Of a DNA stretch of 64,000 bases, positions 1 through 64,000 are shown piece after piece. This stretch comes from Mesostigma viride. Its lineage: Eukaryota; Streptophyta; Mesostigmatophyceae; Mesostigmatales; Mesostigmataceae. The first letter of the stretch is position 1; the number at the start of each line of letters is the position of its first letter. A program made the position numbers and the translations under genes. The notes under the pieces were generated by a model, which was not told the DNA's origin, did not search any database, and saw only the letters and a list, made by a program, of their open reading frames with translations. Where the stretch lies: contig RPFO01000406.1 of NCBI GenBank assembly GCA_009746045.1, forward strand, positions 3,283,701 to 3,347,700. Reading direction: 5' to 3'.

Positions 1-548
1 CTGTACCAGGGCATGCCATATCAGTATCACCAGCACCATTAAGCAGCGGCGCCTGCAGCTCGTAGACGTAGGGCACCTAGCTCGCACCAACCGCCAGGTA
101 GACACCTCGTGAACGTGGCCCCCCCGCAGGACTGCGACCAGCTCAGCCTGGCCGGCACCTCCTGACGTGGGCCGGGCCCCCTAATGTTAGACGCCGCAAG
201 GCCCGCACCTTCAAAGAACAGCTAGTAGAGGACATGGGGGGCCTAGGCCTCTCCGTGATTTGGAAGAAGATGATGGACAAGGCCAAGTGGGCCCAGGTCA
301 GGCATAGAGGACAACGAGCCCCCCCCTGTGGGGAAGCGCCCGCGTGTGCAAGCCGGCCGTGGGAGGCACGCCAGTGCTGTATAGATAGATGTTGGTGTTA
401 GTCATGCTGTTAGATAGATGTCGTAGGTAGCTGATGTAGATAGCTTAGACCGTTAGGACTGTTTGCACCCACCCATCCACCCATCGGGGTTGATGCTCCG
501 TGACTCCCCAACGGGAGCACGAGTCTAATTCATTAATTAATTAATTAA
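1..548 (+). mobile_element. 3' end of a non-LTR (LINE-like) retrotransposon
   Basis: A frame from about 195 to 400 reads RKARTFKEQLVEDMGGLGL and then WKKMMDKAKWAQVRH. This resembles the extreme C-terminus of many LINE ORF2 proteins (arginine-rich start, then a W..+A..W helix). It is followed by a short 3' UTR and a terminal block at about 494-530 that can fold as a nested hairpin (inner stem CTCCC/GGGAG), then a TTAA-rich tail ending near 548. The same terminal block recurs at about 12030, 18840 and 40610, always next to a TTAA/AATT-type tail, which marks it as a retroposon 3' end. No reverse transcriptase core is present, so this is a 5'-truncated or window-cut copy. Confidence 0.6.
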
Positions 549-859
549 AGAGCCTCCCGCCCAGAGGATCGTGTCGAATTAAGCCTTGATATAGTCGGCA
601 AAAATGAAGAGCAGCGGGAAAAATCAGGGCAAAGGCGACGCACCTCCTCCACCAGCCGGCGCGCGACAAATAGTAACAACCATGACAGTGTTACCGCCAC
701 GATCGACGGAAACCCATCTGAGACTCACCCAGGTGTGGGTCCATCGCAGCACGGAGCCTGTGCAGCATCATGCGCATGAAGACCTTCAGCGTGGCCTGCT
801 CTGGAGGCATGGACACCCCGAGAGTCACCGGGGGCTGACGTACTCAGATCTAGACCGGC

Positions 860-1850
860 ATGCGGCAGCTGCGGGCTTCTTCAGTTGCTCTCGATACTAC
901 TGGGACGCACTACATTGATCGTGTGCATGCCGGGTGGCCAGCAGAACCATGTACAAACGGTTCCTCTATCTATCTCAGTCCATACTGCTTTCCTCATGGT
1001 GCAGGTGTGCCGTGTGCCGGCCTTGGTTCGATCGGTACGGTCTTCAGTTTCCCCACTCGATCCACCATCAAGCGTGGGGACGCAGATGGGGCCGCCCTCT
1101 ATTTCCCCAACTGAACCACCGGCCCGACATTACCGTGCTGGACTACGATGGGCAGGGTTGCCACCTGCTCATTGATGTCTCCGTGGCTCGGCCGCTTCAG
1201 TTCCAGTCGCCACATCCTCCCGTCCGGGCGGCCGGGCTGTTGATGCCGGCGCTGCTGCCGCTGTGGCCGAGCTCGACAAGTTTGCTTCCCGCTATGGCAA
1301 TGTGGGGCCCCAAGCACCGGGTCATCCCCTTTGTCCTTGAGGAGCCAGTTCAGGGCCATGGGCCCATGAAGACGGCGGAGTTTTTTCATGAGTCATGCTG
1401 CCACTGGCTCGCTGAGCGGCGGCCGGGAAGACCGCCTCGACCTCGAGGGTCAGACTGCCCCGGCCCGTCCGTCAGTGGTCTCATGTCCGGACATGGCGGG
1501 TCGTACTTAGTCGCCGGCCGTATTGGCGGCATCGCCTGTCGCGGTCCCGGCCTCGCCCTCACCGACTCATCGCCGGCACGGTCAGTGGCTGATCATGTGT
1601 CGGCCGATTATTCCGCCGCATGCGAGCCGACTTTGACGTTGCGACCGAGGCAGTGTAGCGGGTCACTTCCCCGGCCTGGTGTTGCTGCACAGCAGGGCTG
1701 TTGCCGGATGCGTGTCGGGTGTAGTTTGGTGCGGCTGTCGTTAGTTGTACCTCAGTTGTGCTCAGTGTCAGACTTGATCAATATGATCCTCACTCACTAC
1801 TCCGCAGTACATGATCATGGGCTTGCATCATGATGCCGCCATGTCGGATT
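860..1850 (+). mobile_element. Decayed LINE C-terminal region, possible restriction-like endonuclease
   Basis: The reading starting at 934 contains a degenerate Cys/His cluster (CAVC...DRYG..F) followed by RPDITVLDYDGQGCHLLIDV, a PD-X15-D-V pattern. Other frames continue with AELDKFASRYGNVG (about 1270-1310) and then HRVIPFVLEE. This order (zinc-knuckle-like cluster, PD...DV, K..RY, then a P-F/L-V-E block) is what I would expect of a PD-(D/E)XK restriction-like endonuclease at the C-terminus of site-specific LINEs. Conserved pieces sit in at least two frames, so the copy is broken. The assignment rests on motif order only. Confidence 0.4.
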
Positions 1851-3164
1851 CTTAGGCTGATTATGATTGTCTTGAGGGTTCTTCTTTTCGGGGTTTAATT
1901 TCCTTCTGTTGCATAGTGCCATTCTCACCTCCGTATTTATCATTCTCAATGAAAATGTATGCCGGACGGGACTGTCATTCAGTTAACGTATGTACGCGCT
2001 TGCGGCAGGTTGCATGCCTCTGGCCTCAAACCTCGATCCTCAAACTCGTACAGTATACATCAGGCGGGTACATACATACTGATACTGCGAGTACAGTATG
2101 CATGCGGCTGCTTCTGCTTACCCCCAAGTGGCACGCTCTTGGACAACCCCAGGTTCTGCGCACCAACGTTTTTTGGGGGTGGGTGGCAGGCAGCATTGTT
2201 CAGCATTAAATGCCTCGACATTCAATCGTCAATGCTGCACCACCATCGATATCCTGGATCCAGCTGTTTTACTACATATTCATTCCAAGTTTGCGCTTCG
2301 ACGAATGGGCGGTTTACGCTTGTGGCGCCTCCCGAGTAGCAGCCAGCTTGCGCTTGGGGCAACTGACCCTGACGCAGTGGAGTGCAGTCACCTGACAGGA
2401 ACTGGCGTTATCTACCTACATTGTTGATTCCCACAGATTCCCACGCGGCACACGTGGGCAGCAGAGAATGGACCACCGGCGTACACGTGGGAAATGGGAA
2501 TCAAACTGATGACGGACTGACCGAGGGGGGACAGCTGCAAGTCAGGGGCTCGGGGCTGAATCGCGCGGAGGCACTCCCCTCCGCTCCCGGAAATTCGACA
2601 CTCCGCTCCCGGAAATTCTGACTGGACTGATCAGTGATCAACCTCCGTTCCCGACTTCCCGTCTCGCATGGATGTCTCTGAATTCCGGGGCACAGGGTCA
2701 GATAACCGACCGCGTACGTATTTAAATGACGTAATTATTAATTAAATGCACTCGAGAAAAATCAAACAAGAAGCCAGCGATGATTCCCTTGAAAGAAACG
2801 CGGGTAGGGCAGTTGTTAGTAGAGTGTTATCGTAACAGAGCCTGCCTTCTTTAACTGCGAGACTAGTGAGGAAAAAGGGCAAGCTGTGTCACACTTCGCC
2901 ACAGACATTTTAGTTTTTGACTTCGATGGCAGAATCCCTTCTGTTGCATAGAGGCACTTGCCCACACATGCATGGCTACGGGCGAATGCTGTCCACGCGG
3001 GTCCATCGACGTCGTGGGCTGGTGTTCTAGCCTTCCAATGTCGTGCAATCGGTAATAAACTTTCTGAGGTTACAGGTGGTAAATGCGCTCAGGCCGGATA
3101 GCGAATTCTGGGGTGACTAGACAAATTATCTGGCAAAAGCCTCAAGGCACAGTACGCCCCAGAA
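1851..3164. other. Non-coding upstream region of the long gene
   Basis: No ORF here shows a recognisable family or convincing codon structure. Small features only: a short direct repeat near 2575-2620 and TTAAT-rich stretches near 2725-2750. The part nearest 3165 should hold the promoter and 5' UTR of the next gene, but no defined element can be named. Confidence 0.5.
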
Positions 3165-6100
3165 ATGTCAATGCGGGTAGCTGGCAGCGTTGCGGTTAGC
3201 CCGGAGGCCAAGTTAGAAGGAAGCGCGCTGGGGTGCGTGTCGCCATATCCTGATGCGTCCCGTCCCGCTCCTTTGCCGCCGACCCTGGTGCCTAACCTCG
3301 GAGGCAGCAGGTGCACTGGCGTCGGAAGCGGCCCCTTCCCCGGCCACATCGAGTTTGGGAACCCTGTAGCCGTTGATAACGGTGCGCTTTTCATCGTGCC
3401 GGCGCAGGGTCTCCCCGTTTTCCCTCCCCCGGCTACCGCGCCGCTTCATGAGCACGCCGATGTTCGTGCCGCGGCTGCTATCGCGGCGGCGGCCATCAGC
3501 ATGGGCCACGGCAACTTGGACCTGCAGGAACGGATCTGTAAGATGCTGTTATCCAATAGCAGCGCTCCGTTTGCCAGGGGGCCTTTGGAGGGTGCCCCAT
3601 GCGGTGACCTCATGTCTTTCCCGTTACCTCCTCCTCCCTGGCATGCCAGGCCACCGCCGCCTCCGCCGCCCCTGCCCCTGCCCTTGCCGGGTCAAGCACC
3701 CTGGCCATGCCCCCCTCCTCGTGACGCAGGGGCACCCTGGGGGCCTCAACTACCCCCACCCCCACCTGGCCAGGTGCTGCGAATGCCCTGGGGCCCACCG
3801 CCCCCTAGAGCGACCGCAAAAAGCGAGGAGCTTCCGGACTATGATTGGTCAATGTCGGGGGGGGGTGAGGTGTCGGTGCGCGCCCCTATTGCGGGGCCTC
3901 CTATGGATGTCATGTCCGGGCCAACCCCACCATCACTGGCGCTGCCACCACCACCACCCCCGCTGCCACCACCAGGGGGGTCTCCTCCCCCAGCATTGCC
4001 ACCGCTACCCCTGGATACGGCCGGCTCACCCCCTGCTCCCCCCCCTGGGCCCCCTCCCCTGTACAGCCCCTCCTCTGACTGCGCCGCATCACCTGCCTCG
4101 TCGTCTGCTTTGGTCGAGACACGGGATCTTCCCCGTCCTCCCCCTCCCCCTCCCCCACCAGGCCCCCCTCCCTCAGCTGTGCAGGGCACGGGCCTGGTGG
4201 CTAGGTTGGGGGCGACAGAGCCAGGGCCAGGGGTTACCGTCCCTGGCCCGGTCGAGCCGGGGGGGGTCGCTGCCAGCAGTAGTGGCGACGCTGGCTGCAG
4301 CAGTTTGAGTGCAAGCAATGTTGCCAGTGGTGGTGCCTGTGCGGTTGCCAGCGCAGGTACGGTTGCCAGTGCAGGTGCGGGTGCTGGTCCCGGTGCAAGT
4401 TCGAGTGCGGATGCAAGTGCCAGTGCAGGTGCGGGGGCAGGTGCGGGGGCAGGCACGGGGCCAGGCGCGGGGGCGGGTGCCAGCAGCTCCCTTGGCTCGA
4501 TAGCGTCTGGGCGGCCGAGTGCGGGTGCCCTTGTGGGCAGCGATGGCGGCAGCAGCGGCAGCAAAGCACCTGCAGGGACACCCGCTGTGTCAGGTGACCG
4601 TGGCGCGTGTGGCCTCTCACTGCTCGGTGTCTCCAGGCAAGGGGATGGCCGGGGGAGGCCTGTTGCCGGTGGACAAGAAACAGCTCCCGCGGTGCCGGCA
4701 TTAACGTCGTCCCTTCCACAGGTACCGCCACCTCCACCGCCGCCATCCTTGGTGCGTGGGGCAGGTGCGGCCCTGGCTGCGCTGCCGCCACATGGCGCGC
4801 CGCCGTCGCTTGCGTCCATGCCCGCGTGGTCCCTTCCTCCCCGCTCCCATGGCGGCGGGAGCGGTGGGGGCGGTGGAGGCGGTGGGTTCCATGTAGAGAA
4901 CGAGTGGGCGGAACTAGGGCTGGGGCTGGCGATGAAGGCGATTGGTTGGGACTCAAAACCCAGTCGCAAGGTGCTGGACCGAGGGAGCCTGCGACGAGAA
5001 CCTAGCCACCCGAACCCCCACCCCCAACCGCATCACCCCCACCAACCGCATCTCCAGGGGCCACCGCCCCCCCAACCTCTACAACCCCTCCGGCCTACGC
5101 TCGGCCTGGTCAGTGCAGCGGAGGCTGTGGCAGAGGCGCTGGCTGAGGCCAACGCGGTGTCAGAGGCGGCAGCCAGGATTAGCCAGGGGCTGGCCAACAA
5201 CAACCACAATAATAATATTATTAATACTAATAGCAGCAGCAGTCCATTGGCATCACCGGCGGCGACAGGTGCCAGCGACAAGCCGCGCAGCGTGGCGGGT
5301 GCGCCCGCCTCCGCCACCGCATCGTCCTCGTCCTCGTCCTCATCAGACCGATCCGGCAGGGGGAAAGGGATAGCCGAGAAAGTTGCCCCCAAGAAGAGCA
5401 CGGCGCACGTTCCCAAGGCACCCGTGCGGGGTGGCAGCGCCTCGAGGGCAGGTGGTGCCGGCACGCCGCCCCGCCCCACCCTGCGTAAGCTTTCATCCGC
5501 ACCCTCCTCGTTGCAGAAAGCGCATGAGTCACCGGCGCCACTCTCTACTGCGGTACCCTCAGCGACGCCGACCGCCACATGGGGGGTGGGAAAGGGGGAT
5601 GTGGCGGAGGGGCTGAATCGGGCCGAACCACGACCATCGGACGTGGATGTGAAAGTGGAGGCGAAAGGTGGAGTTACCGCGGATGCAAAAGTGGAGACGG
5701 CGAAAGCGGATGACCGTTCGGCCGCCAAGCGCACGTTTGGGGGGGTGATGGTCAGGAGTGTGGAGATCCCGCGGGGTCTGTCCTTCCGCGCGGACAAGCC
5801 GCCCGCTGCTGCCGCCGGCACAGTGACGACAACAGGGGGCGCTGCCATGGCGCCAGATGGCCGTAATACCACGGGCGGCGTGACGGCTGGTAGCAGCGGC
5901 AGCCAGAAGAAGCCCCTGGGCGCAGCAGGCGCGGTGGGAGGGGTGCCGTTCTCATCCCACTCAGCTCTGTCTGGGGCCAAGCTGCACATGGCGTGTGGTA
6001 GCACCAGACCCAGGCCCAAGCCAGGGGGGATGATGCGTCGCAGGCAACCAACAGATGCCGGGGTACCGACCGCGTTGTCGCGGTCAAAGGGTGGGCCATC

Positions 6101-9100
6101 GAAGCAAAAGGCTCGACCCGGTGCCCCCCCTACCCGGCCCTCGTTTGCCAAGCCACCGGCCGTGACCAGTCGACCGCAGCCGCCGGTCGCGGCAAATGTC
6201 GCTGCGGCCGCGTGTCCCTCCTTGTCCGCGGGCGATGTGCCCACGCAGGGGGCCAGCGCGGGGGATGTGTGCGCGCAGGTGGCCAGCCAGAAAGAGGGGG
6301 CGCGCGGGAGCGTGTCTTCGGGGGTTGTGTCCATAGGCGTGCCCGAGACAACAGGAGGAGGTGGGGTCCCTGCTGCGAGGCTCCAGGGTGGCGCAGGGAA
6401 GGGGGGAATGCAGGAGGATGGACAGCGGTGCGGGGCGGGGGCAAGCGGCGTGGCGGTGGCAGAGTCCTCTACCGCAGCGGTGCATTTGTTCCTGCGGACG
6501 GTGCAGGGGCTGGTTGGGCGGGAAAAGACAGGACCGGGGAGCGGTTCGACCCCTGAGGGGATCGCCAGCCTCGTGGGGGTTGGTGGGGAAGTCGGATCCG
6601 GTGCTGGTGGCAGAAGAGCTGGCGCCGGCAATGGAGGGAAGGAGGAGGTACGGATGACAGAAGAACCGGCAGGTACCTTTGACCAGCCGAGCAGTGCTAG
6701 GGAGGCTGGAGCTGCTAGTAGTGCGTCGCCTAGTGTGGGCATGGAGGCGCCGCCTAGTGTGGGCGTGGAGGCGCCGCCTAGTGTGGGCATGGAGGCGCCG
6801 CCTAGTGTGGGCATGGAGGTGCCGCCTAGTGTGGGCGTGGAGGCGCCGCCTAGTGTGGGCATGGAGGCGCCGCCTAGTGTGGGCATGGAGGTGCCGCCTA
6901 GTGTGGGGAAGGATAGAAGGCCTAGTGTGGGCAAAGATAGAAGGGGGAGGGGCACACGGGGGCCAGGCGGACGCCCACACGTGGGCCCGGCGCGGAGAGT
7001 CCGCGGTGCTTATGCTGCTGCCGCTGGCGCCGGGGACGACGATGCAATAGTTGACATCCTGGGTGATGACGACGATGGCAGTGGCGACCGCTGCGACGTT
7101 AGTGGTGGCCATGTGCGCGAGGAGCCAGGGGGCGGCCGTGATCCTCCGGGCGATGAAACGGGGTCCAAGGATGCTGCTGGCGTCCGCGGTGCCCCAGGCG
7201 AGGGGGACCAGGGTGTCGGCAGTGACAGCAGGGGGGAGCCTGGCTGTGCTGGTGGAGATGAGCGGGCAGCAGCACCGCCGAGGAGCGGCGGCGATGAGGG
7301 CGGCGTGTTGGGCGATGGTGAGGCGGCCCAGGAGCGCAAGGAGGGGGAAGAGCAGGAGAGGGGGAAGGAAGAGGGAAGGGTTGAGGAGGGGGAAGAAGGG
7401 CAGCACTGCCGGGGGATGTCGGGGGAGGAGCAGAGGCATGCGTACCTGCAGGAACAGGAGGCCGACGCACCCCCTGACGGCCTCAGCTATTGTCGGCGGC
7501 AGCTCGCCAAGTGGCTTCGCATGTGCGCGGAGAAAGAGGCGCGGCTACGACTCGAATGCCCTGTGGTTGGGCAGGGCGATGCAGTGGCGGGTGACGGCAC
7601 CAAGATGACCGGCAATGGCAGGGCCGGTGATTGGGTTCATCAACAGAACAAAGAGCCGGTGCTAGGCACCTCGCAAGCAGGGCCCGCCGTGCCCCCCGCC
7701 CATCGCCCCCCCCCTGCCAAGGTGGACCCGTTTGTGCTGTGGTTGGAACGGCTAAAGCAGCCGCCGCCGCTCTCCTGGCAGGGCCGGCGGCTCGGCTTTG
7801 TGGGCAACACGGCAGTCCGGCAAAAGAAGAAAGGGGGAGTGGCCAGGGGGGCAGAGGAGGGCGGTGGCCTTGGTGCTGGTGAGGTGAGGGATGTGATGGC
7901 TGCTAGTGGTGCGTGGGGTGAGGTGGTTCAGGGGGCTCAGGGGAGCGGGGCCGACGTCATCGCGGCACATGCCAGCGACGTGGATGGCGAGTACATGGGC
8001 GGGGTTGTCGCAGGCAAAGTATGCAAGCAGGCGTCCGCACCCTCTGTGGATGCCAGTGGTGCGCGGGACATGCCTACCGGAGAAGCCCCGCTTTCCAAAG
8101 ACAAGGCATGGGTGGCCGGCGGACTTGCTTCCCATGGACCTAACAAGCAGTGTCCTCCTGCCTCTCGGAAAGGGCACAGGGGCGAGCGTGCGGGGGCCAG
8201 GGGGGCAGCCGATGCCGCGGCGACGCCTGAGCAGGGCGCGGAGGGTGCCACGTTGGCTGCGCATGAGGGGGCCAACCTGGATGATGACGGAGAGCAAGGG
8301 GAGGGGGAGCGAGGCCCGGGGGGGGGAAAGGGGCAGCCCTGGGGAAGGCCCGGGCTGGCAAGGTTGCCGCGGGGGCAGTGGCTGGGACCACGGGAGCGGT
8401 GAAGAGAAGGGCGGGTGCGCGCGGGACTGCGCAGGCGGCGGACAAGGGGTCCCACAAGAAAGGCAAGTCAGACCCTGAGCCGCAGGGATTATCATCGCAG
8501 GACAATTTGCCGCCCCCGCTCACGATGGACGACGTCTCGGTGGGCGACTGGGCGGAGGTGGAGAGTGGCGAGCGCGAGCCTTGGTACGGGAAAATCATGG
8601 CGCGCGCGGCAGGGGGCTTCCGCCTGCACTGGCTTCTGCGGGTGGAGAATGTGCGCGAACAACGCCACCCTAGCTCGCGGCTACCGGATGCGCACGCGCG
8701 GCACTGGGTGTTTGTGAACGGGATTGACGTGGTCCCTTTGGAGGCCGTGCGCGAGGTGGGGACCACACTGTTCCACCGCGTGGTCAACAGGCACCTACCC
8801 ACATGGGTGGCGGACGGGGAGGAGACCGGACAGGAGAGCAAGGGGCGGGGCAAGGGGGGCGGTGCCGGAGGGGTGGCAAAGGGGGCAGCGGGGGCAAGGG
8901 CGGTGGGGGCGCGAGCAAGGGCGCCAGCAGCAAGTTATCGTTGAGGCAGAAGAGGCTCAAGTACTTACGCACGCTCAAGATATTTTGCCGCGCGGCGGAG
9001 TGCGACGGGTCGTGTGGGCATGTGCCGGACAACAGTGGGGGGGGGGCTGGAGCGAGTGGGGGTGAGGAAGAGGAAGGGGAGCGAGAGGGGGAAGAGGGGG

Positions 9101-11087
9101 AGGAGGGGAGGAGGGGGAGGAGGGAGGAGGGGGAGGAGGGGGAGGAGGGGGAGGAGGCAGCGGAGCAGGGGGGGGAGGGTATGGGGAGACCAGCCGGAGG
9201 GACGAAGAGGCCAGCGGGATCGCCAGTGGCGGGGGGAAGCATTCAAAGGGAAGGTGGCTCGCCACCGCACAAGAAAGGTAAGGTGGGTGCAGACCCTGAC
9301 AAGGCATCGCCGGGCAGGTTGCGGCCAGAGGCGGGCAGTACAAGGAATGAGCTAGAGGACTCAAAGCAGGCAGTAGCAGCCAGCGCCGCAAACACCAACC
9401 CCCAGGTGACAGCCGCCATCGAAAGGGACGCGCCCAGCCTGGCGCAGCTCCTGGCAGGAGGCGCCCCACCACCCTTCAGCTCGTCGCTGCCGGTGGGCGG
9501 CGCTCTCCCCTCTGGTGCCATATCCCGTGGGGGAGATGTTGGCGGTGGCTTGTTGGCGATGGCAGTAGCCACGGGTCAACGTGGGATGGTCTCCCCCTAC
9601 GTGCGTCCGACCTCGGTGTCCCCTCAATCAACAGGGGGTGGCCAGCGGTCGCCGGGGCTTGCGTCCGTCAGCGCACGAGGACAGGGCTCCCCATCCACCA
9701 TCGCAGCCGACGCCGAGCGCCAACGGCTACGAGAGGCCGTGTTTGATCAAGCGCAGCGACTGTGTTTGCCTGCGTCCAAGGCGCCGCCCTCGCTGGTCGC
9801 ACCCGCGCCGCTGCTGCCGCCTCCCTCGGCGGCTCTGCTGGCGACGTGCGGGGCGTCCCCCCTGATGGAGCTCCCGGCCGCCCACTGGTTGGAGGAGCTG
9901 CTGCCGCCGGCATCTGAGGCGACCGGGACGGAGATATCCGTGGCGGCGGCGGATGCCGGCGGTGTGGTCCGGGAGTGTGCGGTCGAGTCCTCGCGGTCGG
10001 GGGGCGGGGCCAGGGGCCGGAGTCGGCCCACCAGGGGGCAGGCGAGGGGGGCTGAGGGGGGGGAAATTGCGGGCAGTGGTGTGGCTGGGGATGGCAAGGA
10101 TGCGCGGCTGTTGGAGATCAGGGCCGGCGCGGCAGGGGGTAGTGCGCCAGCAAATGCCACGCTGGGGGATGGGAGGAATGGGGAGGCCAAGGGCGAGGGG
10201 GCTGGCGGCCAGCTGAGTGTGCGGCGGGCGACCCGCGTGCGGCCCGCCAGTGGGGACCCGGCCGTGTTGACGCCGACGGTGGCAGGGGGGCCCAGCGGGT
10301 TGCCTCTCGTGACCAACCTGGTGGAGGGGCGGGGCAAGACCGCGTCACCACCACGGGCCAGGGATGGCCAGGTGGCGGAGAACAGGGGGCTGAGTAAGCC
10401 CACGCTGGGCCTTGCTGGCGGCGTACCTTGCTTGCTCCCGGGTACTGGCGACGGCATCGGTATTGCGGGGACGGTTGCGGTGGGAGACAGCCCTCCCACG
10501 GCCAGCGGTGCCCCCACGGCCACCTTGCTGGGTCTTCGCAAGCACGAGGACGTGGTGCAGATGGTGTTGTCCATGATCACCTCCAAGGCGGGCAAGGGGG
10601 GGGAGAGGGGGGTGGCGCCGCGAGCGTGCCATCTGTGAACGTACCCGCCGTGCCTGTTTCGGCCGAGGAGGCGGCGAGCAGCAGCGACAGCTGTCATGCG
10701 CGCGGGCACCGGGCAAAGGGGGGTGCCAGCGGGGGCAGCCCTTCCCACACAGGGACGCGGGCGGGTGCTACCAAGCGGGGGGGGCGTGAGGAGGAGGCCA
10801 CTGTGGCGGATCGCGATGCCAGCACATTCGCTGGGGGCACGGGGGGCACGGAGCAACCAGCGGTGGGAGGTCATGGCGTGGGGGTGGAACCTGGCAGGAA
10901 CGTGCCGCAGGCGGGCGGTGAGGGGCCGGCAAGGGAGAACCGAACGGGGGGGCGGAGGACGACGCGGCTCACAGGGGCCAAGCGGCCGACACAGGAAGCT
11001 GCCGCTGTGTGCCAGCAAGCACCTAGCACTTGTGGGGCCGCCGCCACTGCGGGCCTTGCCAGGAAGAAAGGCCGGCAGGGGTATTAA
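3165..11087 (+). CDS. Very long low-complexity protein with apparent -1 frame steps, function unknown
   Basis: I do not recognise a family for the whole protein. It opens at ATG 3165 (MSMRVAG) and stays open in one frame to 8402. The coding signal then moves by -1 into the frame ending at 8944, by -1 again into the frame ending at 10638, and by -1 again into the frame ending at 11087. The steps lie near 8318-8330, 8878-8885 and 10596-10612, all in G-rich runs; joined, they give about 2640 aa. The first third is proline-rich, then Gly/Ala/Ser-rich. Residues about 1186-1260 hold an octapeptide array (PPSVGMEA type). Better-ordered parts are SYCRRQLAKWLRMCAEKEA (about 7485-7545), VDPFVLWLERLKQ (about 7720), a block at about 8518-8810 (VGDWAEV, WYGKI, HWLLRVENV, FVNGIDVVPLEAV) that could be a BAH- or Tudor-like barrel, and LRQKRLKYLRTLKIFCRAAE (about 8945). 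Lys/Arg clusters near 9200-9290 look like nuclear signals. A chromatin role is only a guess. No intron is needed to explain it. Confidence 0.6.
6719..6950 (+). repeat. 24-bp coding minisatellite (octapeptide PPSVGMEA)
   Basis: About nine units of 24 bp alternate the variants GMEA, GVEA and GMEV and end with two PSVGKDRR units. The period keeps frame in the long protein. The opposite strand is also open through the array, which is a by-product of the repeat. Confidence 0.85.
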
Positions 11088-12002
11088 ATGGGTGGGGGTT
11101 CAAGGTTAACAAGGTGGTATTGAAATGTCCATTTTTTCGAATCCGAGAAATGGTCTGCAGGGCAACTGGGATGTCGAGGGCTCCTACTGGGTGCACCGAG
11201 GTGTGCCTTCGTGGTAGCTGCATTCCCCGCTCGCCAGGTAAAGGCCGAGCGACAGTGCGTTTCATAGTAAGTGAAACGACCCATGCACAATTGCGGGTCA
11301 AGTGCATCAGACGGCAGGGGTCGTTTAATTTGCCGTGTGCAGGCGTATGTTTGCAGCCGAGGGGCTTTCCGACGTGTATATATGCGAATGGTCATGGACA
11401 TCCGAGATAATCTGCCTCAGGTCTTGTGCAAAGGACCCCGAAATCGTTTTTTGCAGGCTTGGACCAGGGGGCAGGGAATGCAGGCTTGCGTTTTTGCCAG
11501 CCACGTTACCTTGTGCATATCATAGGTTATCTGATCGTCAAACTAAAGCAGCTTTTGCTTTTGACTGTATGTTTACTGTGGATGGGTGAGGTACAGTGCT
11601 TGGTTGGGATTCTGTTTTGGGACAATGACACTGTGGCCCACAAGAGTTGTCCGAAATCCCTGTTTGATCTGGTCCCAGAATTTTTCTTTATCTGGCATCT
11701 GTAGATAGCGAGAGGACATGCATGTATATTTTCTTGTGATATTAATTTAATGATTGTTCTTTATTCGACAAGGCATAATCAATCGACAACGCACCAATCA
11801 CACGAGCTTTGTTTTGTAGGTAAACCGTCTAGGTCTCTCTCTGAACATTAGCCAGCCATAATTTTAACGTACGTCTACACGGAAATTAACTAGATAGTGT
11901 AGGCATAGCTAAGCTTAGCCTCATGCAGTGGCCCACGCCCATGTGTATGTATGCCTATGATGGGACCACTCCCGTAGCCTTTAAGTACGTAGTTAGCCAT
12001 GC
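11088..12002. other. 3' flank of the long gene, no gene seen
   Basis: The sequence turns from GC-rich coding to mixed composition directly after the stop at 11087. Only short uncorrelated ORFs are present. Part of this should be the 3' UTR. I found no clear TGTAA polyadenylation signal, the signal usual in many green algae. Confidence 0.5.
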
Positions 12003-12062
12003 TTTGTACATTAATTAATTAAGTAAAACTCGTGCCCCCGTTGGGGAGTCACGGAGAGCTTT
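12003..12062 (-). mobile_element. LINE 3' terminal hairpin block and TTAA tail
   Basis: The strand reads a TTAATTAA run followed by the reverse complement of the terminal block seen at 494-530 (core CCCGTTGGGGAGTCACGGAG). This is the 3' end of a minus-strand retroposon, with little recognisable body attached on the right before the 1.75 kb element begins. Confidence 0.6.
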
Positions 12063-12141
12063 TAATCCCTGTATGTGCACAACAGGAAGAAAGGGCAGAG
12101 ACCCCCTTTCTCCTTCATGCTAGAGGCATGCCACAGCTGCA

Positions 12142-13889
12142 TTAATTAACCCGTGTTTTTTTACAACGCGATACATCGCGTTGTAGGGTTAGAACGCGAT
12201 GTATCGCGTTGTAATCTGACACGTGGCAAACCTATTAAACATGCAATTTTTGGTCTGAAACTTTCAAGACAGGTCAGAAACATCTCATAGAATTCAAGAA
12301 AAAATCCTGGTATTTTTGGTATTTTTTTTGTGACAGCTGCAAACAAATATGTACCACTGAAATCAGGCATTTTCGCGGGACGAAGGTGAAGACGACGGCG
12401 ATGGCGGCAGGTAGATCTCGCCAGTTTTCGCGCGAATTTCAGTGGCTGTTGGGTAGCACGACCATGATGATGCGTTCAAAGGTTGATAATTAGGTTTCTA
12501 CGAGTTTGTTGAGGTACTGGGGCAAAGAAAACGTAGTTTTTTCCAGTTTCTCACCCAACTTTCATGCGGAAACCCTGGAAACCGGCATACATATTATTAC
12601 GTCAAGACTCGGGTCTGCTGCGGCACCATGCTTGGTATTTCCATGGTGTTTCGACTTCTTAACACATGTTTATTCATTCCGAACGCCCGGACTCTCGGCT
12701 AAACCGAGATTTGTGCAGACTTTTATTGGGTAGCTCCGGGCATGATGGTGCCTGCAAATAGCGTAAGGCGTGACCGTGGCTATTGCTACGGTATGCTGTA
12801 TTTTCCTGGAAATGGCCTCTGCCACCGGCTCAATAGTGCTTGCAGGCGTAAGTATATCGTGTTTCTACCTAGTTTCTGCCAGTTTTCCACTTATTTCTAC
12901 CGACCTCTGCCCAGCCTCTCTAAGACCGCCATCCTACTCGACGTTGCTTGCATGTCAGCCATAGCAGGTTGCAGTTGTGCAGTATTTAGGTGCTGTATAC
13001 GTCGTCAAGCCGTGCATATATCGTGAGGATTGGATGTTGATGGTTTATACTGCGTTGATTGTGCAAGAAGATCAGCTGGGTGCCCATAATCATGGTGTAT
13101 AATAATGTGTTGTTAGCATCTTGCCACCATTTGCTAGCATGCATTCCAGCGTCATCTTTGCCTGCATGTAAGCTCATGGATCACTCAACCTATCCAAGCC
13201 TTGCATTACACGTGCCTCTTTCTTTCAGTATTGCACGCGTTATGGAATGAAAACCCAGCACCTCCATTCCCACGAGGCATGTGCTCAACACGTTGTGAGA
13301 GTGGATGATGCTTTGGCTATGGCTGCCTGATTCAGTCATATTAGGTCATCCAGTCATGATGTTTGATGCATGTTTGATGCTGTATAACTTATACAACGCC
13401 TATGTTCAACGTTTTGACCCTCCAAGCTCACTATGGCCCCGTTTATGGGGCTCGGGTCGTTGCGTAATGTTGTCAAGGGCTCTCATGTTTCCCACTGCGT
13501 TGTACTGCGTTGTAATTGTGATGCTAATGAAAAATAGCTCCAGTGGCCCAATGGGCCTGAGTTTTGTTTCACAGAGCCTGCATATGTTGCCCATAGCTCG
13601 TGCAAGAAGCCAGATTTTTTTCATGAACCATTTGTGAATAAGCGCATGACTTGTGACCTAGGGTCAAGAAATCGCGGTCATGGTCAGACCCCCCTGTATT
13701 CAAACCAGTGTATCTCTCTAATGAATAAGCATTTTGTAGGTCTGAGTAGCTCAAAAAATCCTTTGATTTATGGGCTTTCAGGAAAGTATATACATGACCA
13801 TGAAAAAAAATTTTCCTTAGGTGCTATACGCGTTCTAAAAAAAGCTTACAACGCGATATATCGCGTTCTAATTAAAAAAACACGGGTTA
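12142..13889. mobile_element. 1.75 kb terminal-inverted-repeat element without a transposase
   Basis: Both ends carry inverted copies of a terminus containing TTAACCCGTGTTTTTTT followed by a palindromic block AACGCGAT/ATCGCGTT. The left end has two such palindromes (about 12163-12214), the right end one (about 13850-13870). The element is flanked by a near-perfect 14-bp direct repeat, ATGCCACAGCTGCA at 12128-12141 and ATGCCACAGCTACA at 13890-13903, which looks like a target-site duplication. The interior is AT-rich, with only short ORFs and nothing like a transposase, so it should be non-autonomous. The long duplication does not fit the common cut-and-paste superfamilies. Confidence 0.65.
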
Positions 13890-14194
13890 ATGCCACAGCT
13901 ACAATCGGACACGATAGACGATCCGGCAAGTTCTGTGGGTGCAATAAGACCCACGTGAGCATATCATAACAAGGAGCGTGGGCAAGTAATCTGATCATAG
14001 CCAGGACGTAGCATGGCTGTACAAGGGCTAAGCTAAGGCTATGGCTGGTTGTGTACCGTGTGTTAGCGGTGCACCTCAGTGACTAGGTATGGTGGCACGG
14101 CTAGGCAAACATTCTAGGCATGGCTGCCATGGCGGCAGTGACTACGAATGAGTACAAGCTAGGGCTGTTCTAGCCCGCAGGGGGCGTACGTCCA

Positions 14195-14610
14195 CATGTC
14201 TTGTGGTTGATCATCAGGTCCCCGCACCTCCAGTACACCTTGGGCTTCTGGGGGTCCTGCTTGTGGCGGAGGTATTCAGGCCACAGGTCGCGTCGCTGCT
14301 GCTGCTGAGCGGGGGTCAGGTCGTCGTCCAGCGTCGATCCACTGAGGTGAGGTCGTGCAACCTCTTGCGACGAGAAAGGAACCGTCGCTTGTCCTCAGGG
14401 AAGGGGAAGGTGAGCAGGACTGGTGGGGGAGCCGCCTTGTCCCGTGAGTGGGGAAGGCGGTGGCACCCCGGCAGTTCTAGCTTTGTACATGCAGAGAGTT
14501 ACTCTCTGCTGAGACACCATGCCCTAGCTAACTATTGAATTGAATTGAATTGGACATAACTCCACCTGATAACTCCGTTGGGAGTATATGCATGTAGCAC
14601 ATATCCCTGA
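14195..14610 (-). mobile_element. LINE ORF1 C-terminal fragment (copy C) and a nearby 3' tail
   Basis: The reverse complement of about 14200-14480 encodes, with one frameshift, FLSRRKRLHDL, LDDDLTPAQQQQRRDLWPEY and YWRCGDL. This matches the RRM-like C-terminal region of the intact ORF1 at 19457-20911. Adjacent at 14527-14600 is an AATTG-type tail followed by CTCCCAACGGAG, the 3' end of a second retroposon family also seen at about 22460-22510. Confidence 0.65.
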
Positions 14611-14716
14611 GAAGGGGCATATGGCTTTTAATACACTCTGGGCTACAAGTTCCTGCAACTGGGAGGGTGTAAACTACACCTGCTCTGGGTGCACAAAGTG
14701 CACCTGCACGCCACTA

Positions 14717-14972
14717 TCAAGGAGACAACCAGCGCAGGCCAGAAATCGGGAGAATCCGGACCATGGTAGCTCGAGCCTGCCGTTATCTTGTCCGCGTGTT
14801 CGAGTCGTTCAGGATGATGAATATGAATGGTGATGGAAATGTGTATAGCCTTGTGCATTGAAATTATGGCTGGCTTACGTGTAGAGCGACTAGATGACCT
14901 AGACGGTGGGGCCGGAAACAACTTGCTTGATCAGGGCGTGTGTTTCGAGCCTAACTGGCCGGGAGTGTCTAG
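14717..14972 (+). mobile_element. Helitron-like non-autonomous repeat, copy 1
   Basis: This 256-bp sequence recurs inverted at 40880-41133 and, more decayed, at 42222-42459. All copies begin TCAANGAGACAACC directly after an A. The two good copies end CTAG directly before a T. That A|TC...CTRR|T pattern is the Helitron signature. The hairpin expected just before the 3' end is weak here. No protein is encoded. Confidence 0.45.
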
Positions 14973-15469
14973 TGGTGAGCACCATTGCTGCGATCGCTCT
15001 CCCACCATTTACGAGGAAATACCCGCAAATGGAAAACCACTGAAAAGGTCTATAGCTAGTCAGTCATTACTACGTTAGCCATGCCATGATTCCAAACGTC
15101 CAAGAACTGCACACGGTGCAAAGGCAAAAATCCGGAGGACAGCACTTTCAAATGAGCGGCGGGAACCAAAATTAAGCCCGCATATGCCAGAAAACATCGT
15201 GTTGCTGCAGCGACGCGGCGATGTGGGTACAACGAATCCAGTGCCAAGCTCAGAACGGCCGCAAAGGATATCTGTCATCACAAGGTTCAGATGTGCCGAG
15301 ATACTACGCGATCCAGCCGGTCCACGACCTGTTTGTAGAGCTTGTGCCAAGGCCGGGCAGCACCGAACAGATGTGGGTGACTGTTGCAAAAAACACCGGA
15401 CTTGACGGAGCATAATGTCTCGATCATAGTCTTTGACCAACAAACGATGCAAGAGTTCAACAAGAGTCG

Positions 15470-15696
15470 TGATGAAATCGATACGATAAGAACAAAGACG
15501 GGAAAAACGATGCAACTGACTAAGAACAACACCATATTTAATTTTGCTGTGTGGGAAAGGAGACTGTGAATATCGGGGCCCCCGATATCAGTTCACATGC
15601 AGTCTCCTTTCCCACACAGCAAAATTAAATATGGTGTTGTTCTTAATCAGTTGCATCGTTTTTCCCGTCTTTGTTTTTATCGTGTCGATTTCATCA
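15470..15696. repeat. Large inverted duplication (fold-back), arms about 105-115 bp
   Basis: The left arm (15470-15580) and right arm (15581-15696) are reverse complements with a few mismatches and a roughly 9-bp indel near the apex (GGGGCCCCC centre). The left arm is part of the reverse transcriptase remnant, so the right arm is an inverted copy of it. Confidence 0.85.
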
Positions 15697-15776
15697 AGGA
15701 TCCTAACTATCAGCAAATTCCTTTTATTCGCTAGCTAGTAGCGAATAAAAGGAATTAGATTATATTTAGGATCCTT
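15697..15776. repeat. Second palindrome, AAGGATCCTAA to TTAGGATCCTT
   Basis: A hairpin with perfect inner arms (AATTCCTTTTATTCGCTA and its complement) and outer arms carrying GGATCC. It abuts the large fold-back and, with it, splits the reverse transcriptase remnant. Confidence 0.8.
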
Positions 15777-17929
15777 GCGCTTATCACAGACAGCCGTACG
15801 CCAGCCCTTCTTGTTATGGGTAATGTTAAGATCGAGGTAATTGCAACTAGTATCCTCCGACTTGAGCTTTAATGTGAGGGACGCTTGCGGGTAGATGCCA
15901 GGCAGACCAGCTGTGATATACAAATGGGTTGCAAAATTAGGGTTGTCGAAAGCAATGACATCATCAATGTTACTATCGCCTGTGTGGATAAAAGGCCTGA
16001 TGAGAACATCATCATTTGAGGCAATGAGATTCTCCTATGACCATCCTAGCACCTACCGAAAGGCGCTGGCATAGGGGGGGATCAAGATCAGCATGGCTAT
16101 ACAAAGGCTAGCTAGTAGGGCATGGCTTCGATCAGCAGAGAGTAACTCCCTGCATTGGCACATGCAGCATAACTAAATAAGGCTCTAGGCATCGATCTGG
16201 TGTGTGGCACATCATAGGCACACATGTACATGACTAAGTAATGCTAAGGCATCAGCTGGTATAGGGCCTGTAGTAGTAGGCGTACATGTACAAGGACATG
16301 GCTAGGCCTGACTATTCTACACTACTACTGCTGTATTCCCCTAAGCTGGGGCGTCTGGAGGTGCTGGGGCCGCTGGGGTCGCTTGCCAGGGCTTGTGGCC
16401 GACGTAGATTGTCGCCCCCTTCCAGTACACCGGCTTCCCCGTCGCGGTCTCAGTGCCGGAGCTGGAGGTAGGTCGGCCATAGCTCCCGTCGCGGTTGTTG
16501 CTGCGTCAGGGTCAAGTCGTCGTCCAAGGTGAAGGGAGTCTTCTCGAGCCGCTTGCGGCGTCTGAGAAACGAAATCTTGTCCGCCGAGTTCTCAAAGATG
16601 AGAAGAAGCGGAGGCGCCCCCGCCTTAGCCCGCAAGCGGGGAAGGCGGTGTGCCTCCAGCTTGATCTCACCACTGAGGCCCATGCGGTCAGTCAAGGATT
16701 TTGCTCTCAAACGCATCATTGGGCAAGCTTCGAGGAGTTCTCACCTTCCACCATGTCCAAGTTCTTGACGATGACCTGGCTGCGCTTGGCGATGAGCTCG
16801 ACCTCCTCGCGGAGGTCGAGCGTCTGCCGCTGGAGCTGTCGGCTGCATGCGACGGCGGAGGTGGTGGAGGTGATAGTGTCCGCCCCGGCAGGTCTGGGCA
16901 TGGGAGGAGCAATATCACCGGCCAGCCAGGCCAGCGGGGGCTGGCTTGGCGGCAATGTCCTTCACCGCCTGGGCGGTGATGCCTGCGGTGTTTTGCAGGC
17001 AGTGCTCGATGGCGATGGCGTTGTCCTGGAGGCGCTTGCCGATGTCCCGGAGCTGGGCGCGGTGATGGCGTCGGTGGAGGCGGTACGTGTGTGTGTGGGG
17101 GGGGTGGAGGCGAGGAGGGTGGAGGTGGCGGTGGAAATGGTGGGGACTGAGCTCAGCAGCCAGCGTGCGACCGGCCCACAGCTGCCACATCTGCAGCTAT
17201 AGGGGCATCACGCGTGCTGTGTGGTGAGATGGCTTCTTGGAGGTGGAGGAGGAAGGTGGAGTTCGGTCAAGGGGGAGGGGACCCAGAGGTCTTCGGCAGA
17301 GGCCGCAGAGCGCTGAAGGTTGCATGGCAAAGAGGGCGGCGAGCTGAAGGCGCGGTCGGGACCAGCCGGGCAGGTGGTCGATCAGGTCCGCGGTGAGAAA
17401 ACCGGCCGCGTCAGATCGATCCATTGCGGAGGCGATAATGGCAGAGGCTGTGGCACAGCCATTGAAGGAGGGACGGGCGCGTACGACCCATAAAACACGA
17501 GCTCCAGTAACTTGATGGGTGGCATGTCGAAATAGCTGGGTCTGTTGACGTCAAAGGTGGAAAATAACCTGTCGAGTCACGTCAAAGTCGCGCTTAGACC
17601 AGCTAGGTTTGGCTGGGCGGCTGCGTTTGGGCTCAGGCGATGCAGAGGGCGAGGCATTAAGCCCGGGAGGCCGGTTCGGGGCAACCACCAGTGCGCGACT
17701 AGTTTCACGGCCGCTGCCTGCCGGACCTGAGGGCGAAGCTGCAGCCGGAGCTGCAGACGTATTTTCAGGGCTTAGCGCAGCCGTCAGGCTGCGTTGCGTC
17801 GAGGAGCGTTTGCTCGTCATATATTAATTGCGTAATAGCTTCGGAAAAAGGTGCTTATCGCAGATGCTATATGGTTGGGGAATGATGCAGACGATATTTG
17901 TTCTATTAACCGTGGAACTCCAGGGTAAC

Positions 17930-18240
17930 CAGACTCTTTATTAAAACAATGAGTGGAGCACATACAAAAGGCAGGCCACATCCCGGCCGCCGATGCTCAT
18001 GGGAACACTTATTGCTTGGCAAAGGCTAGCCTTACCCCCAAACACGCAGGGAGGGTGGGCGGGAAAAGAAAAGAGGCCGACCTTAGCTAGGTGGGTTTGT
18101 TTTTGTCCTTTTTTGCGTGTCATGCGGCCTTGGCCCGGACGGCATTTTTTCGCCACGCAAATGTTGCGTCTGAACAAATGACGCAATGTGGCGTTCTAAT
18201 TGCCGGCAGCTTACGTAAGGCTGCCGGGGCTATTAGGTCA
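17930..18240. other. Segment within LINE copy B region, no gene seen
   Basis: Only a short palindrome (GCCGGCAGC...GCTGCCGG, about 18200-18225) and an inverted pair GACGCAATGTG / CACATATTGCGT around it stand out. This may be a small inserted inverted-repeat element. Confidence 0.3.
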
Positions 18241-18576
18241 CATATTGCGTGAGAGAAAGAATCTAGATCTAGTTAATCACTACGCCATGAGCCAAGAAAC
18301 CTAGACAGTGGCAGGTTTATATCTCAACGTAGCTCCTGCCACCTGGCCAAGAAAAACTGGCCAAAGCTTTGGCCACGACTGATCCGGATCAGGCCGCACC
18401 GGCCTCAAAAGGTATGTCACGTGAACCCAATAACCTAGCTATAGCGGCTACCCTTCCATCTCACTATAAAGAAACTATGTTCAGAGAACCACGATTTAAA
18501 CTTTTGTGTAATTATATTTTCTAATGAGATTAGCATAGTACTCCGTGGCATGCCTTTGCGCATGACACGCAAGTAC

Positions 18577-18600
18577 TTACTTACTTACTTACTTACTTAG
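18577..18600. repeat. ACTT microsatellite
   Basis: About six tandem ACTT units in the 5' UTR-like part of LINE copy B. Confidence 0.9.
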
Positions 18601-18779
18601 CTTCGGAAAATTATGTCAGCGTGTGCGTCTTAGTAGAAAGACGAAGCGATTGGGATATTCACACCCGAATTTGGTGCCCAAACGTGAAAGTTATGAGCTC
18701 CGCCGTCAACCATGGCTTAGTACCTCGTGGCTCGTGGCTCGTCACATTTCACGGATCTAACTATACTTGACGTAGCTAA

Positions 18780-19062
18780 CTATTAATTAATTAATTAATT
18801 AATTAATTAATTAATTAATTAATTAATTAATTAGACTCGTGCTCCCGTTGGGGAGTCACGGAGCATCCGCGAAGAGCTAACTATTGCCTAGCCATAATCA
18901 TCTTCCACCCCAGGCCTTTTCGGGTATGATACATCATGGTGGTGCAGTTGCGCACCTTGTGGCACCCAGAGTAGGTGGCAGTTTGCATCCCCCACCTGCA
19001 GGTTGTAGCTCAGACTGTATTACAAACCATATGCCCCTTCTCAGTGATTAATTAATTAATTA
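18780..19062. mobile_element. Opposed LINE 3' ends with TTAA tails
   Basis: At 18783-18865 a TTAA tail of about 13 units is followed by the terminal hairpin block, read on the minus strand. At about 18945-19062 a different retroposon 3' end (ATATGCCCCTTCTCAGTGA then TTAA units) is read on the plus strand; its relative lies inverted at about 14600-14680. The two tails therefore face each other and the locus is nested. Confidence 0.55.
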
Positions 19063-19456
19063 ATAAGCACGTGACTGCGTCACGTGGGTGCCAATACAGA
19101 GTAAAGGAACCTTCAACCCTATATACACAGTGAGAAGGAGGGAGGGCGCCCTAGCTTCTCTCACTGCCGCAGGTGGGCAGGCCACAGAGCGCTCTCTCCA
19201 CGGCATGGTGCCGGGGCGCAACACTGTGGGTGCAATACAACCAGTGCAATACCATAGGTAGGCTGACGCATAGCTTATGCTACAAATGTGAGGTGGGCTC
19301 AAGACGTCGGCTAATTAAGGCGCAAGCTGATGGCCACAAGGTGCCAGAGCTAATTGAAGGTACTATAACGCTGTGCGCTAATATCGTTTCAAGTGCTGTA
19401 ATGCCTAAGCTATCCCATCATCGATTGCCCCCATCTAGACAACTAGCTGGAGTGCT

Positions 19457-20911
19457 CTATCCCGGGGAAGCCCGGGGGGGCTTCCACAGTTTCTTGTTGA
19501 CGTAGAGGTCCCCGCCCCGCCAGTACACTTGGGGCTTCTCGGGGTTGGTCTTGTGGCGGATGTAGTCGGGCCACTGATCGCGGCGTTGCTGCTGCTGGGC
19601 TGGCGTCAGGTCGTCGTCAAGCGACCAGGAGGTGTCCACCAGCTTCTTGCGGCGAGAGAGGAACCGAACTCGGGCTGTGATGTCGCTGAAGGTGAGGACC
19701 ACTGGAGGGGGCCCAGCCTTGGCCCGTGGATGGGGCAGGCGGTAGGCGCCCTGCAGTATCGCACCTGGCAGCTGCATGCGCGCCAAGAGCTGTTTCTTCA
19801 GCTCGTCGAGAAGAGAGTCTGGGGTCTCCTCCGGCAGCATGTCGAAGCGCCTGAGGATGACCCGGCAGCGGCGACGGTCGCGGTCAGCGGCCTCGCGGCG
19901 CGTGTCTTCCAGCTCCTGGAGCTTGGTGGTGATGGCGGTCGTGGTAGAGGATGCCTGGCTCTTGAGCAGGTCCGCCCAGGAGGCGCGAGTCGAGGGGTCA
20001 TCACTAGCCCTACCAGCAGGTTGGGCGGCGATGGTGGCCGTTCGCTCGGCGATCTCGGGGACCTGCGTGGCCAGGGCGTCTACCTTGGCGGCAACTGCCT
20101 CAAGTTTCACGGTGCCTTGGCCGACTCGGCCTTCCACCTGGTTAAGGCGGGTGGTCACAGTGGCTGTGGCCTCGGAAACTTTGGTGGCAATGTGCTCTTG
20201 CGTAGCAGTAAACTGAGGCTGGAGCTTAAGGGCGACTCTGGCTTCAATGTTGTTGACCTTGGCCGAGAGAGTGTTGAGTGGGCCGTCAGGCGCGTTCAGG
20301 GCGGCGAGCTGCTCAGCCATCGGCGCCAGCTGCTCCGCCACTGCAGCTCGGATGGAGTCCGTGCTGGGGGAGGTGCTGCTCTGCGGGGATGCTGCAGCTG
20401 CTGTGGCTGCCCGTCTGCGCTCATGCAGGAGGCTCCTGAGGCCAGCGTAGCCAATCTGGGTGATGTCGTGGGCGTCGCAGCGCAGGTAGCTGCACATGAT
20501 GACTGCCTTCAAGTACGCCTCCGGTTCTTGAAGCAGCCATTCCCAGGCGGGCTTGGTGACCTTGTCGCCAGGGGTAGGCAGGAAAAGTTCGTCATGGCGG
20601 GCCAGGAACTTGATAACATCGTCACATTGTTCCTTCGTGAGCGTAAAGATTTCCAAGATGCAAAAATCCCGCTGGCCGGCGCCGAAGCGGCGGACGTCCC
20701 ATTTGGTATGGGAAGTTCGGGTTTTCTTGGGAATGGGCGACGAATTTGGCGTAGAGCACTGCGTCGAGGGAGGCAGACCGGGGGGGAGAGCTTCGATCAG
20801 CGCAAAAAGGTTGGCGTCCGCAGGAGTTGATGTCGCACGTGCTGCTGTCGACGGGAATGCCGACGACAGCTCAAAATGTTTGTCAAGGCTGCGTTTTGGT
20901 GGCATTTGCAA
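19457..20911 (-). CDS. Non-LTR retrotransposon ORF1 protein (copy A), open over 484 codons
   Basis: This is the nucleic-acid chaperone-type first ORF of a LINE. Residues about 1-75 are Ser/Thr/Pro-rich, 80-190 form an unrecognised alpha-helical block (TLTKEQCDDVIKFLARHDEL), and 195-330 are heptad-like and probably coiled coil. Residues 340-440 form an RRM-like domain followed by FLSRRKKL, LDDDLTPAQQQQRRDQWPDY and YWRGGDLYVNKK. A second ATG six bases in (20905) is an equally good start. No stops interrupt it, unlike copies B and C. Upstream (20912-21070) lies a 5' UTR with a strong hairpin (CAGATGCGTCTT and complement). No ORF2 follows on the minus strand before the tail at 18783, so the element is either 3'-deleted or naturally ORF1-only. 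Confidence 0.8.
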   Translation of the reverse strand: MQMPPKRSLDKHFELSSAFPSTAARATSTPADANLFALIEALPPGLPPSTQCSTPNSSPIPKKTRTSHTKWDVRRFGAGQRDFCILEIFTLTKEQCDDVIKFLARHDELFLPTPGDKVTKPAWEWLLQEPEAYLKAVIMCSYLRCDAHDITQIGYAGLRSLLHERRRAATAAAASPQSSTSPSTDSIRAAVAEQLAPMAEQLAALNAPDGPLNTLSAKVNNIEARVALKLQPQFTATQEHIATKVSEATATVTTRLNQVEGRVGQGTVKLEAVAAKVDALATQVPEIAERTATIAAQPAGRASDDPSTRASWADLLKSQASSTTTAITTKLQELEDTRREAADRDRRRCRVILRRFDMLPEETPDSLLDELKKQLLARMQLPGAILQGAYRLPHPRAKAGPPPVVLTFSDITARVRFLSRRKKLVDTSWSLDDDLTPAQQQQRRDQWPDYIRHKTNPEKPQVYWRGGDLYVNKKLWKPPRASPG

Positions 20912-21079
20912 AATACTGCGTTACAGCCGTAACCGATTATACTAGCAGATGCGTCTTGAAAAGACGCATCTGATGCAAGTAGCCTGACTGAATTTGGGGC
21001 TCAGACGCAAAAGTTCTGAGCTCCGCCGTCAGCCATGTCCGCTCGTGGCTCGTGGCTCGTGCCAGCTAAACTGCATGCG

Positions 21080-22520
21080 TTCTCAGTGATATGTGTTACA
21101 TATGCTCCCAACGGGAATAAGTTCTTAATTAATGATCCTCAACCGCCTTTGTTCGATGACTGCTCTCGACCGTCACTCTTGGGGAGAGTCAAATGGGCTT
21201 TCGTCCTGGGCGCAACACTGTCATCATATGTCAGCATCTTCGTCGCGCGCCGTCTCTTCAAGGAGATCGCGCTCCTGCAGCCTGGTGAGTTTCCTGCCAT
21301 CCTGATCTTCGTCGACTTCATCAACGCTTTTGATTCTGTCCTGGCTGGGCCGCTCTCTGGGCTGTCCTTGCTCGCGCTCGTGTCCCCACTCCCCTGATTA
21401 CTGTCATCTGCACGCTGTATAAATTGAGGGGTTGACCAACTCAGTGCGAACTTGGCATTTAATACCCCGACAAGTGATTAAGAATGAGCCTGGGGAGGGG
21501 GGGCTGACGAACCAGCAGAATTCACTCGCTGACCTCATCTATGCTGATGACATCACTCTCACTAAGAAGCCGTCCGGAGTCTGCCCAACTCTGGCTGTAC
21601 TGCCTGGCACTCGAGGCCCGTGCTGAATTGGTCAAGAAATCAGCCCCAAAACGGAGGCTGGCCATGGCCCTTGGCCTGGCCGGCCGCCCGCCTGAGCTCC
21701 GCCTCTTAGACAACACCACGGTAAACCTCCCTGCTTCAGGCCCGGCTTCAATTAAGCTGCTCGGCAGTTGGCTTCCTGACTGCGAGGACGACATGAGTCA
21801 CATGACGACCCAGATTGGCATGCATGGCGTGGGGGCAACTCGACCAGGCACGAGCACCGTCGCTGGTGGAGCAACCCCGCCCTGCCCCGGCTTGCCAAGC
21901 GCGCGACCTGTTCAAGGTACGTTACATGTAATTCTAATTACGATCCTGACCTACGGCGCCGAGACGTGGACGCAGCTGACGCAGCTGAGCTGGATAAACG
22001 GCTCGCGACGGCACGGTCACCAAGATGCTGCGCACAGTTTTCCCTTTGGTTTGCACATTGGCAATTAATGAGACTTTGTATGCTGATTTACCATATGTTT
22101 CCCACAATCTTAGGCGCACAGGCGCCTGGGCCTAGCCGGGCACCTGGCCCGCACAGATCAATTAATCAGGTAGGTACATCAGATAGACGTACTATAGCTG
22201 GCACCAAGCCCGCCCATATGCAGCCGGCCCGGGCGTTGTGTCCTCATGTGGCATGCCCCAGATTGCGTGCGCCGGCCGGTCCGCCCTCGATCCGTGGACT
22301 TCCCGCGATATAGGCTAGGCATGGACATGCGGCCCCTAAGAGGAAGGGGCGCTTTGCTGAGTAGCATAGGTAGGGGTTTCCCTAGATTAGTTTAGAGTTA
22401 GCTTATTCCGGTTTCGCGGCTTCGCCCACCTCCATCCATCCAGCAAGGGAATACGTGCTACATGATCTCCCAACGGAGACATGTATGTTCAGTAATTTAA
22501 TTTAATTTAATTTTAATGGA
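21080..22520 (+). pseudogene. Decayed LINE reverse transcriptase (ORF2) with 3' tail
   Basis: Motifs appear in order but in different frames: GFRPGRNT (about 21190), FVARRLFKEI and FVDFINAFDS (about 21240-21340), LADLIYADDITL with the catalytic YADD box (about 21530-21560), LLGSWLPD (about 21760) and ILTYGAETWTQL (about 21940). These are blocks of LINE reverse transcriptase and the segment after it. The gap between the FVDF and YADD blocks is much too short, so an internal deletion is present as well as frameshifts. A 3' UTR ends near 22460-22515 with CTCCCAACGGAG and an AATTT-type tail. Confidence 0.75.
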
Positions 22521-23173
22521 CATGCGCTACCCTCGATGGGGCGGGCTCACGCCCGGGGAACCCCCTGGTTTGTCTGTAATACGGAGCTGGCAGATGACGC
22601 GCGTATAAAGATAGGTGCAAGCAGACAGTTATGAACTGAGGCCACCACGTACCACCAAGTCGGTGGGGCCTCCACGTGCATGTGACTAAGTTTGGCATGC
22701 ATAGCGATTCGGGCCGCGTGGTGCCCGCAACTCTGTAACTAGGAACTAGACATAGCTACATCCATCCACCCCATCCCATATTCATTTCCCATGAGGACTT
22801 CCGCTCACATGACGCAGTTACGTGTAAATTAATTAATTGATAAATAAATTAATAAATTAATTAATCAATTCGTGAGCGTACATGCATTAAAAAAAGAGTT
22901 TAATAATCCAAAAGAGTGTTTACAGACCTACCTAGCGCTGGTTTGGTCCTACTGGCCACGCTTCATTTTAAGCCAGGTGCTTGCCCCGTAAGGCCGGTCT
23001 CTTTAGTCCGTGAAGGCAAATGTTTTCCTTGGTGGGCCAAAATTGTGAATTGCCACACCGTGACAATATTCTTATATCGTTGAGAATATTCTTAAATGCA
23101 CATTCCATACACTCCATACACGATCTATCAATGACTGAATCTTTACTGAATGGTCTCATCAAGATCACCCCAA
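22521..23173. other. Gap and 3' flank of the SUVH-type gene
   Basis: No gene is seen. TTAA/AATT microsatellite sequence lies at about 22825-22870. On the minus strand a TGTAA pentamer at 22920-22924, about 250 nt after the SUVH stop, could be a chlorophyte polyadenylation signal. Confidence 0.35.
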
Positions 23174-25209
23174 TCAGTACAACCTGCCCCTGCATGTTGG
23201 AGCTTTGCAGAGGCAAGCGAGTTGCACCTCCATGTTGTTTCTTACGACCGAACCAGGGGTGTACTTGTAGTCCCAGACCAGCTCCTGATGGAAACAACAT
23301 TTGGAAAAAATCAGGATAAGTCATCACAGCCATGACATTTGGTCATTCAATAACAACAAACTCTTCATCCAATAAATACAAACAAGCAGGGAGGAAAAGA
23401 AAGAGAAAAAGAGGGGGGTGAAACAACCGTTGATGTACACTTATAGAAAACGACTTTAGTCCTTACACAACGCTGAAATGCCTTACGACCGGGAATAGTT
23501 GTCTCATTAAATTAAGAAAAAAACTCCATCCAGTTGTACATACTATTGAAAGACATTGGAAAATCGAGCTTGCCACACATACAGGCACAAAACCACCCAA
23601 AATAACTAAGGTTAAAGCTAAGGGTTTAGCATTAAACTTCAAGCACCCCAGCAACCTTATCAAGCATCTTTGGCCTTTTCATGCTATGGTGTTCTGTGCC
23701 TCAATGCTTGTGAATCACTACAAAAACCATCAAGTAGTCGAGTGCAATGCATTAAGCACAGACAACATCAGTGTTTCATAGCGCTACGTTGTCACGCATG
23801 TAAGGTAAAGGTACCATACCACCAGTACCACGTCAGCATGGCCATCACATTGCAACATCTGCATGGCCATCACATTTCCACGTCTGCATGGCCATCACGG
23901 TGCCCGCAGCCACACAGCGCCTGCCTACACCACTCACCTCCCCCGGCAGCACGTCGCGGCTGGCAAACAGCATGAGCTCGGCGAAGCGCGTGTCGTGGTG
24001 GTTGGAGAGCACCGCCTGGCGCCGCCGTAATGAGAGGGGGTTTGGCCACATGATGTGTGGTACATGTATGCACTATCCATACATGAGCAAAAGTCAGCGT
24101 TTGGTGTGGCAAACGGAAGTGGCATGGCCCCACACGAGACCAGAGGACGATCTATTTCCTCGTCACGCTGCTGGCAGTGCCAAAGGTCATCCACTTGATG
24201 GCATTGATGGCGACGGCCGACAGGACAAAAACGCGATTCCGTAACTGCATTGGGGCGACTGGATTCGTGGACATCTACCCATAGCCGGCTGGGGCGCCTT
24301 CTTCGAGCCAGTTGCTTGTGAAGGTATGAAATGAGCAGATAACCCATCAAGTGCACTGAATGACCCTGTGCTTATTGCACCTTCGCTGCTATAATAATGT
24401 TATTTTCCGGCTACAACGATGTTGCACTGCTACATTAGCGTTACTTCGCCGTTACAACAGTGTTATTTTGCTGCTACAACAGTGTTATTTTGCTATTACA
24501 ACAGTGTTATTTCGCTGTTACGATAGTGTTATTTCGCTGTTACAACTGTGTTATTTTGCGAGCATTTTGCTCCACTTCCATGTAATCTGTGCGACCATTC
24601 GAAAGCAAGATCACCTGGATTGCTCAACCCACCTGGATGATGCAGTTGGGCTCACAGCTGGAGGCCACCGAACCCACAACGTTGCGCACGAGAGCACGGC
24701 GATGACGCCGCCAACCACCCACGACGAGATCAGCCACACAGAAACAGGCGGAGTCACAATGAAACTTTGGATCAATGCGGTAGCTTGCTAGGCATACACC
24801 AACCAAGGTACGCGCAAGCAATGGCCCAGCAGACAGCAACGGGACGTGGCAGGGGCCATCGCACAGGACGAGCAGGGGAGGATGGCCCGATCATGTGCAA
24901 GGCATGCAGAGGGGGGGAGGGCAGGCATGAGGCTGCATGTTGTGCAAGCAGCCAAAATCCATGGAGAAAAAAGAATACAGATATGAATCACAGCACCCGC
25001 CAAAGCTGGGGTACCCCATCCGATGCATGAAGGAAAATATAAGCAATTCAAATCAACCAAGAAAAGATACCGTGGCCGCGCAAGCAGCAAAACACGCATC
25101 GCCCACCCGTGGCTGAGGACAGCCACACTCGCTAACCCCTAACCCCCTTAACCCCAAACCCCAACCCCAAACCCCCAACCCCCAACCCCAACCCCCACCC
25201 CCAACCCCC

Positions 25210-25262
<53 letters not shown>

Positions 25263-28200
25263 CCCCCTCCCCACAACCCCCAACCCCCAACCCCCATCCC
25301 CCCCCCCAACCCCACCCCCCACCCCCCACCCCCCACCCCCACCCCCACCCCCACCCCCCCACCCCCACCCCCCACCCCCACCCCACCCCACCCCCCACCC
25401 CCACCCCCACCCCCACCCCCACCCCCACCCCCCACCCCACCCCCACCCCCCCCACCCCCACCCCCACCCCTGACCCCTGACCCCTAACCCCTAACCCCCA
25501 ACCCCAGCCCCTAACCCCTATCCCACCCAGCCGTGGCTGAGGACAGCGCCCCCCCCATCCCTCACCCGTGGTTGAGGAAGCGGCCGATGTTGCCCACCGG
25601 ACCCGCGTCGATGGAAAACGGCTCCTCCTCCTGCCCGCCGTCACACGACGCGCCCGCGGCCTCGTGGCCCACAGCTGGTGGCTCCGACGGGTCGCCGTCC
25701 ACCCGCCGCTGCGTGCACGTGAGACGTCAATGAGCTTATCATAAGTCAGCTAAGAGATGTAATTGGTTAAGAAAATTCAATACCACTACATATGGAAGTG
25801 ACACCAGACCAAACAAAAACCATGTACCTAAGAAAAAGAAGCAACGCGGGGAGCCAAGGCTGTACAATGCCAGCAGAAGGAGCCGCCTCTAGCGAAACCG
25901 TGCGTGATCCCCCCCCCTCCTCACCCTGTCGATGTCGAGCAAGTACATGTCGTTGGTGAGCCGGTGCTGCTCCACCTGGAGGTCGTTCAGGATCTCGCCC
26001 GCGTAGTTGCAGATGAAGCTGACCAGGGGCCAGGTGGGAGGGGGGATTCGGCAATGCCAGAGTTGGATAAGAAGAACGATGCAATGGAATACCAGTCAGT
26101 AAGCCAGGCCATGGACTGCTTACAAGCTTCTACTCGCCACCCCATTCGACTCTACCTCGAACAAGTTATGCTTGTCCAACAAACAAAGCGGTTGTCACAA
26201 ATTGCGACAGGAGACGAAAACGTGGGGTGTGAAGGCCCCATGCACAAAATGCTTGGAAGGGACTGGCTGCTGGATATGCACCAGCCAATCCAGGCTGCAC
26301 ATGCAAGTGCTCAGGAGATCTCTTGCAAGTAAGGAAGCGCTTTCTCTGCACCAGGGCGTGCGCTACCCCCAACAGCGTGAAAGAGGTATGGGCCATTCTT
26401 GCGCACCTTCCAACAGGTATGAATGTCATGCACCGGACGCCCCATCCCTTGCCAACCGTCCGAAACACCTGCAGCCAAGCAGCCCAGAGGCCGGACCGAG
26501 CACAGCCAGCGCAAGCAAGCCGCGCGCATGGTGAGAAGCGGATGGGAGGACCGCCCTGTGTCCAGCCATGGCAGCCACACTTGCATCACAGCGCCTTCTC
26601 CAACAGTTCGTCTTTATCGTGCCTTCACCAGCCTTGCAAAGCACTACCTGGGAGATGAAAGGGCTCACTCTGCACCAGCCAGCCAAGGTCACTCCACAAG
26701 TTCAACGGCATTTAACCAACAGTGGTATTATCTTGCAGCAGGGTGGACATGCCATGCAAGGGTAGGTTAACATCAAGCGCATGCCTGTAAGCACGGGCTT
26801 GCTAAGGATCATGGAACAGGCAAGGCCGTTCTACTCGAGCGAAGAACGCTTTGCCTGCTCTTCTCTACGACATGCTCTGCCGCCCTTGTTTGTCTGCTAT
26901 ATGTGGCAGCCGTTGGGCACGAGGCCGATGTTAACCGCACGTTGGAACAACATCCAACTTGCACCCATGTGACACCCTATGCGAGTCCATGGACAAGTGA
27001 TAATGCACATCTGAAGTCATCAAACAAGTCCTAGTGTGTACACGCACTGGAGGCAGACACTATTGTCAAGCCCGCCACAGGTGGGCAACGGCATACACGG
27101 CACAAGTCTGCACAAGAACAGCTCCATTGGTTCGAATACCTCCCCTGCACGAATACCTCTCCCGCTAGGATAGCTGCGCATCGTCGCTGGGAACTTGGGT
27201 GAGCCGCATGACACAAGGTCGCCAAGGCCAGCACCGAATGGACGGTTTAAACAGGCACCGAATGGCGGCACGGTTGAAGAGGGCACTGCGTGGCGGCCTG
27301 TTTAAGAGGGCTCTGCATTGTGGACAGTCGGCAAGGGCCTACCAGGTACCATATGCAGGACCTGGGCACCGTTGGCCGACGACAAGGGGATCCGCATCCT
27401 ACAACGGCCCAAACCAGCGCCCACCTGCGGCCAGGAGCCTGTTACCTAAACGCTGGCCAGGGGAGTACCGCCACCAAGGGGCGGCGCACTATGATTGGAA
27501 GGCAACCCCTTTTACTTTACCTCCAGCGGGTAGTGTAGCCCCTTCTGGAGGACACGGTTTGGACAGGTTGGCGGGCACTTGCACTGGGCGCCACACTCGT
27601 AGAGGAAGTCGGTCATGAAGGTGAGGCTGGTGGCATCATGCGCCCGCAGGCACAGCAAGGCAGCGAGAAAACCCAGAACAAGTTAAGCCAATTACCATAG
27701 ATGTAAGTACTGCACACGGCGACAGACAGCAAACAACAGAACAAGCACTTGTTTGGCGGACGAGAGGCGGAACACGCTGCTTGCTTGCGGCAAGCCATCC
27801 GGGCCGATGTCTCGGTACCCAGAAGCCCAAACACCCATACTTTCCCATTCCTCCTTTCATTCATCCCTAACTCTCTTCTCCCCATCTAATCCAGCCCCAA
27901 GACTTCACACGACCACTCACCAGCAACTGCGAGGGTATCGCGGCTGCATGAACAGGCCGGTTCCCGATGGTGAGCAGTTGGGCCAACTAACTCTTGCATG
28001 GCACCCAGCCATCTGCTAACAATATCCAAGAACAATAACTGGTAACTGTAAATAATTCTAACCAGGCCTCTAGTATATTACATGAAGTGGCTCTCGTCGT
28101 CTTCCAGAAAAAAGCGCCCCATTCCGTGCATGCGCCACTCACAGGGGCGGCTTGTTGCCTCTCCGCACCCAGCCGTTGCCCTTGTTCCGTTTGACGCAGG

Positions 28201-31200
28201 GGCACTGTTTGCCGCACTTGCCGCCAGTGCAGCCGCACCCAGGGGCAGGCGGCAGGTTCATGCCCTCCTCGCAGCACATTATGTTCTTTGCCGTGTAAGT
28301 GAAGTCTGCAACGACACGTGCGGCAGAGTACACCCCCCCACACACGTTTAAGATTGGGGTCCGGCCGCCCCAGGGCTGCGATCTTAAACCTAAAATCAAA
28401 TCCAGGGGTGACGATCTTAAAGTTGAGAGCGGTAGGATTTTAAACTTGATGCGGTGTACCTGAGTAGATCATTTATATCGCATACCACTGACCTGCCATT
28501 TGTACCTACTTTAAGATCTTTTGCCCAAACCAGCCCTGCGATCTTAAACCTAAAATTTCAAAATAAAGGGTCTCAAGATCCTAAACCTGGGATTTGGGAA
28601 TCTTAAACGTGGGGCTGGGGGTGTACCAAGATAGCATAGCGCCGTGGTGAGATACCTGGGGCTGTCGTGCACTCATGACCACCGCAGGTTAACAGTAACA
28701 ACCGTGTAACACACTCACAACAATAGTTGTATGCAGCTGAGTTTTATACCGTGGTATACCGCTGAGTTGCGTACCGCTGAGGGCCACCACATCCCACCGA
28801 GCTCACATCCAACCACAAGACGCAGTCCCCCAAGAAGCCATAATGTGCGACATCCCACAATCTGCGTACCAACGCTCCCAAGAGGAAGGAACAAGGAACC
28901 GGGAACGAACGTCCACGCAAACTGCCCCCAGGCCGTACTACCTTCACCAAAAGTTCATCTTGCATGGCCCGGCCAAACGATACCGCGATCGCGCTATTGT
29001 CCTTCTCAATATAATAAATCCAACTCGATCGCAAAGAGTTACCTAACAGGTCTGCCTGCCTGCCTGCGAGCCCCTGCCCACCACCCGATTCTTGCACGAA
29101 CAACGCGAACATCCCATTGGCAACTTTTGCAACAACTCCACAACCTGCCGCTTGGGTGAGCCGCTGTGCCAAGGTTGCGATGTCCATGCTGGCTTCACTA
29201 CACCCATTTTGCGGACAAACCAGAGATCGACAACAATACCGCCCTTGCACAGCCGGGCACAACCGGGAGATGTGAGGCAGGGCCCCGCACGCACCGCTGG
29301 GCGCCGGCTCGTCATCGACGTCGTTGTACACTGGGATGGGGCAGTTCTCCTCGCCGCGCGCAATGTCCGCCAGGATGAGCCTGTGTATGTGCGTTGAGGG
29401 AACGACCGCCAGTATACAGCCGCAAGCAAGGGTCGGACCGGTCAGCGCAAAGGGTTGGCAGGCAAGCCCAGCGCAGCGGCAAAACCAAGAGCAGCCCTGG
29501 CACGTCGAACCGCATCAAAAGTGCTTGATGCTCTTCGTTCAATCAGAAACAGCACGTTTCCAGAAATTTGTACCAAAGAGCTAGGGTAAATATTATCTGG
29601 AGGAACACCACGATTAACCACAGAACTTTCCACCTCCCCATACCCAAGCGCTCCCAGAGACGTTGCTCCCAGTACAGTCGAATGCCGAGATGGCGGGCAC
29701 CTGCTTCTCCATTTCGATTTCCAACAAGAGTGCAAACGTTGTGCTTCATGTACCTCAAACCATCGCTCCAACTTGCCTGCACGAGCACCGCTCGGACAAG
29801 TAACATAGCCCCCATCAACCTTGCCTGCACGAGCACCGCTCGGACAAGGAACACAGCCCCCATCAACCTTGCCTGCACGAGCACCGCTCGGACAAGGAAC
29901 ACAGCCCCCATCAACCTTGCCTGCACGAGCACCGCTCGGACAAGGAACATAGCCCCCAGCCACTATGTGCAAAATCCTGCCCATGTCTTGCCCACAAAAC
30001 ATTGAACCTAGTCAACGGCTGGGCGCCCCGCACCAGCTGTTCCACCAAAAGGTGACCATGCGGAACACATGACACCTATACGCTTTATGACACCTATCTA
30101 CTTCGCGACCCTTACAAAGTAATGACACCTATAAAATTCATCACCTACCGAGGGACTGGGCCTGCTTCCTGCCATGCGAGGTGGGACGGCCCCGCGCCAT
30201 TAGCGCGCGCCTTGCGGCCACCCTTTGAGGACGACGCTGTCAATTTCGTCTTGCCCTTGACTGTGCCCTTGGCCTTCACCGTGCCCTTGGCCTTGGCTTT
30301 GCCTTTGGCTGCGGAAGACTTCTTGCTTGTCCCTGCCTTGGCCTCTTCCTCCTCTTCCTCCTCTTCGTCCTCCTCTTCAGATTGGACGGGCCCACTGCCC
30401 TTGCTGGACTGCTTGCGCCCGTGGCTGCTCTTTCCTCGCAGGTACGCCACCTATGCACACATGGGGGAAAGGCATGCAAGCAGGCCCGCTAACTAAAAAT
30501 AGACATTGCGCGTAATGGCATGTACCTGAGCAGATGCATGGACGCAGCAGCTGATGGCAGGGAAGTACCTCCGGGCAGTGGCAAACCCAGGGCACCAGGC
30601 ATGAAGGGTGGATTCTCCTGTTCTCCAGAATGCAACTCCTGAACCCCCTCATCCTGAGAGGTGGTGTGGTTGGCTTTCAACGCCTCCTCTCGCATGGGTA
30701 ATGAAGTTGAGCTTGTATTTTTTTTTTGAAATCGCACTCTCCCACCACACTGCCATGTGGCGTAAACAATTCTTCATTTCCCCGGCATCGTGGCTGCATC
30801 CCTGCGAGTCCCATTAACCGCGGCTCTCTGAACACAGTTTCTTTATAGTGAGATGGAGGGTGACAAGCCATACGTGTCCCCGTGGCTGCATCCCCGTGGC
30901 TCCCATGACCCGCATTGTTCCGCACGGTAGGTACCCAGCACGTACTTGTGGCTACATGTTCGGCCCTCTCTCCCCCCAACTACTCATGATGCCTAATGAG
31001 ATTTCCCTCAGATAGACAGGAAGCTTTCGACAGGCACATTCCACCTAAACAACCGATCACCACGAGACATGGAGCCACTGTGACCCATGCCAGCTGGCAC
31101 GTACTGGGCGACACATGGCGCGCACAGGAGGCGATTGGCGCCATCTGTCCCCTGAAAGGTGCTTTGAGCCACGGCATGCAATGTTGGGCCATGCTGGTTC

Positions 31201-34200
31201 AAGAGTGGGGAATACGGTGCAGCAAACCACTGAAGCAACGCCTGGAGCCTACCGGCACACGCAGCAGTGGTGCCTAGTGGCATTTAGCCCAAGTGCGGCA
31301 ACTGGCGCACGTCGCACAAGCATGCCATCGTACCCTCTGCGCCGACAGCTGGGGCTGCCCCTCCATGCGCGTCAAGTTGTAGCGGAACACGAGGAACCCG
31401 TGGCTGCCCCGCACTTGTTTATACGCCGTCACCTGCAGGGGCGGCCAGGGTGATGGCGGCGCCGCAATTTCTGTGGTGTTGTCATAACCGTGTCATAAGG
31501 GACAAGAGAAATGGAAGGCCAGGACTTGGGGGCTAGTTGTGCACGCACCCATCTACACCAGTTGGCTAATGAGTGGAGCGAAAGTCGCAAGGGGCAGCAG
31601 TTTCCAAAAATGAGAAGGTGGATGTGAGGGGAAATGCAAGGTGGGTGCGAGGGAAAACGCAACGTGAGTGCGTGGCCCAGATAGCGGGAAGGAGTGCAAG
31701 TCACCAGGGACACACACATATGCGCCGCAGGGTCTATAAATAAAAGCAGTGCAAAGGCCAGACGCAGGCGCCAACCGGATGCCAGCTGCCCCATTGCCAG
31801 CTGCCTCCTTGCCAGCTGCCTCCTTGCCAGGTGCCCAGCTGCCCAGCTGCCCAGCTGCCCAGCTGCCCCATTGCCAGCTGCCCAGCTGCCCAGCTGCTCA
31901 GCTGTCCAGCTGCCCAGCTGCCCAGCTGCCCAGCTGCCCAGCTGCCCAGCTGCCCAGCTGCCCAGCTGCCCAGCTGCCCAGCTGCCCAGCTGCCCAGCTG
32001 CCCAGCTGCCCAGCTGCCCAGCTGCCCAGCTGCCCAGCTGCCCAGCTGCCCAGCTGCCCAGCTGCCCAGCTGCCCAGCTGCCCAGCTGCCCAGCTGCCCA
32101 GCTGCCCAGCTGCCCAGATGCCCAGATGCCCAGATGCTGCTGCCCGGAAGTTAGTACGGTTTGCCACCAAGCCACAGAAGTGTGCCAACCGCGGCCATGG
32201 ACGCGGGATGCCTCCATCAACTTTACTCCAAACTTGTTGCCACCCAAGCATAAACAAGCAAACACCTCTCCCAATGCCGATGTGGCGGCCACATTGGCCA
32301 AGGCTCGCCATATCCCTATCTGGCTGTTTGCGACGATCCCGGAGCGAGTGTGCACTGGGGGGGGGGGTTGAGGGTCCGAACCCCCCCAAGCCCTGGTACA
32401 GGTTGAGGGGTAGGGGCGGGTTGAGACCCCGCCCCCCCTGCCCCCCTTCTGCAGTACTAGCAGGGTAAATAGGGGGGGGTCGGGGGGGGACACCCCCCCA
32501 CCCCCTGGTACAGGTTGAGCGGTAGGGGCGGGTTGAGACCCCTCCCCCCCCTTCGGGGGGTGGGGGGTGGGGGGGTGTTCTAACCCCCCCACCCACCCCC
32601 ACCCCTGCTCAGGGGGGGGAGGGGGGTAGTGGGCACTCGCTCCGGGATTGTCGCGAACGGCCAGCCATGTGCTGGCGTCCCTATGTGCTGGCGTCCCTGT
32701 GTGCTGGCATCCCAATGTGCTGGCGTCCCCCATGTGCTGGCGTCCCTACCCGATACAGGCCGTCATAGGTGAACACCCGCCCCGACATGGAGTTGTTGTC
32801 CTGGACGCCGCGGATGACGCGCACCGGCTGGCCCAGCTCCATGCTACCCTGCAGGGGCGCGGGGCAGGCCAGGTGTGCGCGGGGGAACGGCCGTTGGCGT
32901 GCAGGGGATGAGGTAAGTGAGAAACAACAAGTTGGGGAAACCAAGGGGGACACCAGAACCTCAAGGGAAGCCCTGTTCTGCAGGCGATCCAGACTGGAAC
33001 CTACGAAGGTGCATGTACGATGGCGCCCATACATGCGGTGGTGTCGATGGCCACAAAACAGTTCTCATCTCGCCACTGCCATGTCAACAGAGGTACCTAA
33101 GATCCCAAGACAGCCACGGCCGTGCACCGACAGACAGACAGGCATGCGGCCAAGATCCCGCATGATAGTTGCCTGAAAAACCAGCAGGCTCGTGCTGTCT
33201 TCAGGAGCTGTCTGCAACCAATGGCTCCGCAGGAGGGCAACACAGGCCGCGACCCCCAAAGCCGTGACCATCCCCCCACGCCCCTGCATCGCACCTTGAG
33301 CGCCAAGTTGCCCATCTTCATCGTCTGGTCCTTGCAGTGCTTGCCCGAGTTATCTGCACGCGCACACAGAACCAGCAGGGCACCCAAGAGGCAGGATGCA
33401 CTCAGCACACGCCACGACAGATGGCACGCAGGCGATAGGTCCCAGTCAGCCTGACCGGCAACAATGCGCAACCGTTGGTCCCAGGCAACCACATCCAGCC
33501 ACGCCACCAGGTCATGAAAAAGGGCCTCGTGCGCACCAGCGTAGCACAGGGCCATGAGCCCCAAGCACCCGGGGTGGAGCGCTGCACGCAGCATCGTGCA
33601 TGGTGGAACTTAGGATGGGCAGCAGGGTGAGGGAGAGCGAGGTATCTAGGAGTTTGCATTGCAAAGTGAATTTTGAGAAATATCTCAGCAACGTAGCATA
33701 GAATTTGACCATGGCACGCACGGCCGCGACCAGGTACCCAACCACGGTGCTCGCAGGACATTGTCTATGACCATTCCATCCATCCTCACGACTCCGACAT
33801 AGAAACTGGCACGCGCAGAGCTACAGAACTACCAAAGACGGGCAAACATGATAGCTGCAAGGGCACGATTGCGTCATAGCAAGCGCGTCGGCACCGCCAA
33901 CCCTCAGTGCCAGGACCTACCACCAGTCCACCTACTCTGCCCCCCTTGCCCCGTGCACACAACATCCACCTACTCTGCCCGCCTTGCCCAGTGCACACAA
34001 CATCCACCTACTCTGCCCGCCTTGCCCAGTGCACACAACATCCACCTACTCTGCCCGCCTTGCCCAGTGTACTCAATGTCGTGGCCGTCATCCTTGTCGT
34101 GGTAGCCGCCCGACATCACAATAGAGACCGCCACGGAGCGGTCAAGCCCGGATTCCTGTTGCGGCAGGCAGCACCGGCACAAGAAGATAGCAGGCCGTGG

Positions 34201-37200
34201 GTGGGGCAGTTGTCAGCAGGCTGTGGGTGGGGCAGGTGTAAGCAGCGGCCAGCTTGACCAATAGCACAGTAGAAAAATGTCATCACCCGAACGTAAGGTA
34301 GTTGCCAACGCAACAGATTTTTTAAAATGCAACAACAATTTTTTAACAATCATTCGACAATCAGATTGGCTGTCTGCATCAGCCCTACACAAATGAGATC
34401 TGTTACGATTTGCTAAAACAAGATTCTAAGATGTGGCAAAGTAGGCGGGCAGGAGGACATGACCGTCAGGAACATGATTGGTTGCAGTTCTGCATCCATG
34501 TAAGGGGCTAGAGGCACTGTCCTCTCGCGCACCAAGGTGCCATGCACCGATGCGCGCGTTGCTCCACCACAAGCATGCTTTCAACGGGTGGGAGGTGCGG
34601 CCCTGACCGTTGGGTTGAACATGTACAGCTGGCGGTGCAGCCCTAACCTGTGGGTTCATGTGACACAGACAGGGCTGAGCTGACCTTGCCGTTCACGCAG
34701 TACAGGTGGGCGCAGTGCTGACCTTTGGGTTCACGAAGTCGATGCCGTTAAACCAGTGGCCGTGGAGGCCGACAGCAACCATCTCGCAGCGCCACGAGAA
34801 CGACTCGCCAACGGGGATGCCTGCAGGGGGGGTTGGGGGGGTTCAGCCAGGCATGCACACATTGCGTGTGCCACGCGCTCAAGCACAGCTCGGTGCTTTC
34901 CCCACACTGCTGCCTCACGAAATCATCCCCTGCCTCCCTGCATGCCCCTACTCCCCCACCCCGTCCAATAAAAAATAACAGCATGCCGTGCCTATAGGGA
35001 TGCCAGCAGCGAGAACGACGGTCGCGTATCACAGAACAGGGACTGCAGCACGCACAGCACAGCACGCAAAACACCCGGTACACCCAAATGAGAGAAGGGA
35101 TGATGCACGTACGCCATGGGGACACTTGCTGCCGACCAACAGACAAACATGGCAATCGAATCATGAAGCAAAATTCGGCAATGGGCTGCCACAGCACCCA
35201 GTCCGCAACACCCCATCAAGTGCGGTTCGTGTCACCATCTAGCTGCATGCATCCGCAACACCCCATCAAGTGCGGTTCGTGTCACCATCTAGCTGCATGC
35301 ATCCGCAACACCCCATCAAGTGCGGTTCGTGTCACCATCTAGCTGCATGCATCCGCAACACCCCATCAAGCGCGGTTCGTGTCACCATCTAGCTGCATGC
35401 ATCCGCAACACCCCATCAAGTGCGGTTCGTGTCACCATCTAGCTGCATGCATCCGCAACACCCCATCAAGTGCGGTTCGTGTCACCATCTAGCTGCATGC
35501 ATCCGCAACACCCCATCAAGTGCGGTTCGTGTCACCATCTAGCTGCATGCATCCGCAACACCCCATCAAGTGCGGTTCGTGTCACCATCTAGCTGCATGC
35601 ATCGGAGTCAGGCACGTGCCGCGCTTGCGATATTGTACGGAACAAGCCTGCATGGCCATCCAGGGGTGCATATGGACGTCATGCACAGCTGGGCCGCAAG
35701 GACACCGCATGGTCAAGTGGCACACTGTTGCCTCAACAGCCAAGTGGCACTGCTTCGCATAAAGGCTACACGGGGCTGCGTGCAGGGCCACCGCCTGTTC
35801 GATACCTGGCACATGGCCGATGTGCTTGGCTTGGTTGATGACCAGCTTTTCATTCCTCATCTGCAGCCAAATGGGGAATGGGCGCAGACAGCAGGCACAC
35901 AGGCACACGCAGGTGCACAAAATGTGGGTGGCACTGTGTACACCCCAAAGGAAGGTCACGCGTGCCTTCTTCACCCTTCTAACGGCTGCCATCCCTGTCA
36001 GCCCCAGATAGGCCCCCTCCCCCCCCCCCCCCCCCCCTCCCCCGCCCCCCGGCCTAATTCCTGGCACACAACTCCACCAGGCGGATAACTGAGCTCGCTA
36101 GCAACAAAACTAGACACCATTGCCGATTCCGCCAAAGACTTGTCCGCTTGCACGAACGAGAGCTAAACACTCTACAATACACTCAACAATAAACTCTATA
36201 ATACACGCACACAAACACTCTATAGTAAACTAAGAAATGGGTTGGAAGAGAAACAACAAAGAGAGGAGGTTCATCTAGAGGGGCACAAACATTCGTGAGC
36301 TTCCCATTTATACTGCAAGGTAACTCCCTCACCTGCTCCAGGGTCCGCAGATCAGGCCGCTTTACAGAGAACTTTTTCAACTCAACCGCCACCTCCTTGC
36401 CCTTGCCCTTGCCCTTGCCCTTGCCCTTGCCCTTGCCCTTGCCCTTGCCCTTGGCCAGGGCCGCTTCCATCCTCTCCTGGTTCTCCCGGTTCACACGCTC
36501 CTCCTCCGTCTGCGCCCACCGTGCGAGGGCAGCCGTGCCACATGCCAAGTTTCCCAATGCCAGGGGTCAAGAGGATGCATACGTGCATGATATGCCACAA
36601 TCGCTACCCTGGACATAGGGTAGGTGATAATGGACCTACGGTAGGTGATAATGCTGAGATCTTGTTCGGCAGGAGTTGCTGCAAAGGTGGCAGAGAAGCC
36701 ACAGCACACCAAAGGAAATACGAGGCTTTGGCACCTCCAAACAGTAGGCCCATGCCAACGCCCCTCGACTGTGCAAGGCGGGGCACTGGCATATTCCCAC
36801 TAGCAGGCTGATTGGAAGCGCGACGCACGTGTGCCCATGAACAAACACTGTCAAAGTCTGCAAGGATCGAGAACTGCTCTTCTGCCAGGTGTTGAGAGGG
36901 TACAAGATGCCAGCACACCCATGACAGAACCACACGACCAACCCGGGTATTACACATTTACAAAACCAAGAGGCAGCCGCAGGCAGCGCAACTGGAAATA
37001 TCCGTCCTTCCTTGTCCTGGCGTTTGTGCCAGCGGGTCCTGCCGTGAAACAATTACCATGCGGCCCCTGAGAGTGAGGACCTCCCAATAAGGTGCCAAGG
37101 GCCATGCAGCAGTCATACATGATACAGGTAACGTGTACACAGGCAAGGTGTGGGGCTGACCCCAAGCGGAGAGGCAGGCAACCTTGGTGGCAGGCCACAC

Positions 37201-38908
37201 ACATCCCAAACTGACATCAGCCCCAAAACATGCTTCCAGGTGCAACGCAATGGTGCATGGGCCAACATGCACCCGTGAAGCACCGACAAGACAAGGCAGT
37301 CCCGTAAATTAATTACATATGAATGCGTTGTGTGTAGTGGCTCACCTATCATAGCAATGCTGTGGATGGAAACAGCCGCCTGCACATGCAGGGATTGGTA
37401 TGTTGATCAAAGAACGCGGCACCGCACGGTCGCTGCTACAGGCAGGGGCCGTCGCAACCCCTGCGTGCGCGTGCAAGCACCAGCCCAAAGAAGCGCTGAT
37501 GCTGCCTCTCCCCACCACATGAGCTTTGATGCCGCCTCTCATCATCACATAAGCTCTGATGCTGCCTCTCCCCACCACATCAGCTTTGATGCCCCCTCCC
37601 CCCACAACATCAGCTTTGATGCCCCCTCTCCCCACAACATAAGCTATGATGCTGCCTCTCCCCACCACATGAACTTTGATGCTGCCTCTCCCCGCCACAT
37701 AAGCTTTGATGCTGCCTCTCCCCACCACATAAGCTTTGATGCTGCCTCTCCTCACCACCTAAAAGCGCATATTTGCACTCACACACGAGCAGCAGGCATG
37801 CTTGCAATGGTACCTGTTTGATCACGAGCAGCAGGCGGCGCAGGCATGCTTGCAACTGTACCTGTTCGCTCACGAGCAGCAGGCGGCTGAATGTCTGCGA
37901 TGCCTTGAGGAAGGCACGACGCGCCGCCATTTCCGTCGCATGCCATTCCGCAACGGCCACATCCCCAGCATGTGCCGCGCTAGGGCCAGCAGGAAGCACC
38001 GCAGCCCAGGGGGCGTGCGTGGGCACGGGCTCAGCGATGGGCTCAGCGATGGCCATGTGGACGCCAGGTAAGGAGGCGGGCGGGGGCAGGGGGGGCATGG
38101 GCACGGCAGGTGTAGCGATGGCCATGGGCACGGCAGGTGTAGCGATGGCCATGGGCACGGCAGTGCGTGCGCACGTTGTTGTGCTCCCTAATGCCGCCGA
38201 GTCCACGGGTGGTGCGGTCGGGTCCTCCACAGGTGGCGCAATTGAGATTTGCACGTCCCCAGCGGCTGTCGGAGCGTCATTGTCCGACACCTCTATCCAG
38301 TCAGCAGCAGGCTCTGCCGAGTCGACATGTGGCGCGTTGTTGCCAACACAAAGCGGCTCTGGGTGTGGTGGCGGTCCATTATTGGCATGGGCGGGCGCTC
38401 CATCCCCCAACGAGGCATGATCTCCATCCGTAGTCATCAGTACGGCGGTCCCTGGAGAGTTCGAGCTGGGCCCAGCAGAGGAAGTTTCGGTCTCGTCCTG
38501 GGATTGACATACAACCTCCCAACCAGGGACCGCAGGGATGCCACCGTCGTCGTGCTGCGCAGATCTCCCTCGAGCTGCATTTTTCCTGCTTTTCTTGCGG
38601 CGGGAATTTGTAGGGGAGGTTTCGTCATCACCGATTCCCCGTTCAGTTATGGCTGGTGGACCAGCCTGGCGCCTTTTCGAGGCCCCGCGACCTCCATTTG
38701 TTTCCGTGCTTGCCCCCTGGATTGTAACTTTGGTCTCCCGGAAAGGAACTGGGGACACATCGGCTTCCTGCGACGGTAGTGGGGCAGCTTCTGCGCCATT
38801 CGGCACCGCTGGAGGTTTAGAAGCAGCGCCATCTCCAACATCACCCCGGTGGTCTGTCCCGTTCAACTCCGTTCCGGAGAACGTTTCTACTGTTTGCACG
38901 GCAGGCAT
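23174..38908 (-). CDS. SUVH: SUVH/KYP-type histone H3K9 methyltransferase with SRA domain
   Basis: Deduced from 18 exons: 38908-37862, 36509-36333, 35860-35806, 34820-34723, 34155-34050, 33353-33295, 32848-32750, 31432-31334, 30450-30149, 29380-29295, 28305-28143, 27626-27521, 26468-26407, 26018-25925, 25708-25566, 24657-24633, 24015-23938, 23284-23174. All introns are GT-AG and frame is kept, giving 969 aa. Residues 1-349 are disordered with an NLS-like RRKKSRKNAARGR; about 370-395 are Gly-Lys repeats. SRA (about 415-580) shows GLHGHWFNGIDFVN, SIVMSGGYHDKDDGHDIEYT, GNLAL, PVRVIRG and FTYDGLYR. An acidic/Lys linker follows. Pre-SET (about 682-795) has DIARGEENCPIPVYNDVDDE, GCGCTGGKCGKQCPC and DFLYECGAQCKC. 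SET has GKGWGVR, FICNYAGEIL, GNIGRFLNHGCEPN and ELVWDYKY. Post-SET is CLCKAPTCRGRLY. Such proteins bind methylated DNA through SRA and methylate H3K9 in heterochromatin. Odd points: NHGC instead of NHSC, W at the F/Y-switch position, and about 30 residues inserted before GNIGRF. ATG 38908 is the first in-frame Met after a stop. Confidence 0.93.
24385..24560. repeat. 22-bp tandem repeat in SUVH intron 16
   Basis: About eight degenerate units of the type ACAACAGTGTTATTTTGCTG. Confidence 0.75.
25085..25555. repeat. C-rich, telomere-like array in SUVH intron 15
   Basis: About 390 bp (25139-25530) of CCCCTAA, CCCCAA and CCCCCA units with a C run of about 50. The transcript strand is G-rich (GGGGTT, GGGGTTA type) and should form G-quadruplexes. 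Both edges carry CTGTCCTCAGCCACGG on the transcript strand, resembling the end of exon 15. Confidence 0.85.
28328..28626. mobile_element. MITE-like inverted-repeat element in SUVH intron 10
   Basis: The ends are inverted copies: GTACACCCCCC...CGTTTAAGATT on the left and its near complement on the right. Internal subterminal repeats read GATCTTAAACCTAAAAT in both orientations. It is about 299 bp and has no ORF. In the transcript it lies only about 20 nt upstream of the exon 11 acceptor. No clear target duplication is visible. Confidence 0.65.
29772..29963. repeat. 48-bp minisatellite, 4 copies, SUVH intron 9
   Basis: Four nearly identical 48-bp units, each containing GCACGAGCACCGCTCGGACA, at 29772, 29820, 29868 and 29916. 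Confidence 0.9.
30820..30870 (+). repeat. Dispersed short repeat shared with 18430-18495
   Basis: The block TTTCTTTATAGTGAGATGG with its flanks occurs here in SUVH intron 8 and inverted at about 18440-18495 in the LINE-rich region. It is a small dispersed element of unknown class. Confidence 0.5.
31785..32135. repeat. 8-bp CAGCTGCC array in SUVH intron 7
   Basis: About 35-40 units of CCCAGCTG, with a few variant units at the left end. CAGCTG is self-complementary, so single strands can fold. Open frames across it are repeat artefacts. Confidence 0.95.
32340..32640. repeat. G/C-run and hairpin region in SUVH intron 7
   Basis: Runs of 7-9 G or C alternate, and a block containing CCTGGTACAGGTTGAG is repeated at about 32391 and 32503. 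Several short G-run/C-run stems can form. Confidence 0.7.
32665..32749 (-). repeat. 16-17 bp repeat starting at the SUVH exon 7 splice donor
   Basis: Directly after exon 7 the intron reads GTAGGGACGCCAGCACAT and then four more degenerate copies of the same unit. Confidence 0.85.
33935..34068 (-). repeat. 38-bp repeat spanning the SUVH exon 5 splice donor
   Basis: The last bases of exon 5 (GGGCAAGGCGGGCAGA), the donor GTAGGT and the next bases are tandemly repeated about three more times in the intron with a period of 38 bp. Each copy keeps the donor sequence. Confidence 0.85.
35204..35603. repeat. 50-bp minisatellite, 8 copies, SUVH intron 3
   Basis: Eight almost identical 50-bp units containing CCGCAACACCCCATCAAG. 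There are no spacers, so this is not a CRISPR array. Confidence 0.95.
37497..37757. repeat. 30-bp minisatellite, about 9 copies, SUVH intron 1
   Basis: Units of the type GATGCTGCCTCTCCCCACCA followed by CATAAGCTTT, with point variants. Confidence 0.9.
37778..37885 (-). repeat. 48-bp duplication across the SUVH exon 1 splice donor
   Basis: The end of exon 1 with its donor (TGCTGCTCGTGAGCGAACAG, then GTACAG) is followed 48 bp on by a copy (GTGATCAAACAG, then GTACCA) and a third partial copy. Confidence 0.85.
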
Positions 38909-40440
38909 ATGCGGATGTATGCTTCTCGCAGCTTCGCGATTGGCATAGATGGCATCAACTAAATTAACCCCGCCTGCTTATAATTCGAGGGAGTCAAGCC
39001 CTATACCGTTGCCATGCGTCATCTCACCGTCGTCCCGTGAATATGATGTCTCCGATCTCGACAACGGCTGTCTACCCTACGATTTAACGATCATATCGAT
39101 TGGGCAGCATCGTATTTATTCTTCGCATGTCGAGATGAAGCCTATCAATTCGTTATATAATCATAAGTTCCACCGGTTATAGCGGCTACATAGCCAGCTT
39201 CCTCTCCTGGCCTTCTGCCCGGACCTGCCCTGCATTGGGAATTCCCAGTTGCAGTTGTCTGATTGCAAAAGCCCAGTCGCCCACAGTTTTTGGCGCCATC
39301 AGCCTCGTAGTCACACGTTGAAGGCTCTGCTTGGTATCACATAACTGAACAGTGCAGCTGCAGGCAGCTGCAACCTGCCAAGAGCATTGGTCGACCACGG
39401 CATTTCACAGTATGTACGGCAGCCACAATAATGGAACAGTTCAGGATTTGGCGCGAGTACGGCTGCCACAATATTGATATTGCAGTATTTGGCGCGAAAT
39501 GGTTCGGTCAAAAGGCTCAAGTGTGTGGTTAGTGTGGCAAGGTCCGTGGACACTGGATAGGTACATGAGTACAACAGCACGGATAGTACTTTCCATTGCG
39601 CAGCGGGCTCCTATCAAGGAGACCAGTCAGACCACCCTGTAGTCGCAAGCTTCCATTTTACCGATGCACCATTTACATTGTATGTCAAGACTCTAGTTTT
39701 CCCCTTCGTTAGTTTGGGGCTAAAGCTTGCGATTCCGGCTACATTCGCGAAGCTCATGTCCCGTCGCCAAGGATCTGAAACCGTAATTTATCATTTTAAA
39801 TGATTAATGTATATTCAGTGCGATAATCTAGTTTCATGGATACACCAGTACATACTCATGAGTCATGAATTGAGTTTTGCTGCCTGCAGGAGCTCGAGGC
39901 CCGTAGGGTGGAATTGACGGTCAGCAAGAATACGGACTGAGGCGCTTGGGCTGGACAGCCCATCGGCCGGGGCCCGCTCCTTGGCAAGAGACCGATCCCC
40001 TCTCCCTTCCACGGAACGCTCAGCGCTCGTCTGCTGGGCAGCATGTTACCTAGCTGCGAGCACGACATTGACCGATACTCGGATCGGCATCGACCGCCTG
40101 GCAAACCCTCCATAGTCGAGAAATTCAGGAGAACAGAATTTGTTGAATTTGTTGTTAACGAAATATAACAGGCATAGTTGTCTCATGGCTTCATAACGCA
40201 CTAGTTAACGGAAAACTTGTTGACGGCGCTCCCTAAGAGATTTGAAACGTTTTTACCATCGCGTATCTTTCGGATCTCAGCTACAGGGCATGGGCATACT
40301 TGGCTGCCACACTTAATTCTGCTGATGAGCATCCCGTTGATCAACGCCACCGTGCAATCCCATCGCGTATCCATCTCTAGCTCCAACATCTGTCCCTGAC
40401 TTGAGCCGGCAGTCTACCTAGCATGTGCTCAGGTATAGAA
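38909..40440. other. Intergenic DNA upstream of the SUVH-type gene
   Basis: No gene is recognised. A minus-strand ORF at 40389-40201 and others are short and unlike any family I know. The part next to 38908 should hold the SUVH promoter; TATAGCGGCTAC at about 39179 also occurs near 18441. Confidence 0.5.
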
Positions 40441-40555
40441 TGTGTTGTCTCATTGATAGAATGGTGCAGGTAGCAGTAGATGCATCTACTATCAAGGAGA
40501 CTTCTACTATCAATGAGACAACCAGCGCAGGTCAGAAATATGGCGAAGCCGAGTT
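40441..40555. mobile_element. Two opposed Helitron-like 5' ends
   Basis: The 14-bp start TCAATGAGACAACN occurs on the minus strand from 40456 and on the plus strand from 40510, each directly after an A. The plus copy continues as the repeat family for about 30 bp and then stops. Confidence 0.4.
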
Positions 40556-40561
40556 GTAGAT

Positions 40562-40670
40562 TAATTAACTAATGAATGAATGAATGAATGAATCAATTAA
40601 TTAATTAGACTCGTGCTCCCGTTGGGGAGTCACGGAGCATTAACCCCGATGAATGGATGGGTGGGGACAC
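40562..40670 (-). mobile_element. LINE 3' end (terminal hairpin block and TGAA/TTAA tail)
   Basis: Same terminal block as at 494-530, 12030 and 18840, with an AATG/AATT-type tail on its left side, so the element is on the minus strand. The adjacent GATGAATGGATGGGTGGG matches the sequence before the block at about 470. Confidence 0.65.
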
Positions 40671-40879
40671 ACAGCCCTACCGGTCTAATCTATCTACAAC
40701 ATCAAGCCAACGCTAATATTCTAAGCTCTCTACGTACCCTAGGAGTCCTGTCTAGCGTGCTTCCCGCGTGTTTGCAAACGCGGGCGCTTCCCCACGTAGT
40801 GTAATTGCCTCAGTTATGCCCACACACGGAGCATGCCTGCATCGATAAATAGGAATAATAAACATATTGACTACCGGCA

Positions 40880-41133
40880 CTAGACACTCCCGGCCAGTTA
40901 GGCTCGAAACACACGCCCTGATCAAGCATGCTGTTTCCGGCCCCACCGTCTAGGTCATCTAGTCGCTCCACACGTAAGCCAGCCATAATTTCAATGCACA
41001 AGGATACACATTTCCATCACCATTCATCTTCATCATCCTGAACGACTCGAAAACGCGGAAAAGATAACGGCAGGCTCGAGCTACCATGGTCCGGATTCTC
41101 CCGATTTCTGGCCTGCGCTGGTTGTCTCTTTGA
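40880..41133 (-). mobile_element. Helitron-like non-autonomous repeat, copy 2
   Basis: 254 bp, about 90 percent like copy 1 at 14717-14972 and in the opposite orientation. It starts TCAAAGAGACAACC after an A and ends CTAG before a T. The flanking sequences differ from copy 1 beyond those points, which fixes the ends. Confidence 0.5.
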
Positions 41134-41555
41134 TATTGTACTTTGCATAAACTCGCCTTCATTGCACAAAGTAGATCCTGCAACAATCGACCAAATTTAA
41201 CTAGGTCGAAAATTCACGAAACAGCGGTTAGACATCATGATTGGTATTCCAATTTGCCATCCCAAAACCTGTGTGTGGTAGTCTGCAATGTGTGCGACTT
41301 TGAGAAGACAATGTGAGACCGGCATGGATCGAATTGAAGAAGCACACGTGGATTTGAAATAACATGCCGTCTGGATAGACTATACCACCATTCAGGCAAG
41401 TCCACTAACAGCAGCTGGCTTTTTGCAAACACCAGTGTGCTGGTTGAAAGCAGACGCACTAGTTCTCAGTCCCTTCTAAGTAACAGGGGCAATGCCAAAA
41501 ATGTGCAGCTAACTTGTAAGGTTGTGAAAGGCCTCAAGCAACACACAAGGCTGAC

Positions 41556-44500
41556 TCATGACGGTAGCCGTGGAAGGCCGAATTCATCCACCTGCATAGC
41601 TCCCAAGTGGCACATGCACAGCACACATACATGGCCAGAGATTCCCATTAGAAGCATGCCATTGTGCCCCATGCCTTTGTCACAGGCCACGCTCGCCGGC
41701 TGTGGTGGCGGAGGACATCTATAGCCTTGCTGTGAGACAAAAGAGTCCTCAATGCCCACCATCATCAGCAGCAGGTAGGTGCACGGCAAGCACCTGCGCC
41801 CCAGAGAAAATGGTCAATCAATGGCATAGGACGCACAGACAAGCTTGCTGACTGGTAACCATGCCATGATGATGCAGCACGACCAGCTGGGCGATATACA
41901 AGCATACACTTCGCAAATTGTACACACTAACATCGTTGGGTGCCGGATGCATGCATGTGGGAGATACAACGGTACCTACTCCCAGCCTCGTCCTAGATAC
42001 CAGTTGGACCGCTATTCTTGCATGCATGAGGTTTCCATCAAGCTACCTGTCAAGCTTTACCTGCCAAGCTATAACTGTCAAGCTAGCTGTGAAGCTAACT
42101 GTGAAGCTAACTATCAAGCTACCTATCAAGCTGATTAAAGACACGCAACGTACAAAGCCTATTGCCAGAATCCAAAGCAGCCGACGACAGGCAGGGTGGG
42201 AAGAAAGGCATGGCTAGGATATCAATGAGACAACCAGAACATCAAAAGGACAACCAGCGCGGGCCAGAAATCTCGAACCACGGTAGCTCGAGCCTGCTGT
42301 TATCGTATCCGCCTTTGTCGAGTCGTTCAGGATAGTGGAAATGAATGGAGGTGGATATGTGCAGCCGCGGACATGAAAAATTATGGCTGGCGAACGTTCA
42401 TCGAGACCTAGACGGTTGAGCTAACAGCAATCTCGCGTGATCAGGGCAACTGTTCCTAGAATATAGCAGAGGCATAGAGGATTAAGGCAGAGACATAATT
42501 ATGCAGGCAGACGCTTAGCAACCGATAGGAAGAATAAGAAAAGAGGTTTCCACTTGGCTCAGTGGGCTGTACCAAGAGTGAAGAGATATTGTTGCAAACT
42601 TCACCTGGTATCAACGAATGCTGCGTGCCCAGAGGCTTGCAAAGCTCAGTACCATGAAAAGGGGCAGATCTTGTCATGCCAAGCACAAGCTCCATGCTGA
42701 TGCTGGCACTCACCTGCACTGCGGATGCTGGCTGAGGCTGGTTGGGCACCGTCGGGAACTCCAAGTCGCCCGATGCTGGCACTGCGTCCGGGGCGGCCAG
42801 GTAGGAGGGCCCCTCCCCGGTCCCGATGGCATCCATGCCCATCCCCGCTTCCAGCGCGTCCAACTCTGCAAACCACAAGAAGAAAAAAACAAGCATCAGG
42901 AAGATAAGAAAATGCATGTCCAGCATCCCGCTTGGCATGAGACACGTGATAGGGGCCAGGGGGCAAGCAAATAACCCACAAGCGGGGGGGGTACCTCAGG
43001 CAGTTAAGGAAAGTAAAAGAAAATACACCGCAGACTAGCCATGACAGGACATGATAAGATAACGGCTACGCTGGTATCTATGTGGTTCCCCAAATCCCAA
43101 TATACCTTACCCTGGACAGGCACCCTCTGGCACGACATCGGCATGACCTGCCCATGTTATATGGACACCAAAGAGCAGATATTTGACAAAAACTGTGGAG
43201 GCGGTGGGGCTTGCCAGCCTGGTTGTGTGAAAGCAGGCTTAACTTGGTGGATCTTGCCCTTGCAAGCAACTCGTTGCTACTTGAACACGTGAAGTAAGAT
43301 AAAGCATTGAAACATAATCGATCTGGTTTAAGTGGAATTTTGCCGAAAGCAACACCCCAACCACAAACCTACCCCCCATCAGCTCGTCCTCGTCGATGTC
43401 GTCAGGCACGCCGTAGCTGCGGCCCATGATGTCTTGGATCTCGTTACCATAATCCACCAGGTCAGCCATCTGGTCTTGCAGCGACTGCACCGCGTGCGTT
43501 ATGCAAGAAGTAAACAGGCATGACAGGGATGGTGGTTGTCCACAATGTGGCAGGGGTCAGCAAGCATCGTAGGTTCCCACCCACGCGCCATGTGTGCACA
43601 TAAGCCATACAGTGCGTGGTTGCATGGCACGTTCCGTTGACCTCGTTTTTATCATCAAGGAATCTCCCATCCCCAGCAAACTCAGCCACCCCGGCTCCTC
43701 ATGCCACAGAGAGCAGACGCAAGAATGCCACGCATCCATATGCCTGCACGTGCAAGCAAACACGGCACAATATCCTGGACTGGGTGGACGCGACATGCGG
43801 GACCATGGATGGAGGCGACATGCGGGACCCAGTAGACACACGAGCAACGGTGCTGGCATCCACAAACCATCCACATCCCATGCGTTCATGCACGCCCCAT
43901 GTGCGAGCAAGGACACGAGCAACCGTGCTGGCATCCACAAACCATCCACCTCCCATGCGTTCATGCACACCCCATGTGCGAGCAAGGACACGAGCAACCG
44001 TGCTGGCATCCACAAACCATCCACCTCCCATGCGTTCATGCACACCCCATGTGCGAGCAAGGACACGAGCAACCGTGCAGGCATCCAAAAACCATCCACC
44101 TCCCATGCGTTCATGCACACCCCATGTGTGAGCAAGGACACGAGCAACCGTGCTGGCATCCACAAACCTTCCACCTCCCATGCGTTCATGCACACCCCAT
44201 GTGGGAGCAAGGACACGAGCAACCGTGCTGGCATCCACAAACCATCCACCTCCCATGCGTTCATGCACACCCTATGTGTGAGCAAGGACACGAGCAACCG
44301 TGCTGGCATCCACAAACCATCCACCTCCCATGCGTTCATGCACACCCCATGTGCGAGCAAGGACACGAGCAACCGTGCTGGCATCCACAAACCATCCACC
44401 TCCCATGCGTTCATGCACACCCCATGTGTGAGCAAGGACACGAGCAACCGTGCTGGCATCCAAAAACCATCCACCTCCCATGCGTTCATGCACACCCCAT

Positions 44501-47500
44501 GTGGGAGCAAGGACACAAGCAACCGTGCTGGCATCCACAAACCATCCACCTCCCATGCGTTCATGCACACCCTATGTGTGAGCAAGGACACGAGCAACCG
44601 TGCTGGCATCCACAAACCATCCACCTCCCATGCGTTCATGCACACCCCATGTGTGAGCAAGGACACGAGCAACCGTGCTGGCATCCACAAACCATCCACC
44701 TCCCATGCGTTCATGCACACCCCATGTGGGAGCAAGGACACAAGCAACCGTGCTGGCATCCACAAACCATCCACCTCCCATGCGTTCATCACACCCCATG
44801 TGTGAGCAAGGACACGAGCAACCGTGCTGGCATCCACAAACCATCCACCTCCCATGCGTTCATGCACACCCCATGTGTGAGCAAGGACACGAGCAACCGT
44901 GCTGGCATCCACAAACCATCCACCTCCCATGCGTTCATGCACACCCCATGTGTGAGCAAGGACACGAGCAACCGTGCTGGCATCCACAAACCATCCACCT
45001 CCCATGCGTTCATGCACACCCCATGTGTGAGCAAGGACACGAGCAACCGTGCTGGCATCCACAAACCATCCACCTCCCATGCGTTCATGCACACCCCATG
45101 TGTGAGCAAGGACACGAGCAACCGTGCTGGCATCCACAAACCTTCCACCTCCCATGCGTTCATGCACACCCCATGTGTGAGCAAGGACACAAGCAACCGT
45201 GCTGGCATCCACAAACCATCCACCTCCCATGCGTTCATGCACACCCCATGTGTGAGCAAGGACACGAGCAACCGTGCTGGCATCCACAAACCATCCACCT
45301 CCCATGCGTTCATGCACACCCCATGTGGGAGCAAGGACACGAGCAACCGTGCTGGCATCCACAAACCATCCACCTCCCATGCGTTCATGCACACCCCATG
45401 TGTGAGCAAGGACACGAGCAACCGTGCTGGCATCCACAAACCATCCACCTCCCATGCGTTCATGCACACCCTATGTGTGAGCACGGACACAAGCAACCGT
45501 GCTGGCATCCACAAACCATCCACCTCCCATGCGTTCATGCACATCCCATGTGTGAGCAAGGACACAAGCAACCGTGCTGGCATCCACAAACCATCCACCT
45601 CCCATGCGTTCATGCACACCCCATGTGTGAGCAAGGACACGAGCAACCGTGCTGGCATCCACAAACCATCCACCTCCCATGCGTTCATGCACACCCCATG
45701 TGTGAGCAAGGACACGAGCAACCGTGCTGGCATCCACAAACCATCCACCTCCCATGCGTTCATGCACAACCCATGTGTGAGCAAGGACACGAGCAACCGT
45801 GCTGGCATCCACAAACCATCCACCTCCCATGCGTTCATGCACACCCCATGTGTGAGCAAGGACACAAGCAACCGTGCTGGCATCCACAAACCATCCACCT
45901 CCCATGCGTTCATGCACACCCCATGTGGGAGCAAGGACACGAGCAACCGTGCTGGCATCCACAAACTAGCACCCACCTCGATCGTGTCAATATTGAGTGC
46001 CTTCTGCGCCTTCTTCATTTCCTTGGCAGCGTCCTTCATCGCATCCACCTGCGCACAAGTGGTTGGGGCACAAGCGCGTGCGGGGAGCACGAGCCGGCGC
46101 GCACAAGAGACCAAAAGGGCCCACATCCCGTCTCCATCAGGATACCAGCCCACGATCCCAGGCTCTGTCATCGTCCAATTGTCCTCTGGCATCGGCAGCT
46201 CACCCAGTGGCATACGAGGTGTCCGTGATGGCGCCAATGCTAGTTCCCAATCTGTGATATTCGTCAGAGCAAGAAATGCCATCATGCTAGCAAGGCCGTG
46301 TGCGACACCAGCAGGCCAAGCCGATGGGTGCAGAGGATGAGCTGAGGGGGCCAGAGGCGATGCTATTCATGGGAGTGGTGTGTGTGTGGGGGGTGCACGT
46401 CCCTTGTTAGGTCCCCCAGATGCCCGGTGGGTGCAAGCAGATCCGATGCCGCACCGCGGAACAACATTGTCACAGCAGCCAGCCAGTGGCGCGCCACCAC
46501 TGCTGATCACCGTGCCACCACCGCTGGTGATCGCGCCACCACCACTGATGCTCGCGCCAGCCAGTGGTCACGCAGATGAATAGTAAGACGCCTTTGCAGC
46601 TGCCGGGAGATGTGAATCCCAGTGCCAACTGCAGCGACAAGTGGTTTTCCGAAGCCCCGCAGGCCTTATGGCTTGCGGCCCACCATCGCACGGCCCACTG
46701 CCCACCGCGCACAACACAACAGGCATGTTGCGGCCATGCCTATACTCCTAAAGTGTGGCCTTGCCCACCTGCTGCGTGGTGTCCTTCATTGTCTCGCGCG
46801 CAAACGCCAGTTGTTCCAGGTTGAACTGCTGGTTGTACAGCTGCTCGCGCTGGCCCTCATACCTGACGGGGGGGAGGGGGGGGGGCGCGGGGAGAGCATG
46901 GCCACACGGTGAGGGGCAGAGGGGGGAAAAAAGAAAAATTAAGGGCGACATGCCAAGGACATCCGAGAAGTGGCGATGGCTACAGAGAACACTGGGCCCA
47001 GAATAATCGAGGTCCAAGAGGGCAGGGTCGGCCCGACGCAGGCACGCATGTCCCAGCCCCTTGCCCACTCACATGGCCACCCATTTCCCGTCCATGCGAC
47101 GCCTTCCCCCTTTCTTTCAACACCCCATCCTCCCAAACCTCTGCATGCAAGCTGTGGCGTATGGAGGCGCAAGGCTGTGCAAATCTAGCCACGCCTAAAA
47201 GCCCGTAACCTTACTTGTTTCACATGCTCCCAACTGCACTGGCCTGCCAACGTAATTGCTTGCAGGATCTATGCCCAGCTGTACGTCGCCCCTGCGCCCG
47301 GGGTGGGAAATGCTGCCGTTGCGCAAAACCTCCACGTGGGTAGGACAGGCGGTTCACTCACAATCTCTTCTGCTTCAGTACTCCCAACGCTCTCCTCTTG
47401 ATTGCCTCCTGCGCAGGCCCGGGGCGTGTCTTTTTTAGTTGGTCCCTGTACTGAGCAAGCTGAGCGTCCAGCTTATTAATTTTCATATCCACCGTATCTC

Positions 47501-47775
47501 CCCTGGCGGCCATCTGCGAAAAAAAAAGCCGTTTGTCACTTAAGTCAAGGGGTATCACAAGTCAAAACGAGCAGTAGACTGTCGTGGATCTCGCAAAGGG
47601 TCGTATATGCAGCAAAACACAAACAACATACGGTCGAAGCCAAACTAGCGGATTGGAAAAACAGACACAATTTATTTCAGTGATTGAACCCGCATGCCGA
47701 GGATACGTTGTTGTTGGCATCTTCGAGCGTAGGCCTCGGAGCCTGGGGTTTCGCCGTACCGAATAATCTCCTCAT
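41556..47775 (-). CDS. VPS60: ESCRT-III subunit VPS60/CHMP5
   Basis: Seven exons: 47775-47707, 47513-47362, 46862-46769, 46048-45977, 43484-43373, 42865-42714, 41591-41556. All introns are GT-AG and frame is kept throughout, giving 228 aa (human CHMP5 is about 219). It starts MRRLFGTAKPQAPRPTLED, the typical basic N-terminus. The Snf7 core follows with KINKLDAQLAQYRDQLKK, ALGVLKQKRL, YEGQREQLYNQQFNLEQ, KEMKKAQKALNIDTIE and SLQDQMADLVDYGNEIQD. An acidic helix YGVPDDIDEDELMGELDAL comes next, then a Pro/Ala-rich linker, and the C-terminal hallmark VDEFGLPRLPS sits alone on the last 36-bp exon. In other eukaryotes VPS60 acts late in ESCRT-III with LIP5/VTA1 and VPS4 in multivesicular body sorting. 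The intron after exon 4 is filled by a 75-bp minisatellite, and the last intron carries a Helitron-like repeat. Confidence 0.95.
42037..42137. repeat. Short CAAGCTA-type repeat in the last VPS60 intron
   Basis: About eight degenerate 12-bp units of the form TGTCAAGCTAAC. Confidence 0.7.
42222..42459 (+). mobile_element. Helitron-like non-autonomous repeat, copy 3 (decayed)
   Basis: Starts TCAATGAGACAACC after an A, then repeats a second AACCAGCGC start, and follows copies 1 and 2 with many substitutions and a deletion near the end. It lies in the last VPS60 intron, opposite to the gene. Confidence 0.4.
43838..45966. repeat. 75-bp minisatellite, about 28 copies, VPS60 intron 4
   Basis: Highly homogeneous units containing CACGAGCAACCGTGCTGGCA. 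One unit near 44790 is 74 bp. The array starts at the exon 4 donor on the transcript strand: GAG, GTGGGTGC, then TTTGTGGATGCCAGCACGG. Every unit contains a similar GAGGTGGATGG. As 75 is divisible by three, most frames on both strands stay open, so the long ORFs here are artefacts. Confidence 0.97.
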
Positions 47776-48824
47776 CGTGCCAATTGACCGTGGGTAGACA
47801 AAATTTCGATGGATGTAGCCTACGAGCTACGTTCTAATCAATTCGCAGAAAGTATCGTACACAGTAGATGCCTTCAACCGCGCTGATTAGCTCGAACCTT
47901 ATATTCGAGCCTTGTGTTTCAGCATGAAATAAAAGAGCAACTTACGATTAAAATTGAAGGGTGTGCTATTCAACGATGTCTTACACCACGATTCCGAACA
48001 AGTTTACGTTTACGAATCGATAGCCCGATATTACGCACGTCATATTTCTCCAGACAAGGGGCTTGTCCCAGCAATTTCTTCGTTTGGGAATTGGGAGTGC
48101 GCACGTATTCGTGTCAAATGTGGACAGGTGGCCACCTCTATGCGATGTTTATTTACAATAGCAAAAAGGCAATAGCAAATAGATTCTGAGACGTGCCTTC
48201 TGTAAGAGGTAACTTCTTAGGTAGCAAGCTGCTATTCAGCTTTTCAGCTTGCAACTGGCATATCTGCTAGACTGCTACCCGAATATACACAAATAGCTTG
48301 GCAAGATTGCATGCATAAGGCGTCAAGGCCTGATTGTCCAATCTGCGTTGAAGTACAAGTTGAGGGTAAAATCTACTTACGGCACGTGGCCGGTGGCCGG
48401 TACAGGTCCTGGCGATCCCATGTTGACCTGTCTCGTCTTTGTCCAGGGCGGTGCTGGATGAACTGGACCGCGCCCAGCAATTGGACTGGCGCGGGGATGT
48501 GCTGGCGCATGGCGAGTTGGCGACCACGAAACGAGGCTTTCTGCGTAAAACTTTATAACATACGGCTCGGCACGGAAGGCACACGTGTCCGGCGTCGCGC
48601 CTTCCTAGGACACTAGTCACCATTTTACTCTGTAGGCCAGGGAAAACTACAAGCCCTCGCCATATCTAGGGCGATTAGCCATTTACAATGGCAGAAAGGA
48701 TGACTGCAAACGCAGTTGAAATGCCTTAGTTCTTCGGCTGTTGCCGTAAAAATCCTCGGCCTCGTTTTTGCTGCATTAGTTTGCCGATAGTGAACGTCGG
48801 GCACTTCATGTTTAAGAGTAGACA
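47776..48824. promoter_or_regulatory. Divergent promoter interval between VPS60 and the TMF golgin
   Basis: The two start codons lie 1049 bp apart and point away from each other, so both promoters and 5' UTRs should be here. No TATA box or known operator can be named. A plus-strand stretch at about 48447-48558 (DELDRAQQLDWRGDVLAHGE, stop at 48556) follows an acceptor-like TTTGTCCAG and looks protein-like. A second stretch at 47930-48120 does too. I cannot join them into a gene. Confidence 0.5.
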
Positions 48825-51800
48825 ATGGCGTGGTTTGGTGCCATTTCCGGGAAGTTTTCCCAAAACATGCGGGACATTGAAAAAAGCATGGATACCGCCC
48901 TGGGCTTGAGCGCGGCTGGTAATCAAGAAGGTTGGTTCAACGTTCATATTGCCAGCATTGTTCAGAGCGCTCGACTACTTTGTTTACCGCGAGTGACCAT
49001 CGGACATGTCCACGTGTGCCACGTAACGAAAGTCTTAACAACGGCATCAATATTCCCCGCCCATTTTCGTCAAATTGTCACATTTATTCAGAAACCGATC
49101 GAAGCCCGGATGAAAGCGACGAGGATGCTGAAGGTGAACTTGGAGCTGTTAAGGAGATTTCACTCGTAGAGAAAAGCGTTGCGACTGTTCTAGTTCCATT
49201 ACACAAGCCGTAGGTTTCTCTAATGAATGCCTGGCTTCCGGCGAGTCTTGACATAAAATCATCCAGGTTGACTTCATTTACGTGGCTCAATAATAACCGT
49301 AAGCTAAGAAGATCCATGCACTGTACATCGGGCATAGTGGCATGGTGGAGTACCCTCCGTGTTTGTTTCAACGGGAGCACGCATCAGCATGCAGCCCCAA
49401 CAATAGGCTTTATTGACAGTTAGACTATCCAGCAACTTGTTTGTTCACCATAACGTCAGCAAATATGTAGCGCTCTTGTGTTTTGCACTGTCTCTTGTGA
49501 TGTGTGGAATTGGACAGGGTTGATATGCCTATTCTTGCGCGCACTTAGTTTCCCTTTTATGGGCATGCTTGCGCGCATAGATAACTAATGCTGTGCGCCC
49601 TCAGTTCAGGATCCAAAGTGGTCAGCTGTGGCTGTGGCTGTCATGTTGTGACGAAAGCAGGTACACCTGCGGTTGCCGCGGTTGCGCATGCATCCATGGC
49701 ACCTGGCTGTGCATGTTGTTTGTACTACTTATCAAGGTGGCGCAAGCAAGGGTGCCGAGAATGATTGGCTTGTGGCTCGTGGATCAACTAGGTATTTAGT
49801 GGGGCATGCCTGGCGCACTGTCCACAGTTCCATTTCCGCATGGTAACCGCATCGTAGCAAGCTCAAGTGCAAGTGCCAGCCTGGGGCCCTTCCTCTTGCT
49901 GTTGCATGGGAAAGCTGTCTTGCTGAACCGGGCTGAACTGTGCTAAACCGTGCACTGGGCGCCCATGTTTTGTCAGTATGATAGCGTAGCATACTATAAC
50001 TGGCATTTGACAACATTACAATGCCGCCCGCAAGAGGCGGTTCTTGGTGGATGGAGGACCCCATTCCTGTCATGTGTAGGACCTAATCTCTGGGGACGGG
50101 GTCAGCACGCGGCCCATTTTGTGGTATGAAAGGGGATGCCATGGCATCAGTGGGGTGAATGGGATGACACCCTGTTGGTCGCCTGCTTCCTTTGGATGTG
50201 CGGTTCTATTACCATGATAGACAAGCAATGGATGTGCGGTTCTATTACCATGATAGACAAGCAATGGATGTGCGGTTCTATTACCATGATAGACAAGCAA
50301 TGGATGTGCGGTTCTATTACCATGATAGACAAGCAATGGATGTGCGGTTCTATTACCATGATAGACAAGCAATGGATGTGCGGTTCTATTACCATGATAG
50401 ACAAGCAACGGATGTGCGGTTCTATTACCATGATAGACAAGCAATGGATGTGCGGTTCTATTACCATGATAGACAAGCAATGGATGTGCGGTTCTATTAC
50501 CATGATAGACAAGCAATGGATGTGCGGTTCTATTACCATGATAGACAAGCAATGGATGTGCGGTTCTATTACCATGATAGACAAGCAATGGATGTGCGGT
50601 TCTATTACCATGATAGACAAGCAATGGATGTGCGGTTCTATTACCATGATAGACAAGCAACCCTGCTTAATCCACCTCTTCATCTGAAGGTCATGCATGC
50701 CGCTCGTTGGCCTTAACCACCATGCGCCATGGCTGCATGAGTGGCTGTTGCTGGGTGGCAGCCACCTGGGGGGCCCTTTCGTCAGTGCAAGTGAGATTTG
50801 TTATCACCTGCCAGGAAGAGCCCGTGGGTACTTTTCAGACATTCCCCACGCTTTGTAGGCCCATGGCTGCCCTCATGCCGCTGCGATGCTCTCGGCCTGT
50901 GGCCTCTCTCATGCCAACTGTGTGTTGGCATGCGCATGGCTTCCATGTTATACCTCTTTTAAAATGCGCTCCTCTCCCCTCACCCTCAAGTGTGGATTAA
51001 GTGCATGTGCCCCGCTCACCTGCGTCCATGGCTCTACTGCAAACTTTCCCGCGCGCATGGTCCCCTCATCGCAGGCGTGCCACCGGAGGCCAGCGGGAAG
51101 CCGACCGACGCGGCAGGCGGGGGCGGCCCACCTTCCCCCCACGACAGCCGCTCCCCCAGCCCCGACCTGTACGAGGACATGGACCCCGCAGAAGCCGCCG
51201 CGCGCCAAGCGGAGCCGCCACCAGGAGATGGTGCGCTCACGCCCGCACAACTCCAGACACCAGCAGTCAGCGCGCCTGCACCAAGTGCCGCCAGCAAGGG
51301 GGTGCCGGAGGCCAGCAGTGAAGCCGATGCGAGCGCTGCCGCTGCCCCTGTGAAGAAGAAGTTGTTGGTCAAGAAGGTGGTGGCCAAGGGGGGTGCGGCC
51401 AAGGAAGGCAAGGAGGCGGCCGCGGGCGGGGAGGGGGCGGAGCCCAAGAAGAAGCTGGTGGTCAAGAAGGTGATGCGCGCAAGTACGGACACGGACAAGG
51501 GGGCCACAGAGGCCAAACCCGAGGCCTCTTCAGAGGCGGCGGCTGCTGCTACGTCTGACGCGGGCCCACCTGCGGAGGACGGCGGCGCGCCCAAGAAGAA
51601 GAAGGTGATTGTTAAGAAGGTGGTGGTGGTCAAGAAGAAGAAGGTGGTGTCATCCGACAGCCTAACCAGCGCGGGCGCCAGCGAGGCGACCGAGGTGGTG
51701 GACAGCCCCGTGGTGACCTCGGTAGACTCGTCCTCGGACCTGAGGAGCTTGGGGGCGGCTGGAGATGAGGGGCAGGGGGCGCCGGATGACGCGGGCAAGT

Positions 51801-54800
51801 CCGAGGATGCCCCCAACGGGTGGAATGTGGATGAGGTTGACGATGACCTGGGCTTGGGCCCCATGCTGGTGCCGGAGCCGCCCGTTGGTGTTGAGGGAGC
51901 GGAGTACACGGCAGGGGGGGAGATCGCGGCAACACCAGGGGATGAGCCTAGCCCGACACCAGCAGCAGCAGCAGCGGGGGCAGCGGAGGAGGAGGATTCT
52001 GCCAAGCCTGTGGATGCTGCGGAGGGTGCGAGCGGGTGGGAGGATGCCGGATGGGAGGTGGACACTCCGCTGGTGGCAGAGGCAGCACCGGTGGAGGCGA
52101 CGGTGGAGGGAGGTGCTGTAGAACCAGAGGAGGTGGGCCAGGCGGTACCAGATGGCAGCAGCCCGTTGGCTGACGGTGCTGACGGTGCTGACGGTGCTGA
52201 CGGTGCTGACGGTGCTGATGGTGCCGATGGTGGGGACGGCTCAATGCCAGTTGTACATGTTGGTGCAGGCAGCGCTCATGACAGTGTTCGCAACCCGGAC
52301 AGTGGCGAGGCAGTGCCTGCAGGACGCGCGGATGATGGGGTGTTGTCCACGGATGGTGGCGCAGAAGCCAGCGGGGCTGTGGAGGGTGAGCCGTCTGGCG
52401 CTAGCATGCCCTCGGATGGGTGGGAGGACAATGGCTGGGATGTGGCGCTCCCGCAGGTGGCCGCTAGCCCTGCTGCCACACACGGCAGTGAGGATGTGCC
52501 CGCCTGCAAAGATGTTCCGCCCATGGAGCTACCGGGAAGTGGTGACGCATGCGATGTGGCCACCGATGCTGTTGAGGTGGGTGCGGATGGTAGCACGGTG
52601 GGTGAGGATAAGACCTCGATGGAAGCCTGCCCTGAAACTGCCGCGGTTGAAGAGGTGGGTGGAACTGCACAAGTGGCGGTGGATGCGGAGGAGTCGAGCG
52701 GCGTGCCGTCTGCGGCCGCCCCCCTCTCCCCACATGCCACAGAGGAGACGCGAGGCGAGGGGGAAGGGGGGTGGGAGCAGCCAACTGGTCTGGACGGGCC
52801 ACCGCCAGAGGGGACCCGTGAGGAGTCCACGGGGCCAGGTGGCAGCACCAACATGGTGGATGAGGCCCCAGGTGTCTCAGAGGCGCGTGAACCCCAGCGA
52901 GATGGTGCGGTGGCGGATGGATGGGACAGCTGGGAGGACAGGGATGAGGTGGACGCGCCGCAGGATGGGGCGGGCACGCCGCAGGCTACGAGTGAGCAAG
53001 CGACCATGGTAGAGGCGGCAGCGGGTGATGGAAACCCCGTTGACACCGCGGGCACGTCCCCTGACGATGGGCCTGCGCAGGGCGACGGCACGCCTGTACC
53101 TGCAGCAGGTTGGGCAGAGGAGGCAGCCGCTCCGGAAATAGACGTGAGTGCCTGCGATGTGTCTGAGGAGGCGCGGGGCGAGGAGCCATCGCTGGGTGAG
53201 GCTGCCGCGTTGGCAGGTGGTGAGGACGCGGAAGCGGTCATGGCAGAGCACGCGTCCCAGGCAGATCAAGGGCTGCGCAGCACAGAGGACGCGACCGCAT
53301 CAACGGTGGACCATGGTGTGCCGGAGCATGCACCCAGTTCTGACATGGAGGCGTCGAGTTCCCCTGGTGCGGTGGCCGCCATGGAGGCGTCCGAGGCTGT
53401 GGATGCATCGCCAGGTGGAGGGGAGCCAGGGGTGGTGGCGGAGGAGACTGCCACCCACAGAGGCTGGGATGCTTCTGGGGAGGCCGAGCTGGCGAAGGCG
53501 GCGAGGGATGGGGAGATGGGTGCGGATGCCAGCACTGGAGACGGCATGGCATCCGCAGAGGTGGCTGATCGTGAAGGTGCCGATGTTGGAAAGCAGGTGC
53601 GGGGGGAGGCTGCTGAGGACGCTGTAGCCGGTGTCAGTGAGGAAGGGTGGGAGGGAGGTGCCGCCTGGGACGCAGCGGTGACGGGTGAGGGAGATGTTGT
53701 GATCACCACCGAGGCATCCGCAGTTGAGCGACCAGCATCCGAGGTTGAGGCTGCAAGCCGACAGGTGGAGGAGCTGCAAGGAGCGGCCATGGGCGACGCC
53801 TCGGCATCCGCTGTCGATGGTTCCAGCATGGACAGGGAGGCTGCATCCGGGGCGGTGGGCAGCAGTGTAGGGGAAGACAGGGCCGAGCAGGCGGTTGCGG
53901 GCGACAGCGTGCCGGTTGGTGAGGATGCAGGGCAGGGTGCTGCGGATGACAGGGTTGAGCAGGCAGACGCGGGCGACGGATGGGAAGACGTTGTCCCTGG
54001 GATCACCGTTGCTGAGGGAGAGGTGACCGATGTCACAGCGCCTGGCCTTGGCGGCGCCACACAAGAGGTTGCTGTGGCATCAGAGCCGTTGGCCGATGAA
54101 CAACAAGAGGGGTCTATCGCAGAGCCACAGGAGGGGTCTATTGCGGGGCCGTCCATCCATGAGCAGCCTCAGGAGGGGGCAGACACCCCACAAGAGGACG
54201 CAGGGCTGGCAGCGTCGACTGCCCAGCAGCGAGAGGGCGCAGCACCTGACATGCCTGCGGAGGAGCCACAGGATGCGGCCGGGCTACCCACCAGTGGCGA
54301 GGCGTCGCAGGACGGTTGTGCGGTGGACACGTCGGTAGACCTGGCAGACGCGTCGCAAGACGTGCCGCCATCAGGTGATGCGCCGCAGGAGGGGGCCGGG
54401 GGTGAGCCACAGGATGGGGTGGGTGGGGAGCCGCTACCAGAGGCAGCTGGGGCGGAGCCAGGGGACGACTCGCAGCCGCCACCAGCGGGCGTGGACGCGA
54501 GCGATGCTGTGGAGCCCAAGCAGGAGGAGGAGGGGCCGGCGGCGACGGGGGCCAAGCCCACCGCGACAAAAAGCAGTAAGAAGAAAGTGGTCGTGCGCAA
54601 GATTAAGAAGAAGATGTCCAAGAACGACCTGGCAGGGGCCGCGGCGGCGGCCATCAGCGATGGCACCACTGAGGGGACTCCGTCTGCAGCCACCAGCGCG
54701 TCGATAGAGGAGCTGCCCGGTGGAGGCGACGCCACTTCTGGCGAATCGGGGGCAGATGCCGGCGGGGCCGCTGCATTGCCCGGCCCAGCGGATGGTGAGG

Positions 54801-57800
54801 ATGCTGGTGCAACTGCCGAGGCAGGGGATGGCGGTGGGCTGGCGTCCAACGGTCCCTTGGCCACGCAAGACGTCTCGGACAGCCGTGGCGCTGACGACAG
54901 TAATCTAGATGCAGGTGATGTTGTGGCGCGCGGCAGCAGTGAGGGTGCAGGTGCAGTGCCAGCCGCAGCAGCGGCAGCGGCCAGCCCTGCCAATACCCCT
55001 ATTGACCTGGGAGCGGTGGCAGCGGCGGTGGGTGGTGTCCCTGGGGGTGCTTTGGTGGCGCCAGACAGCAGTGCGGGCGAAGTGGCAGCGCTGCGCGAGA
55101 TGCTGGACAAGGCGGCCAAGCACATGGCGTGGAAGGAGGAGCAGATCTGCCAGCTGCGTGAGATGAATGAGACGCTGCTGGCTGACATCGAGACGATGCG
55201 CGACAATGTGCGTGGATAATTGGGTTGATAGATAGATTGCTAGATGGGCACAAGGGTGGGGTGTAGTGAGGCTTGTGGGGCATGTAGGGGGGCACTTGGA
55301 ATGGGTAGGTTGAGGAATGCCAGGCAGACAATGCGCTGCTGGCCGACATCTAGACGATGCGCCACAGAGTGCGTGGATAGTCGTGTTGATTGATAGGTTG
55401 ATAGATGGGCACAAGGGTGGGGTGTAGTGAGGCTTGTGAGGCATGTGGGGGGGTACTTGGAATGGGTAGGTTGAGGAATGCCAGGCAGACAATGCGCTGC
55501 TGGCCGACATTGAGATGATGTCGGAACTTTTGCTTTGGTCTAGACAGGCATCGATGCAGGCACAGCGGGCGTATCACCGTTCGCTAGAAATGCGCTGGTG
55601 GGTGACGTGCTGGTCAGGTGGATAGTGGCAGTTGGGAGATATTGTAGCAGCTTATAGGCTGGCATTGATCCGCTTAGGGGATGAGGGGGGGCTGTGAGAG
55701 GCAACTAGGCATTAGCACTAGGCTCTGGCTGGAGGTGGCGACACAAGGCGCTACGATGGTTTTTGCTGCCCTATGCATGGTCTGCATGCTAGACCCTTCC
55801 ATCATATCCTCATGGCTGAATGGCTCCTCGTGGCTCCCTTTGTGGCTCCTCGGTCATCCCCTGTGTGGCATCGCACGCGGGTGTCCGCACATGGCACGCT
55901 GCACTGTGCTTGCCTGGCCTCTTTACACCCCTTCCATCATATCCTCATGGCTGAATGGCTCCTCGTGGCTCCCTTTGTGGCTCCTCGGTCATCCCCTGTG
56001 TGGCATCGCACGCGGGTGTCCGCACATGGCACGCTGCACTGTGCTTGCCTGGCCTCTTTACACCCTTCCATCATATCCTCATGGCTGAATGGCTCCTCGT
56101 GGCTCCCTTTGTGGCTCCTCGGTCATCCCCTGTGTGGCATCGCACGCGGGTGTCCGCACATGGCACGCTGCACTGTGCTTGCCTGGCCTCTTTACACCCC
56201 TTCCATCATATCCTCATGGCTGAATGGCTCCTCGTGGCTCCCTTTGTGGCTCCTCGGTCATCCCCTGTGTGGCATCGCACGCGGGTGTCCGCACATGGCA
56301 CGCTGCACTGTGCTTGCCTGGCCTCTTTACACCCCTTCCATCATATCCTCATGGCTGAATGGCTCCTCGTGGCTCCCTTTGTGGCTCCTCGGTCATCCCC
56401 TGTGTGGCATCGCACGCGGGTGTCCGCACATGGCACGCTGCACTGTGCTTGCCTGGCCTCTTTACACCCCTTCCATCATATCCTCATGGCTGAATGGCTC
56501 CTCGTGGCTCCCTTTGTGGCTCCTCGGTCATCCCCTGTGTGGCATCGCACGCGGGTGTCCGCACATGGCACGCTGCACTGTGCTTGCCTGGCCTCTTTAC
56601 ACCCCTTCCATCATATCCTCATGGCTGAATGGCTCCTCGTGGCTCCCTTTGTGGCTCCTCGGTCATCCCCTGTGTGGCATCGCACGCGGGTGTCCGCACA
56701 TGGCACGCTGCACTGTGCTTGCCTGGCCTCTTTACACCCCTTCCCCCCCCCCCCCCCCCCGATGCCGGTTGCCAGAACAAGCGCCAGACGGCGGCGGAGA
56801 TGGACGCGCTGCGCGAGGAGTTCTCCACACGGCTGGGGGCTGCGGAACGGAAGGTGAGCCGTTGTGTTTGTTCGCATGCGCACGGTGAGGTTGGGTCGCC
56901 ATAGTGTTGGTTCACGAGCGCAGCGTGGGGCGTTCAGTGTGACCTGTTGAGGAGCGCAAAATGCGGTGGTTGGATTTGTTCACGTGCGCTACTGGCGTTG
57001 GTGGTTGGTCTGACGCGTGCGCACGGTGAGGGTGGGCCGCGATAGTGTTGGTTCACGAGCGCAGCGTGGGGCGTTCAGTGTGACCTGTTGAGGAGCGCAA
57101 AATGCGGTGGTTGGATTTGTTCACGTGCGCTACTGGCGTTGGTGGTTGGTCTGACGCGTGCGCACGGTGAGGGTGGCTGCTATACTAATACTTGATGTGC
57201 CTGCGTGGGCCATGTGCCATGCTGCCGTACCCAGCCATGGATCCACTGGGCAGCAGCAGCACCTCGTGATGGATAGGAACACCCTGTACAAGGTTGCAGG
57301 AACGTCCTCCAGGGTCGCGTGGCTGCAGGGTAGGCATGCAGGTGGGGTATGCCCATGCTGCCACACAAGGGCGGGACAAAAGAGCAGCCGTCTGTCATGC
57401 AGAGCCGCCGGCAGGTCTGCCGTATTTGTGGATTGCAATGCCACCGTTGCTGCATCCATTTGACCCCAACCTAGCATCCACAGTAGTGCACTGCCTGCTT
57501 TAAAATGCTTCATGGTATGCAACTTCTGGGTTTACAAAGGGAGGACGTACTTTCTTGTTCCCTTGAATTTGGGCACCCGTGCGCGAGCCACCCTCTTGCA
57601 ACCCCTTTCCCCCACCCCAATCGCTGTGCCGGGTATCTAATGCTCCCCCCCTGCCCACCCCACCCCCCATGCTGATTTGCTTATGCGTGGTGTGGCCCCA
57701 GATTTATGCGCTGACCAAGGAGCGCGACTTGCTCAAGCGGGAGAACAGCCGCAAGAGCGACACAGCGACGCTGGTCAAGGAGAAGGACGAGATCATCAAG

Positions 57801-60800
57801 CAGGTCATGGCCGAAGGTGGGTGCAGGGAAATGACGAGATCATCAAGCAGGTCATGACTGAAGGTGGGGGTGCGCCACCATGCCGTCAACCTGCTAGCAT
57901 AGTGCCCACCCTCCTGGCTCAATATACCTGCTTCATTCTGGGTCTTCTTTGTTGATCACAATTTGTTTTTGCAACACGAACTTGCTCTGTAATACTGCTG
58001 TCTTCCTTGACATACATAATAGGCCAGGGTTAGTTTTGCAGGATGATGGCTTTCTTGACATGGAAAATGGTTTATCATGGCACAACGATGGCACCATACT
58101 CATGCCTTGTCGTAGCATACTGCGGGAGGTGTGTACAGCCCCTTGTCCTCGTGTGCGCTGACCAACGGGTGCACAACTTGTGCTATATGTTTCTCACGGG
58201 CCATTTTTACCGCAGGGGAGGAGCTGTCCAAGAAGCAGGCAGCGCAGGTGGTGCTTATCAAGAAGCTGCGGTCACAGGTGAGCCAACACCCAGCAGCCGT
58301 GAGGTGGCTTGGTGCCCGGCGGTCACCATGTGACTGTTAGGGTGTGCTGCTCACAGCGGCTTGTCACCGCCAGCGGCTTATCGTTGTGAAAAGGTGGCCT
58401 CGTAGTATGCAGGGGCTTGCAGTTTGGGCGTTGACACTTCTTGCCCCCCCGCCACCCCTTGTATGTATTGATAACTGTTAGTAACCAGATAAGTGGGGTC
58501 AAGCATATTTTAGTATGAACACCACCCCTTGTATGTATTGATAACTGTTCGTAACCAGATAAGTGGGGTCAAGCATATGTTAGTATGAACATACTTCGGG
58601 TCAGCTTACATGCAATGAAATCAAATATTGTCATACCCATCCGACCCTGCCCTGATGGCCCCAACCACCGGATGATACGCCGCATCTCCCCCCATTGATC
58701 AGCTCGCATCGGCGCATCCTGCCACCCCACATGCCGGCGCCTTTGTTTTTCGTTGAGGTATTTCTCTGGGGCAGGCTCACTCTGCTTAGTCGGCGATGGA
58801 CAATAGGCGGCGTCAGTGTGTCACCTAATCACCCTTCCTAATGCTTTCACCCCATGTGTGCCATGCACTTATGTCAGTTATGCTGTGTCTCCCTGAGTCC
58901 CTGACGTGCCCTTCCATCGGATGCTGACTGGTGGCTGCTGGCACCTCTCCTCCCCCCCCCTCCTGTGCCTCTTGCCTGGCCCACTTTGCACAGATCAAGG
59001 AGCTTGAGACAGAGAAGGAGAAACTGCTGGCCAAGCTGCAGGTAGGGTGATGGAAGCACGCAAGCACATGCATGGGGTGGCGCTCCATGGAGAGGTTGGG
59101 TGAACCAATTTTGGTGCCCCCTTGCTGGCAACGTTTTGAGCAGACCGGCACATTCCGGATCCAGTGACAGCAGATGGTATCCAAGTCAAGCCTTGTGATG
59201 CCGTCTGACTAGCACTGTATGATTGCCGGACCGCAGATTGGTCAGTTCTGGCTCCAAATCTTGTCTGATGGGCTTATGTCATCGTCGCTCTCGTTCCCAC
59301 ACCTCTCAAAGCTTATGTTCTGTCGTGTGGCTGATGTGTTTACTTGCCTACTTGTGGTGATATAGGGACGCTGGATTGGCTCTTTTCGCTGTACATACAA
59401 CTTATGTTTTTGCTTGCCTGCTTGCTTGCTTTTGTGCTCGCTGGCTAACTCACTCGCTCGGTTGCTTGCGTGCCTGTGCGCGCTTCCCCCGCAGATTGAG
59501 GAGGGCCGCGTGGAGAGCATCAAAGCGGACAAGGCCAAGACGGAGCGCGACCTGGCGTCGGCGACTGAGTCCCACACGCGCGCGGTGGCGGAATTGAAGG
59601 AGTACTACGCGCAGGCGCTGGCGCAGGCGCGCGACGTGGTGGCGGCCGCGGAGGCTCGCGCGGACACGGAGGCGCGTTCCGAGATGGAGCGCTGGCTCAA
59701 GGAGAGCGCGGCGCGGGAGAAGGCGCTCGCCCTCAGCGTGGAGGAGCTGCGCGACACGCTGCACCGCACCGAGGAGCAGGTGGGGTAGAGCGCTGCAGTG
59801 TACTGAGGGGCAGGCACTGGGCAGGCATGGGGTAGTTGCACCAAGGTTCAGTCGGGGTAGATGGATCTGCCTCATGCGTGGATGGCATTGGGGGGCAGGT
59901 AGGGATTGAAGGAGCAGACGGGATGACGTCATGGGCTGGTCGCTGCATGGGATGCATGTGCATAGGGGCAGGTAGGGTTTTTGTGAACGCGGCAAAGGGT
60001 TGGGGGGGAGAACACGTGGGCCAGGCTATGTGGTACAGGGACAGTTCGTAAGTCACTGAGTGGGAAACAAAACATAATCTGGCCATCCGAGTGGCCCATG
60101 GCTGGCGCTGTTCTGGGGCTGCCACAACTATCACCACTGCAGCGACATCGTGGAATGTGGTGATTTTTTGTTTTAGGGACCTGCAGTTTGTTGTTGACTT
60201 GGTTGAATTGGTCCTCCATTGCCCCAGTCGCCTTGCACACTATGCCGCGTGACGTTTGACCTATCGACGCCCTCTGCCTTTCTCCCCCGTAGGCTGTGGC
60301 CTATCGCATGGCCATGCACATCTACTGAATGGCGTGGTTCTGCGTGTGGTACCAAGTGTGTGTGTGTGTGTGCGTGCGTGCGTGCGCGCGCGCGCGCCCG
60401 CGTGTGCGTGTGCGCCCTGGCAAGTGTGGTTGTGTGTGAAGAGATGTCATCTCTGGTGCGTGCAAATGGCATGTGTTGGTGAGGTGTGACATGCGACGCA
60501 GGCATTTGTCTGTATGCGACGCAGGAGATGATGCGATTTGACGAGTGTACAGTATGCTTGTGCGTGCACGTGTGGGTGATGTGTGGCAGGCGGCGTACAA
60601 GGAGGAGCTGATGCGGCGCGACCTGGAGGACATGGAGAAGAGGTGCCAGGTACGGCTGCCAGTAAATAGCCAACACTTGCCCCAAGTACAACCAGAGGAG
60701 TAGGCAACAAGGGCCAGGTATGCCCACATAGAAACAGGCAAGAGCTGGCCAGGTAGATGAGCATGCGAACATGCGACAAGTGCCTGGTACGCCCGCATCA

Positions 60801-63800
60801 GTACAGGGCTTGTGCTGGGGAGAGCAGCATATGGGCAGGGAGGAAAAGTTTCCGTCGCAATCCCATGAGCATACCTCGGTGCAGGTCTGCATGTCTTGGC
60901 ATCCAGCGGATGTCCAGTGGCCTGCATGGGAAGATGGAAGGGAAGGCACCACAATCCTGTGGCAAGGGGGGCTGGGGTTTGGCGTTGACTTTGGGCCTTT
61001 GGCTGCAATAGTTGGAAGATTGGCGATGGGCGAGACAAGCATCGGCTGGTGGCCCAGATGAGATGGTATGGCGGCTTGTACTTGGACGAAGCCTTTTGTT
61101 TGTGTCAGACCATGTGCCTTTGACAGACCTAGCGGCGAAGAGCTGACGCCATGTGCTCAGCCATGCAAACCAGTTTCTGTGGCAGAGGGGAATGGGTCAA
61201 CAACTTGGTCAACATGCACCCTCTGTCATCCGGAGTTAAAGCGGAGTAGCCTAAGGTTGATTGAAACTGGACATCAACACGCCGTTATGGCCTACGTTTC
61301 GTGGTTGTGCTGTGTGCATTCTTGCGCTGCTGTTCCCCGCCACCATGTGCACCTCCCATGCTGGGACCCTCACTCCTTACTGCACCGTTGTCCTCGGCCT
61401 TCCTCGCGCCTTTGCCCACGCTTTTTTCCCACGCGTGTCCTCCCCTTGCCCTTGCTTTCTGCCCGCGCTACTTCCCCCTCTTACCCGCCCCGTTCCCCTC
61501 GCCTTTGCCCGCACTGTTTGCCAACGCTAATTCCCCCTCGTGCCCTTGCCCATGCCCCCTCTCTCCCCCCTCTCTCCCCCCTCTTGCCCTCACCTGTCCC
61601 ACTCCCCTCCTCCCTCCCCCAGATGGCGGAGCAGCGCCACGAGGAGCTGGCCTCCCGCGTTCCGGACGCCACACGGCCGCTGCTGCGCCAGATCGAGGCG
61701 ATGCAGGCCTCGTACGCGATGCGGGCCGAGGCATGGAGCGGGGCGGAGAGGGCGCTCACCATGCGCCTGCAGGTGGGGGGCAGGGGGCAGGCAACGCATC
61801 ATACACAGGACGGCGCGCATCACCACGTGTCAGTTCATCCCCTTATACCTGGAACCGTATCCTGCACGACATGCATGGGGCATATCACCCTGTGGCTCCT
61901 CTTCCTCGATAGGACTCCTCTAGCTTGCCTATGATTTGGCACTGGCATTTGCAACGTTCCTGCACCGCAGGCGGGGGCTTTCAGGTCATTGGGCATGCGG
62001 GGAGGGAAGTTCCTTACGACTCACCATGCAAATCCAGTCCCTTGCGTTGTGACATACACAGCCCACTGCCATGCCTCATGATGCACACGAACCCACTGCC
62101 TGTTGCGTTGCGTTACCCGGCTCCATCCCATCAGGTCCGCGTTTGCACCAACACCTTACAGTCTGTCATCCCTTTCACTTCTTTCACGGAACATGCATCG
62201 TTGGCCATCAGTCGCCACCCACCGCCCTGCTCAGGACCCCACAATGCCACCCCACCCCCACATGGCGATGAACCCACCACACAAGTCACCCACACACACC
62301 CCATTGCCACTCACCACCGCCCCAAAGCCGTCACGTTGTGCTGCTGCCTCCCACTCCCATCCACCCACCCACCCCCCGCCCGCCCGCCCGCCCGCCCGCC
62401 CGCCCACCCGCCCACCCACCCGCCCGCCCGCCCGCCTGCCCGCCCGCCCGCCCACCCACCCACCCACCCACCCACCCACCCACCCACCCACCCACCCACC
62501 CACCCACCCACCCACCCACCCACCCACCCACCCACCCACCCACCCACCCACCCACCCACCCACCCACCCACCCACCCACCCACCCACCCACCCACCCGCC
62601 CACCCACCCCCAATCGCCACACCACAACCAACCCGCCCACCCACCTCACTTCCCCCCACTGCGCAGGAGGCGGAGCGCGAGGCGTCGGCGGCGGGCGAGC
62701 GCGAGCGCGTGGTGCAGGAGCGCGTTTCCCAGATGGTCGCGCGCCTCGCTGTCATGGAGGCGGAGGTGGGTGGTGCCGTGGGGTAGGTTGTTTCGGTGAT
62801 GGAGGCGGAGGTGGGTGGTGGCAGCAGCGGTGGTGCAGGTGGGTTCGTTGCATGTGGCATGGCGGAAGGAGTAGATTGTTGCATGCCTAGATTTCCAACA
62901 GCAAGGTCAACAGCGTAGGAGCCTGCACATTGCCCGGCCGAGGAGGGTGGCGCACCGAGGTGGGAGCCGTTGCCTGCTTGGGGTGGCGTGGTGGGAGAAA
63001 GGAAGGCAGATTCGCAAGGTGCATAGCACAAGGCACGCGGAGGGGCATGCTAGCTGCTGCAGCCGCGTTCAGCCAACCTAAGCGAAGCGGCTGTGATGCC
63101 CGGCCAGTATGCGCAAGGAGTAAAGGGAGCTGGATCGGGAGATACGATGGCTTTCATTGGGCTGCTGGCCGATGCACCCAAATGGCTGGTTTCTTGCCAT
63201 TTGTCCTCGACTCGTCATGTGTACAATGCCCTCATTTTCTGCTCGGCCGGCAACCATGTTACCATGGCCCCCACCGGTTCCCTGCCGCTGCGGTTGGTTC
63301 CCCACTCACATGGTTGTTCCCCACTTGCGCGTTTGCAACCATCCATGGCCTCTTGGCCGGCCACACCATCCTTCGACGCACACTCTTGGCCACACCATCC
63401 TTCGACGCACACTCTTGCGCAAGTGCTAAACACCCGTATCCCCTGCCCCCCTGCCCCCCTGCCCCCCTGCCCCCCTGCCCCCCTGCCCCCCTGCCCCCCT
63501 GCCCCCGTGCCCCCCTGCCCCCTGCCCCCCACGATAACACTACACACACCACCCGATTTCACACGCGCACATGCACGTACCCACACCCACATGCAAATAC
63601 ACATACCTCTGATCCCCCGTCCCCTCTCCCCACCCACCCCCTACAAACCGCCCCCACCCCGCAGATGTCGATGCTGCAGCGTGAGCGCGAGCAGCTGGCC
63701 AAGTCGCTGGAGAAGGAGCGTGCGCGGGCGGCTGAGGCGCGCGCCGAGTACCTGCTGGCGGTGGAGAGCGCCGCCACCGAGCACGGCAAGGTGGAGGCGC

Positions 63801-63883
63801 TGGAGACGGAGGGGCGGGACAAGTTCTCAAAGCTCAAGCAGCAACTGGCCGATGAGCGCGCCAAGCGGGAGGGGCTGGAGAAG
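48825..63883 (+). CDS. TMF/GC5: TMF/GC5-type golgin, 5' part; gene continues past the window
   Basis: Eleven exons, all GT-AG and in frame: 48825-48918, 51075-55207, 56776-56853, 57702-57816, 58216-58277, 58994-59041, 59495-59779, 60590-60649, 61623-61772, 62667-62765, 63665-63883. They give 1781 codons. The start MAWFGAISGKFSQNM matches the N-terminus of plant GC5. Exon 2 (1377 codons) is acidic and low-complexity, with Lys-Val blocks (KKKLLVKKVVAKGG) and repeated Trp-acidic motifs (GWEDAGWEVD, DGWEDNGWDV, DGWDSWEDRDEVD). From about residue 1380 on it is coiled coil with family blocks: YALTKERDLLKREN, VKEKDEIIKQVMAEGEELSK, KQAAQVVLIKKLRSQ, ARSEMERWLKE, PDATRPLLRQIEAMQ and LAKSLEKERARAAEARAEYL. 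TMF golgins are long Golgi tethers on the cytosolic face that bind Rab6-type GTPases. The last 100-200 residues, with the C-terminal Rab-binding TMF domain, lie beyond the window. The exon 2 region is far longer than in plants. Confidence 0.94.
48919..50190. other. First part of TMF intron 1
   Basis: No further exon is required: exon 1 ends in phase 1 and exon 2 completes the Gly codon. Small ORFs here show no family resemblance. Confidence 0.6.
50193..50661. repeat. 36-bp minisatellite, 13 copies, TMF intron 1
   Basis: Thirteen nearly perfect units containing GCGGTTCTATTACCATGATA. There are no spacers. All frames are open because the unit is divisible by three. Confidence 0.97.
55173..55530 (+). 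repeat. 161-bp duplication of the TMF exon 2 end and donor
   Basis: The last bases of exon 2 (GCTGCTGGCTGACATCGAGA...) with the donor GTGCGTGGATA recur at 55334 and, more decayed, at 55495, each with about 120 bp of the following intron. The copies have substitutions and stops. Confidence 0.9.
55797..56760. repeat. 135-bp tandem repeat, 7 copies, TMF intron 2
   Basis: Seven almost identical units (one is 134 bp) starting TTCCATCATATCCTCATGGC. They end in a C run of 18-19 just before the exon 3 acceptor. Confidence 0.97.
56878..57172. repeat. 141-bp duplication after TMF exon 3
   Basis: Two copies plus a partial third, each starting GCGCACGGTGAGG, at 56878, 57019 and 57160. The first begins 25 bp after the exon 3 donor GGTGAGC. 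Confidence 0.9.
57786..57872 (+). repeat. 47-bp duplication of the TMF exon 4 end and donor
   Basis: GACGAGATCATCAAGCAGGT... through the donor GTGGGTG is repeated once in the intron at 57833, ending ACTGAAG then GTGGGGG. Confidence 0.92.
58451..58601. repeat. 75-bp direct duplication in TMF intron 5
   Basis: Two copies of a unit containing TTGTATGTATTGATAACTGT, differing at a few bases. Confidence 0.9.
60355..60418. repeat. TG/CG alternating tract in TMF intron 7
   Basis: Pure alternating purine-pyrimidine sequence (TGTG, then TGCG, then a CGCG core), a typical Z-DNA-forming tract. Confidence 0.85.
62355..62635. repeat. CCCA/CCCG tetranucleotide array in TMF intron 9
   Basis: About 65 units of CCCA with CCCG variants at the left end. 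The complementary strand is a GGGT array able to form G-quadruplexes. Confidence 0.95.
62754..62823 (+). repeat. 45-bp duplication of the TMF exon 10 end and donor
   Basis: ATGGAGGCGGAG with the donor GTGGGTGGTG recurs exactly 45 bp downstream at 62799. Confidence 0.9.
63436..63535. repeat. CCCCCCTG array in TMF intron 10
   Basis: About 12 units of 8 bp with a few variants, shortly before the exon 11 acceptor. Confidence 0.93.
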
Positions 63884-63960
63884 GTGAGTGCGAGGGGCTG
63901 GAGAAGGGGTGTACGGGGGCTGGAGAATGGGGTTCAGATGGGCTGGAGGGGGGAGAAGGA
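63868..63960 (+). repeat. GAGGGGCTGGAGAAGG repeats across the TMF exon 11 donor
   Basis: The exon end GGGGCTGGAGAAG followed by GTGAGTGC is repeated three more times in the intron, increasingly degenerate. Confidence 0.85.
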
Positions 63961-64000
63961 GACAGGAGCTTGTGGCGAAGCATCGGCGAAAGTAGGTGCG

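Follow-up and report, generated by a model that had tools for sequence, protein, structure and literature searches.

Tandem duplications copy exon ends and their 5′ splice sites into introns of Mesostigma viride

In Mesostigma viride (Streptophyta), the end of an exon is often copied, together with its 5′ splice site (donor), into the intron that follows. Among 102 introns from 37 loci, a direct match across the splice site with a score of at least 14 (our strict test) was found at the donor in 21 introns, at the acceptor in 3 and at both in 1, that is, in 20 versus 2 discordant introns (sign test, P=1.2e-4) and at 12 versus 3 loci. When donor edges were instead matched to the introns of other loci (chimera control), no match was found in 970 comparisons. 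The donor-copying pattern is largely real and extends beyond the locus where it had been noticed. It is probably best explained by tandem duplication that acts throughout introns, does no harm where it crosses donors and is largely removed at acceptors.

The locus in question is a stretch of 64,000 nucleotides (the window; positions 3,283,701 to 3,347,700 of RPFO01000406.1), which is part of contig C1435 of the analysed genome (440 Mb, 2243 contigs). Genes in this genome are rich in G+C and in introns. A search of the whole window against Rfam gave zero matches at the gathering threshold. Three genes of the window had been named TMF, SUVH and VPS60 in an earlier note made from the sequence, and the names are backed by Pfam domains (TMF_TATA_bd and TMF_DNA_bd in TMF; SAD_SRA, Pre-SET and SET in SUVH; Snf7 in VPS60). 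Exon borders in these genes were set from reading frame, splice consensus and protein continuity.

For TMF (forward strand), the note had claimed that exon end and donor are copied into the intron at four places, and we found all four. The exon end at 55207 and its donor (AAT/GTGCGT; the slash marks the exon border) lie within a 161-bp tandem array of ~2.2 copies (55173..55520; repeat search and probe alignment). At the donor after 57816 (GAAG/GTGGGT), 34 exon bases and the intron start recur 47 bp downstream (57783..57868; probe alignment), and at the donor after 62765 (GAG/GTGGGT) the segment from −15 to +10 recurs 45 bp downstream with 96% identity (62751..62820; probe alignment). The donor after 63883 (AAG/GTGAGT) is crossed by a ~23-bp array (63869..63948; repeat search and strict match test); the intron that begins there runs out of the window.

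In SUVH (reverse strand), the 38-bp case was likewise as described: the exon ending at 34050 and its donor (CAGA/GTAGGT) are copied in a 38-bp unit present in ~4 copies, with the exon end in the first unit (33927..34076; repeat search and probe alignment). We placed this exon end at CAGA/GTAGGT because the next exon then continues in frame. Two further SUVH cases, absent from the note, were found at the exon ends 34723 and 25566. The donor after 34723 (CCAAAG/GTCAGC) has diverged ~38-bp copies (34640..34740; probe alignment and strict match test), and the donor after 25566 (CACGG/GTGAGG) has a diverged copy on either side of a G-rich array, at +22 and +446 (25097..25578; repeat search and probe alignment). 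The 48-bp duplication reported for SUVH exon 1 does exist (37792..37887, reverse strand; repeat search and open frame), but the putative exon border there is doubtful, because 48 is divisible by 3, the duplication lies inside one open frame and homology support is absent. At two more donors an array was present in the intron but the exon copy was not. A 16–17-bp array, ascribed to SUVH exon 7, begins at +1 to +3 of the donor after 32750 and contains no exon bases (32667..32750, reverse strand; repeat search), and in the 75-bp array of 28 copies that adjoins the donor after 45977 of VPS60 exon 4 similarity begins only at +10 (43838..45977, reverse strand; repeat search).

We compared donors, acceptors and other positions in the 29 introns of the window with a 40-base probe (30 exon and 10 intron bases at the donor) aligned to the next 600 bases, with a mirror test for acceptors and a cut-off of at least 12. 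This score was reached by 6 of 29 donors and by 0 of 29 acceptors. The same donor probes reached it in 0.7% of 564 trials against other introns, and random 40-mers from intron interiors did so in 17.8% of 580 trials. The donor rate is thus far above chance yet near that of the intron interior, and the donor is possibly not special.

Introns from elsewhere in the genome were obtained in two ways. Kinesin motor exons were found by a Pfam profile search of the genome (129 matches), and introns were taken between neighbouring profile matches, their borders being set by a supervised gene finder with a strong bonus for the matches. A first batch, chosen for adjoining profile positions, comprised 34 introns from 20 loci, and all 34 were kept, including two (locus L034) with two predicted introns between the matches. 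From a second batch of 19 predicted introns, we added the 4 where a single intron separates neighbouring matches and left out 15 as ambiguous. Among the 15 omitted introns, the donor is spanned in one (L049) and the acceptor in another (L050); L050 also has a copy of an exon end at a donor that is probably misplaced, where the gene finder appears to have been misled by the copied exon end. The other set consists of 34 introns predicted by the gene finder in 200 kb adjoining the window. These are no longer than 3 kb, and the exons on both sides score at least 9, are at least 40 bp long and are not of low complexity. Together with the window introns and TMF intron 10 these make up the 102 introns, and the 37 loci are clusters (L029 and L030 count as one gene region, as do L031 and L032; gene-finder introns were binned by 15 kb).

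By the strict test, the donor was spanned in 10 of 34 introns of the first kinesin batch, 0 of 4 of the second and 5 of 29 in the window; over these 67 homology-supported introns the totals are 15 donors and 3 acceptors. The gene-finder set gave 5 of 34 donors and 0 of 34 acceptors, and TMF intron 10 is one more donor case. The asymmetry is weaker by the looser 40-mer test (score of at least 12) on the first kinesin batch, where 15 donors and 6 acceptors of the 34 introns pass. With no complexity filter, a 40-mer copy within ~300 bases was found for 20 donors and 5 acceptors (63 of each) and for 70 of 305 points in mid-intron. The statement that acceptors are free of the pattern therefore holds in the window but not in the genome sample, where acceptor-spanning cases do exist (three among the 102 introns, all homology-supported, and more by the 40-mer test).

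It could be argued that the copies merely reflect wrong gene models, similarity by chance or errors of assembly, as the gene finder was trained on the window genes themselves and borders were set from genomic sequence. The empty chimera control, however, argues against this, as do the kinesin borders, which rest on the Pfam profile and not on the gene finder alone, and a pair of paralogs that carries the same array (see below). We consider an artefact extremely improbable.

The copies have the structure of local tandem repeats. Direct matches outnumbered inverted ones by 504 to 4 (67 introns), a bias that speaks against templated insertions of random orientation, and the copies are mostly spaced by tens to ~200 bp. 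Some donor-spanning cases are full tandem arrays and others single older copies. Among the arrays outside the window, intron 2 of L027 has an 83–88-bp unit in 4 clear copies and intron 2 of L022 a 70-bp unit in 3 copies, each with the exon end in the first unit. The exon overhang of the unit is 8–38 nt, on average 0.28 of the unit, and its distribution is non-uniform (Kolmogorov–Smirnov P=0.0002 for all 15 units and 0.003 for the 12 shorter than 200 bp). In 10 of 13 multi-copy introns no copy matched the exon better than the nearest one, and farther copies were usually more diverged. In ordinary arrays, too, neighbours are usually the most alike. Introns with donor-spanning copies were longer than those without (median 899 versus 573 nt; 67 introns, P=0.0496). 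The view that an ongoing process adds intron length and spare donors is thus upheld in part: the copying is recurrent, affects many genes, makes spare donors and goes with longer introns, but the analyses that follow supported neither donors as a special target nor a driving role of AGGT.

We analysed whether donors are duplicated more often than the rest of the intron by measuring repeat coverage within 10 bases of the donor, with recent copies defined as those at least 93% identical. For copies of all ages in the 102 introns, coverage was 0.196 at the donor, 0.143 in the intron interior and 0.040 at the acceptor; for recent copies it was 0.106, 0.097 and 0.013, respectively. It was 0.003–0.020 in exon interiors and 0.010 at 10–30 bases upstream of the acceptor (67 introns). 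In a cluster bootstrap, P was 0.0008 for donor versus acceptor, and for donor versus interior 0.046 with copies of all ages and 0.37 with recent ones. Recent duplications thus occur at like rates at donors and in interiors and are almost lacking at acceptors.

These figures bear on the possibility that the donor region is a mutational hotspot which is preferentially duplicated, as might result from stalled transcription, R-loops or a bias towards AGGT. The donor excess among copies of all ages is what such a hotspot would leave, and the most exon-like copy does adjoin the donor in most multi-copy introns. Recent copies, however, have no donor excess, the AG/GT motif is not enriched at copied donors, and pairs that cross the donor are like interior pairs. 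Indeed, the ratio of copied length to distance was alike for 27 donor pairs and 79 interior pairs (P=0.94; the gapped extension used for this comparison carries no information below ~20 bp distance, and pairs closer than 30 bp were excluded). Older copies (all minus recent) amount to 0.090 at the donor and 0.046 in the interior, and this ratio of ~2 is expected if the exon member of a pair hardly changes. We regard a hotspot as unlikely. The idea of donors as a special target is not borne out by the recent copies, and donors are no clear duplication hotspot, although a mild donor bias is possible given the coverage by copies of all ages. Introns of the window genes also have more repeats in their 5′ half than in their 3′ half, which tolerance alone does not predict or explain.

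The copies had been linked to a model of intron gain (the Rogers model) in which an exon segment containing AGGT is duplicated and gives rise to a new intron, so that the copies would be remnants of intron birth. This route is established elsewhere, as outlined in PMC3443670, PMC2891723 and PMC4974935, and introns here do grow by duplication. The geometry that it entails was nevertheless nearly absent: among 63 introns and at a score of at least 10, the upstream exon end never matched the 3′ end of the intron, and the mirror arrangement, exon start against intron start, occurred once. Nor is a driving role of AGGT supported, since AG/GT was equally common at donors with a copy (9 of 15) and without one (31 of 52) and was lacking at 6 of the 15 donors with copies. 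The copies extend introns that already existed, and we hold intron birth to be a most improbable source of them.

Could the copied donors be functional, as decoy or alternative 5′ splice sites that serve regulation or protein variation? The best-matching copies have a mean donor strength of 8.8 bits, near the 9.3 bits of the true donors, in a comparison where matches were selected to contain the donor and long matches were lost to the complexity filter. One array is, in addition, common to two paralogs. Against this, unit lengths show no preference for multiples of 3 (4, 7 and 4 of 15 units with remainders 0, 1 and 2, respectively), so that splicing at a copied donor would mostly shift the reading frame; the farther copies are usually the more diverged; and 81 of 102 donors have no copy at all. 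A function of this kind seems very unlikely.

The two paralogs, L022 and L050, have in common the donor-spanning array of three 70-bp copies, in identical register. Within the respective genes, copies one and two differ at 0/70 and 4/70 positions, and between the genes at 9–11/70; the third copies are less clear. In the exon part, a single base differs between L022 and L050, and it is common to all three copies of each gene. Judged by these sequences, the units of this one pair evolve in concert, coding sequence included.

The observations are consistent with the following scheme of duplication throughout the intron, tolerated at the donor and mostly removed at the acceptor. Introns turn over through local tandem duplication, presumably by slippage or unequal exchange, and direct repeats result. 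Units that straddle the 5′ splice site deposit a copy of exon end and donor further into the intron, and the mRNA would be unchanged if the upstream-most donor is used. Such copies would be tolerated because the copy nearest the exon remains the first donor to be made. A unit straddling the acceptor, by contrast, would give rise to an extra acceptor that precedes the real one, and one within an exon would alter the protein; both would mostly be purged by selection. Further rounds of duplication and homogenisation may then build arrays whose first unit holds real exon sequence. Older donor-spanning copies would remain visible for roughly double the time of copies internal to the intron, since coding constraint acts on their exon side. 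Long exon overhangs would presumably be removed too, since the copy would become the better exon end. Reed and Maniatis (1986) reportedly found, in test-tube assays on splice sites present in duplicate, that exon sequence and proximity govern the choice. This result fits the limit on overhangs; yet proximity can also favour the inner donor.

The closest known structure is the mirage of amphioxus, reportedly described originally by Canestro et al. in 2002; what is new here is how frequent the copies are and their bias towards donors. As outlined in PMC3087553, mirages are minisatellite-like tandem repeats across exon–intron boundaries of the Adh3 and globin genes; RT-PCR suggests that splicing is normal, the arrays are unstable in length and the units evolve in concert. 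As in M. viride, their units hold an exon edge and a splice site, with 10–160 bp there and 23–161 bp in the clear arrays here. Copies of this kind occurred at 21 of 102 donors and 3 of 102 acceptors, with full arrays in TMF, SUVH, L022 and L027. Concerted evolution together with diverging terminal copies is a further likeness, seen here in the pair L022/L050, where the third copies are the less clear ones. Mirages are also polymorphic in copy number and somatically unstable; the one second copy compared here (C622 against C2) is 99.95% identical, with two single-base gaps that lie outside the donor-spanning copies, and is probably an assembly duplicate. Unlike mirages, which that source places in a few cephalochordate genes on both donor and acceptor sides, the repeats described here affect about one-fifth of the sampled introns and are donor-biased.

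Other systems share single features. AGGT-type intron gain (ATP2A1; potato RdRp; PMC4974935) also involves local tandem duplication that touches splice signals, whereas here the copies sit within introns that were already there, imply no intron birth and lack the AGGT geometry. In the [D] stwintrons of Lipomyces, a functional donor is proposed to have been duplicated within an existing intron, but, by the account in PMC7138796, few donor bases are duplicated and an internal intron is made; here the units are longer and carry 8–38 exon bases. Introner elements of Micromonas and Amoebophrya are likewise repeats tied to intron borders in algae and protists, but they form dispersed families, with inverted repeats in Amoebophrya, according to PMC7789003. 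Repeats here are local and direct; neither a dispersed family (the chimera control being empty) nor terminal inverted repeats were found in the sampled introns. In the literature, as represented by open-access titles and the beginnings of abstracts, no report of such arrays in an alga or plant was among the matches listed.

More tentatively, perhaps one-fifth of the introns may carry at least two near-identical 5′ splice sites of graded overhang, of which the first is consistently taken. Donor choice might then follow transcription order and exon context and not splice-site sequence, the donor end might act as a ratchet that lengthens introns from the 5′ end, and gene conversion might carry changes from exon ends to the copies in the intron and back. 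We find this extended picture possible but on the whole doubtful. Should the first of several identical donors always be the one used, such introns would be a ready-made test of donor competition, in which unit length and overhang vary by chance. Exon-end copies inside introns can also fool gene finders, which is a warning for annotation. In relatives of Chlamydomonas, introns are conspicuously long and the driver of their length is likely to be ancient, as outlined in PMC8226300. The asymmetry described here offers a cause for long introns: duplications survive within the intron and at its donor end, and rarely at its acceptor end.

Inside an intron of the minus-strand SUVH gene lies a telomere-like, G-rich array of ~390 bp (25134-25518). 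The array is flanked by two diverged copies of the exon end plus donor, at intron positions +22 and +446, with the G-rich repeats between them. On the acceptor side, pyrimidine-rich tandem arrays were seen close to two acceptors of the plus-strand TMF gene (62356-62645 and 63440-63530), with the repeat motifs (CCCA)n and CCCCTGCC. The first of these arrays stops 21 bases upstream of the exon, as if repeats near acceptors were tolerated where they serve as the pyrimidine tract.

In the genome sample of kinesin introns, old copies of the exon start, with the upstream AG intact, were noted at loci L028 and L029, 409 and 223 bases upstream of the true acceptor, respectively. The copied exon start resembles the P-loop motif. 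These copies could be decayed acceptor-spanning duplications or, alternatively, former alternative exons. Loci L033 and L051 involve a stretch of contig C2 that recurs on contig C622 with 99.95% identity; this second version is probably a duplicate from the assembly.

Elsewhere in the window, by-eye reading of translations suggests that 19457-22313 holds the remains of a LINE-like element: the minus strand has a long ORF there, and the plus strand carries fragments that resemble reverse transcriptase.

At kinesin locus L050, the gene finder seemingly set the donor too far in, among the repeats of a donor-spanning array. This case indicates that donor-spanning arrays can mislead annotation.
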